From Amphibalanus amphitrite (Eukaryota > Arthropoda > Thecostraca > Balanomorpha > Balanidae): a stretch of 64,000 nt of DNA. The translations under genes were made by a program, and so were the position numbers. The notes under the pieces are model-generated. The model ran no database searches. It saw only the letters and a program-made list of their open reading frames with translations, and was not told where the DNA came from. Positions 1 to 64,000 of this stretch are shown one piece after another. The first letter of the stretch is position 1. Each line of letters starts with the position of its first letter. Location: the NCBI RefSeq assembly GCF_019059575.1, contig NW_024882770.1:62001-126000 (forward strand), written 5' to 3'.

Positions 1-250
1 GCATATACGGCAGTTCAGTGTACTTTATGTCCGTCTGATGTGCCCGTCGTTGCGTTTTCGCAACGCTGATGGCGCCCGGTGTGCCTTTCGTTGCGATTTC
101 GCAACGCATGTTTTTTACGTTTTTCTCGAGAAACTTTTGCTGCAGGCAAAAATTATTTTCGATTCCATACAAGGCCCTGGTAGGAGCATAACATATTTTG
201 ATTTCGTCGATTTTCATGATGGTCAATATTCCTGGGCATAAATGGGTTAA

Positions 251-591
251 CACAGTGTGTGCCCGTTAGTCCACCATATCAAAGCATTCCCTTAATCATT
301 TCTGAGTCGCATCGTGAAAGAATTAAGGCGCTAGCACAGGGCTGACCGGCGCTACAGAGGTTTTTGTCCGGGCGGTCGGGTGCCGCAGTGGGCGCGCAGT
401 GGGCGGGTGGGTGCCGCCGCGCGGCGGCGCGGCCGCCCGGGCCGCCCGCTGCGCCGCGGCACCCGACCGTGCCGGACGAAAACTTCTGTAGCGCCGGTCA
501 GCCCTGTGCTAGCGCCTTAATTCTTTCACGATGCGACTCAGAAATGATTAGGGAAGGGTATGGTATGGTGGACTAACGGGCACACACTGTG
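251..591. mobile_element. Palindromic TTAA-flanked foldback MITE (piggyBac-like)
   Basis: Both ends carry the inverted repeat CACAGTGTGTGCCCGTTAG and are flanked by TTAA (247-250 and 592-595). The two halves are near-complete inverted copies of each other (about 251-365 against 478-591) around a very GC-rich centre. TTAA duplication is the hallmark of the piggyBac superfamily; family membership is inferred because no transposase is present. The open frame at 364-576 is a by-product of the GC-rich centre. Confidence 0.7.
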
Positions 592-1045
592 TTAAGTGCT
601 GTAGGTGAAACGAAAGCATTTTTTCTTAGTAAAAAACTGGGATTGCAACATGATGATAAATAGTCAGATTACCGCCAAGGCGAATGAGATACGGCTTTTT
701 GTGACCCAGCATTAGAAGCAGAAGGCTTTGGGGATCATTTTCATGTATAATTTTTGCAGTTTGCATGACATGAACGCACGCTAGCGGCACTTGAATTTCA
801 AGTAACTGACAGTCATTTTACGACATCGAAAATGTCTCGACTTCTGACAATCCTACACGAGGCCGGTTTTGACAAAAACATTAAAATCATACTTTTTCAG
901 ACACCCCAAACATTTGCCTGACTGACCATATTACGATTTATTCGATTAAGTGAACTTGAATTTTGGACCTTTTTCGTATTTATGGCCACTCGTGAACCCC
1001 ATTTGCATCACTGTGGAGCTGCTGGCGCGTACCCTTTACAAGCCG
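592..1045. other. No recognised feature
   Basis: AT-rich sequence without a convincing ORF, RNA gene or terminal repeat. Confidence 0.4.
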
Positions 1046-1990
1046 GCAGAGGGCTCCAGAGACCGGCGACGGGCCCTCAGAGGCCGGCAAAGGGCCATCA
1101 GAGGCCGGTGGTACCTTCAGAAACCCTGTGGGGTCGTCTTTAGAGATCGGAACGGACTCAGACGCCGATGGGGCCCTCAGAGTCACCGGTGTGGGGCCTT
1201 CAAATGTCACCGGTGGCAGGGTGGCCGTCACATGCGCACTTGTGGGGCCTTCAGAAGCTACGATGTTGGGCCCTCAGAGCCGCCGATATAGGGCCTTAAG
1301 AGGCACTAGTGTGGGGCCCTCAGATATGGCAATGTGGGGCCCTCGGACTGGAGGCGCCGGTGTGGGGGCTTCACAGTCGCCGCGGTGACGGCCCTCACAG
1401 GCGCCGTTGTGGGGGCTCTCAGAGACACTGGTTTAGGGCCATCACAGGCGCGCGTGGGGCCCTCAGAACTGCTGTTACGGAACGGACCCTTCATAGGCCG
1501 ACAAGAAGATATCAAGAGGTCACCGGTGCCTTCAGGAGCCTTGTGGGGTTCTCAGAGACTAGCATGGTGCGCTCAGACGCCGCTGGGACCCTCCGAGTCA
1601 CCTGTGTGGGGCCGTCAGGGTCGCTGGTAACTGACAAGGGCCCTCAGAACCGCCCATGTAGGGTTTTTAAAGGCATTTGTGTAGGGCCTCAGAGTTAGGG
1701 GTGTGAGTGAGGTGAGGCCCTCAGAGACGCCGGTGTGGCGCTCAGGGGCGCCGGTGAGGGCCCTCACAGTCGCCGTTATAGGGGCCCTCAGAGAAATGGG
1801 TGTGGGGCCATTACAGGCGGGTGTGCAGCTCCTAGAGCTGGCCCCCTATAGGCCGGTTAAGACCTCCAGAGGCCGGCAAGTGGCCCTCAGAGGCTGGCTT
1901 GGGCCCTTATGGAGATCTTAATGTTGGTACTTGTGGGCCCATGAGGTGTTCTTACGAGCCCTGTGGGGCCCTTCTGAGTCCAAATATAGC
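1046..1990. repeat. Degenerate GC-rich minisatellite
   Basis: A phrase close to GGGCCCTCAGAGNCGCCGGTG recurs roughly every 25-30 bases, with drifting unit length and many substitutions. Several overlapping open frames (for example 1309-1698 and 1334-1630) exist only because the repeat lacks stop codons, and their translations are low-complexity. I see no sign that it is coding. Confidence 0.75.
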
Positions 1991-2939
1991 CAACGTGAAC
2001 CCTCAGCGGCCAATTGGCGCCGCAGGGCCCCTCAGGCCCGAATAACCCGATGGGCCTCTGAACCTGATGGGGGGGGGGGCATGTGCCTCACGGGCCCACC
2101 TGGCTACACCACTGAGGAAAATCGTAAACACATAAATACCGAAATGCGACCACCCGTCATTTTTTTCAGCGATTATTGTGATCGTCTGATTAACGCCAGA
2201 GCCTCGTAGCTATACCGTTGCCTCCCGCGCAATGTCCGCCCCTGTGGACCGCAGGGGCTGCTGCACCGGTGCTAATCGCGGTCATCGGTTTCTGTCACCT
2301 TATTACAGAGGTGCCGGGGCTGCTGCCGAGCTGCCGGCAAATGTACGAATTTTTTCGGAAAGATGTTTATGTAATGAGGTAGCCAAGTACTAGGACGAGC
2401 AGAATGATTTTGAAGGACGTTCAACCTTTGGGAAATATTAGTGGAAATCCCGGGATTATCAGAACCTTATGGGGATACCCAATCATGCCTTGTACGGTTG
2501 TGCCCCATGGCAAAGCTGCAATCTTTCACCCGGTGCAGTGGTTGAGCACCCCCAACCATTTTGAAAAATCGACACCCCTGGGCGCTTTCAAGATATTGCT
2601 AGAAAGAAAGCTTGTGCCATTAGAGGAACGGCACAAGCACGGGGAAGTGCATGGCACATGCACAGTGTGCAGGTGTGTTGGTTCGTGGCGAAAGTGCCAC
2701 AGCAGAAGAGGCTCGTTCTGGTAAAAGGTATTCACCATCTTGTGAGTGTTCCCGATACGCTTCCCGTCCTCCCGTTTTCCATGTTTGTAAGAAAAAATTT
2801 AAATTGTGATATTGTTAACCAAAAACTAAAAAGGGTTGAGATACCATGATCCAGCACTCGGCAGCCGATAAAAGCAGCAGAGGAGCAATGAGACATGGAT
2901 GTGTACGCTATCACGATAAATGCTGAGTGCACAGACGAA
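1991..2939. other. No recognised feature
   Basis: Contains a short G run near 2070-2080 and otherwise unique-looking sequence. No ORF with recognisable protein similarity. Confidence 0.4.
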
Positions 2940-2943
2940 TTAA

Positions 2944-3934
2944 CCCTATTCCTGGCGGGGGGGGGGGGCCTCAGGAGCCCCCCCCCCTGAGGTTTTTTGG
3001 TTATATCGCCCAAACGCGTTGAGCTAGGAAGCTCAAATTTTCTGACTTTTCCTAAAAGGCTTCTTCGCAACATGTCTGAAAATTTTGAGTTGATCTGACC
3101 TCAGGTCAGGTCACCAGAGGCGGTTTGGTGACGCTACCTCAGAAAAGTTTGCAATCACGCCAGAGCTAGAGTTTTTGACCGATCAATTTCTTCTCTTCAG
3201 GGTTTAGTTAGGGTACCAGTATGTGCAATTTGTATATCTCGGAATTTTGATATCGGTGACCTAAGGTCAGGTCAATTTCGCGACCTCCCCATTATAAGTC
3301 AATGGGGGAAAAATCAACTCCCTGTTTTTACCACTAAAACGGGTCGGAATGGCCCCATATACCATACATGACTTCATATACGATCAACCTTCACTACCTT
3401 GAGGTCTGTTTTGCTGTTGGGCAGCTGTGAGGTCATGTGACGTCATCAAAGGTCACCAAAGGTTTTTGGCCAATAACTCCGTACAGGAACAAGATACAGA
3501 CGCGTGGATGGTCTCATTGTGTTCAGCTCGTCAAGACGCATCGAATGATATACATGATGACCTCGAGGTCACGTGACCTGAGGTCAACCTTTGACCTTGA
3601 CCTTTCGAGGTCAACATATATATCATTCGATGCGGATTGACGAGAGGATCACGATGATGCCCTTAGTTTGTTCCTATCTTGACTAATTCGAAAGTTATTC
3701 GAGAAAAACTCTCTCCATATCTAGCGCCGCCATTTTGACTTTTTCGACCCCTGTGACGTCATCTTTGACCTGACCTGAAAATGACCTTTGTAAAAATTGT
3801 AGATCTTGGCCGTGCGTATCCGATGCCGTTTACCGCTTGTCGCTATCTTGCTTCGTTCTCGAGATCTCAGGGGGGGGCCGAATCGCCCCCCCCCCGCCAG
3901 TTTCTTGTCCCGGCGGAGCCCGCCAGGAATAGGG
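2944..3934. mobile_element. AGGTCA-rich TTAA MITE, complete copy
   Basis: Inverted ends CCCTATTCCTGGCGGG and CCCGCCAGGAATAGGG are flanked by TTAA at 2940-2943 and 3935-3938. Poly-G and poly-C runs lie just inside each end and can pair into hairpins (2957-2988 and 3871-3896). The interior has many AGGTCA/TGACCT words, for example around 3100-3125, 3250-3275 and 3560-3610. It encodes no transposase, so it is non-autonomous; assignment to piggyBac rests on TTAA and the CCC/GGG ends. Confidence 0.8.
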
Positions 3935-3938
3935 TTAA

Positions 3939-4669
3939 GCAGTCACCTGTGGATGCTTGAATTAGATCGCCTAAAAGGGAAATTTTATGTAATGAAGATG
4001 GGGTAAAACACCAACTCGAGAAGCAGGCGCTCACAAAATGTGGAACCTTAGCCTGTTGACCACTTTCGACGCAATCTTCTGGTCAGTGTACCGCCATATC
4101 CCCACGTGCGGTATCCAATCATTATGTTAGCACTATGAAGCCAATGCCGACGTCGATATCTTTTGACAGCAGTGCTTAAATAAAGAAATTTTGTCACATT
4201 GGGAACATCACTACCCGAGGAAAGTATAGGTGTCATGATCACACCACAATGCAGTCACTGTGCGCGCGGAGCGCTGGATCTACGGGACGGCGCACAGTAC
4301 CGTTTGTGAGCCGCGAAGAGAATCTTCTTGACATATCTGAACGGCGACCGAATGGGGACTTATGAAGACAATATAGTACTAAGGAGGATGTTAAGTGCAT
4401 ATTAGCGCCTATTTGAAGTCCATAACCCGCTAGCCATCGCCACACCTGGACCCGGAGGTGCCGCGCAATTTCAACAGGGGGCGTCTGTATAGCACGTGGA
4501 CTGTAGACCGCCTGGGAGGAGAGAGCGCCTAATTCTTTTGACAACTCTTAACTATTGCTGCAATTTATATATGTGCCAAATATCATCTTAATCTAAGTTC
4601 AAACACTAAAGTTATGGCAGCACAAACTTTTTTCCAGAAACTAAGTGCACACCCGTTATATTCTACGTA
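3939..4669. other. No recognised feature
   Basis: The minus-strand open frame at 4239-4544 resembles no family I know, and its context gives no support. Confidence 0.35.
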
Positions 4670-4903
4670 AAATCATGCAGGGCATATTTTAACATACTGA
4701 CTGCGTCCCATTTTGGGACGCAGCCCCCTGCCTTTGGGACGTAGCCCTCGCGAAATTTGGACCACTGCGTCCCACACTGAAATGCCACGGTTTCAGCCGA
4801 AAAGTGCGAGCTAAAATAAGTAGCATGCCTCGGTCTTTTACTGTGTAAAAGATGTTGGCTTTCCGATTGCTTTGTACCCTAATTTACTATGTACCTAAGC
4901 ACA

Positions 4904-6275
4904 TACATGCCCTCTCCAGTCCTTGTGCCCTGCCCTACCCTTGGTCATACACCTTATTATGTTCTTCCCTACTATACCCCTAGGATATGTGCCCTGCCCA
5001 GTGCCCTGTCCTTAGGTCTTGTACCTTGCCCTGCCCTTTCTTCAGGCCCTGTGCCCCGCTCTGCACTGCCCTCAAACACGATACTTTATATATTCTGCCT
5101 GGAAATTTGATGCGCTGCCTTCCCGTCTTTTTTGGCCCCGTGCCCGGCCCTACCCTAGTTTGGGGCCCCTGCCCTTCTCTGCCCTCAAGCCTTGTGACAC
5201 GTCCTGCCATCAGACCCCGTGCCGCTGCCTTGTCTTCAGGTACTGTGCCCTGCCCTGCCATCAGGCCTTGTGCCTTCCCATGTCCTCATGCCCCGGCCCC
5301 GCGCCCATCCTCGAGCCTAATGCCTTGCCCTGCCTCAGGCCCTGTCCTGTCATGTTCTGCTTCCAGGCCTCATGTGCATTGCACTGCCCTTAGACCCTAA
5401 GCCCTATTCTGCCATTAAGCCTTATGCGTTGTATCGCCCTCAGGCCCGTGCCCTGCCTCGCCCTAAGTTGCTGTGCTCTGCCCTGTCGTTAGGCCTTGTG
5501 CCGTCCCATGCCATCAGACCCTGTGTCCTACTCTGCCCTCAGGCCCTGTATTCTGCATTGCCCTAAGGTCTCGTGTCCCATGCCCGCTCTCAAGCGCTGT
5601 GCCCTGCCCTGTCATCAGGCCCTGTGGTGTCTCCCGCCCTCAGGTCCCGTGCCGTTTCCCGTCCTCATGCCCCGTGCCCTTACCTGTCCTCAGAACCCGT
5701 GCTTTGTTCTGCCTTCATGCCCTGAGCCTTGCCCTGCCCTCAGGCCCCATACCCTGGCCCTGTTTCACCGGTGATAGCAGCACGCTGCTATTGCACGTGT
5801 CAAATTGGGTTTCCATGGAGACATCAACAGGCCCATTGCTCAAACACTACCACAAGTATGACGTCAGCTCGCGGAATTTGATAGCAGCGCCCTTGAAACA
5901 CCGCCCACGTCTTGTCATACCTTCGGGGCCCGAAGGTATGACAAGACGTGGGCGGTGTTTCGGGCCTTGTGCCATACCTGTGTCTTATGTCTTGCTCTAC
6001 CTTTAGGTACTATTTCTTGCCCTGCTCTAAGATCCTGCGTGTTGCCCTGCCATCAGGTGTGTTGATCATCAGGTGTTCTAAGGCCCTGTGTCTTGCACTA
6101 CTCTCCGGCCTTGTGTAATGATAGCCTCAGACCCGCGCCTTGCCTTGCCCTCGGACCCTGCATCCTACCCAGCCCTCAAGTATCCGTCTTATCTTAGCTT
6201 CATGGCCTGTGCCTGCCCTGTCCTTAGGGCTCAGACTCTGTGTCCTGCCCTTCCCTTAAGTCCTGTTTAGAGATG
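4904..6275. repeat. CCCTGCCCTCAGGCCCTGTG minisatellite
   Basis: Degenerate tandem repeat of about 20-30 bases, read as 'tgccctgccctcaggccctg' with many variants. It is interrupted at about 5765-5965 by unrelated sequence containing a perfect palindrome. ORFs here (4987-5400, 5473-6006) encode only Cys/Pro-rich low-complexity peptides and differ in every frame. Confidence 0.75.
5895..5961. repeat. Perfect 33-bp inverted repeat with one-base spacer
   Basis: Positions 5895-5927 and 5929-5961 are exact reverse complements around the single base 5928. The arm begins GAAACACCGCCCACGTC. Such a tight perfect palindrome is either a very recent event, an RNA hairpin or a sequencing/assembly product. 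Confidence 0.85.
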
Positions 6276-7028
6276 TCAAGTTGGAGCCCGCAGGCCCGGA
6301 GCCTGGCCCAAAATCCGGCCCTACAGGGCTTTTGCATGCACAGTGGATTGTGTCATTGTTTTGAGGCTTTTGAGGTACCTCATCGAAACGCATCGACTGA
6401 TATGCGACATGATCTATCTTGGTCACGAAATGACCTTAATGTGAGGTCAAGTTCTGACCTTGACATTTCGAGGTAAAAATGAGAGAAGAACGATCGTGCA
6501 AACGAAAATTATCTACCTTTTTTTAGTTCAAAAGCTTTTCATGAAACCTATATTGACAAAAATTGTAATTTTACCCGTTTTTGGCTATGGAGCCTTAACC
6601 GTTGATCTGAACTCAATTCTGACGAAATATTGACGAAAGAGCTGTTCAAGATATATCGATTGCTTTTCTCCTATCGATTGCGCCCTCCTAGCTATCATAG
6701 TTTTTGAGATACCGGCACGTTTTCCGAAAAAAATCGTATCCTTGCGAAGTTTGACATTTGATGGCATACGGTCAGATCAGGGCCGTCATGGCCGGCTGGC
6801 CATAGGAGGATATAGAGGGGGCCACGGGGCCATGCTCCCCCCAAAAGCGCCCGGAAATGGCACAAAATCGACACATTTCTGGGCATAATAATTATACAAA
6901 GGAACTTCCATTGGGAAAAGTTTGGGTTATATTACGTGATAGGCAGTAAGGAAGCGAAATCCGAAGCATCCAAAGCATCCGTTCATCCAAAGAATTAATC
7001 TATGATGTTTTTTTTTATGTAGCTTTAA
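6276..7028. repeat. Decayed AGGTCA-type repeat sequence
   Basis: Short runs such as TGACCTTAATGTGAGGTCA near 6430-6450 and a partial C/G hairpin near 6810-6845 resemble the AGGTCA elements, but no terminal repeats can be placed. Confidence 0.4.
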
Positions 7029-7944
7029 CCCGCGAGTTGCTGGGGGGGCGTTAAACGCCCCCACTTTTTTCGCCGGGCCATAGCATAAAAACGGCGCGCC
7101 GCAGGCGCGCCAAATTTTGGAGACCTGTAGGGAATTGATTGAAGTTTATTGTGACAAAGTTTCAAAAAAATTGGTCGGAAATTTTTTGAGATATCGAGGT
7201 TTTAGTGACGTCATGATTTCTGAGTTTTCGACCAAAAACGGCATATGTTCAAAAAATCATATAAAACCACATAATATACATACAGACATGCCGTAAACGC
7301 CATTAGACTGCCAATACCTTGATCAATCAAATGGCTATCTTCGATTATTGATTATCGTTCCGCATTTTCCATAATCTTGAACTGAATCTTGGCAAATTTT
7401 CGTGACTACTTCACGACCATGATACATGCATTTCTTAAATTGAACTTTTTGAGCCAAACACGTACACATATGATAAAATGAATGTCACCATCGTGTTCTA
7501 CGCCCGAAATTACCTATAAAACATGTGTCACAGGCTGCGAATATCAGTTTTGATTTTCGGGGATATGTGCCTACCCGGTTGACCTGACCTTGACCCTGAC
7601 CTATGCTTGACTGACCCCTACATGGAGCTGACACTCTTGTAGGCCTTATATGATAGATTGCACACCGATTTGACAGAGTTTATGACGAGAGGCGCCCATT
7701 GCGAAGTCCTGAAGTCCATGCTACTGAAAGCCCGATTTCAGGTGTTTGACCTGACCTTGACCCGACCTGTGACCTCAAAATTCAACTTAAAAGTACTCAT
7801 CTGAAGCGTCTCGTCGCGCTCTTTCGTTTGCCGCCTCGTGCGTTTCGCTGCGCCTATTGGTTCTCGAGTTATCGGCTGGGGGCGTTTAACGCCCCCCCCC
7901 CCCCAGCAAACGGTGGGTGGCGAAATACCCCAGCAACTGCCAGG
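7029..7944. mobile_element. AGGTCA-rich TTAA MITE, CCCGCGAGTTGCTGG subtype
   Basis: Flanked by TTAA at 7025-7028 and 7945-7948. The ends are CCCGCGAGTTGCTGGGG and CCCCAGCAACTGCCAGG, each followed inward by poly-G/poly-C runs. TGACCTGACC clusters lie at 7580-7610 and 7740-7775. The same subtype recurs in inverted orientation at 36617-37542, where an empty site proves the boundaries. Confidence 0.85.
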
Positions 7945-8407
7945 TTAAAATCCGATGATTTCACAACTTAGGTGGGTACTGTTTGACCTTACGTCATCTA
8001 ATTATTTCAAACACATAGTATCGTCAATGCAAATTGGCAATGTTTCACACGTCAACCTCTATTTTGAATCGATTGATAAGGGTGAAAAACGCATGAAGAG
8101 ACGTATGTATCGCATTTTAATCATGTGCATATTCATTTTTATTCTCTAAGCATAGGTACAATTTGGTGCGTCAAGGGAGGTCAAACACGCCCAACGCCGT
8201 TCAGGAAAACGAGTGACTAATAACAATGTAAATGTCATTAAATCGCCGGTCCGCCCTTTGAATGCGGATAAAGAACGCACTACGACTGGGCGAATTTCGA
8301 GACTGGCCAAAAGCAATCACAGCCCGCTCCCAATATCCCGCTTGCAGTGCCCCTCCACCAGCACAGTACACAATGTATCTGTACATTATCGCACTTGCAT
8401 TACCTAA

Positions 8408-8640
8408 CCGTAAAGTGGGGCTATTTGAGACAGTGGGGCTATTTGAGACAGTATTTAAAATCGCTATAAAATGAAGATCGTTTGATTTTTGTGTGATATT
8501 TTTGATCAGGGAGGTGTGGAATCGAGCAGTAAATGGCCTGAGCAAAAAATTCAGCATAAATTTTAAGTGGTTTTTATTTTATAGCAATTTTAAATACTGT
8601 CTCAAATAGCCCCACTGTCTCAAATAGCCCCACCTTACGG
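8408..8640. mobile_element. Small foldback element, GTGGGGCTATTTGAGACA repeats
   Basis: Two tandem copies of GTGGGGCTATTTGAGACA at the left end are mirrored by two inverted copies at the right end, and the adjacent 'tatttaaaatcgctataaaa' is mirrored too. The whole unit can fold into one long hairpin. It resembles the TGGGG...TTTGAACA family at 16404-17742 in architecture. Confidence 0.65.
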
Positions 8641-8744
8641 TATATACTATTTCGCTTGCAATGTGCCCTTTCCGATCAAAGCGTGTGCCCTATGCCACCT
8701 TTGGGACGCAGTGGAAAATCCTAAAAATATGCCCTGAAATCATG

Positions 8745-9032
8745 TTTGACGCGGAAGCTTATTACGCGTTGACCAATCATATCGCGTAGTTCAAACCTAC
8801 GCATACTGCATTGGCTGTAAGCAGCATGCTGATTGGCTGACGATGACGTGGCTGCATTCCTGTGCAAGGCACACATTCCTCTGCAAGGCACTCTTTTCGG
8901 AACGAGAAATGGAATATCTTCGTCTAGGGTGATCATTGAGCCGTAAAAGCTCCTGATTTGTGCTAGTCTCAGCTCAAGCTACGAAACTGCTATTCCAGTT
9001 CAAAACCCCATGTTAAAAGTGAACTATTTCCT
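8745..9032. repeat. Right-end fragment of an AGGAAATAGTTCAC TTAA element
   Basis: This stretch matches 47021-47188 in the same orientation and ends at AAAAGTGAACTATTTCCT followed by TTAA (9033-9036), the right terminus of the complete element at 46641-47188. I could not find a matching left end, so it looks truncated. Confidence 0.6.
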
Positions 9033-9654
9033 TTAACGATCCCAGTACAATAGGCGGAACTATGGTCAAGCGTGCCCATTTTCGGGAACGCATTTTCGTT
9101 CCCATGTTTGGGAACGATAAACCCAAGGCCTTGGGCGTAACACTTACTGGCTGACCTGACCAGACCTGACTCGACCTATGCCAAATGCTAAAAATGTTAA
9201 AAAGGACTCAGGTTCGGCGCAAAATTTTGTGCTAGTTAGCATTGAGGCTGGAGGTTTGTATTTTCGATTTTTTTTAATCGTCTAGTAGGGCAATGTGAGG
9301 GGGCAACAAACTAATATAAAAACATGGGTCGATTTCTGGCGCTGGGGGGTATTTGTCCCAAAAGCCCCCTCCTCCTGAGCCCAATCTTACCAATGCCGTA
9401 AATAGGATTTGGCAGCACTGACCGGAGTTTACGGTACTGATATAAAAATATCCTTTTTTATTTACATCCAGGCATCTTGTCCAATGATTTTGGTAGCGTT
9501 AAAGGAAAAGGGCCACCTTCGTGAAATATGAAGATGTCGTTGTTTTTCATTTTGACATTATTATTTTTCATTTTCTTTTTAAAACTGGTGCCAGAAGTGC
9601 ACAATTCGCGAAAAAGTATTTAAAACTATTTAACATATTGGTACTATGTTGATA

Positions 9655-10626
9655 GGGTAGACCGGGGCAAGTCGCCCCGCCGAGGTAAAACGCCTCACCG
9701 ATGTTTCTCGGAACTGGCAAGGTTCTGGGGAAACATCCTCTCTTCTATAAAACGTGCACTATATGATCATTATATGAGCAAACTGGAAAGAAATTGTGAT
9801 AACTCTTTAGGGAGATATAGCCAAAAATTTGTTTTTGGAGTGATTTTTATGTTTTGCAGTCAGATTATGCATCATGGCGTTCTTTTATTGTCGACACCAG
9901 GTTAACGACTTTAATGTATTTTGAACAACTAGTGTCTAACGCTTATAATAATGGGTTGGTCCGTTTTAAATTATCTCTTGCTGGAGTGCAAGGCGTTGTT
10001 CTCTGACCGAACTACGTGATGGGGTAAAACGCCCCAGTAGGTCGCGGGGCAAAAAGCCCCATGGGGCGTTTTACCTCATGTGTTGTTCCGAATACCCACT
10101 TCCTAATGTTCGGTAACTGGCGAACAGTAAGTTTCTATGCAATTTTATGTGCTTTTCTCAGCAAATTAATGGCAAAGGAAGTATTTTGTTAACATTTGCA
10201 TTGCAATAATTTATTATTTGGCCTTATGAGCCAGGTGAAAAACCTGTACATACAATAGTGTCATAGCTGAACACCTGACAGGATGGAAGGTGCTAACTTC
10301 AGAGCCGTGCCTCCAGAGGTCTAACGGGCCTCCCATATAAGATTTAGTCAACTAGCATGTTTAATCTTTAATCTAGAGTATGGGGCTTCTTGCCCCAGGC
10401 CGTGGGGCGTTTTGCCCTGGGGTTGGGGCAAAATGCCCCATTTGCAGTTGCTTCACAAATCACTTCCTAGCTGGGAGTTCGATCATAAGTGAATGAATTT
10501 GACGGGTGGAATTTAAAGTAAAATGTCCAAAGAACGCATTGAGCACAAATTTGGCCTTCCAGGTGATGTGGGACAAAAGTTATGTAGCAAAATAAATTAT
10601 CTGGGGCGTCTTGCCCCAGGCTACCC
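9655..10626. mobile_element. TA-flanked element, GGGTAG...TGGGGCAAG ends
   Basis: The ends are GGGTAGACCGGGGCAAG and CTTGCCCCAGGCTACCC, with TA at 9653-9654 and 10627-10628. The host sequence is duplicated nearby, and that copy has a single TA at 10829-10830 where the element is absent, which fixes both boundaries. Internal words such as GGGGCGTTTTGCC and GGGGTAAAACGCC repeat the terminal motif. TA target choice fits the Tc1/mariner group; no transposase is present. Confidence 0.8.
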
Positions 10627-10705
10627 TACTCTCTACGGCACCTACTGTATGATGGCATAGCGATGACGTCACACTCAAGCCAATCAGCGTTCACAAGACA
10701 GACGT

Positions 10706-11182
10706 GAAGATATCGTTGTTTTTCATTTTGACATTATTATTTTTCATTTTCTTTTTAAAACTGGTGCCAGAAGTGCACAATTCGCGAAAAAGTATTTAAA
10801 ACTATTTAACATATTGGTACAATGTTGATACTCTCTAAGGCACCTACTGTATGATGGCATAGCGATGACGTCACACTCAAGCCAATCAGCGTTCAGAAGA
10901 CAGACTCGTCGGATTGTGTCAGATAAGCTGATTGGTTAAAGCTGAGCTGGTTGGAGCTGATTGGTAAAAAACCAAAGCCTCGCCGCGGGTGGCTGTATTG
11001 TCGGATAAGAACGCATTCCTGGGATAAGGACGCATTCCTGGTGTATTTTCTTTTAAAATTGCCGATAACTACGAATGGAGGCCGAAATCGGCCGTAAGGA
11101 GGTAGACGGATGGGTTTTCGGACACGGGCTACAAGATGGCTATCTCAGTTTCAATCCCCATGTTAAAGGTGGCCCTTTTCCT
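10706..11182. repeat. Nested direct duplications
   Basis: 10706-10830 repeats 9529-9654, and about 10838-10908 repeats 10630-10704. Next, about 10946-11186 is repeated almost identically at about 11187-11434. This shows at least two rounds of duplication inside one element, one of them after insertion of the TA element. Confidence 0.75.
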
Positions 11183-11553
11183 TTAAGGCTGAGCTGGTTG
11201 GAGCTGATTGGTAAAAAACCAAAGCCTCGCCGCGGGTGGCTGTATTGTCGGATAAGAACGCATTCCTGGGATAAGGACGCATTCCTGGCGTATTTTCTTT
11301 TAAAATTGCCGATAACTACGAATGGAGGCCGAAATCGGCCGTAAGGAGGTAGACAAGTAGGTTTTTCGGACACGGGCTACAAGATGGCTATCTCAGTTTC
11401 AATCCCCATGTTAAAGGTGGCCCTTTTCCTTTAATGATTATGATTGTTGCCCGAACGAATGAATAAGTGAATGTGGAATAGTTTTGAATGTATTTGGTAA
11501 CTTGGTAATTTGGAATGTAGTTGGTAACATTCAGAACTATTCTACATTCAATT

Positions 11554-11777
11554 CCCAGTAAACATGCCGACGTCGGGCCGAGGCTCGGCCCGACGTCGGC
11601 CCAACGTCGGTTCAACCTCGGCCCGACATCGGCTAGACGTCGGGTATGCCCGCATGTTCCGACGTCCAGCCGAAGTCCAGCCGACGTCGAGCCGACGTCG
11701 GGCCGAGGTCGTTTGCCGAGGTTGACGAGATCGTTTGTCGTTGGACCGACGGGGCTGACGTCGGCATGTTTACTGGG
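11554..11777. mobile_element. GACGTCGG-array MITE
   Basis: Inverted ends CCCAGTAAACATGCCGACG and CGTCGGCATGTTTACTGGG enclose about 200 bases consisting largely of imperfect copies of CGACGTCGGCC. A second copy lies at about 12428-12643. I could not settle the target duplication. The long minus-strand ORF across 11388-12131 just runs through this array and the tRNA-like sequence. Confidence 0.7.
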
Positions 11778-11799
11778 ACAACACGCCAAAAGAATCAGC

Positions 11800-11872
11800 A
11801 GGCGATGGGATTCGAACCCCATGTCATTTGAACGCGAGGCTAGTGCGCTAACCACTACACCACGCAGCCCAA
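11800..11872 (-). repeat. tRNA-like sequence, probably a SINE head
   Basis: On the minus strand an A box (TGGTGTAGTGG, 11862-11852) and a canonical B box (GGTTCGAATCC, 11818-11808) are correctly spaced. The 5' GGGCTGCG has no complementary 3' acceptor strand, and the anticodon stem does not pair, so this is not a working tRNA. A tRNA-derived SINE or tRNA pseudogene fits better. Confidence 0.65.
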
Positions 11873-11899
11873 ATAGCGAGGTTAGTTTGTTTTGTTGGG

Positions 11900-12365
11900 T
11901 TATGCCCTTTCGGTTTGACAAGACCATTTCAGAGCCGGAAGGATGATAGGATGGAGACATTGGTCTTCTTGGCGAGCACCCTGGGTCCAGTTCATATAGA
12001 GTCCCTGGTCCCATTGCTGTTACGTGACACTTATTGGAAAGGGCGACCCCACAATGGATTCGTATAGCCACTCTTACACACCTGCACCAACGTTTCTCAA
12101 AGTGTCCCTTTGATAAGTGGCACTTTGGCAAAGTGACACTTGCCGACTGGCCTTTCTATTTGAACTGGGCCCGGCCCTGGTGAGTTGCTGGGGCTGAGCC
12201 TGACCAAAGGATAGGCCGAGCAGCCCCCAAGCACTCACCGCACCCGGCTACGGGCGAGCTTGGCTTACAGGCAATCCCAAATGGGATGAAGTTTCCCGTC
12301 CAGTCCGGATCAGGTGGTTGCGGCGTGGAGGAAGAATGAAGATTTGAGTTTCCTGAGGATATTTT
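11900..12365. repeat. Dispersed repeat of unknown class
   Basis: Parts resemble sequence near the right edge of the window: 'tttcagag..ggaaggatga.agga' at 11930-11955 against 63799-63825, and 'gaagatttgagtttcctgaggata' near 12340 against 63130-63165. It may be the body of a SINE; the class is not settled. Confidence 0.35.
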
Positions 12366-12427
12366 GAATACAGAAGCTCTTTATGAAACATGAAACATGT
12401 ATTTTATATTATTATTTACGGTCAAAA

Positions 12428-12643
12428 CAGCGGCCGATGTCGGTCCGACGTCGCCCCGACGTCGGCTGGACCTCAGCAATTGATCTCGGTCCGACGTCGG
12501 CTGGACCTCGGCTTGACGTCGTTACATGCGGGCATATCCGACATCCAGCCGACGTCGTGCCGAGGTTGGACCGACGTCGGCATGCCGATGCCGAGATGCC
12601 GACGTCACCCCGACGTCGGGCCGACGTCGGCATGTTTACTGGG
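12428..12643. mobile_element. Second GACGTCGG-array MITE
   Basis: Ends on the right with GTCGGCATGTTTACTGGG, as at 11554-11777. The left end is degenerate. The interior is again an array of CGACGTCGG-like words. The overlapping ORFs on both strands are by-products of this array. Confidence 0.6.
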
Positions 12644-12799
12644 TTATGCATTCGTTCAGGCAACATTCATAATCATTAATGCTATCAAAATCATTGGACA
12701 AGATAAGCTGGTTATAAAAAAGGATATATTTGATATCAGTGCCGTCAACTCCGGCCAGTGCTGCCAAATCCTATTTACGGCATTGATAAGATTGGGCCC

Positions 12800-13603
12800 T
12801 GGATCGGGGATCCGCCAGTGGGGTCAGGTGGCCTACCATGCTTACAAAAAAAAAAAACCATCGTATCAGGGCTATGACGAAAAATAAGTGGCCTAAATCC
12901 GATGAGAAAACAGGGTTTGGGGGTACCCTAGGTTTGGCTCCGTTACCTGGTATGCCCCCCCCCCCGCGCTGAAACCCTGGATCCGCCAGTGATATCACAC
13001 TAATACACTAAGATTCGTGTTCGACATTTACTTATTAATAGACAACTCTGAACTCAGCTAGGGTAATTACAGGGAATTATGGGCAACAAAAACAGCATCA
13101 ACGTTTTACCTATTCTAATTTCTGAAATTCGCACCACTTGAAGATACAATCTTCTTGGAACCGACGAATGAAGTTACCTCGCATGTCTATCGCTTGAAAC
13201 AGAAACGTGCGCAGGTAGAAAGGCGCTTACCTGTAAACAACGCTCAGAATCAAAACCAAACAATTTTCCTGGACGGGTGTATTACCATGAATCCGATAGT
13301 TTCACAGGATGCACATTAACAAAATGGTGATGATACTGACAACACGGAATGAGCCCTAAGGTCCCCAGCCCAACAGCAGTCGACTGAGACTCGGTGCGCC
13401 GACCACCCAAGCGACGAGTAGCATTCAGCGGCAGGGCCGGCACTGCGCTGGCACTGCCGCCCGGTACCGGAGAGTCCCACTACTTCTCCGATGGCGCTCA
13501 GAGGCCGGCCGCCGGTTCCTCTGAGCCGCCGCCAGCTCGGCGGTATTCCGGAATCTGGGGAGCGGAGCTGTAACCGCCGGACCGAACCGCCGCGCGCCGC
13601 CCA
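12800..13603. other. Downstream flank of POLR2G, no recognised gene
   Basis: 12870-12970 is an inverted match to part of the hAT-like element (about 27600-27690). The rest is unique. I see no clear AATAAA on the minus strand close to the POLR2G stop codon. Confidence 0.35.
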
Positions 13604-13849
13604 CTAGCTGATGAGGCCCAGGTAGTCGTCCATCAGTGTGCCGATGGCGAATATGTCGCTGGCGTCCACTCGCGTGCCGACGATTTTTAGCCGGATCTCG
13701 TCGTCTTGCTGGATCATGACCTCCTCGTCCTGGGTCTTGTAGCAGGGCGGGTTCGAGTTGGGGTCGAACACCATGTCGCTGGGGATCGAGTGGCGCGACA
13801 CGAAACAGCTCAACGGGCCGATCTCCGTGAACAGGCCCACCTTGTTCAC
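13604..13849 (-). CDS. POLR2G: RNA polymerase II subunit RPB7, last coding exon
   Basis: Encodes the last 81 residues and the TAG stop (13606-13604). The exon opens after a TCTGCCTGCAG acceptor with [12 protein letters not shown] and closes with [12 protein letters not shown], which I recognise as the C-terminal OB-fold (S1-like) half of RPB7. In the Rpb4/Rpb7 stalk this half contacts the emerging RNA. The upstream exon ends in phase 0 and the reading frame continues without change. The unrelated ORF at 13425-13982 on the same strand is a shadow in another frame. Confidence 0.95.
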
Positions 13850-13879
13850 CTGCAGGCAGACGACACGGCCAGTGACTAG

Positions 13880-13990
13880 CACACACGGACATCAGCAAAT
13901 CCAGTCTAGCACACACGGACATCGGCAAACCCACTCTAACACATACGGAAATCGGCAAATCCAGTCTAACACACACGGACATCAGCCAGT
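13880..13990. repeat. About 30-bp minisatellite in POLR2G intron, left part
   Basis: Units like TCTAACACACACGGACATCG plus about 10 bases repeat four times. The same unit resumes at about 15010, so one array was split by the mariner insertion at 13992-15008. Confidence 0.75.
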
Positions 13991-13991
13991 A

Positions 13992-15008
13992 CAGGGTGTC
14001 CTAAAGTTCATTCTCACCTTATATTTGCATGTAAAACAGAGTATATTGCGTTTTGATATGTTTATGACCCCTCAATGTGCTCCCCATTTAATGAGCAAAC
14101 ACATGAATACATGCTGCGGCATGCCAACCGACATGTTTGGCTGCATAGCAGGCTTGAATTTAGCCCGGACTGACTTGACATGCGCCGTGAGCTTCTCGAG
14201 GCTGGAACAGTGCTTCGCTTCGACGAGCCTCAATTTCAGTAGGTATAACCAGCAAATTTTTATGAAATTTAGATCCGATGAGTTGCCTGGCATGTGATCT
14301 TGCCACAAACGCTTGTCACAGTCTCCTTGCACCACTTATAAGCTTTGCTTGATCTGTGTACTGATGCACTGTCTTGCTTGAAGATGGGACTATGACCTCA
14401 AGTACGCAATTTTCTCCTTCAAACTGACTGTTTCGACTGTTTTTAGTCCTCCATTAAGTCTTAAGCCCAAGTGATCGTGAGTTATGTACCCCGAAAGGAT
14501 ACTCTAAGGCAGCTGGTTATCAATCCTGAAAAGTCTACTTACCAACTTTCTAACCCTTTGACCTTTTTGATGGCCACTCTGGCGCCACACAGTTTTGGCC
14601 ATTTGGCTCACCCCTGAAGGCTGACTGGAGAGGACAAACTTGCAGTGATTGACTGCCGACAAATCATCGGCGTCACTTGCTGACTGTGCGTCCAGTTAGC
14701 GATGGACATTGGCTACAGACTGGATGGCCTCAATCACCCTCAATCGTCCCTAATGGCCCACGTGCTAATTAAATACCGAAACGTACCTGTATCGGAGACC
14801 TCTATGTTGCGGGCGTTAGCCGTCTCTATATGAAGTGGACTCTCTAGCAAAAAAATATTTTGTCTAGAGAAATTAGGTTCTGTGGAGCATATTGCAAGTT
14901 GCCATGGCAACCCCATAAGCTCAGTTACGAAATAAATTCAGCGTACCTTTAAATACGAGAGCCTCTAAAAGAAAAATTTAGGTGAGAACGAACTTGTGGG
15001 ACAATCGG
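13992..15008 (-). mobile_element. Dead Tc1/mariner element in POLR2G intron
   Basis: Imperfect inverted ends (CAGGGTGTCCTAAAGTTC at the left, its diverged complement at 14970-15008 at the right) lie about 1 kb apart. TA precedes the left end. The size is normal for a Tc1/mariner element. The transposase remnant is on the minus strand, the same as POLR2G. It sits inside the 30-bp minisatellite. Confidence 0.7.
14072..14335 (-). pseudogene. Tc1/mariner transposase C-terminal remnant
   Basis: The translation contains PGNSSDLNFIK, a worn version of the PGNSPDLNPIE block around the last catalytic acid of Tc1/mariner DDE transposases. It is followed by SSLEKLTAHVKSV and a SMPRRV-like 'VGMPQHV' tail typical of these enzymes. 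The catalytic acidic residue after NPI is lost (FIK), and the N-terminal DNA-binding part cannot be read. It is non-functional. Confidence 0.8.
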
Positions 15009-15009
15009 C

Positions 15010-15215
15010 CCCTCACACAGACGGACATCGGCAAACCGAGTCACACACACACACACACACGCACGCACGCACGCACGCACGCACTGAAATCAAATCCAGC
15101 CTAACACACACCGGCATAGGTTAATCCAAATCCAGTCTAACACACAACGACATAGACAAATCCAGTCAACACACACAGACATCTGTAACTCCATTGACTC
15201 ACGCACGGACTTTAC
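15010..15215. repeat. 30-bp minisatellite (right part) with CA/GCAC microsatellite
   Basis: Continues the array from 13880-13990. A pure dinucleotide/tetranucleotide tract (CA then GCAC) lies at about 15042-15083. Confidence 0.75.
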
Positions 15216-15379
15216 GAGGGATGTCCGGAGTCGGACCAGAGTCAGAGTTGATTTTAACTGCTCTGAGTGACAGCGGAGCCGGAGTCACCGAAAATACATA
15301 GACTCCGCAGCCCTTAATACCTAATACACCAGGCCATCGAACAAAATAGCTGTGTAGCTATTGGCACAGCTGGCAATTA

Positions 15380-15655
<276 letters not shown>

Positions 15656-15964
15656 TCAGCGATCACACTGGTCTTTGGGGAAAGGGGCGAGGCGACCTCA
15701 GACACGGACTCTTCCCATTTATTGTATTTCAACAATTGCCTGATGTCGTTTGGGTTTGCATATCAAGCATGATATTGGATTGCCCTGTCGAAGGTGTGCT
15801 AATACTTGCACGCAAACTCTGGAACTCATCATAGGCGGCGAAAAGGGGGGGGGGCACCGGGGCACCGTGCCCTCCCCCCTTGATTTTGCCATTTTAACAT
15901 TAGCCCTACTGGCGTTGCATGGAAAGAATGGGACCAAAAGTCGGCAGTGTCCCCCCCCCCTTAA

Positions 15965-18221
15965 CCCTCGCCCATGTAGGGGGGGGGGGTTGGTGCAACC
16001 CCCCCCCCTGAAGTTTTTCTTAGCTACACGCCGAACCGTTTCAGATAGCCAGCTCAAATTTTCAGTACCCTTTGGGGCATCCTTTGCGCAACTTTTGGTA
16101 AAAATTGTTTGCCAAGGTCATGTCAGGTCACGGAGTTATGACGTCATAAAGGGAACAACCTCCGGCCAGATTTACGCTAAATTGGAGATTGCTTCACAAT
16201 GGTATAAATGCCGATTGACCTGACACACTGATGGATTGTTTTAGAATCATAACTGGCTGATTTGACATTGGCACAATGTCCGTTGACCTTTTCAAGGTTA
16301 CTAAAGGTCAAAGTCAGGTCAGTGACCTCGGTTGACCTGTAATGACTTCTTGCACTTGTATGCCTTTTCGGGGTATTTTGATGCCCTGAATTCGAATTTG
16401 CTAGGGTAGTGTGGGGTAATTTGAACATATTTTTACGTCTTCTCCGTTGTACCAAATTCCAGCTTAACCCTGGATGAAGAAAAACTGCTTCAGTAGCGCA
16501 AGTGTCACTTGCTTTCACCATGCAAGCCTCATTTTTGGACGAGCCGAGCATGCCTTGAAAAGCATAGCCTCACTTCTCCACCAAGTCGCGGTGTGTTCAA
16601 ATGGCCCCACCGTGGAGTAATTTGAACATACTGCCTTTATCTGTCATAAAAACGATAGTCTCGCCAACACCGATGTTGTTTGACCCATAAACAAATAGGC
16701 AGAACAATTCTAAACATACATTCACTTGAAAAATCAACACAACAAAAATAACAGTTGCAGAGTATCAATATCTGCACACTGCACACCGGTCAGTTGACAG
16801 AATTCGCCTGTCTTCAATTAACAGAACGTCTATCATTTTTGTTCGATAAAAACTCTCCCATCCTTACTGCATCTGTTATAGTGGTGCCAATCGAAACCTG
16901 GACATTTGGAGTTCTGATTTTGTCCAATGTCCAATTCGGAATTGGTAGGACAAAGGTAGCAGACTGGACAACATTGGACGATGGCTTGCTACACTTCAGC
17001 GCTTTTTATAAAGTAATCGTGCATAGCATTGATTGGCGAATGGAAAGCTTGTTAAGCTCTCAATATAATGAACACTTTTCGGCTGGTAAAAGTACATTAT
17101 AAGCAATTTAAATGACAGTTTTGAGTGTTTATTAATGCGTAATTTTCGGACATGTTTGGACAAATGGCTGACTTTAACATTTTTGAACGGAAATCAACAA
17201 AAATGCCGGACATTAGACGGACATTAGACGTAAATTTTATAAAACTGGCATCACTTATCTGCTACTGCTTTGGGTCGAAAATATTGGCAAAAAAAAAGCT
17301 GGGAGCGTTGTTTTTTTTTCGGAGCTATCCCTGTCTGGATTGAAATTCCTACACTATGTTCAAATTACCCCACGCTAAAAGTTATTTTGCCATATTTAAA
17401 AACAGGTTTCAAAAGCAAATTTCTTGTATTGAAGGCACTGATTAGGTAATTGTACAACAAAAGCCGTTGCGTATTAGGCGCTAGCAATGCAAGATTTTGC
17501 GCTGCAATGAAGTTGCAATGACGTGTTTTTAGGCGTTTTTACTTGCGAAAATGATTTTTTACAGTGTGCGTCAGCATCTTCATTCCATGAAACTTAAAAC
17601 CCCGTTCATATGATAGCCCTTTTAGTTACGATAATTTCCCTCATTGGTCATATTGTCATGCCACTTATGGATTTTCCGTAATTTTGTGTTTTTCACACTA
17701 TGTTCAAATTGCCCCACATGTTCAAATTACCCCACCCTACCCTATCCATTTCAGGCATCGTCAGTTGTTTCTTGTAGTTCATTTTGGGTCAGGGTCAGGT
17801 CAGTGACGTCACACGCCTGACGTGACCCAATGCACAAATGACCTTGCAGACTTCCGATGCTCCCAACGCATCATTTTTAGAGTTATGACATCGAAATACA
17901 CACCAAACGATAGAGAATTGATCAAGGATCACGATAGTGAAGGTTTCAAGTCGATATCTCTTACCGTTTTGCCGCAATCGGCGCGGAAATCTGAAAAAGT
18001 TAGATTTTTCCGAAAATTTAACCTTTGACCGGTCATAAGTAGGTCAAATGTTGACCTAGGACCAAAAAATATACCACCAATCGCGAGATCTAGTTGAGAG
18101 CAATCCGTTGGTCTTTTCCGCTAAGCTCTACGACGCTCCGTTTTCAAACGCCAGGGGGGGGGGGTCGCACCCCCCCCCCCTGCATGGGCGAAGGTGGCAA
18201 AACGCCGTTTACGGGCGAGGG
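15965..18221. mobile_element. AGGTCA-rich TTAA MITE in POLR2G intron, interrupted
   Basis: Begins CCCTCGCCCATGTAGGGG after TTAA (15961-15964) and ends GGGCGAGGG before TTAA (18222-18225). Poly-G/poly-C hairpins lie at 15978-16010 and 18152-18180. Removing the TA-flanked insert at 16404-17742 leaves about 920 bases, the usual family length. AGGTCA clusters lie at 16105-16340 and 17780-18055. The right part is closely repeated, inverted, at 53834-54164. Confidence 0.8.
16404..17742. mobile_element. TA-flanked element, TGGGGTAATTTGAACA repeats
   Basis: Inverted ends GGGTAGTGTGGGGTAATT and its near-complement ending CTACCC are flanked by TA (16402-16403, 17743-17744). The terminal phrase 'TTCAAATTACCCCAC' recurs inside near 16590-16630, 17355-17375 and 17700-17735. 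It splits the AGGTCA element above, so it is the younger insertion. No transposase is recognisable. Confidence 0.75.
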
Positions 18222-20255
<2,034 letters not shown>

Positions 20256-20720
20256 ATAACCCTCGCCGGCTGAGGGGGGGGGCGGGTGCCCCCCTAGGGT
20301 TTTTTCGCGATAGCTCCGAACACGTTAGCGATGGAGAGCTGAAACTTGGCATACCTGACCTTTGGTTCAAGCCGCATCTTTTGACACCAACCGCATTTTT
20401 GAGTCAGGTCAGGTCACTGACCTATGACGTCATAAGTGAACCTCTGCACGGTCTTCAGATGTCGCAACTTCGCAACGCCCTCACTGCCAGAGGAGATGTC
20501 ACAGGGAAATGAAACTTGCATGATCTAGTATCCATTATGAGTCCCACAACCTGTATATCTCGAATTTTTCCTAAAGGTCAATGAGGTCAGGTCATTTTCG
20601 TGACCTCACCATTATAAGTCAATGGGGAAAATGAAAACTGCTCTTCTGGCGCCGGGAACGATCTCCAACTATCTCAAGCACACAGAATCGTGATTTGATG
20701 CGCTCCTTGCAAGGTGAAAT
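20256..20720. mobile_element. AGGTCA element, left part
   Basis: Starts ATAACCCTCGCCGGCTGAG, a worn TTAACCCTCGCC terminus, followed by a G/C hairpin (20273-20298). AGGTCA words lie at 20405-20425 and 20573-20600. Its continuation resembles 21640-22299 and the copy at 61606-62470. Confidence 0.6.
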
Positions 20721-21075
20721 CCTCCTTTTGCACCCTAGGCTCAAAATTGAAGTAAAACCACACCAAATCATCAAAAACCATTTATCAACCCAGACAATGT
20801 TTGCACTTTGCACAATCATATAATACTAAAAAAAAAATCAGATGCACTTCAAGCAAAAATAACAAAACCTTATCTGCCCTGACCTAACTTAACTTGTAAC
20901 ATAGCCTTACCAGAGGGCTGTTCTGGTTCCTGCAGCATAGATCTGTGCTGCGTGCCTCATACTTGGGTGACGTCAGCCTCCTGGCTCCGCCCACTCTCCT
21001 GCAGCATGCCGCTAAACTAACGATAAAACCACTGAACTCTATAATGTGGAAGGCGCATCGGCCGCCAGATGGTGT

Positions 21076-21590
21076 CCAACGGTGCCGCCATGTTGCGCAG
21101 ACCAGGAAGCGGCCGCCGCCTGTTTTTTTTTTATAAATTTTGTCCGAACCTTTTGATAGGAAGGATTCACAAGGACAGAGCCACCACTAAGCGAAGCTTG
21201 TTGCGGTGACCCTGCCCTCTACCCTCCGATCGCGCAATTCCAGTTCTATGGCAGAATTTAGAGCCCAAAGTTTAACGTGCGCACATAGCCGCGCACGGCC
21301 GGTCCCCTCACTGACTTCATCTGGCTTCGGCCTGCCACCAACCGCAACCATACCTGTCAGGAGGCCCATAAATGTCAAGCGCCCGTCGCGCTTTGAACCC
21401 GGACTTTTATAACCGGGAACGCGTGCTCTCACTACGCGGAGTCCAACGCTCTACCAACTGAGCTACGGGACCTGTGTTGGGGAATAGGGAATTCGGGACC
21501 TCGATTTACGTTTGCGGTCGCTGCATCCGTTACGTTCAAGCTATGTGGACGCGGAACCCAGCATCTTACGCAGAATTGAGTGGAGAATAA
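21076..21590. repeat. Left arm of an inverted repeat, split by a SINE
   Basis: 21076-21121 plus 21472-21590 are an inverted match to 22318-22490 (shared words include TTGCGCAGACCAGGAA and TTCGGGACCTCGATTTACG). The right arm lacks the segment 21122-21471, which marks the SINE as a later insertion in the left arm. Confidence 0.7.
21122..21471 (-). mobile_element. tRNA-derived SINE
   Basis: On the minus strand it begins GTCCCGTAGCTCAGTTGG with a canonical A box (TAGCTCAGTTGG, 21465-21454) and a B box (GGTTCAAAGC, 21399-21390). It ends in an A tract, seen as T at 21123-21132. CCTGT occurs on both sides as a likely short target duplication, and the uninterrupted inverted-repeat arm at 22435-22445 shows the empty state. 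The acceptor stem does not pair, so it is not a tRNA gene. About 350 bases is a normal SINE length. Confidence 0.7.
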
Positions 21591-21639
21591 GATGAAATCC
21601 TAAAAAAAATCCTCAGATACAAGGAACTAATACGCTAAA

Positions 21640-22299
21640 CCTTTATAAGTCAATGGGGAAATATGAAAATTGCTATTTTGGCGCCGAGAATGATCTGAAA
21701 CTATCTCAAGCATATAGAATCATGATTTCATGCACTCCTTGCAAGGTTCTATGCTTCATATTTGCATTGTTGCCCTTGCGTGACGTCATTTGTGACGTCA
21801 CAAGGGTCACAGTTTTTCTTCAATAACTCCCGATCAAATTGAGCTAGCGAGTCGGGAAAGCCACCAATGGACTCAGGAAGACCTGCCGAATCGAATGATA
21901 TGCGACATGACCTCTTTCGACCAGCTTCGTGACCAGGGGGTGCTGACCTGACCTTGACCTGAGGTCAACACCCTAAGTTGACGTGACCCGAACAAAAAGT
22001 ATATCATTCGATGCGCCTGAGCTAGCTGAACACGATGATGCCAAAATCGCGGCTCTACGGCCATTTTTGGCGAAGTTATTTACCAAAAACCGAACCCGTG
22101 CCTTAGATCACTTGACCTGACCTCAGAGGTCACCGGTTGACCTGAGACCTTTACAGCGGGTTCCTACCAGTCACTCTGCATTATACTTTGTCGCATACGA
22201 CCACTTTACCGCTTAATTCTAGTTTAATTTGCGGCGCATTAGCGAGGTGGGTTCAATCAACCCCCTCGGCCGGGGCAAATGTAAGTCCGGCGAGTGAAT
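21640..22299. mobile_element. AGGTCA element, right part
   Basis: 21645-21760 repeats 20613-20720 and also matches 61868-61985. TGACCT clusters occur at 21945-21985 and 22110-22150. The right end is worn (CTCGGCCGGGG at 22266-22276). It may be the continuation of 20256-20720 or a separate truncated copy. Confidence 0.55.
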
Positions 22300-22317
22300 T
22301 TGAGGAATTCTGAAGAT

Positions 22318-22495
22318 ACGATCGTGTTCCCCACTCAATTCTGCGTAAGATGCCGGGTTCCGTATCTACGTAACTTGAACGTAACGGATGCGGCGGCCGC
22401 AAACGTAAATCGAGGTCCCGAATTCCGTATTCCTCAACACAGGCGGCAGCCGGTTCCTGGTCTGCGCAATATGGCCGCCACCGTTAGACACTACG
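22318..22495. repeat. Right arm of the inverted repeat
   Basis: Reverse complement of 21076-21590 without the SINE; see that entry. It supplies the pre-insertion sequence of the SINE site. Confidence 0.7.
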
Positions 22496-22861
22496 GCCAA
22501 TAGGGTTGAAGCGGCAGTGCTCCCCTGTGGATAAAACTTACGGTAAGAAATATTGGATGATAAACTTAAATCCGCGCCACTTTTGTCTCCTGTAGCACCA
22601 AATTTCCAGCTGCAGGAAAGAGAAGTACCTATGCTTTAGTGGGTGACATCACACAGGCAATGACGCAGTGGTGTGGGCGGGACTAATGGGCGACATAGCC
22701 CTCACTGCGCATGCATGCTGCAGCATATTTCATTTTGGCTGCACAGCCGAACAGCCCTCAGACTTAGACTCAACATTGTGGTTCAGCTAAATCAGCATTA
22801 CTGATGTTTTGTGTAAAAAGTATCATAAGTCATCCATATCTCCTATAAGTCATCCGGGGCT

Positions 22862-25605
22862 AGTCAAAAACGGCTGAATTGGCATATTCGTCAAAACTTC
22901 TATCAGGACTACCAAGCGCTCTTTCCCAGGCTGCAATCAAATCGAGCATCTGTGGCTGGAGATCCCTCTGCGAAACCCAAATCGCCTCCTCATTGGATGC
23001 ATTTACCGTAGCCCATCTGCCCATGGACCGTCTTCTACGTCTGTTACTGGTTACGGAGTTACTGGAGCTCATCACTAGCTGCACATCTGACAGAAACACC
23101 CAAGTGTTGATTGCTGGGGACATCAACTACCCCCAAATCGACTGGACTCACAGCTACTCCACTACCCCTGAGGGCCATCATACACACCAATTTATGGAAG
23201 GGCTGCAAGACTGTGGCTTCACACAACATGTCACCAGGGACACACGATACAGGGAAGGCAACAGGTCCAGCGGATTGGACATTATCCTGAGTAACGAGGA
23301 GGGGCTAGTCAAAAACCTTGTCTACCACCCACCCATAGGACACAGCGACCATGTGTTACTGAGGTTTGAGACCGTGCACTATGACCAGGGAAGAGAACCA
23401 AGGGAGCCCCGGCTGAACCTCAACAAAGGGAACTATGCGCTCCTGAATGATCGGATCAGGGAGACTGTCTGGGAAGTGCCCGATCCTCCGGACCCGCGCA
23501 CCAGATACAAGTACTTCAAAAGGACGCTGGATCTTCTGACGACTCAGTGTATCCCCAGGTCTCGCCCAACTAATAAGAGACGCAATATCTATATGGACAG
23601 GGAAGCTATGCGATTGAAAAAGCTGAAGAGGAAGTTGTGGATCCAGTACACCCAATCCATGGATGACATCTGCCTTGCACGTTACAAGCGATGTAGCAAC
23701 GACCTGAGACGGCTCACCCGCAATCTAAGGAAGGAACTGGAGAGGAAGCTGGCGGCTGACCTGAAGGTAAACTCAAAGGCGTTCTGGCGGTACTCGGCCT
23801 CAAGAACCAAGAGCAGGGCCGGCGTTGAGAACCTCCGCACAGAGTCGGGTCAGCTTACAGTAAACGACGAAGAGAAGACCGCGGTCCTGAACGCATTCTT
23901 CAGCTCGGTCTGCATCGAGGATGACCTTCGGCCGATGCCGCACGCCGGGGACGCGTACAGGGGACCAGTAGTAGGGGACGTTGACATCTCAGAGGACCTG
24001 GTAAAACAGAAGCTCGCCCAGATCAAGACCTCCTCAGCCGCTGGACCTGACAGCATTCATCCAAGGGTACTCCACGAGACGAGAGACTCAATATCAGCTC
24101 AACTAGCAGCCATGTACCGGGAGTCGCTCGATACAGGGATCCTTCCAGAGGACTGGACGTCGGCCAACGTGGTCCCCATTTACAAGAAGGGCAGCAAGGA
24201 CGACCCCAGCAATTACCGACCAGTCAGCCTGACGCCAGTGCCCTGCAAGGTGCTGGAAGCCATCATCAGGGACAGGCTGATGGAGCACCTGCAGGCAGAG
24301 GGCCTGATTACTGAAGCCCAGCATGGATTCCGGCCGGGCAGGTCCTGCGTCACGCAACTGCTACTTTCAGCATAGGACTGGAGCCGTGCTGCAGAACGTG
24401 GTGACCCCATGGACATCATTTATCTTGACCTGGCCAAGGCTTTCAACACTGTATCAATCCGCAGGCTTCTCCACAAGGTGGCTGCACATGGAATCCGTGG
24501 GAAGCTGCTACGATGGATAGAGGCCTTCCTGACGGGGCGAAAGCAGCGGGTTACGATCGGCAGTTCCTGCTCGGAATGGACCTCAGTCCCAATTGGAGTC
24601 CCGCAAGGATCTGTGTTGGCACCTACATTGTTTGTCCTATATGTTAACGACCTGCCAAATGTCCTAAGCTGCGGTGTCAAGGTCTTTGCCGACGACAGCA
24701 AATTGTACCAGGTCGTCTGTGACCATGAGGACGCGCGGGCTCTCCAAGCGAACCTGGACGCTGTGACACAGTGGGGTGAGGATTGGCAACTGCAATTTAA
24801 CGACACGAAGTGCAGGGCCCTCCACGTCGGTCGTCACGTCCACCGGCACGACTAACTTTTGAACGGTGAAGTCCTGCAGACGGCGACAGAGGAAAAGGAC
24901 CTAGGAGTGATTGCTGACGCGGAGCTGAAGTTTAGGACGCAAGCAGCGGCAGCGGTCAACAAGGCATCTCGAGTGATGGCCGTGATAAGACGGTCATTCA
25001 GCCTGCTGGACAAGATGACCCTGCCAATCCTGTTCAAGACGCTTGTGCGACCGCTCCTGGAGTACGGTAACATTGTCTGGGGGCCATTCAATCGAGCGGA
25101 TCAGCTCCTCATCGAACGAGTCCAGCGCCGAGCGACCAAGCTGGTCCAGGAAGTACGTCACCTACCGTACCAGGAAAGACTGAAGTCTATGAAGCTGCCT
25201 TCTCTCCACTACCGACGTCGACGCGGCGACATGATCGCTGTCTACAATGTGCTGCATGGGAGACTGGACCTGAATCCGGAGGAGTTCTTCAACCGAGTAA
25301 CGACCAGAGATACAAGAGGACACTCCTGGCGTCTTGCGAAGCCTCATGCCGTCACCCGCATCCGTCGAAACGCGTTCGCAGTCAGAGTCATTAACGACTG
25401 GAACAGCCTACCATCATCCGTCGTAGACGCCGACTCTCTAAACTCGTTCAAGAACCGGCTCGACACTCACTGGAGACACCTTCACTTCACCCCGCCCCTA
25501 CCATACGAACAGTAACACTGTCAAACATGAACTCGACTGGAGCGGACACTACAGGCCTTGGGCCTCTCAAAATTTTCTGTGCATCTTAAGTAAGTAAGTA
25601 AGTAT
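22862..25605 (+). mobile_element. 5'-truncated non-LTR retrotransposon (CR1/Jockey-like)
   Basis: Carries the C-terminal part of an apurinic-type endonuclease, a full reverse transcriptase and the usual C-terminal tail. It is followed by about 70 bases of 3' UTR ending in TAAG tetranucleotide repeats (25587-25605). Short tandem tails in place of poly(A) are common in CR1-related LINEs. The 5' end is missing. The clade is my estimate from motifs; R2 and RTE are unlikely because of the endonuclease and the motif spacing. Confidence 0.85.
22879..25515 (+). pseudogene. LINE ORF2: endonuclease and reverse transcriptase, inactivated
   Basis: One frame runs from about 23040 to 25515, broken only by in-frame nonsense codons at 24373-24375 (TAG, where the protein reads LLLSA-stop-DWS) and 24853-24855 (TAA). 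Upstream, the endonuclease block NRLLIGCIYRSPS is in another frame (about 22985-23025), so there is a frameshift near 23030-23050. The endonuclease GHSDH motif is at 23338-23352. RT blocks include AGPDSIHPRVL, NYRPVSL, HGFRPGRSC, DLAKAF and GVPQGS, and the catalytic FADD (24685-24696). The C terminus has the usual AFAVRVINDWNSLP signature. Few lesions suggest a fairly young copy. Confidence 0.9.
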
Positions 25606-25794
25606 AAGTTCTGTGTGTGGTCACACTTTTCAGCCTTAGGATATGTTCTTTCTTTTCATGTTCCTGTTCTATGAATTTCATCAGTTTTTAAAGGGTGCCT
25701 AAAGGCGAAATCGGTATTAGTATATATTAGGTCCGAGTGGACAATTGTGACGCTGTTGATACAAATATGTAACAGCAAAAAAATTAGGTTTTAA

Positions 25795-25925
25795 TGTTAG
25801 GTTAGGTTGTAGGTTTGTAGGTTTCAGGTTGGTAGGTTTGTAGGTTAGGTTAGGTTAGGTTGTAGGTTTGTAGGTTGTAGGTTGGTGGGTTGTAGGTAAA
25901 TAGGTAAGGTTAGGTCAGGTTTGAT
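25795..25925. repeat. Degenerate TTAGG/TAGGTTTG telomere-like repeat
   Basis: Runs of GGTTAGGTTAGGTT alternate with GTAGGTTTGTAGGTT. The complementary strand form (CCTAACCTAACC, ACCTACAAACC) recurs at about 26160-26185 and 26688-26745. TTAGG is the ancestral arthropod telomere repeat, but these short impure tracts are interstitial and could be ordinary microsatellites. Confidence 0.55.
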
Positions 25926-26059
25926 TATGTTTTTTCAGGACATATAAGTATCATTTTTGGATTCAGGATGTCAAATAATGTAAGAATATGAAAACTTTAT
26001 CTTTTTACAGTTACTCGGACTCAATGTATACTTTTACCTCGAAATCAGCTGGGAGAGTG

Positions 26060-26800
26060 CTTCATAGAGGAACTGGTATTAGTAGAGCAGACGTCACACG
26101 AAGGTTTTCCAACAAAGAAAGGCGCTATGCCTGGAGGTAGGTACTTCTTTCTAACAAAACCTAAACAAACCTAACCTAACCTGACCTAGGGTTTGTTCCC
26201 GTCGCTCCTCCAACCTCCTCCAAGCTCCTCTAACCTCATCTCGTTTCAAAAAATTGTTCCCGTCGCTCCTCCAAGCTCCTCCAAGCTCATCTTGATTTCA
26301 CATCTCACCACCACTATTTGCCTCCTCCCTCATCCCAAACGAAAGTTGGATTTTTGGAGGAGGCTCTGCGTAGACACATTTGGCGCACGTAATACAAATG
26401 TGAATTGTTTATAAATGAGATTTGAGGAAAGTGGAATTGATTTCAGTGATCGATGAGGATGGGATATCTTTTAATAGTAATGTTCGATATAAACCTATGG
26501 TTAATTTATTAGAAAGAAAAAGTTAACTCTAAATTGCTGTTTGCGCGCCATAAATCGCCGACCGTTACAGCCCGCAAACAGCTGATTTCCTCGCAAAAAT
26601 GTTCCCGTGGCTCCTCTGAAACGGCTCTCCTCCAAGCTCATCCAACCTCATCCGAGATTTTTTGGGAGGAGCGACGGGAACAGACCCCTAACCTAACCTA
26701 CAAACCTTCAACCTAAAAACCTACCCTACAACCTACAAACCTACAGCGCTTCTCCCTGGTTGGAAAACCTTGGTGTGACGTCTGCTCTACTAATGGAAAC
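26060..26800. repeat. Inverted repeat surrounding a MITE
   Basis: 26077-26110 (GTAGAGCAGACGTCACAC onward) is the inverted copy of about 26757-26796. Together with the mirrored TTAGG-like tracts, this forms a foldback structure with the element at 26189-26687 between the arms. Confidence 0.6.
26189..26687. mobile_element. MITE with GTTCCCGTCGCTCCTCC ends
   Basis: The left end GGGTTTGTTCCCGTCGCTCC and right end GGAGCGACGGGAACAGACCC are inverted repeats next to TA on both sides. The internal words CTCCTCCAAGCTC repeat on the left and near 26580-26660. It is another small element with an internal motif array. Confidence 0.65.
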
Positions 26801-27466
26801 TTGCCTGCGAGGAACTTGCCTGATGTCAATGTGCAGAAAAAACACTGAACCCAAGGCGCTGAACCTGTCCGTCCTCAGATTTCTGTGCAAAAGACTTGGG
26901 TCCTGACTTCCTCTAATCCTGAGGTACAATCTTGGGCAAGGCTATATAAATTTTGGGTACAATCGCTATTACAGTGCCTTATAGGACTAAAAACGGTTCA
27001 ATCAAATATGTGTGAAAGGCAATGTCAAAAGCGACCAAATAACAGCAGAAACAATGCGTGTCGATCACAGAACTCTATTATAATCAATGCCATAGAAACC
27101 AAGGCCATATAAGTTAGAACTGGTTAGAACATACCTACGGCCTTGATCAAGGCTATAGCCACGGTGACTATAAATGGCAATAGGAAGGCCCTATATACCG
27201 GCTATAGAACGATTATATGTAAAGGTTTGATATATACCCTGGGTTTGATGGTGTTGATCGAAATTCAAGCCAAGATACCTATAAGAAACCATAAGAAACT
27301 GCCGGACCATTTTTGTCGACAGACATTGCGCTGTTGATAGATGCAGTGGCGCAGCCTATTTAACTGCAATATTTTAGGTTATAAATATTTGGCATATGTT
27401 ATTCTAAATGGTGGGTACCTAATATTACCTTACCTTACCTTCAAGGTGTTCGGGTTAAAGAAGGCC
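26800..27466. other. No recognised feature
   Basis: AT-rich sequence without recognisable genes or terminal repeats. Confidence 0.35.
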
Positions 27467-27702
27467 ACTTGGCCAGGGGCGTCGACACTGGTCCGACTTT
27501 TCCGACTAGTCGGACCACTTTTTCGACTAGGCGGTGCCCTGCTGTGGCTCGCGGGGGCCCCTGCTGCCAGGGCCTCGTCTAAGGAATTTTCACTGGGGGG
27601 GCAGAGACTGAAGGACCCAAACCTAGGGTACCCCCAAATCCTGTTTTCTCACCGGATTTAGGCCACTTGTTTTTCGTCACAGCCCTGAGACCAATATTTT
27701 TT

Positions 27703-28628
27703 TTAACAAAAAAAAAAAAACAAAAAAAGAGCCATGCTCGTTCGTATAGGGGGGGGGGGGGGTCGAACGGACCTTCCCCGGTTTTTCACGAATAACTCAC
27801 GTAAAAGCGGCTGACCGCGACGAAACTTTCAGTACCCTCGCGTTAGTCAATTTTACACTTACTCTGAAAATGTCATGACCCTGACCGTAACGACCTTTGA
27901 CCTGTGACTTCTTTTCGAGACCATATTTGGCCGGAATCGCGATTCGGCGTATGTCGGCTCGCATTAGCCGCGCGTTTGCAGTCTTTTCGTGGTTTCAAGC
28001 GTTCAAACATGGAATATGATATTGCTCCCATGCATTAGGGTAGGCGTCAAGGTCACCGCGAGGTCAGGTCAGGTCATTGGCTTTTGATGACTTTGGCTCA
28101 CTTTTTCGAGTTTTACATGATTCTAGGCCAGTTTTTGGAGCTGAATTCGAATTTAGCAACCATTTGAACATTTACGAAGTAGTTTTGGTGCCTTCGTAAC
28201 ATGTTACGAAGCTGTCAGAGCCAGAGGTGGTTGCCACCTACTACGAATACCCGGCAAAACCCTTACTGGTTGACCTGACCTGACCTGACCCGACCTGGCC
28301 TAAATGCATGAAGACATTATCTGTGATAATTAACTAACATGATATTCGTGATCAGCACCCGAAAAAAAACATAACAGCCACCCTTTACCACGTTGTAACA
28401 GGTCCCGCGATTTTCCCGACTTTAGGGTCATAGACCTGACCTGGAAGGTCAACTGAAGACTAAGGACCTTAAAATGAGGCATCATCTGCTTCCTCTCGTG
28501 ACAGGCAACACGGTGGTTTTCTCCGCGAAGCTCTAGCTCGATCAGGGGCGAAACGGCAAGAGGCAAGGTCCAACGCCCCTTCCCCCCCTATACGTTCGCG
28601 GCTGGAAAAACACCAATACGGGCGAGAG
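27703..28628. mobile_element. AGGTCA-rich TTAA MITE, worn left end
   Basis: The right end ACGGGCGAGAG is followed by TTAA (28629-28632). The left side keeps the 'CGTTCGTATAGGGG' G/C hairpin (27740-27775), but the outermost bases are replaced by an A-rich stretch after a TTAA at 27703-27706. AGGTCA/TGACCT arrays lie at 28045-28080, 28262-28300 and 28430-28455. The middle is closely related to 38878-39747. Confidence 0.65.
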
Positions 28629-29054
28629 TTAAGAGTAATGTGTTACCCCCTCACATTGCCCCACCAGACAGTGCTAAACATATTTTTCCGTGTTGGGCCG
28701 TGGGCGTTTGATTGAGTGGGAGGGGGGGGGGGCACAAACACGAGTTGGGTCACTGGCAGCTGCCAATTGACAATTTGCTACTTGAATCGCAGTAGCAAAA
28801 TCACAGAATCACAGTGGATACTCAGCTCTATAAATCACAAAACTCTGGCTTTTCCCGTAGTCTTGGAGTATGAACAGTTTTTGAGCAAATAATTTAACGT
28901 TTCTCGTTAAATTCGTATAAGACTCCTAACAAAAACGCATTGCAGAGAAGGTAATTTTGTGAGAAGTTCACGTTTTGACTGGGGGGGCAAATGTTGGCCA
29001 CTGGGGGGCAATCCGCTCGACTGGGGAGGCAATTGCCCCCCCCAGTTAACATGT

Positions 29055-29300
29055 TAGACGAGGCCCTGCCTGCTGCAGACCGCGGGGGCCCTACTGCGGC
29101 TCGGGGGGCCCTGCTAGAGACCGCGGGGGCCCTGCTGCGCCTCTGGGGCCCTGCTAGACACCGCGGGGCCCTGCTGCGGCCCGCGGGGTCCCCTTCTGCG
29201 GCCGCGGGGGGCCCCTGTTGGGGCTCTCGGGGGGGCCCCTGCCAGGGGCCCCTGCTGCGGCCACGGGGGACCCTGGGGGCCCCCACCGGTGGGAGCCCCC
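29055..29300. repeat. GGGGGCCCTGCTGCGG minisatellite
   Basis: About nine degenerate units of a GC-rich 25-30 base repeat. A shorter relative lies at 27535-27575. Long open frames here on both strands are low-complexity. Confidence 0.65.
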
Positions 29301-29686
29301 CGAGAAAAAGTCGGACCAGTTTTCCTTACGCGTCGACGCCCCTGCTGACTTGGCCTAAGGATCCCGCTCTCATCGAGCTCGGGAGGACAAGGGCGGATCC
29401 AGGGGGGCCAAAGGGGCCATGGCCCCCCCTTTGGCGCTGATGTCCGTGAAGGACATGCGGCATGTCCGGACATGCGGCGCTGAAAGGGGGGGCCAACATA
29501 TCTTTTGCCCCCCCCCCCCCTCTCATCCATGTTCTTTCTCACAGCCGGCCAATTTTTTTCAGAATTATTTTCACCATTTTCATCGACGCTAAGGCCGAAC
29601 ATCAACCTTTTTTGTCATAGGTGGGTAAATATGAACAGGGAATAGGGATTTACGCACGAACGCAATTTGGCGTGCTGGCAACCAGC

Positions 29687-30360
29687 TTATGCAGCACAGA
29701 CGACTTTATTCTCGACTATGTCCGTTTGGCTGTAACTGCAGGGCGCCGAGGCTGGCTCGCTGGCTTCTATTTGTCCATGTTTTGCTGGAAGGTAGCCCAA
29801 AGATCCTCGAGCAGGATTAGGGTCCGGATGGTAGCCGGTTAATTTCTTCAGAATTCCGGCAGGTTCGATTCGGACAACCACCTGGACCTTGGCAGAGCAA
29901 TGAGCTGGCGCGCCGTCCTGCATGAAATTGCATGCTGACCTGCCATTGACCGTCGAGGCCATGCGTCGACTCAGAACTGAGCCGCTGGAGGCTATTGTTG
30001 TTAATGAGCCTCAGTGAACTCTTCTATAGCGTGTCATGGTCCTGTCTGGAGATGGGAGCAGCTTTGCCAAATTATTCACCAATTTGCCACTCTTCCTGGC
30101 CGCCATTTCAATGCGATTTCCTCCCCGGGCCAAATGGTGGGCGAATGCCCGATCTCGGACAATCAGCAACACTGCCAGCAGTCGTATGCTTATCCCACCA
30201 GTGCGGGACTGTGCAGGCAGATGTCCCAACTGACCAGCAATAACACGCTGTGTTATTTTGGCCTGAAGCATGTCGACTATCTGGTTCAGCTCCCCGAGAT
30301 TGAAATTTATTACCTTCATTTTGCCTTCATTTTGCGACGCGGCCATTCGGGGGAGGGGGG
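29687..30360 (-). pseudogene. Tc1/mariner transposase remnant
   Basis: The minus strand opens near 30340 with a helix-turn-helix segment (LNQIVDMLQAKITQRVIAGQLG), as in the paired-like DNA-binding domain of Tc1-type enzymes. At 29962-29880 it reads FMQDGAPAHCSAKVQ, matching the FQQDNAPCH block with the second catalytic Asp, followed by a worn DPNP block. The frame shifts between these blocks, so it is dead. I did not find the terminal repeats with confidence. Confidence 0.75.
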
Positions 30361-30369
30361 GGGGGGGCA

Positions 30370-31690
30370 ATCTATCTGTGTATAACTGGCAGTAGCTCGG
30401 TGACCCATGATCCGAGGTTCGGTCGCGACCTCATGTTCCGCGGCCAAGGACCGTGCAATGCAGAGGTGCAGCCAAAATATTTATCTCTTAGGGGCAGAAA
30501 CGATTAGAAACCGCATAAGTGTTGTCCTTTAGGTAGAGGACAACACTTTTGCCGGACCCTGCATAAGACCACCCTGCAGTTTCCCTTCAACCGGCTTTGA
30601 TCCAGCAAAAATAGTCACGCGTTAGCCTCTCTACTTAACCCGCGCCAGGCCGGTCCTCGGTGCCAACCGCTCCGTGTCTGAACACCCCTCTCCTTCTAAC
30701 TCGGCTCCTGGGTCACGTAGCGTTACGCGGAAAGCGGCATTCGAAAGAGCTTCGAAAATCAAGACAAAAGCAGTCATTTCTTAAGTCTGGTCAAAGGTCA
30801 GGTCACCAGACCAGAGAACATCAAAGGAAAAATCTTGCCTATGTCAACACATTTCGAAATACTGGCGCATATCTCAAGAACCAACAGAGCTGCAGCGCCG
30901 CAGAAAAACGCATTCGATAGCCTTTCAACGCTTTTCCTAAAGACATTGCTAACATTTGACCTCAGGTCAACGGTTTAGCCGCCAGATGGTAAAATTGAAA
31001 GTATCTGCTTTTACGAACAATGTTTTTTTTTTAAATAACTTTTGACTCAAGAAACGTCGAAATCTCTCTTCGAGATGGCTCGAATGAACTATAATTTGGT
31101 CTTAAAAGGTCAAAAGGTATTTTGAAAAATTTGACCTTGGGTCAAGAAAATGACCTGATCGGAATAGCTCATTTTGCATATCATTAGATCCCTATTGTCG
31201 ACCTGAACAAATCAAATGTGTTTTCATTGCTCTAGCATGTCTCCATAAAAGTGTAGGAGGGCGGCTCCTCCTCCCGTGCCGCCGCCTTGCTCGGGCGGCT
31301 ATATGCTGACACAGTGGACTGCCGCTCCGAGACTGTGTCGGAAGTGGGACTCTGCCGCTGCAAGCGCCCGCGGCCGCAGGTCACGCGCCGTGGGCTATAT
31401 GCCGAGCTATGAGGCGACGGCTTGTGACACTTGACAGTGTGGTGGCGGCTGCTGATTGGCTGGCGCTGCGACGCCAGGGCAGCCGCCGATTGGCTTCCCC
31501 TCGGGAACCTTCTGTACCTGAAGGTCGTCTGAAGGTCATTCTGGAGCCGGGGGCATTGAGACTGGAGCTGGGGAACTGAAACTTGGACTTGAACTGGAAC
31601 TTGGACTTGGCTTTGAACTGGTCTTGGTGTTCAGAATATACTTTGACTATGTTTTACGTTTAATCGATCCACGGCCATGTCTACAAAAGT
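30370..31690. other. Mixed sequence with AGGTCA fragments and a GC-rich island
   Basis: AGGTCA/TGACCT words at 30795-30815, 30958-30970 and 31130-31155 belong to worn repeats. 31255-31530 is GC-rich and has two GATTGGCT words (inverted CCAAT boxes) at about 31455 and 31487, so a promoter-like island is possible, but no adjoining gene is visible. Confidence 0.35.
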
Positions 31691-31977
31691 TATTGTCAAA
31701 AAACTGTTGATTTGGCTATTTGATTTGGCTGATGACCAGGAACACAATGACAGTGACACCATTTTTAAGCTTTAGCGTCATTGTGTGCCAAGTTATTGGC
31801 AAAAACGTCATTTGACCTCAGTTGACCTCATTTGACCTGACCCATGGATAAGTACACCAAATAAAGAAGCACCAAGTGACATGCTGTTAATGTACTGTGG
31901 TTTCAAAGCACAAAAGTGATAGAACGAAGCGGATATATCCAGTATCGTCCGAATTGAATATTTTCCCATAGGCTTAA
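31690..31977. mobile_element. AGGTCA element, left piece of a host copy
   Basis: It matches, inverted, the continuous copy at about 44384-44640. Together with 42827-43180 it reconstitutes one element split by the composite insertion 31978-42826. Confidence 0.75.
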
Positions 31978-32768
31978 AGGTAGTGTGCCACCTTCCAATG
32001 ATTTCCCATTTTATTTTTCCTAGGATAAGAAGCTTCTGTTTTTACCTAATATCGCAAAAAAAAAAATCAAAAATGGGCCTGGAATAGTGCCTTTTTCGCC
32101 TAAAAGTTTATCGGTTTTTCGATATGTAAAACAACTGTAGTGGGCTGACCTGCAAACAGGCGTCGGCAACAATCGCGAATGCGGCGCACATGTGACAATA
32201 AGCAAAGGTCATTATAGAGTTACGACGTACGGGAATGAGTTATCAGGTGTCTAATCGTAGAGAACACAATGTCGAACCTTAAACTGTAAGCCTGTATTGG
32301 TATTGTTTCTTTTATTTGGCTGTCGAACATTATTTATGGTTTGAAATATGATTTTATGTAAAATAATTGATATGAAAAAGCCGTCTCTTAAGTTATGACC
32401 CCATTTCACCCACGGACGTATAAATAAACTGGACCCGCAACCACCTCCATTCAGGTAAAGCCGACAAGGCGCCATTTTACGTTGCCAAAAACCCGTGCTC
32501 TGAAAGGTCATCGAGCCAATACAATTGGAATTGCGTCTAAACGGATGATCGGATCGAGATGCTGGTGGTACCGTTCGACGGGTAATGCTTTGAGGCAGGT
32601 GATGATGCATGTCACAGGTCATTCGGTGTCACGTGGCGCGTGCCACGTGCCGACAAAGTCAGGAAGGGCAAAAACCTTTAAGCGACGCTCCAAATTAAAC
32701 GGTGGGCGGCACAGGTGCCAAATTCACAGGTCACATGTCCCGGTGTTTGACCATTAACATATGGTATG

Positions 32769-33260
32769 CAGGGTTGTGCTTGACTCAAAAAAATTTGCCG
32801 ACTCGACTCATCATTCAACTTCAGAAAGCCCTGACTCAACTCTGACTCAAACAAGGAGCTGATTTTTTCCCTTGACTCGACTCATGACTCAAGCGGCTCA
32901 ATGAAAATATGAGTTGACTCAAACTTGACTCAAATTTTTTGTTGAATCAAGTGAGTTGACTCAAAATTGACTCAGATAAAAAAGTTGTTGAGCGGGGGGG
33001 GGGGGTGTGAAAAAAAAAAATCCAGCAGCAGGGCCAGGGCTAAGTTGTTAAGCGGGGGGGGGGGTGTTTGACTCAATTCAATGTCAAGTTATTTTACTGA
33101 CTCAACTCTGACTCAACTCATCGCCTTAATATTTTTGTCTGACTCAACTCTGACTCAACTCAACAGCTCAACATTTTATCCGACTCGACTCAAATCTGAC
33201 TCATTTGAGTCAGAGTTGAGTCAAATTTCTGACTCGACTCATGAGTCAAGCACAACCCTG
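32769..33260. mobile_element. hAT MITE with TGACTCA array
   Basis: The ends CAGGGTTGTGCTTGACTC and GAGTCAAGCACAACCCTG are perfect inverted repeats, flanked by ATGGTATG at 32761-32768 and 33261-33268. The other foldback arm (about 37670-37685) shows the site without the insert. At least 17 copies of TGACTCA or TGAGTCA occur in 492 bases. Two G11 runs lie near 33000 and 33060. Confidence 0.9.
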
Positions 33261-33882
33261 ATGGTATGCTCGGCAGCAGGGGGTGCGGAATGCACGCGCC
33301 AGGGGCGAAAAACATGTTTTGAGGAGGCATCCTCCGATTCCGGAAAACTTTGACCTAGGCACACCAAATTTGGCACACTGACACGACTGGACGAGCGCTT
33401 TAAGGCGCTGTGCAAATAGATGTGCTGGGGTACACGGTGCACGTGCTCTACACGTGCAAACCTTTTGATGTTGCACTCTGTGTCACATATACGGGCAGAG
33501 CGGGTAGCGCTAGCAAGCTCAAAGTGCTAAATTTACCCAGGCCAACCAGAATGTATTCCCGCATAGTTATTGAGCATATCCATCTCCTGGTGGACCCCGA
33601 AGGTGCGCTCTGCACGTGCAAAAATTATCCGCGCCGGGCGGTGGGGATGCTTGGACACCCCATGTAGATTTATGTAAATATCTCGAAAACGGCGTTGTGG
33701 AGCGCCGCCGTTTTTAGCACACCCTTTCATGCATCTTTTTCACACATGCTGCATAATTTTCAGACCCAGGTCACTCAAGGCTAGGTCACCAGGTTACGTC
33801 CAAGTGGCCTTACCTTAGGAAAAGTTATAATGCCCATCATAGCTACACAGACTGAACAATCGGTCTAAAACGTTGGCAGCGA

Positions 33883-36125
33883 TTACCGTCGAGTGAATTT
33901 CAGGAATTTTGGTCGAGTGAATTTCAGGTCGAGGTCAGATCAAGGTCAGGTCAAGTGAGGTCAAATTTTGAAGTTGGTTGTTAGGGCCTAAAAAGGTGTC
34001 TATCTGATGCAGTTTTTCACGGCGAATCGAATGGTGCTATTTTTGTTTCCGTACGAGGTCTAGAACTTCCAAAAAGTTCATTTTTCAACTTTTTTGTGTG
34101 TCGTGACGTCATTAAATTTTTTCATAACTCCCACATTTTTGAACCGATTCTTCTAAAAATTGGTATGTAGGTGCACATAGACCACATCTCTGACATATAT
34201 TCCGGTTTTTTCGATACACTCAAAATTTTGGATTTTATAATTATTTTCCCAAAAAAGTCAGTTTTTTAAAAAATGTTGGCCAAAATCCAAAATTTTCAAA
34301 AAACCGAGATAGCCATTTGATAGACAAAGTAGAATTACGTATAACCTTTTTGTTACGTCTTGATTCCTTTAAAAATGAAGATGTTAGCGGCGTTTGAAAT
34401 TTTGCCGTTTTTGAGGCGAAAATGGCGAACATGACGTCACTAAAACGTCAATTTCTCAGAAATTTCCGACGGATTTCGCTCAAATTTTCAGGGAACGTGT
34501 CAAATTGATGTAAGAAAAGGTACTGCGCAATTACATAAATTGCGTGCAAATTTTGATCAAATTTGAAAAATCCAATTTGAGTGCAATTACTCAAAAACGC
34601 ATTGCAAAAATTCGCGAGGGTGGGTAAAATTTACCCCCCCCAGCCCCGCGCGGGTTATAGGTAAGTCAATGGGAGACAATTGAACTGCGCTTCTGTTGCA
34701 CGAAACTCATATTAATAAACAATGCACTCAAATAACGGGACACGGGTAGCAGGGAAACGTGACATATTTAATCAGGAAATTGCACCTGTGACCTTTACTT
34801 ATGTCCTGGGGTTATTTCAGGTCATGACAGTCATCCACAACATTTTGACAGTAACCTTTGGTAGAGACATGCAAGAGCGCTGAAAACACTTTTGATATGT
34901 TTAGTTCAACTTCGTAAATTGAGGTTGTTGCCAGTTCTACGGGTCATTTATCAGGAATGTCATGTTTGTTTTGATCACAGCTGATGTTTTCATGCATTTA
35001 GGCCAGGTCGGGTCAGGTCAGGTCAGGTCAGGTCAGCCAGTAGGTGTCCTGCCGCTTATCCATAGTAGGTGTCAACCCGACCACTGATGGCGTCGTAACA
35101 TGTTACGAAGGCAATGAAACTATAACATCTTAAATGTTAAACTGAATGCTAAATTCGAAATCAGCTCCAAAAAAACTGTCCTAGAAACATGTAAAACTCG
35201 AAAAGGTGAACCAAGGTCATTAAAGGCCAGTGACCTTGACCTAATTTTCACGTGACTTTGACACCCACCATATTGCATGTGACCAGCATCATATCACATG
35301 TTTGAACGCTTGAGTTGAAACCACGAAAAGACAGCAAACGCGCAGTTAGTGCGCGCCGACATACGCCGAATCGCGATTCAGGCCAAATGCATGGTCTCGT
35401 AATAATAACTTAATATCAGATGCTGATTTACCGCTACTCAGTCAAGTTAAAACCATTTCTTGGCCGCGGTCACCGGTCCAGGCCACCACATAATCGTACC
35501 TATTACACTGCGCTTGCTCAATGCTCAGTTCGTATTGTAAAAGCACTGCGGCACAGCATAGATGCAGGCGCTCTGCTACTGCCATCTATGGGTGAAAGAT
35601 GAAGATAATGGTTGTTGTGGTACAGTATCACTACAGGCGCCGATAATGCTTTATAATTGTACTTTTTGTGTTAAGACTGCAAGAGCTTTTGCCTTTTGCG
35701 CTACCTACAATTAATCTTTTTTGTCATTTTTCATTTTTACCTATGTTGGTAAATGAAGCGCAGTTCAATTGTCTCCCATTGACTTACCTATAGGTAATAG
35801 AAAGGTCGCAAAATCAACAGAACCCTAAGTCAGTGACAGTGAACTACCGAGGTAGAGGTACTTTACGTATATATGGTGCTCTTGGTAATCGCTGCGTTCG
35901 CCGCGTTCATCACGTGTCTCTCGAGACGAGACACGTGATGAACGCGTTTTTAATCATGATGCCGTGCAGGTGGTGTTTTTTATCCTGAGCTATATGTATA
36001 TTTTAGGTTGTGTAACATCGTGAGTGTGTATTTTACCCTGCATGCTATGATCCGATTTTATTGACGTGAAGGCCATAATAGCCACTTGTCTTGTGGATGG
36101 CTCTTTAAGAAACTACTACTACTCG
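33883..36125. repeat. Foldback loop with AGGTCA sequence
   Basis: Contains AGGTCA/TGACCT stretches (33935-33965, 35005-35040, 35205-35240). An inverted pair, ATAGGTAAGTCAATGGGAG at 34660 and its complement at about 35780, brackets a nested segment. Parts match 28150-28300 and 39160-39400. No transposase is readable. Confidence 0.55.
35902..35946. repeat. Perfect 19-bp hairpin containing CACGTG
   Basis: 35902-35920 and 35928-35946 are exact reverse complements around a 7-base loop. Each arm holds the E-box CACGTG and is followed by T residues (35947-35950). Confidence 0.8.
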
Positions 36126-36616
36126 CTGCCAACGTTTTAGACCGATTGTTCAGTCTGTGTAGCTATGATGGGCATTATAACTTTTCCTAAGGTAAGGCCA
36201 CTTGGACGTAACCTGGTGACCTAGCCTTGAGTGACCTGGGTCTGAAAATTATGCAGCATGTGTGAAAAAGATGCATGAAAGGGTGTGCTAAAAACGGCGG
36301 CGCTCCACAACGCCGTTTTCGAGATATTTACATAAATCTACATGGGGTGTCCAAGCATCCCCACCGCCCGGCGCGGATAATTTTTGCACGTGCAGAGCGC
36401 ACCTTCGGGGTCCACCAGGAGATGGATATGCTCAATAACTATGCGGGAATACATTCTGGTTGGCCTGGGTAAATTTAGCACTTTGAGCTTGCTAGCGCTA
36501 CCCGCTCTGCCCGTATATGTGACACAGAGTGCAACATCAAAAGGTGTGCACGTGCACAGCACGTGCACAGCACGTGCACCGTGTACCCCAGCACATCTAT
36601 TTGCACAGCGCCTTAA

Positions 36617-37542
36617 CCCGGCAGTTGCTGGGGTATTTCGCCACCCACCGTTTGCTGGGGGGGGGGGGGGGCGTTAAAGCCCCCAGCCGATAACTCGACA
36701 ACCAATAGGCGCAGCGAAACGCACGAGGCGGCAAACGAAAGAGCGCGACGAGACGCTTCAGATGAGCACTTTAAAGTTGAATTTTGAGGTCACAGGTCGG
36801 GTCAAGGTCAGGTCAAACACCTGAAATCGGGCTTTCAGTAGCATGGACTTCAGGACTTCGCAATGGGCGCCTCTCGCCATAAACTCTGTCAAAACGGTGC
36901 ACAATCCACCCTATAAGGCCTACAAGAGTGTCAGCTTCATATAGGGGTCAGTCAAGCATAGGTCAGGGTCAAGGTCAGGTCAACCGGGTAGGCACATATC
37001 CCCGAAAATCAAAACTGATATTCACAGCCTGTAACACATGTTTTATGGGTAATTTGGGGCGTAGAACACGATGGTCACTTTCATTTTATCATATGTGTAC
37101 GTGTTTGGCTCAAAAACTTCAATTTAAGAAATTCATGTATCATGGTCGTGAAGTAGTCACGAAAAATTTCCAAGATTCACTTCAAGATTTTGGAAAATGC
37201 GGAACGATAATCAATAATCGAAGATAGCCATTTAATTGATCATTGTATTGGCAGTCTAATGGCGTTTACGGCATGTCTGTATGTCTATTCTGTGATTTTA
37301 TATGATTTTTTGAACATATGCCGTTTTTGGTCGAAAACTCAGAAATCATGACGTCACTAAAACCTCGATATCTCAAAAATTTTCGGACCGATTTTTTTTT
37401 GAAACTTTGTCACAATAAACTTCAATCAATTCCCTACAGCTATCCAAAATTTGGCGCGCCTGCGGCGCGCCGTTTTTATGCTATGGCCCGGCGAAAAAAG
37501 TGGGGGCGTTTAACGCCCCCCCCCCCCCCAGCAACTCGCGGG
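36617..37542. mobile_element. AGGTCA-rich TTAA MITE with proven empty site
   Basis: Flanked by TTAA (36613-36616, 37543-37546). The ends are CCCGGCAGTTGCTGGGG and CCCCAGCAACTCGCGGG. The opposite arm of the foldback carries the same sequence with a single TTAA at 33400-33403 and no insert, so boundaries and target duplication are shown directly. It is an inverted relative of 7029-7944. Confidence 0.92.
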
Positions 37543-39392
37543 TTAAAGCGCTCGTCCAGTAGTGTCAGTGTGCCAAATTTGGTGTGCCTAGGTCAAAGTT
37601 TTCCGGAATCGGAGGATGCCTCCTCAAAGCATGTTTTTCGCCCCTGACGCGTGCATTCCGCACCCCCTGCTGCCGAGCATACCATATGTTAATGGTCAAA
37701 CACCGTGACATGTGACCTGTGAATTTGGCACCTGTGCCGCCCACCGTTTAATTTGGAGCGTCGCTTAAAGGTTTTTGCCCTTCCTGACTTTGTCGGCACG
37801 TGGCACGCGCCACGTGACACCGAATGACCTGTGACATGCATCATCACCTGCCTCAAAGCATTACCCGTCGAACGGTACCACCAGCATCTCGATCCGATCA
37901 TCCGTTTAGGCGCAATTCCAATTGTATTGGCTCGATGACCTTTCAGAGCACGGGTTTCTGGCAACGTAAAATGGCGCCTTGTCGGCTTCACTATCTTCCA
38001 TAGGAGGTCCATTGGGATCGTCAGTCCAGTTTATTTATACGTCCGTGATTTCACCACACGCAAGTGGCACCGGGGTTACATGAGCGATCCGTTCCAAATA
38101 CGCACTACGCTAATGCGCATCAGCTCCCCACAAACGGATCTACGGCACCGGTTACATGAGACTAATTCGTTTTATCTACGTCAAACGGATCTTGTTTGGC
38201 TCACCCGGGCTGACTCCTCGACGGCCGGTAATTCGCATCACAAACGGAATAGGATTAGCGTACAGTCATGGCGCAGTTGCGGCATTTACCGGGACGACTG
38301 AGCTAAATTTTAAATACTTATATCATTTGATAGGCTCAAAAACATTTAAAATTAACATGAAAACAAAAAATGAAAACAAAGTTTTCTTGTTTTAAGTCAG
38401 TGGGCACTGATTCGTCATGCAGCGACAGCAGGGTGGTCAGAAAAAATTATTTATAAAAATATTTCATTCATTTTATTTCACATGCAAAGACTAAACCAAA
38501 ATACCAACATTTTTTTGCTATTTTCTACGAGGCAGCCAATAAAAAAATGCTTAGTATTTTGCATTTTGACGCTTCCATTCAGCAAAGAATACCTAGTTCT
38601 TGTGAAATACGGCCCGAATCGTGTGCCTCGGTTACATGAGCGATTCGTTCCAAATACGCACTACGCTAATTCGCATCAGCTCCCCAAGAACGCATTCAGT
38701 GCACCGACTACATGAGCAAATTCGTATCAGTGACGTCAAACGGATCTAGTTTGGCTCTCGGCCCGATGCGCATTACAAACGGAATAGCATACAAATGTGG
38801 CGCACTTCCGTAGCAATAGAGGTGACTGAATTAAAAACTTAATATCTTATGTCTTTTTTGTATTTAACCCTCGCATGTGTGCGGCGTTTGCCAGCTTCTA
38901 ATGTGTAGGGGGGGGGGGGGTCGGTTGGACCCCCCTTGCCGTTTGGCCCCTGATCGAGCTAGAGCTTCGCGGAAAAAACGAGCGTGTTGCCCGTGACGAG
39001 AGGAAGCCGATGATACCCAATTTTAAGGTCCTAGGTCATTGGTTGACCTTCCAGGTCAGGTCAATGACCCAAAGTCGGGAAAATCGGGACCTGTTAGAAA
39101 GTCGTAAAGTGTGGCTTCTAAGGGGTTTTTCAGGGTGCTGATCACGAATATCGTGTTAGTTTTGATCACAGATGATGTCTTGAAGCATTTAGACCAGGTC
39201 GGGTGAGGTCAGGTCAGGTCAACCAGTAGGCGTCGTGACGGGTATTCGTAGTACGTGTCAACCGCCTCTGACAGCTTCGTAATATGTTACGAAGTCACCA
39301 AAACTACTTCGTAAATGTTCAAATGATTGCTAAATTCGAATTCAGCTCCAAAAACTAGCCTAGAAACATGTAAAACTCGAAAAAGTGACCCG

Positions 39393-39425
39393 AGGTCACC
39401 CGAGGTCACCAAAGGTCAATGACCT
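39393..39425. promoter_or_regulatory. Possible nuclear-receptor cluster: DR4, DR4, IR1
   Basis: AGGTCA at 39393-39398, 39403-39408 and 39413-39418 are each separated by exactly four bases (two DR4 arrangements). The last is followed after one A by TGACCT at 39420-39425, a perfect IR1. These spacings are known binding arrangements for RXR/USP partners, with IR1 the classic ecdysone-receptor palindrome. Binding here is inferred, not shown. Confidence 0.6.
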
Positions 39426-39576
39426 GACCTGACCTTCAGGTGACCTTGACACACACGGGAGTAACATCAAATCACATGTTTGAACGTTTGAAACCACGAA
39501 AAGCTTGCAAACACGCGGCTAGTGCGAGCCGACATACGCGAAATCGCGATTCCGGCCAAACATGGTCTCGGAAAAG

Positions 39577-39596
39577 AGGTCACAGGTCAAAGGTCA
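39577..39596. promoter_or_regulatory. Possible nuclear-receptor cluster: tandem DR1
   Basis: Three perfect AGGTCA half-sites at 39577-39582, 39584-39589 and 39591-39596 have one-base spacers. DR1 is bound by RXR/USP, HNF4 and related receptors. Function is inferred. Confidence 0.6.
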
Positions 39597-40344
39597 TTTG
39601 CGTCAGGGTCATGAAATTTTCAGGGTAGGTGTAAAATTGATCAATGCGAGGGTACTGAAAGTTTCGTCGCGATCGGCCGCTTTTTACGCGAGTTATTCGC
39701 GAAAAACCATGGGGGGGTCCATCCGACCCCCCCTACACATGCGAGGGTTAATCTGCTCAAAACATTCTCAATTAACTTAACAAAAAAAAGTTAAACATAA
39801 AGTTGTCTTGCTTTGACTCATTGAGCACTTGCCTCTCTTGATACGTCCTAGTGCTGTCAGAAAAATGTTTGAACTGAAAGTACTTTGATATTTTCTTTTT
39901 GGTTTTCACTCCATTTATTTGTGAAAACTTGACAAAATACCGACATATTTTTTAAATTATTATTTCAAAAAAAGCAAATGAAAAAATACCCATTATTTTG
40001 CATTTTAATGTTTCTTTTTGCAAAGAAATAGTTCCTGTAATACGTATCTTGGTCCTATTCGCTTCCAAGCCTCTTTCCCTGCGGATTTTGTTCGGACCGC
40101 CGATTCGTATTAGCAGGTGGATACATGAGTCGGTAGTACGCTCCTGATTCGCATTAGCGGTGAATCCGATCGTGATACGTATTTGCTTTGCTCATGTAAC
40201 CGCGGATCGGATCACCGATTCGTACTAGCAGGTGGCTACATGAGTCGGTAATGCGTTCCTAATTCGAATTAGCGGCTAAATACGTATTTACTGTGCTCAT
40301 GTAACCCCGATAAAAGCGCGCGGCCCGACGCACTACCACCGCAC

Positions 40345-40600
40345 CACAAAGTATGAGCAGAAGCCGCGCCCAAAGCCAGGGCCCCGGTAACGTGAGGTAG
40401 CCGAGTCGGGGCAGCGTGCGCTGACCCAAGCCGGGGCCGCGGCTTTGGGCGCGGTCTACCGCATCCCCGCGGGCAGCCCCGGGCTATCACATGACACCGG
40501 GAGGACGCGCGGCCCCGGCTTGGGTCAGCGCACGCTGCCCCGACTCGACTACCTCACGTTACCGGGGCCCTGGCTTTGGGCGCGGTCTACCGCACCACCT
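40345..40600. repeat. GC-rich inverted repeat
   Basis: About 40366-40442 is mirrored by about 40505-40590, including GCGCCCAAAGCCAGGGCC and AGCGTGCGCTGACCCAAG words. The same structure recurs in the truncated copy at 57625-57803. Overlapping ORFs on both strands are by-products. Confidence 0.7.
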
Positions 40601-40861
40601 GACAGGCGTGTTCGAAACCGCAGGAGATGATGATGAACGGGTTTATTGAAACTTGATTGGATGAGCCTATCGGTAATAGCGATTTCAGTGTGTGCATTTA
40701 TTGTTCATAGTGGTGTGAAATGTGGTTGGGGTACGACCGACAACCCGTCGGGGCGAATTTCGCACTGGGGTACTCAAAAGTTGAAGAACTTAAGACGTTT
40801 CCATGAGTTTTGAAGGTATGGATAAGTTCTAAAAATCCGGTTCTCCCTATCTGGGCCATTA

Positions 40862-42789
40862 CCCAGCCAGCAATTCGCTTGGGCTGAACTGTGGCAAACG
40901 TCGGGCAGCTTGGGCTTAGCTTGGGTTTACCCACTTTGATCAAAACCAATGTATTTTTTACTAGGGCTGAGCTGGGGCATGCCGCAGCTATGCCCACGTG
41001 CGGAAAGCAGTAGCTCAGCCCGACATCTGCCCGCGCATCCAAAACAGGCTTAACTTGGGCGGAGCGCGGGCTGATCAAGCTGGCTGTGTCCTTCGGCTAA
41101 CTGGAGTAAAGCCGGAGCTTAGCCACACTTGTTCGGCTGTTCGCGCATGCGCAGTTCTGCGCCAATCATGTGCAGCGTTTGTGACAGTCTGCGCGCTGTG
41201 CGACGAAACGCCACACCGGTGTTGGGGCATTTGGTGGTTGATGTTTGGGCGCGTGTGGCAGCGCGAAGAAGGGATAGTGCTCACTGCTCTTATCAAGTGG
41301 ACTGGCATGGAGTTTTACGGTAGGTAAGTGTATTGAATGGTGCGCTTGATCGTATGTAAACGTCATGATTTTGACTGAGTTTCACACCATCAAACATGAA
41401 GCTGAATAGCTGTTCAGCCTGGCGACTTATACCCTCGCTCAGAAAAGCCGCATTCCGTGCCTTTATATCTTTGTGAAATAACTACCAGCACTTCTGGACC
41501 AGGAAAATGAAATACAAAACACAAATATTCATCTACTTATCACCGAGCACGCTCATTCTCCGTCCGCGTTGAAAATCGAATGAACATTTTATATACGGAT
41601 CAATGAGAAGTGCTTTTACAGTATAAATGCAACAATAAGTTATTTTTCAAGCAAACATGCAATGTAAATTAAACCAATTAATCTCTTTTTCAGGTGCGTA
41701 CCATTAGAGCAAATGGCTAAAAAAAATGAATAGTTATACAAACCAGGATCGGGTGGACGCCGCAGTCGCCCTCGCCAAGTGGTTTAGCGGAAACTGTCTG
41801 CTTATAGTTAAGAAGGTACACCTACCTACATATGTATATGGAAACTGCACCGAAAGCTGGCCGACCATCTACTGCAGAAGTGTGTGTGTGTGTGTGTGTG
41901 TGTGGAGGAGCTAGACGCCTACAAAGCTCCCATTCACCAGAGTGAAGTTCCTTATAAACGATTTTTTGCTAATTGCTTTATGTCTTATGAGCGATTACTT
42001 GATGTCCTTACTTTATGCTTTCGGTTGGGTGTTCAACTAAGTATTATGAACGGAGAGGGAGGCTAGCGGGCCTTGTGATTGTTTTACAGTTTTGATGGCG
42101 CTTTTTCATGACTCATGCCTTAATATTGCTGCAGTTTGCGGTCCACTGTTTCATGTATTTTTGCTTCATTTGACGTGTCTGTAGTCGTTTGAAATATACA
42201 TTCAATCAAAGTCAACCACTACTTTCCTTTCGCAATGCTCGATGACCGGTTAACAGAGCATATGAGTGACCGTAACAATTTTGAATATGCATTGTAACCG
42301 CACAACCTGCTGAAAGTGCATTGGCTGCTCCTTGCTACTTGATCCAGTGTGAAGCAAAAGCAAGATGAAGCCAAGTCGAGACTTGAGAAAACAGGAGCCG
42401 TCACTCGAGCCGAACCCGAGCAAAGCCACAGCAGTTTGCAATGTATAAACCCCATTCACTTCTGTGGCTTAAGTCGGGATAGACAGGGCACACAGAGTGG
42501 GCTTGCCGGAGTTCAGCCCGCTCGGGCCCAGAGTAACCTCCATTATATAAATGGATTCACTGCTCGGGCTTAAATCGGGCTAACGCCAATCGTTGCTCAA
42601 CTAGGGCTAAACTACGGCTGTCCGGAGCTCGCAGAGCGGGCATACCTCCGGCAGAGCATGGGCTTTAGTCGGCGTTTTTGTGTCATACGCCGACTTTAGC
42701 CCAAGCCCTAGCCGACTTTAGCCCGACTTAAAATCTCGGGCAATCCGCACTTGAGCCTGCTTGGGCCCGGAGCAAAATTGCTGGCTGGG
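40862..42789. mobile_element. TA-flanked element, CCCAGCCAGCAA ends, TTGGGCT array
   Basis: The inverted ends CCCAGCCAGCAATTC and TTGCTGGCTGGG are flanked by TA (40860-40861, 42790-42791). Words such as CTTGGGCT and AGCCCGA repeat near both ends (40875-41110, 42505-42780). A TG dinucleotide tract lies at 41880-41903. No transposase recognised. Confidence 0.75.
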
Positions 42790-42826
42790 TAACTCCATAC
42801 GGTCCAGGAAAGCTGGCACACTACCT

Positions 42827-43180
42827 TTAACATTACGACGTAATGACCTCTAACTGACCTCAAGTCAGTGACATAAAAAACCCGAACTACATTTTATACA
42901 ACTTGGTGAACATAGCACATCCTGAAAGTTTGAAGGAAATCAGTCCAAAACTGTGAGTTGGACAGGTGCATAAAAAATTGAAATTTGACCATGACCTTGT
43001 ACCGGTTTCTCTGACCTGGAAACCTGACCTAAGATCATCCGGACCTGAAATTTTCAGGTCATATGTAAAAGGATTGCTTCATAGGCTGTGCTAAATTTGG
43101 CGGCGCTGCGCGCCGCCGTTTTTACGCCATCTTTGAAAAACCTAAGGGAGGTTGCATCAACCCCCTGCCAGGGCGAGGGA
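42827..43180. mobile_element. AGGTCA element, right piece of host copy
   Basis: Continues 31690-31977 across the composite insertion. The end GGGCGAGGGATAAA is a worn GGGTTAA terminus. Confidence 0.7.
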
Positions 43181-44040
43181 TAAAATGTGTAGAATTACCA
43201 GGCTACTATACTGCTATGCTACCTCAAAATTGTGAAAATTTTGGAACCCCCAATTTTTTTATATAATAGCCAAACAACCCAAAAAATCTATTTTCGAAAA
43301 CACGGAATAGGTTTATATATAAGAATCTCAATCAACTTCTAAATCTATTCATATGCCAAAGTTTAGATCGATACCTCCTTTTTTGGCCAAGTTATAGCAA
43401 AAAACTCCAAAATTGATGGCGTCAATTTTTTATGGCGTCAACTCTTTTTTAGCAATTTTAGAACATGTAGCGCAAAACAAAGACCGCCATTAGACTCACC
43501 GTGACAAGCTGCATCAAATATTTGATACAAGACTATCATTTTTGAAAGTTGACCTTTTTGACCTGACATTGATCTGACCTCCATCAGAAAGTGACCTAAA
43601 TCGGACCTGATGGTCTTATAACCAACAACCATTGAGTTGGACATGCAAAATTGGCTATAAAACATGCATCACACAACCCTAGTAAAGCTTGGTTCATGTG
43701 CTGACCCTTTGTGAACTGACCTGTGACCTGACCTGGTATTATCAGGAACCTCTAATAGCAAGCGAGATCTGTACTAGGCAACTGACGCCCTATCGCTGAT
43801 TTTCGACAAAATTCGTTTTACTCGATGTTATAGCACATTTCCTAGAAGCCCCGTGAACGGTGAAACATTTTATCTTTGATCTGACCTGTGACGTCATCGT
43901 TGACCCCGAGGTCAATGAAATTGGATTTTTCCTTGACAAGTTTAACAGGGCTATCGAGCGCCGTTTCGTTTTGGGAATGTAACAGCTACGTCATTTCTGT
44001 CTCTGATGATTCATTCCAGCCTCCATTCCATCCATGATTC
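43181..44040. mobile_element. AGGTCA element fragment
   Basis: Matches the copy at about 56090-56930 in the same orientation, with TGACCT clusters at 43545-43620 and 43715-43745. Termini not found. Confidence 0.6.
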
Positions 44041-44640
44041 CTCGCACTGGCAGGGGGTCGATGCGACCCCTCTAAGGTTTTTCGAAGATAGCGTAGCAGC
44101 GCCGCCAAATTTAGCACAGTTTATGGGGCAGCATTTTCACACATGACCTGAAAATTTCAGGTCCGGGCCACTTTGGGTCAGGTCACCAGGTCAGAAAAAC
44201 CGTTACAAGGTCATGGTCAAATTTCACTTTTCTTTTTGCACCTGTCCAACTCACAGTTTTGGACTGATTTCCTTAAAACTTTCAGGATGTACTAAGTTCA
44301 CCGAGTTGTATAACATATATTTCGGGTTTTTGATGTCACTGACCTGAGGTCAGTTAGAGCCTAGAGGTCATTACGTCGTAATGTTAAGCCTATGGGAAAA
44401 TACTAAATTCGGAAAATACTGGAGATATCCGCTTCGTTCTATCACTTTTGTGCTTTTAACCACAGTATTTAACAGCAGGTAACTTGGTGCTTTTTTGTTT
44501 GGTGTACTTATCCATGGGTCAGGTCAAATGAGGTCAACTGAGGTCAAATGACGTTTTTGCCAATAACTTGGCACATAATGACGCTAGAGCTTAAAAAATG
44601 GCGTCATTGTGTTTCTGGTGATCAGCCCAATCGAAGAATA
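44041..44640. mobile_element. AGGTCA element carrying the empty composite site
   Basis: Inverted copy of the sequence around 31978-42826. The intact ACGTCGTAATG-TTAA-GCCTATGGG at 44373-44396 is the pre-insertion site. AGGTCA clusters at 44159-44195, 44340-44370 and 44517-44550. Confidence 0.75.
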
Positions 44641-45447
44641 TGCGATATGATGGAATTTGGTTAACTTTAACTTAATTAATTAATTAAAGTTTACTTAATA
44701 ATTAAGAAAAACTTTAAGTACACCTAAGCAAGGTAAAAAGTACACAATTAGACGCGCCTTGACGTGCTGAGTTCACTGATGCTTTTCGTTTTGCTTTATC
44801 TTAATTACATCAAAAGTTATAAGCGAAAAACTTTTGACCTGTTTTTAGCGAATTTTTTACATTTATTCCGCCAAAACAGGCGCGGATACAAGGGGGGGCC
44901 ATGGGGGCCATGGCCCCCCCCCTTGGCCGATTTTTTTCAAAAATAAAATAAAAAGTTAAAAAGTTAAAAAGCTGAAAAGGGGGCCTCCTGAAAATAAAGT
45001 GGCCGAAATCCGATGAGTTTTTTTTTAACCTACCCACTTAGTTATTTCTTAGAAGACTAGCTGAGAAGACTTCTTTGTTAGAAGATTGGTAAAGCTTTTC
45101 ATAACTTGGAGGTCTCTTATACTCACAGAGATGACCACTTTTACAGGGCCTCCTAACCTGCACAGAGGGCCTCCAAGCCTGCACAGATGTTGAGATGTTG
45201 CCTGAACAGCTAGATAAGCTCAATAGACGCAGTTTTTTTGGGGGGGGCCCAACAAGTGGGAAGATGGGGCCTCCAACAGGTGGGATTATGGGGGGGGGCC
45301 TCTTGGTTTCTAATGGCCCCTCCCTTGGAGATTTTCTGGATCCGCCCCTGCGCCAAAACCCCCCTAAATATTGACCCAGAGCAACCAAATTTTCACAGGG
45401 GCGAGAACTCCAGGGGACCACCTACCTACCAAATTTGGTGTTTCTAG
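44641..45447. other. No gene; short palindromes
   Basis: A G/C palindrome (44891-44928) and a segment resembling 12884-12905 and 27645-27665 ('gtggcc.aaatccgatgag'). The ORF at 45038-45421 has no recognisable product. Confidence 0.35.
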
Positions 45448-45687
45448 GGCCCAATCTTACCAATGCCGTGAATAGGATTTGGCAGCACTGGCCGGAGTTT
45501 ACGGCACTGATATCAAAGATATCCTTTTTATTTACATCCAGCTAATCTTGTCCAATGATTTTTATAGCGTGAATGATTATGAATGTTGCCTGAACGAATG
45601 AATAAGTGAATGCGGAATAATTCTGAATGTTACCAAATGCCGTGAATGCGCATTCACGGCATTTGGTAAGATTGGGCCTAGGTGCCA
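45448..45687. mobile_element. Short MITE with GGGCCCAATCTTACCAA ends
   Basis: GGGCCCAATCTTACCAATGC on the left is mirrored by GGTAAGATTGGGCC on the right within 240 bases. It matches both ends of the longer element 9379-12799 and shows the empty site for the TTAA element there. Confidence 0.7.
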
Positions 45688-45699
45688 AAGGAGCCAATC

Positions 45700-45777
45700 G
45701 CGAGGGGGGGGGGGGGTTCGCATCGACCCCCCCTCCTGCCAGGCCGTGTTATGAAAAATGCCCAGCCAGGGCGAGGG
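45700..45777. mobile_element. AGGTCA-family right end, truncated
   Basis: A G/C hairpin (45703-45735) followed by CCAGGGCGAGGG and TTAA (45778-45781) is the standard right terminus; the rest of the element is missing. Confidence 0.6.
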
Positions 45778-46069
45778 TTAATATCAACTATGCCTACACT
45801 TTTAAACTAACCTTGGACTAGCTTTTAAGCTGAGGCTAGTATGTGTTTTCTGGTACATACAATTAAAAAAAGATTTTTTTTAATTGGCTGGGCTCGTCAA
45901 AATACAATATACCTAATATTTTTCATACACAAAAATCTAGAACCTACCGTGCAAGTCAACCAAGTAAAATGGACGCGTTCCGCGTCGTTGGTGTACCAGG
46001 CGTTCTATAGGGGAGAGTGGGGAACATTCATGCAAACAAATGAATAAATCCATATGTCGGATCCCCGTT

Positions 46070-46600
46070 GCCCTGGCGTGTGCGCGCATCGCCATCAGAC
46101 ACTAGGCCGGCCGGCTCACCCTCGATCGCTCCAAGCATCACCCACATCTGGAGAACACCCCTGGCCACGAAGACCTCGACCGATGGGGACAGACCACTGT
46201 CTCGCATATCCGCAGCGGCTGCTGACCCCTGGTCCGGGCTACACTCTTCAGGATTGGCCTGGCCGCCAGCTCTCTCTGCGGACAGTGCGGCGAAGAGGAC
46301 ACGGTCGTGCACCTGCTATGCGAGTGCCCGGCCGCGCAAGAACGCAAACCCGGCTCTGGGAGCCGCTCCCCACCCTCTAGGATGTGCTCTCGGGGCCGGC
46401 TAAATACGTCACGGAGTTCCTCGACCGAGTGGGGCGGACCACGCCACCTGTGGACCAGCCCCGGTCTGCCGCGCCCTAGAACACAGCCGGCAGTGCGCGG
46501 AAGAAGAAGAAGGGAGAGCCGGCTGACGGATCGGAACAGGTGCATTTATCCGAATCCTGCGTCGAGAACGACCAGTCGCTCTGCTCTGTCGACCTGGCCG
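46070..46600 (+). pseudogene. LINE C-terminal fragment with zinc-knuckle-like motif
   Basis: One frame reads ATLFRIGLAASSLCGQCGEED then TVVHLLCECPAAQER, with a CX2CX7HX2C pattern at about 46277-46320. This resembles the segment after the RNase H or RT domain of I/R1/Jockey-type LINEs. A nearby frame continues as AKYVTEFLDRVGRT, so there are frameshifts. No catalytic RT remains. Confidence 0.6.
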
Positions 46601-46640
46601 GCGACTTCACGTACCGGCTGGTTGGCGTCGTACAACTTAA

Positions 46641-47188
46641 AGGAAATAGTTCACTTTCACGAAATTATTTTTTTTGCAACGGATTTATGATTTTTTATGT
46701 TCAAAATAATCAGCAAAGAAAATAAAACCTTTTTATAACAAAATATTATTTTCTATATTTTGATATAGGAAGAACTTTTCAGTTTCTATAAGGCACACGC
46801 GATCCAGTATGAAAAGAGCATGGGTCCCGAAAATTCTTCAGAAACAGAGAAATTATCGCAGCCACCGGCATTTGGGCGATCTGCTCGATCTGATAATGTT
46901 CCCCTGAATATCCTAATTGATCAGTACGAGAATTTCTCTAGAGTTCTCGTAGATAATTGCTCTAGTTTCTGAAGAATTTTCGGGACCCATGCTCTTTTCA
47001 TACTGGATGGAAATATATGCAAGGCACACATCCTCAACGCAAGACACCTTTTTCGGGACGAGAAATAGAATATCTTTGCCTAGGGTGATCGTTGGGCTGT
47101 AAAAGCTCCTGATTTATGCTCGTCTCAGCCCAAGCTACGGAACTGCTATTCCAGTTCAAAACCCATGTTAAAAAGTGAACTATTTCCT
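46641..47188. mobile_element. TTAA MITE AGGAAATAGTTCACTTT
   Basis: The inverted ends AGGAAATAGTTCACTTT and AAAGTGAACTATTTCCT are flanked by TTAA (46637-46640, 47189-47192). A perfect 42-bp inverted repeat (46804-46845 and 46965-47006) lies inside. A right-end fragment of the same family is at 8745-9032. Confidence 0.85.
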
Positions 47189-47726
47189 TTAACGGCGGTG
47201 CCAAGCACTCGGGATACTGCCTATGTGCGTATGCCGTGTACTGTACAGAATGGGACGGAACATATTGTATCATTACGACGAGACGCGTCCGCTGGATGGA
47301 CGAGGCAGACGTCCTGGGCGAAGGCCACCGCCCAGGGTACACAGAGTCACCGTGCCGGCGGCCGGCAGCCGAACGCCTCCTGATAGTAGCCGTGCTACAT
47401 TATGTGTGTTCGCCTGTGCGTGTGTGTGTATACCTATGTATTTACCAAAAGAGATAAATACAACAAACCAGAATCAAATTCTCTCCGGTTAGTTGTTACG
47501 TGTTCTTCAATGCTCGGGTATGTGACGTCTTAGAACATGAATAACCACAAGACATTGATAAGAACTTGGGACATAACACATGTGAAACCCTCTGTGACGA
47601 AATTTACGCCCACCTTATTAGGTACGTATGCCAATAAACTAAAACTACGCCTGTTAAGCACACATCTAATTCTAAAATCTCGCAAGCATACTGCATGCCT
47701 TACGAATGCTTTGCGGCGCCAATATA

Positions 47727-48538
47727 CCGGGTGGCCCAGAAAAAACGTTCCCAACTTTAAATCAATATTTCTCAGAAAGTGATAAAGATAGGTACAACAT
47801 TGAAACTTCGAATAGTCAATGCGGCACACATTTTCAGTAAATGGTGTGATTTTTATGTTATTCGGTCAATTACTTTTTAAACGGTTCGTGTTTCTAGCAT
47901 GCCATGTAAAAATCACTTTTTTGCTCTGATGTTTACCAAAAATGTGAGTGAACGGGCCACTTCCATCTCGGCACCACGGCCTACAGACATGACTGCTACT
48001 GGCAGTCTACTAGTCTCATTGGTGGTTCGGGCCTCAGGGTGACACATTCCCTGTAGCTTTTTTCCTTATTCGGTCGATTTACTATTTGATCTTCTTGAAG
48101 GGAGGGCGATCAGCAGTAACCAATGCACCGTGCCACTCCTTCGCCTTGAAACAGAACTTGTGTTGAAACGAATGGCATCCATTAACACAACTTTGGCTTA
48201 GTATTTGAATATTTAGCACATAAGTGTGACAAAAAAAAATATAAAATAGCAACACACGTGCTGGTATCATTCAAGCCGCTCTATTTTTTGTATTTTTTCT
48301 AACATTGCACGTCTAAGCCAATCATTACTTCCGTTCAACAACGGCAAAAAAAGCAAAAACGTCTTACTTCATTTAACATAAGATTGCTGGCTTGAAAATG
48401 ATGGTACAGTGTTATAATTTGGCATACCAATGCGCAAAGAAGTGACGCAAACTTGATGAAAATTTTTGGCTCGTTATTTGCACTCGAATTTGAGATATAG
48501 GCCTCCAAAGTTCGGAACGTTTTTTTTGGGCCACCCGG
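47727..48538. mobile_element. Mariner-like MITE, CCGGGTGGCCCA ends
   Basis: The ends CCGGGTGGCCCAGAAAAAAC and its near-perfect inverted copy are 25 bases long with one mismatch. They are flanked by TA (47725-47726, 48539-48540). No transposase is readable in 812 bases, so it is non-autonomous. TA plus such ends fits the Tc1/mariner superfamily. Confidence 0.8.
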
Positions 48539-50227
48539 TATATATGCATGAACGACTTCTATACCTACCTTTGAATTTCGTCATGTGACGTCCTGAAAAC
48601 GTCATCAGCAATTTTTCAGCTATAGCTTTTGATCAAACCACATAAGAAAAATGAAAGCATTTTCCATGCGATTATCTTAATAATCCAAAGCGATTGGTAA
48701 ACTACATGTCCATTTACAGTCAGGTCATAACCTTTACTAGCGTGATAATCGACCTGAGCTCATGAACTGCGGTAAAATATAATCTTAACCAATCAAAGTC
48801 AATTTGCATACTATTCGATGCGTCTCGGTGAGAGAATCACAACGATGGTAAAATGGACGAAATGCAAGCATTGTATCAAAAGTTATTGCACAAAAACTAT
48901 TTGGGGTAAAAACGCACACTCCGCGGATTTCGCCCCCTGTAGGCCAAAATGGTACCTCCATCCAGACGATTTTTACTTTTTGCAACGGGGAGATAATTTC
49001 TGAGCATGCTCAATGCATTTTAAACCCGCCAATGAGCGTATCCTGTGAATAAAGTTAAATGTTTTGTTGTCACATCTCATTTTCTCGTCAGTTTACGAAT
49101 AAATGACGTCACAGTGACGTCATAGATTGTCTGCGATATGCGTTAACTAGGATTTTCATTTATGCAATGAATTTTGACTATAACATTAAAGTTTTGGAAT
49201 ACAACACAACTGCACGACAAGTTTTATTTTAAAATATATAAAAAGGGTACCATTCTTCAAAAAAGAAGAACTACGCAGTTGCACGTGCTCTGGAAGTGGT
49301 GCAACATTAGTTAGAGGTGCGCACCGGTCAGATTCGGGTTCAGCGGTCATTTTTGTCCCAGAAACCACCCTTTGCTAAGCTCTACCCAATTTTGCGTTAT
49401 TCAGCCCAAAATTGGGCCTCCTTCCCCTGACTAATATACCTGTTCTTTGGTTAGTGCAACGGCAAAATTGTTGATTGTAGTATGAAAAGGAACAATTGCA
49501 GATATTTTTCCTCGTTAAAAGCTATCCTCTAAAATTATTGTTTCTATTAGAATTTTTTTTTTTTAATAACTCTGAACGTTTGCATGAAACTTGCACAACA
49601 TATGTAGAAAGAATGGGCCGGCCAACAAGAATGTGCCAACTGCCGGCCTCCGTGACCTCGCCAAGGTCGCGTGAATTACTTGTCACGACGTCGCAAGCAG
49701 CCGAGACTGAGTCAGGCGAGCGACATTAGTGAAACCTACTACATATAAAGTCATAAATCGCAAAAACTAAAAAAAAAAATACACGAAGGTGCCCCCAGGC
49801 AGTGCGTACACGAACCTGCCCCACAACGTTATTTGTAATATATTTCAACATTTCTGGTTGAAAAAATGACACTTTTTCAACAAACAAGTTTGCAGCAGTT
49901 CCGTGAATAGAGTGAGCTTCTTCGCCCCCAATTTTGAAGAGCTGAACCACATTTCCGAGTCATGATCACGAAAATGGATGATATGAGAAAAGTTTGGAAA
50001 GCTCACGAATATTACAAATTTGCGTTTTTATCAAGCATGACAGCAGGTACAGTGTTGTCTTTTACGGTGAACGAAGGGCGGCAATGATTTCCATATTTGC
50101 CGCCCATTTCCATATTTCCATATATGACATATTTCCATAATTTACCTTGAGCTCGTGCAGTCACTCGTGTTCCCATAAATTGCTGAAAACGAATGTGCCC
50201 CATGCACGAATGTGCCCCACTCTCCCC
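48539..50227. other. Right part of the TA element, no gene recognised
   Basis: No conserved ORF. The terminal phrase 'GAATGTGCCCCA' is repeated at about 50190-50225. Confidence 0.4.
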
Positions 50228-50625
50228 TATACTCTGCTCCACGCACACTACAACTTCGTGATGGCCTCAAACTGGGGAACACTTGCACGAGAAAACCACT
50301 GAGTTTCGTCAGAAAGTCGTTGGCCGACTGGATGACACCGGGCCGGCCGGGCGGCGACGGCGCGGCGCCGTCTCATTAGCGGCGCGGCAGTTGATGGCCG
50401 CTATCTGATGTTTCGTCAGAATTCTCGGCCCCACATACCATGCAGTGCGTATCCTTTGTAAGCGATCGAACAAAAACGGTGAGAACACTGGTTTCATCAG
50501 AGAACTATGTTCCCGGTCACCATGCTCCATCCTGGTTCTTGTCGGCGTGAGCGCCATTAGCGGGCGTCAATGACAGTCATTACCATTCGTTACATCAGTA
50601 TCCACTTCTTTTCTCACCTGTGCAG

Positions 50626-51300
50626 CCGGCTGCCAGTCTTATCACGGCCAATCAATACGCCGGAGGCGGGTCGGAGACAGGCGACGGCACCCACACGCCC
50701 TCCGCCCGATCCAGCAGCGTAGACATGCCTGCACAGCAGGCACCGCCTCCGCAGAGCCGGAGATCCACAGAGCCGGAGGTCTGCACAGCTGCCGGCACAG
50801 AGCCGGAGATCTACACAGCTGTCACCACAGAGCCGGAGGTCTACACAGCTGTTACCACAGAGCCGGAGGTCTACACAGCTGCCGGCACAGAGCCGGAGGT
50901 CTACACAGCTGCCGGCACAGAGCCGGAGGTCTACACAGCTGCCGGCACAGAGCCGGAGGTCTACACAGCTGCCGGCACAGAGCCGGAGGTCTACACAGCT
51001 GCCGGCACAGAGCCGGAGGTCTACACAGCTGTCACCACAGAGCCGGAGGTCTACACAGCTGCCGACACAGAGCCGGAGGTCTACACAGCTGTCACCACAG
51101 AGCCGGAGGTCTACACAGCTGCCGGCACAGAGCCGGAGGTCTACACAGCTGCCGGCACAGAGCCGGAGGTCTACACAGCTGTCACCACAGAGCCGGAGGT
51201 CTACACAGCTGCCGACACAGAGCCGGAGGTCTACACAGCTGCCACCACAACAGCTGCTGTCCGAACAACTGTTGCAACAGCAGCAGAGTCGACGGCCTGA
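50626..51300 (+). CDS. Possible exon encoding 10-residue tandem repeats
   Basis: A strong acceptor-like tract (TTCTTTTCTCACCTGTGCAG, ending 50625) precedes an open frame to TGA (51298-51300). After about 45 Ser/Gly/Pro-rich residues come 16 units of 30 bases (50761-51240) encoding TEPEVYTAAG or TEPEVYTAVT, then a Thr/Ala-rich tail. Thr-rich acidic repeats resemble secreted mucin-like or matrix proteins, but I recognise no family. After the stop, the same frame continues with similar TAVATE residues to 51465, so the stop may be a mutation. The minus strand is also open (50614-51375), but it gives an implausible repeated Cys peptide. It could be a non-coding minisatellite. Confidence 0.35.
   Translation, partial: PAASLITANQYAGGGSETGDGTHTPSARSSSVDMPAQQAPPPQSRRSTEPEVCTAAGTEPEIYTAVTTEPEVYTAVTTEPEVYTAAGTEPEVYTAAGTEPEVYTAAGTEPEVYTAAGTEPEVYTAAGTEPEVYTAVTTEPEVYTAADTEPEVYTAVTTEPEVYTAAGTEPEVYTAAGTEPEVYTAVTTEPEVYTAADTEPEVYTAATTTAAVRTTVATAAESTA
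50761..51240. repeat. 16-unit 30-bp tandem repeat
   Basis: Consensus ACAGAGCCGGAGGTCTACAC followed by AGCTGCCGGC. Nearly all variation is confined to the last bases (GCCGGC, GTCACC, GCCGAC), so only residues 8-10 of the peptide unit vary. Confidence 0.95.
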
Positions 51301-51443
51301 ACAGCCGTCGCCACAGAGTTGACGTGCGGGACAGCTGTCGCCACAAGAGTTGACGTGCGGGACAGCTGTCGCCACAGAGTTGACGTGCGGGACTCTGAAG
51401 ACACCGCGGTCTGGACAGCCACCGCTATGGAGGCAGAGGATTA

Positions 51444-53280
51444 CACCTCTTTACGCCCAATTTAGGCGGAAGTGCACACATTTCAGTAATAGTGCAGGTG
51501 ATTTCGACGGTTCGGCATAGTGCGTTCATATATTGAATCGCGGCACGATATTCGTCATTGTGCACCCCACTCCGTCATAGTGCAGTTAAAAGAGGCCTAG
51601 GTTCAGACATATTAGACTAAGTGCAAATAATAATTCGTCAGGTTAATTCAATTTCGACATACGGCATGTGTTTACGGCAATGTTCAAGTAAATCCAGCAC
51701 GGTATATGTAAATAAGCGATTATGAAACAAATCTCAGCTTCATACGCAACTCAAGCCCTCAGCAAAGCTCTGGAGATAATGATGAATGTGGGATGTCACG
51801 TGAACGTGAAATGCGCTACACCTTTTTAATGCCAAATATATAAATAATGCACACAGTTCAGTAATAGTGCAACCGATTTTGACAGTTCGGCATAGTGCAC
51901 CTCTAGTTCGGCCAAGTGCATGATATTCGGTAATAGTGCACACGTTTAAAAAAAAGAGCAATCAATTTAGAAGATAGTGCGTTCAAATTCAGTGAGCCGT
52001 AGGTTCAATTTCGTCATAGTGCACGGTTTCGTCATGTGGCCTGATAGTCGGCGTCCAGCAAAGCGATTTAAGCGATGTTCAAGTGAATTCGCTGCTGGAT
52101 TGGGAAACTATTTTTGAAAGCCCCTATCTGTCTGTCAAGAGTAGCGTGAATCTTGGTCAAAAACCTGCTCATATGCAGTTTCAGTTCTCAGGAATTAACT
52201 TATTATTAGTCTCGCTCTAAGAACTCGGTGACACGGTCAAGTGGCGGTCACGTGGCATTCAGGGCTTCTGAATCGGGTGCATAACTTCGTTGCTTGTTCA
52301 AAAAGATCAGATATGCTATGGATTCTTGTTATCGCCGTTCAGCATCATGGCGAATTTAATTGAACAAAGCCGAAAAATATTGTTCACGCCGAATATAAAA
52401 GCACCCTACGAATTATGTGCACTATGTCTTATACCTATGATTGAAGCTAAGGCACCCAGATGAAACACCCTTTAACTTTTGCATCCAGAGCAGTGCATCT
52501 GGCTACTTGACTTTTTTGCGTTGCTGACTGACTACGGGTGTCATTGGAGGCTCAGGTAGCGTGAAATGTCAAATAAAAATCGTTATTACTTATTTATGCA
52601 ATGCCGTCTTACTGAACAGTGCCTAAATTACATGCGGGACCCCGAAATTGAAACGATCTGATCTGACGAATAATGTGCGATATGTCTAATACCTATGCCT
52701 GAACCTGGGTCACTTTAACCTGCACTATGACGAAATGGCTGCAATATGGCGAATATCGTGCCGCGATTCAATATATGAATGCACTATGCCGTACCGTCGA
52801 AATCGCCTGCACTATTTTTGAAATGTGTGCATTGCCGCCTAAATTGGGCCTTTTCATTACATTTATTAAAATCTCATTAATCTTATTAGCAGTAAAATTT
52901 CAATAATTCAGTAAAATTTCATTAGCAGCTTGGGTGAACAGCACCACGCTACACTTGATGAACAGTAACTAGCAAGAGCGTTGTCAAAAATATTTTCTAG
53001 ATGGGGCACCGAATTCACTTGAAGGTTAACTAAATTGCTTTGCAGTACGCCGAATACCAATGCATATGACGAAGCAATGCACTCTGTCGAAACTGAAATC
53101 GCAACTACTGAAAATGAATGCATTCTCTTTTAAATTGCTTGCACTGTTTCGGAGCCGAGTGCACTATTACTGAATTTCATGTACTCGGCCCAAGAAGCGG
53201 TGCACTATGCCGAACTGTCGAAATGGTTGCACTATTTCTGAACTGTGTGCACTATTTCTATATTTGGCCGTAAAAAGGTG
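51444..53280. mobile_element. TA-flanked element with ATAGTGCA array
   Basis: Ends CACCTCTTTACGCCCAATTT and its imperfect complement CGTAAAAAGGTG are flanked by TA (51442-51443, 53281-53282). The words ATAGTGCA and TGCACTAT occur many times near both ends. A second left-type end at about 51818 pairs with the right end, while the outer left end pairs with 52744-52852, so two copies overlap. Confidence 0.7.
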
Positions 53281-53284
53281 TAGA

Positions 53285-53574
53285 CACCGGCAGCTCGCCT
53301 CCAACGTGCCAGCCCAAGATGACTGCCTCCTGTACCAGCTCTACACACCTGCGAAAGACACTACCTGGACTCGGTGCTGCCCGCACCGACCCGGACCGAC
53401 GAGCTGCTGGTCACCGCGCCGCCACCGGACGCCGAGCCGCTCGCCGTCGAGTCTCTCGCCGCCGTGCTGCACCCGGCGGCCGGGTCGCTGCGGCGACCGC
53501 CGCCACCGGACGCCGATCCGCTCGCCGTCGCGCCGCTCCCGGCCGCCGGGTCGCTGGTGACCACCGCGCAGTGA
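53285..53574 (+). other. GC-rich open segment, possible exon
   Basis: One frame ends LAVAPLPAAGSLVTTAQ-stop (53572-53574) and another reads LASNVPAQDDCLLYQLYTPA. The codon usage and sharp GC change suggest former coding sequence. The sequence contains internal repeats (GCCGCCACCGGACGCCG). No family recognised. Confidence 0.25.
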
Positions 53575-53833
53575 CCACTTTGTGAATTGTGATGAAATGT
53601 GACGCGCTCCGCGTCTAACAGAGGGAGCAGTGTGGCACGCTAGCGCCGGTAATTTAGCTGCGGCGTGTCCTCCGGCCAGCCTGCCTTTGCACCGCCGATC
53701 GCCGATATGCGCCATGTCTACTATTTTATCAAGAACGGTTGTTTTCCTCTTTTATATTATTAAGTAAATGATTTATTATCGTCACTTCTGTTTTACAGTT
53801 TTCAACCGTATTTAATATTTGTCCTTCCTTTAA

Positions 53834-54164
53834 CACTCGCCCGTAAACGGTGTTTTGCCACCTTCGCCCATGCAGGGGGGGGGGGGGTTGGTGCGACCCC
53901 CCCCTGGCGTTTGAAAACGGAGCGTCGTAGAGCTTAGCGGAAAAGACCAACGGATTGCTCTCAACGAGATCTCGCGATTGGTGGTATTATTTTTGGTCCT
54001 AGGTCAACATTAGACCTACTTATGACCGGTCAAAGGTCAAATTTTCGGAAAAAATCTAACTTTTTCAGATTTCCGCGCCAATTGCGGCAAAACGGTAAGA
54101 GATATCGACTTGCAACCTTCACTATCGTGATCCTTGATCAATTCTCGCCCAACATGAGAGAGGG
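53834..54164. mobile_element. Short AGGTCA-family TTAA MITE
   Basis: TTAA at 53830-53833 and 54165-54168; left end CACTCGCCCGTAAACGG. Inverted near-identity to 17900-18221, ending abruptly at the ATTCTCGCC word, so it is an internal-deletion copy of 331 bases. Confidence 0.7.
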
Positions 54165-54514
54165 TTAATTTGTTGTAATTTCTAGATTGACTTTTCGCCG
54201 TTTCCATATACTTGATTCGTTTTTGATTATGTAAAAAGGTGTTTCAACTTTTGGCAGTGTAGTTCCGCCCCCGTTAATTTCCTGTTCGTTTTATATCTCG
54301 ATGGTTTTTGGCACGTGGTCTGAGTTCAAATATAAGTTTAGTATCCGTACGCAGAGTGCCAGAGAGGCTGAGTATTTCGACGAGTTCCTAATTTTATTTC
54401 TCACGCGTTTTTCTCGCAGTTTTTCCCATGTGAACCCCCGTCTTTGCTGTTTATTTCGTTCTTTCATTGTGGGTAATTTCCTTTCCTCGAACACGCCCAT
54501 CTTCACCCTGAGAC

Positions 54515-55186
54515 CCACAATGTCGTCATCTTCAGCAGCACCCTGGAAGAGCACTTCCAATATGTTCGAGAGTTCCTGTCACGGTGCGAAGAGCGAGGAA
54601 TCTCCCTCAACCTGCAGAAACTTCAGCTAGCTCAGCGCTCTGTGAAGTTTGCAGGCTTTATCGTCTCAGTGAGGAATACAGGCCAAATCCACAGCTCACT
54701 GAAGCACTGTCTGAGTTCCCGACGCCGCGCATCTGACCTGCGAAGTTTCTTCGGACTCGTCAATCAGCTGGCCTCGTTCGTCGACAACGTAGCTGAGTTG
54801 ATGGAACCGCTTCGCCCTCTTCTAAGTCCGAAGAACGTCTTCAGATGGGAAGACCACCATCAACAAGCATTCCGGAAAGGGAAAGAAAGCCTGACATCGG
54901 TACCAACGCTAGGCTTCTTCGATCCTACCAGACCGACAACACTGGCGACAGACGCCAGCCGCAATAAGGGACTGCGTTTTGTTCTCCGACAGGCTGACCC
55001 GGACCCTGACCCGGATGGCATGTGATTCAGGCTGGATCACTCTTCATAAGTGCCACGGAAGCACGTTATGCCACTATTGAGCTAAAGGCACTAGCCGTCT
55101 GCTGGGCCCTGCAGAGGTGCCGACTGTTCATTGGAGGACTCCCGGGTGTGGAGGTACTGACCGATCATCGTCCGCTGGTACCAATC
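54515..55186 (+). pseudogene. Ty3/gypsy polymerase fragment (RT end and RNase H)
   Basis: From about 54523 the frame reads VVIFSSTLEEHFQYVREFLS then ISLNLQKLQLA, the sequence just after the YVDD box of Ty3/gypsy RT. The thumb (LRSFFGLVNQLASFV) and RNase H (LATDASRNKGLRFVL) follow. A frameshift at about 55020 moves to the frame of TEARYATIELKALAVCWAL and VLTDHRPLVPIL. No LTR, protease or integrase is visible. It ends where an AGGTCA-family element inserts at TTAA. Confidence 0.85.
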
Positions 55187-55190
55187 TTAA

Positions 55191-55440
55191 CCCTCGTCCG
55201 TATAGGGGGGGGGGGGGTCGAACGGACCCCCATCTGTTTTTCGCGAATAACTCGCGTAAAAAGCGGCATTTTTCCTGCATTTTTCGCGTTTTTTGCGGTG
55301 TTTGCGTTTGAGAGGGCGGTCGTTTTTCGTTTCTTTTTGCGACGATGGCGTTGGTGTTTCGGGCGTGCATTAGGCGCAGTTTTTTGCGGTGTTTTGGAGG
55401 CGAACGGGCGTTTTTTTGTAATAACTCAAAGTCCCAACCT
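55191..55440. mobile_element. AGGTCA-family left end inserted in gypsy fragment
   Basis: CCCTCGTCCGTATAGGGG after TTAA (55187-55190) and the G/C hairpin (55205-55230) are family hallmarks; GCGAATAACTCGCGTAAAAA matches 27787-27810. The right end was not found. Confidence 0.6.
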
Positions 55441-55835
55441 TCAGGCCGCAGCGCTACTCGAAAAGCACTGCCCTCGAGTAAAGTAGCGCCAGATTGTAAA
55501 AATCCCCACTGCCTGCGCAATGGCCGGACAGCACTCCCATTGTATTATAGGCCGCTGTCGGAGTGGACAGCATGTGGCCATGTGCGGCCGGGTCGGTCCG
55601 GCGGCGTCGGGCGGAGGGTGGTCCTCGCGCCGCGCCGGGCGGGCCCGCCTACGGCCGCCACTAACGGAGGGTCGTACTGCCGCCGGCGGCGGAAGCGGCC
55701 GACAAGGACATGAACGCACGCGTGCGAGCCAGCCCCGGCGCGGCGGGCCACGGCCAGACTGGGGCGGCTGGCGGGCGGCGGCTGGGCCATATCAGCAGAC
55801 ACACGGAAGTACAGCTGTCCAGATCCTTATCCCGC
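55441..55835. other. GC-rich unassigned sequence
   Basis: 55550-55800 is strongly GC-rich with open frames in several registers, but their translations are Arg/Gly/Pro low-complexity and show no domain. Confidence 0.35.
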
Positions 55836-55837
55836 GC

Positions 55838-57000
55838 GCCGTAGGGGGGAGGCGAAACGGTCCCCTGTTCTTTTCCCCTCATATCTCCTAAACAACTACA
55901 GATATCGTCACCAAACTTTCAGGACCCCTCTGGGCATCAATTTTACACATTGTAACCTAAACTTTTCTAGAGGCTATGATAGGTTGGCCGCAAATGACGT
56001 CAGAATGACGTCATGTTCTGCCATTTTCGACCCCAAAAAAGGTTTCACAGGAAGAGCTGTCAGGCCTATAACTTTGAAGATACAGAAAAATGTTCAAGAC
56101 GTAAAATGTGTATAATGTGCAAGGCTATAAAACTGCTATCTCGAAAGTTTGAAATTTTTGGAATTTGACCCCTAAAAATCAAAAAAGTAGTTTTTTGGAT
56201 ATTATAGCCAAAAAATCCCAAACGTTTTTCGAATCTCCAAAAACCGGAATATATATGATAGTCCCTCCCACCTAGTATCCATATGTCAAATTTGAAATTG
56301 ATACCTTTATTTTTGGCCAAGCTAAAGCGAAAACACTGCTCAAAATTGATGACGTCAAATTTTCAAACTCAATTTTTAGCAACTTAAGACCTCGTAGCGC
56401 AAAACAAAGACCACCATTAGCCCCCTGGTGACGAGCTGCATCGAATCGATACCCATTTTATGCCAAAATATCAGCTTTGAAATCTGACCTAATTTGACCT
56501 GACCTTGACCTGACCTTTACCAGAACATAAGCTTAACTGGCCCCAAAGGTTTCCTGACCCTCATAATCTCATTTGTCATGTAAAATGGACCATAAAACAT
56601 GCATTACACGACACTTTCGTATTGGGATCTTCAGTGACCTGACCTCTGGGCTCTGTGACCTGACCTTTGTGACCTGACCTGGTAAAAATGATCTCAAATA
56701 GCAAAATATGTGTTCTACGGACCATCCCCCTATCGATGATTTTCAATAACATGCCGTTTACTCGATTTTACAACAGATTTTTTGAAAAGCCTGTAAACGG
56801 TGAAAAAAAATCGAACTTTGACCTGACCTGTTACGTCATCGGCTGGACTGAGGTCAATTAAATTTGGTCACAAGGTAGTTCCGTGGTAGGGCTATCCAAC
56901 GCCGTTTGAATTTTGAAAATCGGCCGGTAACTTTCCGAGATCTTAGGGAGGAGGGCCGAAACGCCCCCCCCCCCCAACCCACTAGGGTCCGCCGATAGCC
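55838..57000. mobile_element. AGGTCA element, unresolved ends
   Basis: G-rich 'GTAGGGGGGAGGCGAAACGG' at the left and 'GGGCCGAAACGCCCCCCC' at the right are inverted partners. TGACCT arrays lie at 56485-56525 and 56635-56680. Homologous to 43181-44040. Confidence 0.6.
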
Positions 57001-57081
57001 CGACGGGGCGCTGGCTATGAGGAGGTCATCTTTTATACATTAGCGGACGAGAACAATCCCCAAGAATAAACTTCAGGTTAA

Positions 57082-57803
57082 AGGTAGTGTGCCACCTTTG
57101 AAAGATTTCCCATTTTATTTTTCCTAGGATAAGAAGCTTCTGTTTTTACCTAATATCGCAAAAAAATCAAAAATGGGCCTGGAATAGTGCCTTTTTCGCC
57201 TAAAAGTTTATCGGTTTTTAGATATGTATAACAACTGTAGTGGGCTCACCTGCAAACAGGCGTCGGGCAACAATCGCGAATGCGGCGCACTTGTGACAAT
57301 AAGCAAAGGTCATTATAGTGTTACGACCATACGACGTACGGGAATGAGTTATCAGCTGTCTAATCGTAGACAACACAATGTCGAGCCTTAAACTGTAAGC
57401 CCGTATTGGTATTGTTTCTTTTATTTGGCTGTCGAACATTATTTATGGTTTGAAATATGATTTTATGTAAAATAATTGATATGAAAAAGCCGTCTTATAA
57501 GTTATGACCCCATTTCACCACACGCAAGTGGCAGAAATGACAATGATCAGCTGACGCATTTTTCTTGGCCGAAGTCAGAGCGCGCAGCCCGACGCACCAC
57601 CACCGCACCACAAAGTATGAGCAGAAGCCGCGCCCAAAGCCAGGGCCCTGGTAACGTGAGGTAGCCGAGTCGGGGCAGCGTGCGCTGACCCAAGCCGGGG
57701 CCGCAGCTTTGGGCGCGGTCTACCGCATCCCCGCGGGCAGCCCCGGGCTATCACATGACACCGGGAGGACGCGCGGCTCCGGCTTGGGTCAGCGCACGCT
57801 GCC
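57082..57803. mobile_element. Truncated copy of the composite core
   Basis: Begins AGGTAGTGTGCCACC after TTAA (57078-57081) and matches 31978-32410 and then 40325-40545. It lacks a right end. It preserves the empty ATTTCACC site (57512-57519) of the 5.6 kb foldback element. Confidence 0.8.
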
Positions 57804-58512
57804 CTGAAGGCCGGAACACAGCACACGCTTGCAAATCGCGTCGAACTCGCGTCAAGCGCGGAAATCGCTTCGCCCGCTGTGTTTTCACTTGCAATTCAGC
57901 TCACAATCCGCGTCGAAAACGCGTCTCGCTTGGAAAACGCTTTGCGCTCCCAACTCGCGGCTGAAACGCGTTGATTATTGATTACACTTGACCTTTGCAC
58001 GTGACATCTTAGCATATCCATGCGTCTGTTTCATGACAAAATTTTATGCGGCGTTCTTTCGATGAAAATTTTTTAGCTTTGGTATTTTAAATGACCTCGA
58101 TCATTGATTAAAATCAGCACAGGTTCAATGTTACTTTCTTTTGTAGGAAATTCCTTAAAAACAGTTGATGCCATGCCACACAGGTAGTTCATCATGCCAC
58201 ATTGGAACTTAACTATAATTTCTTTAATGAGGTTAGTGCTTGTGCGAGGAACATGTTTATAAATAGTAGAAAATTAATTATAATTTGTTCAGTCAATTTT
58301 ATTTTAGCCAGTATTTGTTTGCCACGTATCATGGTCACAATCGGTTGTTCAGAAGTTTTTCAAACGAATACAACACCGCTCTTGCAAATCTAACAACCAA
58401 CTGTTATCGTTCAATCTAATCTAGCAATTCATTCAATCTAATAATCCAACGATTACCATCCTGAGTAAACTACATGTTTCTCCTTTTGCGCTATGCAAAT
58501 CACAGGATATAC
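57804..58512. other. No recognised feature
   Basis: 57804-57970 contains repeated 'ctcgcgtc..gcg..aatcgctt' words. The remainder is AT-rich. Confidence 0.35.
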
Positions 58513-58516
58513 TTAA

Positions 58517-58740
58517 CCCTCGCCCGCACATGCCATTTTCCCATCCTGGAACTCACATGGGTGGAGGGGGGGGGGGGTGCAATCCTCCGGCGCCATTTCG
58601 TTCCTGTTGGAGATAGAGCCTCGCGGTAGAGATCAAAAAGATTCTTTGGGAAGAGACAAATCCAACGATACCCAGTTTTACCTTCTCAGGTTAGTCATTG
58701 ACCTTCCAGGTCAGGTCAAACTAAAAAATGTTGCTGTTTT
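58517..58740. mobile_element. AGGTCA-family left end, truncated
   Basis: CCCTCGCCCGCACATGCC after TTAA (58513-58516), with a G run at 58565-58577 and AGGTCA words at 58700-58718. Cut off near 58740, where sequence shared with 29030-29060 begins. Confidence 0.65.
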
Positions 58741-59217
58741 GGGTCACAGTTGGATATCAAGTGCGCTGCTCGCAGGGTCTCGTCTAACATGTTAACTGTG
58801 GGGCCAAACCCCCGCAGTCACCGGCCTGGCCCCCCACTCAGGGTAAAAATGTCACTACTGGGGGGCCGGCAAAAGCGAAAAAGCAAACGAATTTTTACTG
58901 CAAGGCACATAAAAACAAATGCGTAAACGAAACATGGATGCAATGTGAGCACATTGATATACCCGATTACCTCTGACTGTTTTACGTGTTTATTTTGTTA
59001 ACCTGATACCATTGTTTTTTTCCGCTCAGCAATATGTTACATTTCGGGTTTTCAGGCGACATAACTCTGTGTCCCGCATATTCTCTTTCACGTATTCTCC
59101 TGTTGTTTCTGTCCTCGGGGCGTCAATCTGTTGTGTCTACCTATCGTCGTTCTCATTACGCGACGTAGAACTTCTGGCTGGACGGTTACCGGTGTGCGGC
59201 AAGAGCATCTCCTAATC
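58741..59217. other. Fragment of hAT-associated GC repeat, then unassigned
   Basis: 58768-58870 resembles 28985-29070 ('gtctcgtctaacatgttaactg', inverted). The rest shows no gene. Confidence 0.4.
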
Positions 59218-59221
59218 TTAA

Positions 59222-59445
59222 CCCTCGCCGGCACAGGCCATTTTGCGTCCTTCGACGGCACAAGGGGGGGGGGGATGGTACGACCCCCCTCGCGTTTGGC
59301 CCCTGATCGAGCTAGAGCTTCGCGGAAAAAACGAGCGTGTTGCCCGTCACGAGAAGAAGCCGATGATACCCAATTTTAAGGTCCTAGGTCATCGGTTGAC
59401 CTTCCAGGTCAGGTCAATGACCCGAAAACCGGGAAAATCGGGACT
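59222..59445. mobile_element. AGGTCA-family left part, cut by LINE insertion
   Basis: CCCTCGCCGGCACAGG after TTAA (59218-59221). 59290-59440 matches 38940-39090 closely, then stops at GGGAC, where the LINE tail starts. Confidence 0.75.
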
Positions 59446-61015
59446 TTATTTATTTATTTATTTATTTACTTCGTAGTGGCCGTCCCCTATCTATGACCGA
59501 AGTCAAAGAGGCTATTCTTGGCACTGAGTCAATAAAAGATGGTGATGAAGTGGGTAAAAGAACATCATGCTATGACATAAAAAATGCTTAAAAATCACGA
59601 TAAAAGCACACAACACAATGCACATACATATACAATTACATACATATCACACTTCGTCCGCACCAGACGTCAGTCGACGTTTCAGCTGGTTTCTAAACTC
59701 GGTGACGGTCAGATCAGTAAAGGCGGCGGGAAGAGCATTGTACAGCTCTGCGGCACGGTATGTAAACTGCCGCTTTCCCGCCGCCGTGCCACGTATGTTA
59801 GGGAGACTCAGCAGGTTGTCACTGCGAGTGCTGCGCACATGGTTGGGCCGTTCGCGGTTCGTGCAGAACCGAGCAGCCAGAGACTCGGGCTGCCCAGTCT
59901 GACGGACCTTATGAAGCAGTGTGAGGGTGTGATGGACGACCAGGTCTTGGGAACACAGCCAGCCCAGGTCTTCTCGCACGGCGGATATATGGTCAAATTT
60001 ACGCTTTCCAGAAATGATGCGGGCTGCATAGTTGAAAATTTTTTGAATGGTTGCCATGTTTCTGCCAGAACCGTTGCCGTACACTGCCAAACCATAGCGG
60101 ATGTGCGAGAAGACTAGGGCTGAGACGATGATAGGAAGGGATCCGGGGGGTAGGTAGTGACGTAGGTGAGAGATGGCGGTCAGGATCCCTACGCACTTCC
60201 GAGACAGCTGTGATACGTGCGAATCCCACGAAAGATGACGGTCGAAAGTGATACCAAGATTTTTCGCCTCGTAGCCGGGAAGGAGAGCTGTACTCCGAAA
60301 TTTTACAGAGAAGGGGGGAAGGTTTCGTAGATTTTGCCGAGTGCCGATAGGGAGGAGCTCAAATTTCGCCTCGTTGACTTTCAGTCCATTGGACCGAAAG
60401 TACGCGTCCAGGGATTGAAGGGCCGCCTCCATGTCACCGATCAAGGCTGGAAAGGCGTTTTTTTCTGCCAGAGACGAGAACCTGCGTGTCGTCGGCGTAC
60501 TGCGTGACGCAGGCGCCGGCGGCATGCAGGCTGAGGTCGTTCGAAAAAACCGTGAAGAGAAGAGGGCCGAGAGAGGAACCTTGGAACACGCCTTTGGTAA
60601 TTGGACGAGACTGGGAGATAAGTGTTGGAGAAAGGCTGACGCTCTGTGTATGGCCGGACAGGTAGCTGGAGAACCAGGAGGTGTCGATGCAGTAAAGCTG
60701 CAGCTTGGATAGTAATATGGCATGATCGATGACATCGAAGCAGCGACTCAAATCGATGAGGCAGAGAAGCGAGATTTGACTTTGATCCATTGCGTGAAGC
60801 GCGCGGTCGGTGACGTTAATGAGGGCTGTCTCGGTAGAGTGTTGGGGCCTGAATCCGTGTTGGGATTGGGAGAGGAGATGGTTGGATGCGAGGTAGTCGT
60901 ACAGCTGGAGCTACACCACCTTCTCCACTACCTTCGCGATGACAGGAAGGATTGATATAGGACGGAAGTTTGAAGGATCGTCGGTGTTCCCGGACTTGTG
61001 AATTGGATGTACAGT
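59446..61015 (-). mobile_element. Second 5'-truncated LINE with TAAA tail
   Basis: Minus-strand LINE ending in TAAA tetranucleotide repeats (59446-59468 on the plus strand). The 5' truncation lies near 61015. Its motifs differ clearly from the LINE at 22862-25605, so it belongs to another family, within the broad CR1/Jockey/I group by my reading. Confidence 0.8.
59647..61010 (-). pseudogene. LINE reverse transcriptase, inactivated
   Basis: Read on the minus strand: HKSGNTDDPSNFRPISIL, a nonsense TAG at 60913-60911, QHGFRPQHSTETAL, CLIDLSRCFDVIDH, FQGSSLGPLLF and the catalytic YADD (60499-60488). In a homopolymer of seven bases (60458-60464) the frame slips by one, after which it continues FPALIGDMEAALQSLDAYF to RAAELYNALPAAFTDLTVTE and a stop at 59647. 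The endonuclease is absent. Confidence 0.85.
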
Positions 61016-61601
61016 AGGTCTACTAAAAAAGTCCCCCGCTCCAGAGGCGGCCGGCCGGCCGAACCCCCGGATTCCAGCCCCGACTCTATTGCGCAGGCCG
61101 CGGCAGTGACACGGGTCAGGTCGCGGCGCCCGGCGAGTGGGTCAGTTGGCGGCGGCCGGCCGTGGAGTGAGGACGCCGTGTGTGGGGCGCAGCGATGCCG
61201 CAGTGCAGAGGAGGGGAAGATAGTGACTCTCCACGATGCCGGAAATGATGCCTTTGTGATCTAAATTAAACATCTGCACTGCAGTGCATATCCTCCCTTG
61301 CCCCATGCCTATTATGTATACCTATCATAATCCTTCAATAATCCGCAATGACCATTCAACGCAAGCAAGCAAACAAAACAGCCCGTTTAGCGGCGACATC
61401 ATCTCTGATAAAAAAGCGACAGTGATGATTAGAATTGACTTAGCAAATCGAGGCGTATGTATGTATCGTATGCCGAGTATTTTATTCCCATCTAGCAAAT
61501 TAGGATTGGGGATCTTGTCCAACAAGTCAGCGGCCGTTCTAGACACAGATAAATACTTTGTTTTCGGTCGCATCATTATCTGCAATAATTCGAAGCGAGG
61601 T
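61016..61601. other. No recognised feature
   Basis: 61035-61240 is GC-rich with open frames but no recognisable domain. The expected continuation of the AGGTCA element interrupted at 59445 is not here. Confidence 0.35.
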
Positions 61602-61605
61602 TTAA

Positions 61606-62470
61606 CCCTCGCCGGCCGAGAAAAGGGGTGGATGCCGCCACCATGTATTTTTTTTGTGGTAGCTCAAAGCACACTGATGAAAGAAGGCTGACATTTCATA
61701 TGCCTTACATTACATTTGATTCAAGCCGGATTATTTGAAATCAAGTATCAACCACGTTTTCATGTCAGGTCACTTAACTATGACGTCTTAAGTAAACCTC
61801 TGCAGACTGCACGGTTGTCGGTTATAAAATGACGCAAATCCGTAATGCACTTAGTGTCATATAAGCATAATGGGAAAATATGGAAACTGTTAATTTGGCG
61901 TCGGAAATGACCTAAAACTATACTTCAAGCACATGAGATCGTGACTTCATACATTCTTGGCAAGGTTTAATGCTTCACTTTTGCACTATTCACCTTGCGT
62001 GACGGAGTGCTCGTCAATAGGAGTGCTTCGTCAATAACTCCCGATCAAAATGAGCTAGCCAGTCGGGACAGCCATCAATGGACTCTGCAAGACTTGCCGA
62101 ATCAAATGTTATGCAACATGTCCTCCTTTCAACAGCTTCGTGACCTGTGTTGCCCTAACATGACATTGACCTAAACATCCTAAATTGCTTCACCTAAGCA
62201 AACAAGCATATAAATCGGCGCGTCTGAGAACAGAAAACACGATTGTATCGAAATGACGATAATGCGACCATTTTTTGCGAAGTTTTTCACCAAAAACCGA
62301 TCCAATGCCGTGGGGCCCTTGACCTGCCCTAAGAGGTCACTGATATTTTAAAATGGGATAACAGTCGCTGCGTCACGTAACGACGCAAGCGCAGTTAGCT
62401 CAATTATAGGAGCTAAACATGGGGTTGGGGAATCGCTCCCTTCTCACTCATTATTTGGCCGGGATAGTGT
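61606..62470. mobile_element. AGGTCA-family TTAA element, diverged
   Basis: CCCTCGCCGGCCGAG after TTAA (61602-61605). The body matches 20256-20720 and 21640-22299 (for example 61868-61985). The half-sites have decayed in this copy, and the right end is worn (TTGGCCGGGATAG). Confidence 0.6.
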
Positions 62471-62499
62471 TTGCAATTATTGTTAAAATCTAACATTTT

Positions 62500-62914
62500 A
62501 AGATTTCAAATGACCCATTTTTTCCACCCAAGTCTTTCAATTGAAGGTCATAACACCAGGTCACGTCAAGTGACCTTACCTCAAGGAAAGTTCCTGTGCT
62601 CATCATATCTAAATGCATCGACTAGCCGATCGCTTTAGAACCTTCAGCGATTTCAATGGGCAACAGTATATGTATTTGAAACGTTTACTTTGCAAGTTTG
62701 ACATTGCTGACAGAAAGGTCGGGTCAATTTTGAGATCGCTAAAGTCAATGGGAGAAAGTTGAACTGCGCTTTTTTTTGGACGGAACGCATAATAAACACT
62801 CTGAAGTCTGAAAACATGTGGTGCCTGATGAGATACAATACTGAATGAGAAAATTGTTTGTTTTGTTGGGAGCCATCTTTTTCGGTCTGAGAAGGCCCTT
62901 GCAGAGCTATGACA
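62500..62914. repeat. AGGTCA-type fragment
   Basis: Shares 'aggtcacgtcaagtgaccttacct' with the 33780-33820 arm and 'gtcaatgggagaaagttgaactgcgct' with 34670-34700, in the same order as the foldback interior. Confidence 0.5.
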
Positions 62915-63180
62915 TAACTATGCTCTGGTGTGGTAATTTGGTTGTGCGAGCCAGCGACAGTGATCTGCGGAAGCGTGACTGTTCCCGTGGGACGATTGCC
63001 CTGTCGGGGCGTTCCAGTCGTCTCCCCAACGGTCACCCGAAGAGGATTATGTGTCCTGGAATGGAACCGACATCAACTACAGGTTGGCTGGTGGGGTGAC
63101 CTCCAGTCCAGAGAGGGAAGCATGAAGACTAGGGGCGATGCGGATTGGTTTTTCCTGAGGATAGCGAGGACGGAAGGAAT
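62915..63180. repeat. SINE-like dispersed repeat
   Basis: GTGTGGTAATTTGGTTGTGC followed by GATCTGCGGAAGCGTG resembles a worn tRNA-type head, and the tail resembles 12290-12360. Open frames on both strands are incidental. Confidence 0.35.
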
Positions 63181-64000
63181 CTAGCACCCTTGACCCTTCC
63201 TTATACTGAATGTATCTCAGGCTGTTAAATCTCCTAAGCGTTTTTTTTCTCGACATCGTCAAGGTGTCATTAATAAGAATATGAAATCCGGGAGTATAAA
63301 TTAAATATAGAAATTGTGGCCAACAGAACATTATCACTTGCGTTCAACATACTCGTAAGCATGATCACACACCCAGCTTACACATGAGCCTTGTAATAAA
63401 TATTTTTGATAGACATGCTTGAGTTATGAAATCATCTAAAGTGTTTGTAAAGTTCCACGATACGGATCTAATATCCTGCTATGCATCATGACCATTTCTG
63501 GTCAGGTCATGTCTTTGAACATCGGCCAAATTCTTCAAATGACCTTTAAAGATCAACTTTTGATTCATTCGAAGCGTTTTGGTAAGAGGAACACGAGACT
63601 GGTAAAATTAATTTCATGCAAGTGTAGCTTAAAGCTTTTAGTGTTTGTGGAAAAGCAATTGGTTTTCTCATGATACCGACGATGGCAGTTGCTGTTATTT
63701 ACGTGCTTAGCCATTGACCTTAATTAAATCTGGCAATATTATTCAGACATAGCGGTAAACGAGCTGCTTGTTGTGTTAGGTTAGGCTCTTTCGGTCAATT
63801 TCAGAGTGGGAAGGATGACAGGAATTAGGGGGAGACAGGGGGCCTGGGCGGGAGTCCTGGGCCTCATACTCCGCTGGGGCCGAGCCCATCACGTGGGTTG
63901 GATTGCCCTGACACATGGATGGCCGTGGGCGGTGTTTCACGGCCCCGCGCTGCAGCACGCTGCGCTGCGCTGCCATGCATTGTTGCGGCGGTTGATATGA
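63181..64000. other. No recognised gene; repeat fragment at right edge
   Basis: 63786-63830 resembles 11909-11960. A TGGTCAGGTCATG word lies at 63499-63511. No gene is recognised up to the window edge. Confidence 0.35.

Follow-up and report, generated by a model that had tools for sequence, protein, structure and literature searches.

Transposons scatter transcription-factor sites, and to our knowledge it is rarely possible to tell which of the two, element or host, benefits from a scattered site. The CENP-B box of alpha satellite is a short protein-binding word that recurs at nucleosome-scale intervals on homologous monomers. Spm, like Tol2 and Ac, has a subterminal array of transposase sites: several copies of a short motif within the element, close to its ends, that are required in cis. 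Tol2 and Ac are referred to in PMC11707139. The piggyBac of Trichoplusia ni (T. ni; PDB 6x67/6x68), according to the description in PMC7351741 (Chen 2020), has a TTAA target, CCCT-type tips and asymmetric subterminal palindromes with TGACGCA-type half-sites; its CRD site lies at LE bp 17-33, the RE is longer, and the CRD half-sites are TGACGCATG and, in cryptic form, TGACGTACG. Coral CMITEs, as portrayed in PMC2872659, are gene-less, piggyBac-related TTAA elements of about 100 bp. Each has a single conserved interior of 75 bp, which varies less than the tips and for which a part in transposition is speculated upon; tandem arrays of CMITEs are also described there. In the account of PMC1785376, the receptor half-site is RGKTCA, and the DR2 response elements of Alu arose largely from deamination of methylated CpG.

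We analysed a stretch of 64,000 bp (the window) together with 20 genome samples of 10 kb chosen by hand. In contrast to the arrays of Tol2, Ac and Spm, those found here mostly begin some 140-176 bp from the tip, occupy the whole interior and have a spacing of about 165 bp, and, unlike in alpha satellite, the units between the clusters of one element are mostly unrelated in sequence. The TTAA target, the CCCT-type tips, a homologous transposase and the asymmetric palindromes are common to these elements and T. ni piggyBac; here, however, the palindrome is G/C-rich, and no ~165-bp interior array is described for T. ni piggyBac in PMC7351741. CMITEs resemble our elements in being gene-less, piggyBac-related and TTAA-flanked, but no repeated motif array or spacing is described for them in PMC2872659, and neither AGGTCA nor TGACCT occurs in the 60-bp interior consensus printed there. 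As with the Alu elements, a repeat family spreads RGKTCA half-sites genome-wide; unlike the DR2s of PMC1785376, exact AGGTCA is kept between lineages, at nucleosome-scale intervals and in a DNA transposon.

AGGTCA/TGACCT occurs 217 times in the window, 7.7 times the 28.1 expected from dinucleotides, and the same 7.7-fold excess was found in the samples of the 808-Mb genome, from which, hand-chosen as they are, about 2.5 million surplus half-sites may be extrapolated genome-wide. The word agrees with RGKTCA and is that of the nuclear-receptor half-site. Its one-mismatch variants stand at 0.86-1.81 times expectation in the window, with the exception of ACGTCA (3.29 times), and it is accompanied by TGACGTCA, 27 of whose 74 copies lie within 30 bp of AGGTCA and none at 31-80 bp. 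That TTAA transposons spread AGGTCA across the genome, as proposed in a preliminary description of this DNA, is supported. Of the 217 sites in the window, only 75 fall in the first 1 kb inward from a tip that can be recognised. Scanning of the window with Rfam and for tRNA gave zero matches. TTAGG-type repeats are plentiful in the genome (5,014 and 4,880 overlapping matches, control 5), consistent with an arthropod.

The TTAA flanks, CCC...GGG tips and subterminal G/C palindrome noted in that description are real: 14 tips, defined as TTAACCC with at most one mismatch plus the palindrome, were found in the window and assigned to nine elements. The ten or more elements it had counted are reached only by adding the diverged homologues at 27756-28632, 34950-35402, 56102-56864 and 21652-22133, and its single family proves to be a clade of T. 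ni-type piggyBac elements, comprising several families whose tips differ. Its densest example, given as 38878-39747, has 17 sites in the 888 bp of 38864-39751, where 0.43 are expected; 'saturated' is not true of every copy, those at 7025 and 36613 having six sites each and the tips at 55187 and 45781 being 1,298 and 941 bp from their first sites. AGGTCA indeed lies outside the terminal repeat in the CCC elements; in 42827-44387, however, the inverted arms hold sites from 17 bp inward, and CATTACG and GGCGCTG TTAA elements of the window also bear AGGTCA but lack CCC...GGG tips. Intact elements carry up to 25 AGGTCA. The 2940 element has 156 bp between left tip and first site and 151 bp between last site and right tip, the element at 15961 exceeds the other gene-less copies in length, and the sites inside 33400-36616 are partly owed to a nested 38864-type piece. 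The tip motif of 38864-39751 has 3058 + 2977 genome matches with at most two mismatches (control 16 + 19).

Table 1. AGGTCA-bearing features of the window (sites, AGGTCA/TGACCT; a point marks features given without strand).
Position	Strand	Feature	Details
2940..3938	.	Gene-less TTAA/CCCTATTCCTGGCG element	18 sites, 5 AGGTCA clusters
3558..3613	.	AGGTCA cluster, seven sites, inverted repeat on both flanks	
7025..7948	.	TTAA/CCCGCGAGTTGCTG element	2 clusters, 170 bp apart, 6 sites
15961..18225	.	Element, tips asymmetric as in T. ni	12 sites; tip palindromes at bp 15 and 42
21652..22133	.	AGGTCA-bearing fragment	74% to 61869-62340
27756..28632	-	Older copy of 38864 element	83% identical; 10 sites
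33400..36616	.	TTAA element, inverted arms of ~490 bp with 97% identity	17 sites in interior
34950..35402	+	Internal piece of 38864 family, diverged	7 sites
36613..37546	.	Second copy of 7025 element, inverted relative to it	6 sites; 95% identity to 7025..7948
38864..39751	.	TTAA/CCCTCGCATGTGT element, example of the preliminary description	4 clusters, 17 sites
42827..44387	.	TTAA element, CATTACGACGTAAT tips, ~350-bp inverted arms bearing AGGTCA	22 sites
56102..56864	+	Relative of 42827-44387 interior	68.5%; clusters of 5, 6, 3 sites, 157 and 180 bp apart
59218..59444	+	Tip, G/C palindrome at bp 43	168 bp to first site; 93% identity between 59264-59444 and 38910-39090
61603..62340	.	AGGTCA-bearing fragments	Relatives: 20257-20448 and 21652-22133

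As far as tips and transposase indicate, the AGGTCA carriers are piggyBac elements of the T. ni type, together with gene-less derivatives of these. As expected of this type, there are TTAA flanks and inverted CCC...GGG tips, and the tip palindrome is asymmetric in 14 of the 14 elements examined, lying at bp 14-15 at one end and at bp 41-45 at the other. The transposase of locus L034 matches Pfam DDE_Tnp_1_7 (2.4e-69) and PDB 6x67 (2.2e-78, the alignment beginning at L034 residue 117 and including the CRD), and also PDB 9c0f (3.4e-30, aligned without the CRD); the PDB comparison covers L034 alone of the three loci of its clade, L035 and L040 being joined to it in the tree with a support of 1.0. 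Within 1.2 kb before and 0.7 kb after the ORF there are 13 sites in L034 and 16 in L035, against 0-2 in nine other piggyBac loci; L040 has 15 beside its ORF by manual count, part of those on the right being property of a neighbouring 2940-type copy. AGGTCA also occurs downstream of the ORF in all three. The second tip was not found for either L035 or L040, so that the limits of both elements are uncertain. Arrays thus adjoin the ORF in 3/3 loci with a T. ni-type CRD and in 0/9 with other CRDs (Fisher 0.0045), for loci that were hand-chosen and of which the three array-bearing ones share descent.

The ~165-bp spacing and the asymmetry of the tips are new relative to the preliminary description. 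In the 20 samples, the distance between AGGTCA clusters peaks at about 165 bp, roughly a nucleosome-scale interval, and harmonics follow at about 325 and 500 bp. Genome-wide, counting overlapping matches, two double sites are separated by N125-155 in 76,227 cases (control 65) and by N60-90 in 1,971 (control 101). Of the hexamers whose peak comprises 25 pairs or more, the L025 array included, AGGTCA has the highest peak/trough ratio near 165 bp (16.6). The nearest AGGTCA lies 140-176 bp from the tip at 22 of the 26 ends of 13 CCC elements with sites, a 14th TTAA/CCC pair (L023 5878-6148, 271 bp) being left out of this count as it has no site; AGGTCA is not concentrated at element ends, and the clusters run through the non-coding interior. 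AGGTCA-free gaps have a pooled median of 133.5 bp (IQR 123-151). An exact 147-bp gap rule was rejected, for it holds in the window (median 147, 30 gaps between multi-site clusters) but not in the samples (median 130), as was the upholding of gap length by compensating indels, the net change in homologous gaps being above that for random signs (15,745 vs 10,649). Helical phasing of the sites at 10.5 bp was likewise discarded for the window, being weak (0.15); a 5-5.25-bp period, of the kind produced by overlapping AGGTC runs, was stronger (0.47).

Neighbouring inter-cluster units in the gene-less elements tested are mostly without detectable homology, the exceptions being mostly pairs that flank one cluster, and homologous head-to-tail units are absent from them apart from such pairs and the inverted arms of 42827-44387. 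Plain tandem duplication lies behind part of the spacing, in the flank of L034 and in the satellite-like array of L025. Homology grouping placed 33 window segments in 18 groups; liberal chaining put 103 of 137 inter-cluster segments in one group and gave 7 groups overall, a cut-off too liberal for these to serve in counting independent origins. Adjacent pairs at most 30 bp apart (n = 435, L025 left out) are not dominated by classic receptor-dimer layouts: overlapping sites (DR-1) make up 126, and there are also DR4 (45), ER1 (35), DR1 (17), DR5 (15) and IR1 (10) pairs; inverted pairs are a minority of 59, 14 of which are AGGTCA-N5-TGACCT, the most frequent kind. Nor was AGGTCA seen to carry a strong 5' extension like that of monomer-receptor sites. 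An element-borne receptor was also considered and rejected, as the 77 zf-C4 exon matches in the genome are not expanded as a transposon would be; by eye, they are mostly paired, as in two haplotypes.

Between copies about 71% identical elsewhere, site bases are 91% identical. In 166 sample pairs at 60-90% identity, 13,028 of 13,901 site bases were identical (0.937), compared with 0.731 for cluster non-site bases and 0.819 for other bases, and sites were the more identical in 163 of these overlapping pairs; a separate comparison gave 0.93 for site bases vs 0.72 for other bases of the same clusters, and AGGTCA ranks 7th in conservation among 259 hexamers. The preliminary description had named equal conservation of half-sites and neighbouring sequence as the first result that would speak against it; the half-sites are instead the better conserved. 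Variant columns at sites and elsewhere were then compared in five families (26 copies). Private variants occupied 41/458 columns at sites and 253/2,417 elsewhere (p 0.36), whereas shared variants occupied 5/458 and 145/2,417 (p 9e-7), that is, were about 5.5-fold rarer at sites; the contrast between the two classes had p 0.0003. The shared-variant deficit is carried mostly by one family, seeded by L016, without which the shared counts are 2/329 vs 40/1,735 (p 0.052) and the contrast has p 0.082; leaving out any other family gave p ≤0.0032. An initial sixth family, L018, was dropped as a minisatellite in 19 overlapping windows (with it kept, 7/512 shared columns at sites vs 370/3,908 elsewhere). 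Counted by bases, the nine copies of the 38864 family have 24/757 private variants at sites vs 140/4,899 elsewhere, and 2/757 shared vs 211/4,899; the 2940 family, with five copies, is too recent for such a count to be informative. Since private variants are normal and shared ones rare at the sites, constraint seems to act on the spreading copies and not after landing, and low mutability does not explain the conservation. As AGGTCA is kept in the lineages that spread, the word probably helps the elements move, which favours the earlier suggestion that the motif serves the element.

From these results, it appears most likely that the arrays serve the element in cis, with one cluster per nucleosome linker; as for the reader, a host nuclear-receptor-type factor is our first choice and the transposase a close second. 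To the full statement, that AGGTCA arrays of this clade are cis-acting sites aiding its own spread through linker clusters read by a host factor of the nuclear-receptor class, we give a probability of about 0.4. Each cluster would sit in a linker and be occupied by a host protein that binds AGGTCA, most likely one of the nuclear receptors. This protein would keep the nucleosomes of the element in order and the DNA accessible, so that the transposase could reach and pair both tips. The sites used by the transposase would be at those tips: the CCC repeat, and a G/C palindrome (bp 14-15 at one end, bp 41-45 at the other) in the same place as the CRD-binding palindrome described in PMC7351741. A chromatin-register architecture, in which the interior would encode a fixed nucleosome array with a multivalent cluster per linker and the bound protein would fold or open the element and join its tips, is rather doubtful.

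Should the transposase read AGGTCA, its CRD or an inner dimer would occupy the half-site arrays, raising local concentration and pairing the ends, and the spacing would keep the sites off nucleosomes. We hold this quite possible, if somewhat less so than a host reader. The conservation in gene-less copies implies an effect in cis and is counted in its favour, restriction of the arrays to one transposase clade fits it at least as well as a host factor, and it agrees with the association between arrays and T. ni-type CRD and with the commonest inverted pair; moreover, TGACGCATG and TGACGTACG, as given in PMC7351741, share TGAC with TGACCT and have TGACGT in common with the accompanying TGACGTCA. 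However, the position of the T. ni CRD site is already taken by the G/C palindrome, AGGTCA begins only 140-176 bp inward at most ends, inverted pairs are few, and a third subterminal site lowers piggyBat activity in the account of PMC11707139. The arrays might instead be by-products: short AGGTC runs would have arisen by slippage, an ancestral element would have multiplied them by duplicating a ~165-bp unit in tandem, and they would persist by common descent without function. The DR-1 runs, the real tandem units of L034 and the satellite-like array of L025, the liberal chaining and the weakness of the shared-variant deficit without one family are consistent with such an origin; we nevertheless consider it unlikely, as site bases are far better conserved than the rest of their clusters, take private variants at a normal rate, and are separated in gene-less elements by units mostly without detectable homology.

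Arrays that act as enhancers, driving germ-line expression of the transposase via host receptors and CREB/ATF-type factors and merely inherited by gene-less copies, would account for the sites upstream of the L034 ORF, a TATAAAAG stretch near its start and the adjoining of TGACGTCA and AGGTCA. Yet sites are kept in gene-less lineages, which encode no transposase, and L034, L035 and L040 have them 3' of the ORF too, which makes this explanation very improbable; expression in particular cells, as suggested earlier, agrees with the ORF-adjacent sites of autonomous copies but is insufficient alone for the conserved gene-less lineages. Least probable of all is that landed copies are retained as hormone-response elements. 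The AGGTCA sites would number millions by extrapolation from the samples, and receptor-site-spreading transposable elements are known in primates, as reported in PMC1785376, but the private columns give no sign of post-insertion constraint, a result compatible with co-option of a few copies.

On whether such sites serve element or host, sequence alone gives a first answer: AGGTCA is kept between spreading lineages, whereas no such constraint is detected in single copies once landed. With its nucleosome-scale spacing, the system allows a chromatin role of a transposon interior to be tested directly, and a chromatin-register element, if true, would be a mobile element selected for its packing, not its coding content. 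If a receptor reads the sites, the ~2.5 million surplus half-sites would, across the genome of this animal, also act on hormone signalling as a sponge or a seed.

The 64-kb window contains 217 copies of the AGGTCA/TGACCT hexamer, the nuclear-receptor half-site, against 28.1 expected from a dinucleotide model (7.7-fold), and the dense example element singled out in the preliminary description was confirmed, with 17 sites versus 0.43 expected. One-mismatch variants stayed near background in the window (0.86-1.81-fold) except ACGTCA (3.29-fold), an excess that we attribute to arrays of TGACGTCA and GACGTC. Twenty 10-kb samples picked by hand from the 807.6-Mb assembly (190 kb readable) held 681 sites versus 88 expected, likewise 7.7-fold. 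Of 898 sites, 612 fall in sequences homologous to nine intact elements or to three autonomous flanks, these themselves counted; such sequences cover 39.4 of 254 kb, with 15.5 sites per kb versus 1.33 outside.

The intact carriers bear the TTAA, CCC tips and subterminal G/C palindrome reported earlier. The palindrome starts 14-15 bp from one tip and 41-45 bp from the other in all 14 elements examined, an asymmetry shared with T. ni piggyBac, where excerpts of PMC7351741 place a dimer of the CRD, the transposase domain binding the tip palindrome, at LE bp 17-33. That AGGTCA lies outside the terminal repeat holds for CCC elements: in 13 elements with TTAA and CCC tips, several being copies of one family and one short site-free pair (L023) being omitted, the distance from tip to nearest site is 140-176 bp for 22 of 26 ends and 107, 555, 564 and 663 bp for the remaining four. 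It fails for the element at 42827-44387, whose sites begin 17 bp inside the tip. Where the tips are of the AGG type (six TTAA pairs), there is at most one site per pair.

Coordinates of repeats and elements in the window and in other stretches of the genome
Stretch	Coordinates	Feature	Remarks
Window	38864-39751	Dense example element	888 bp
Window	42827-44387	TTAA element, CATTACGACGTAAT tips	~350-bp inverted arms bearing AGGTCA
Window	33400-36616	TTAA element, non-CCC tips	Sites present
Window	3558-3613	Cluster in gene-less element 2940-3938	Flanked by inverted homologous pair
L025	2659-5720, 7073-7660	Satellite-like tandem units	~145 bp (at times 173 bp), most with TGACCTttaAGGTCA
L023	5878-6148	Short TTAA/CCC pair	
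Window	11567-11711, 12434-12630	11-bp CCGACGTCGGC-type arrays	Motif different from AGGTCA
Window	50766-51243	30-bp tandem repeat	15.9 units matching at 93%; several reading frames open
Window	25796-26745	TTAGG/AACCT-like repeats	Exact (TTAGG)6 genome-wide: 5,014 + 4,880, overlaps counted
L018	3911-7468	Large minisatellite, GGGCCCTCAGA-like unit	
Window	1042-1775	21-47-bp repeat	Similar to that of L018

The expectation that half-sites are better conserved between copies than neighbouring bases was borne out. In 15 window pairs below 90% identity, 858 of 921 AGGTCA bases were identical (0.93), versus 0.72 elsewhere in the same clusters and 0.77-0.81 further away. The samples, without the L025 stretch, gave 0.937 versus 0.731 (rest of cluster) and 0.819 (further off) over 166 overlapping and hence non-independent pairs, site identity being higher in 163; the 39 pairs at 60-70% identity gave 0.914, 0.705 and 0.713. 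In a control over hexamers, AGGTCA ranked 7th of 259 (0.931; median 0.804, 95th percentile 0.908); of the six above it, half overlap AGGTCA runs and the others are less frequent words.

Variants private to one copy mostly represent mutation after landing, those shared by several copies inheritance from a source. In five families with 26 landed copies (columns in homopolymers, and CpG columns away from sites, treated separately), private variants occupied 41 of 458 site columns versus 253 of 2,417 elsewhere (p = 0.36), and shared variants 5 of 458 versus 145 of 2,417 (p = 9e-7; contrast p = 0.0003). The shared deficit comes mostly from one family, seeded from stretch L016: without it, shared variants stand at 2 of 329 versus 40 of 1,735 (p = 0.052) and the contrast at p = 0.082; with any one of the other families removed instead, the contrast keeps p ≤ 0.0032. 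As a control, other hexamers pooled over the same five alignments gave private and shared rates of 0.112 and 0.096, AGGTCA 0.090 and 0.011, the lowest shared rate of 25 hexamers. The firmer half of this result is that the sites lack private-variant depletion, yet are depleted in between-lineage divergence. On our reading, copies with broken sites may land and persist but would rarely turn into sources; as the tested copies encode nothing, site function must act in cis.

Sites are grouped into recurring clusters. With the L025 tandem array included, pair distances in the samples peak at ~160-170, 320-330 and 500 bp and dip near 85, 245 and 405 bp, and the AGGTCA peak-to-trough ratio of 16.6 is the highest of any hexamer whose peak holds 25 pairs or more. 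The first peak is present in the window by itself, where 32 of 57 consecutive cluster gaps below 400 bp measure 110-175 bp; 2,000 jitters gave 11.1 such gaps (sd 2.9, maximum 21). Genome-wide, counting each overlapping match, TGACCTGACCT follows TGACCTGACCT after 125-155 bp 41,137 + 35,090 times (controls 17 + 48) and after 60-90 bp 884 + 1,087 times (controls 34 + 67), the latter pairs looking minisatellite-like at many listed places. Gaps between multi-site clusters have a median of 147 bp in the window (n = 30) and 133.5 bp (IQR 123-151) over 138 pooled gaps below 260 bp; centre spacing, the sounder measure, has medians of 161-180 bp depending on cluster width. We infer that the ~165-bp spacing may be a nucleosome repeat. 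Indels showed no compensation within gaps, and some arrays (L034, L025) owe their spacing to plain tandem duplication. Several families share ancestry, so the spacing does not have many independent origins. The shared parts include a homologous pair of segments around one cluster, inverted in element 2940-3938 and present in four further gene-less elements and in L035; relatives of the 3558-3613 cluster lie in L016, L009, L022 and L035.

PF13843 gave 116 genome matches, and 12 hand-picked piggyBac loci were read. In the 1.2 kb preceding and the 0.7 kb following the ORF, the autonomous loci L034, L035 and L040 hold 13, 16 and 15 sites (the last counted by hand from a site list), the nine others 0-2; inside the three ORFs lie 0, 1 and 1. 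L034 has both tips; the left tip of L035 and the right tip of L040 were sought and not found. A copy of the 2940 type begins at 4,732 of the reversed L040 locus, so sites past that point are not its own. Stretch L030 has many sites, mainly outside its presumed tips. The three loci form one clade (support 1.0) with a CxxC..CxxC..CxxH..CxxC CRD, by eye different from that of the other nine; L034 aligns with T. ni piggyBac through the CRD (E 2e-78), and with piggyBat only without it. Flanking arrays thus occur in 3/3 loci with this CRD versus 0/9 others (Fisher p = 0.0045; loci hand-picked, the three of common descent).

This association of the arrays with one CRD type speaks for the transposase itself as the reader of AGGTCA, the main rival, as does the TGAC or TGACGT that the T. 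ni CRD half-sites TGACGCATG and TGACGTACG (from excerpts of PMC7351741) have in common with AGGTCA and TGACGTCA. The place of the CRD is, however, already taken by the G/C palindrome, and we rank this reader a close second. A host nuclear-receptor-type protein matches the exact word, and we tentatively favour it, at a probability of roughly 0.4. TGACGTCA accompanies AGGTCA (of 74 occurrences, 27 lie no more than 30 bp away and none 31-80 bp away) and looks like a second, putative host-factor site. Receptor-dimer-typical layouts are present, not dominant, among site pairs. Uncompensated indels, tandem-duplicated spacing, shared ancestry, the non-dominant dimer layouts and a shared-variant deficit that leans on one family all count against our overall reading. 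Most nuclear-receptor DNA-binding exons (PF00105) form, by eye, pairs whose members sit on separate contigs, which looks like the assembly of two haplotypes or of duplicated genes.

Literature searches found nothing linking AGGTCA or the half-site to TTAA elements or MITEs and, judged by title, nothing on transposons or piggyBac with periodic binding sites in nucleosome linkers. Transposable elements bearing receptor sites are known, PMC1785376 being one such case; coral CMITEs (excerpts of PMC2872659) came up as related literature, and excerpts of a piggyBac survey taking in Amphibalanus (PMC10813416) gave no hit for "internal repeat", "subterminal" or "binding site". These searches turned up no earlier account of a transposon that carries receptor-word arrays at nucleosome spacing. 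Function in cis at ~165-bp steps, together with AGGTCA-free stretches of ~120-150 bp, suggests that the clusters would be protein sites placed in nucleosome linkers, through which a host receptor-type protein may serve the element's own spread.
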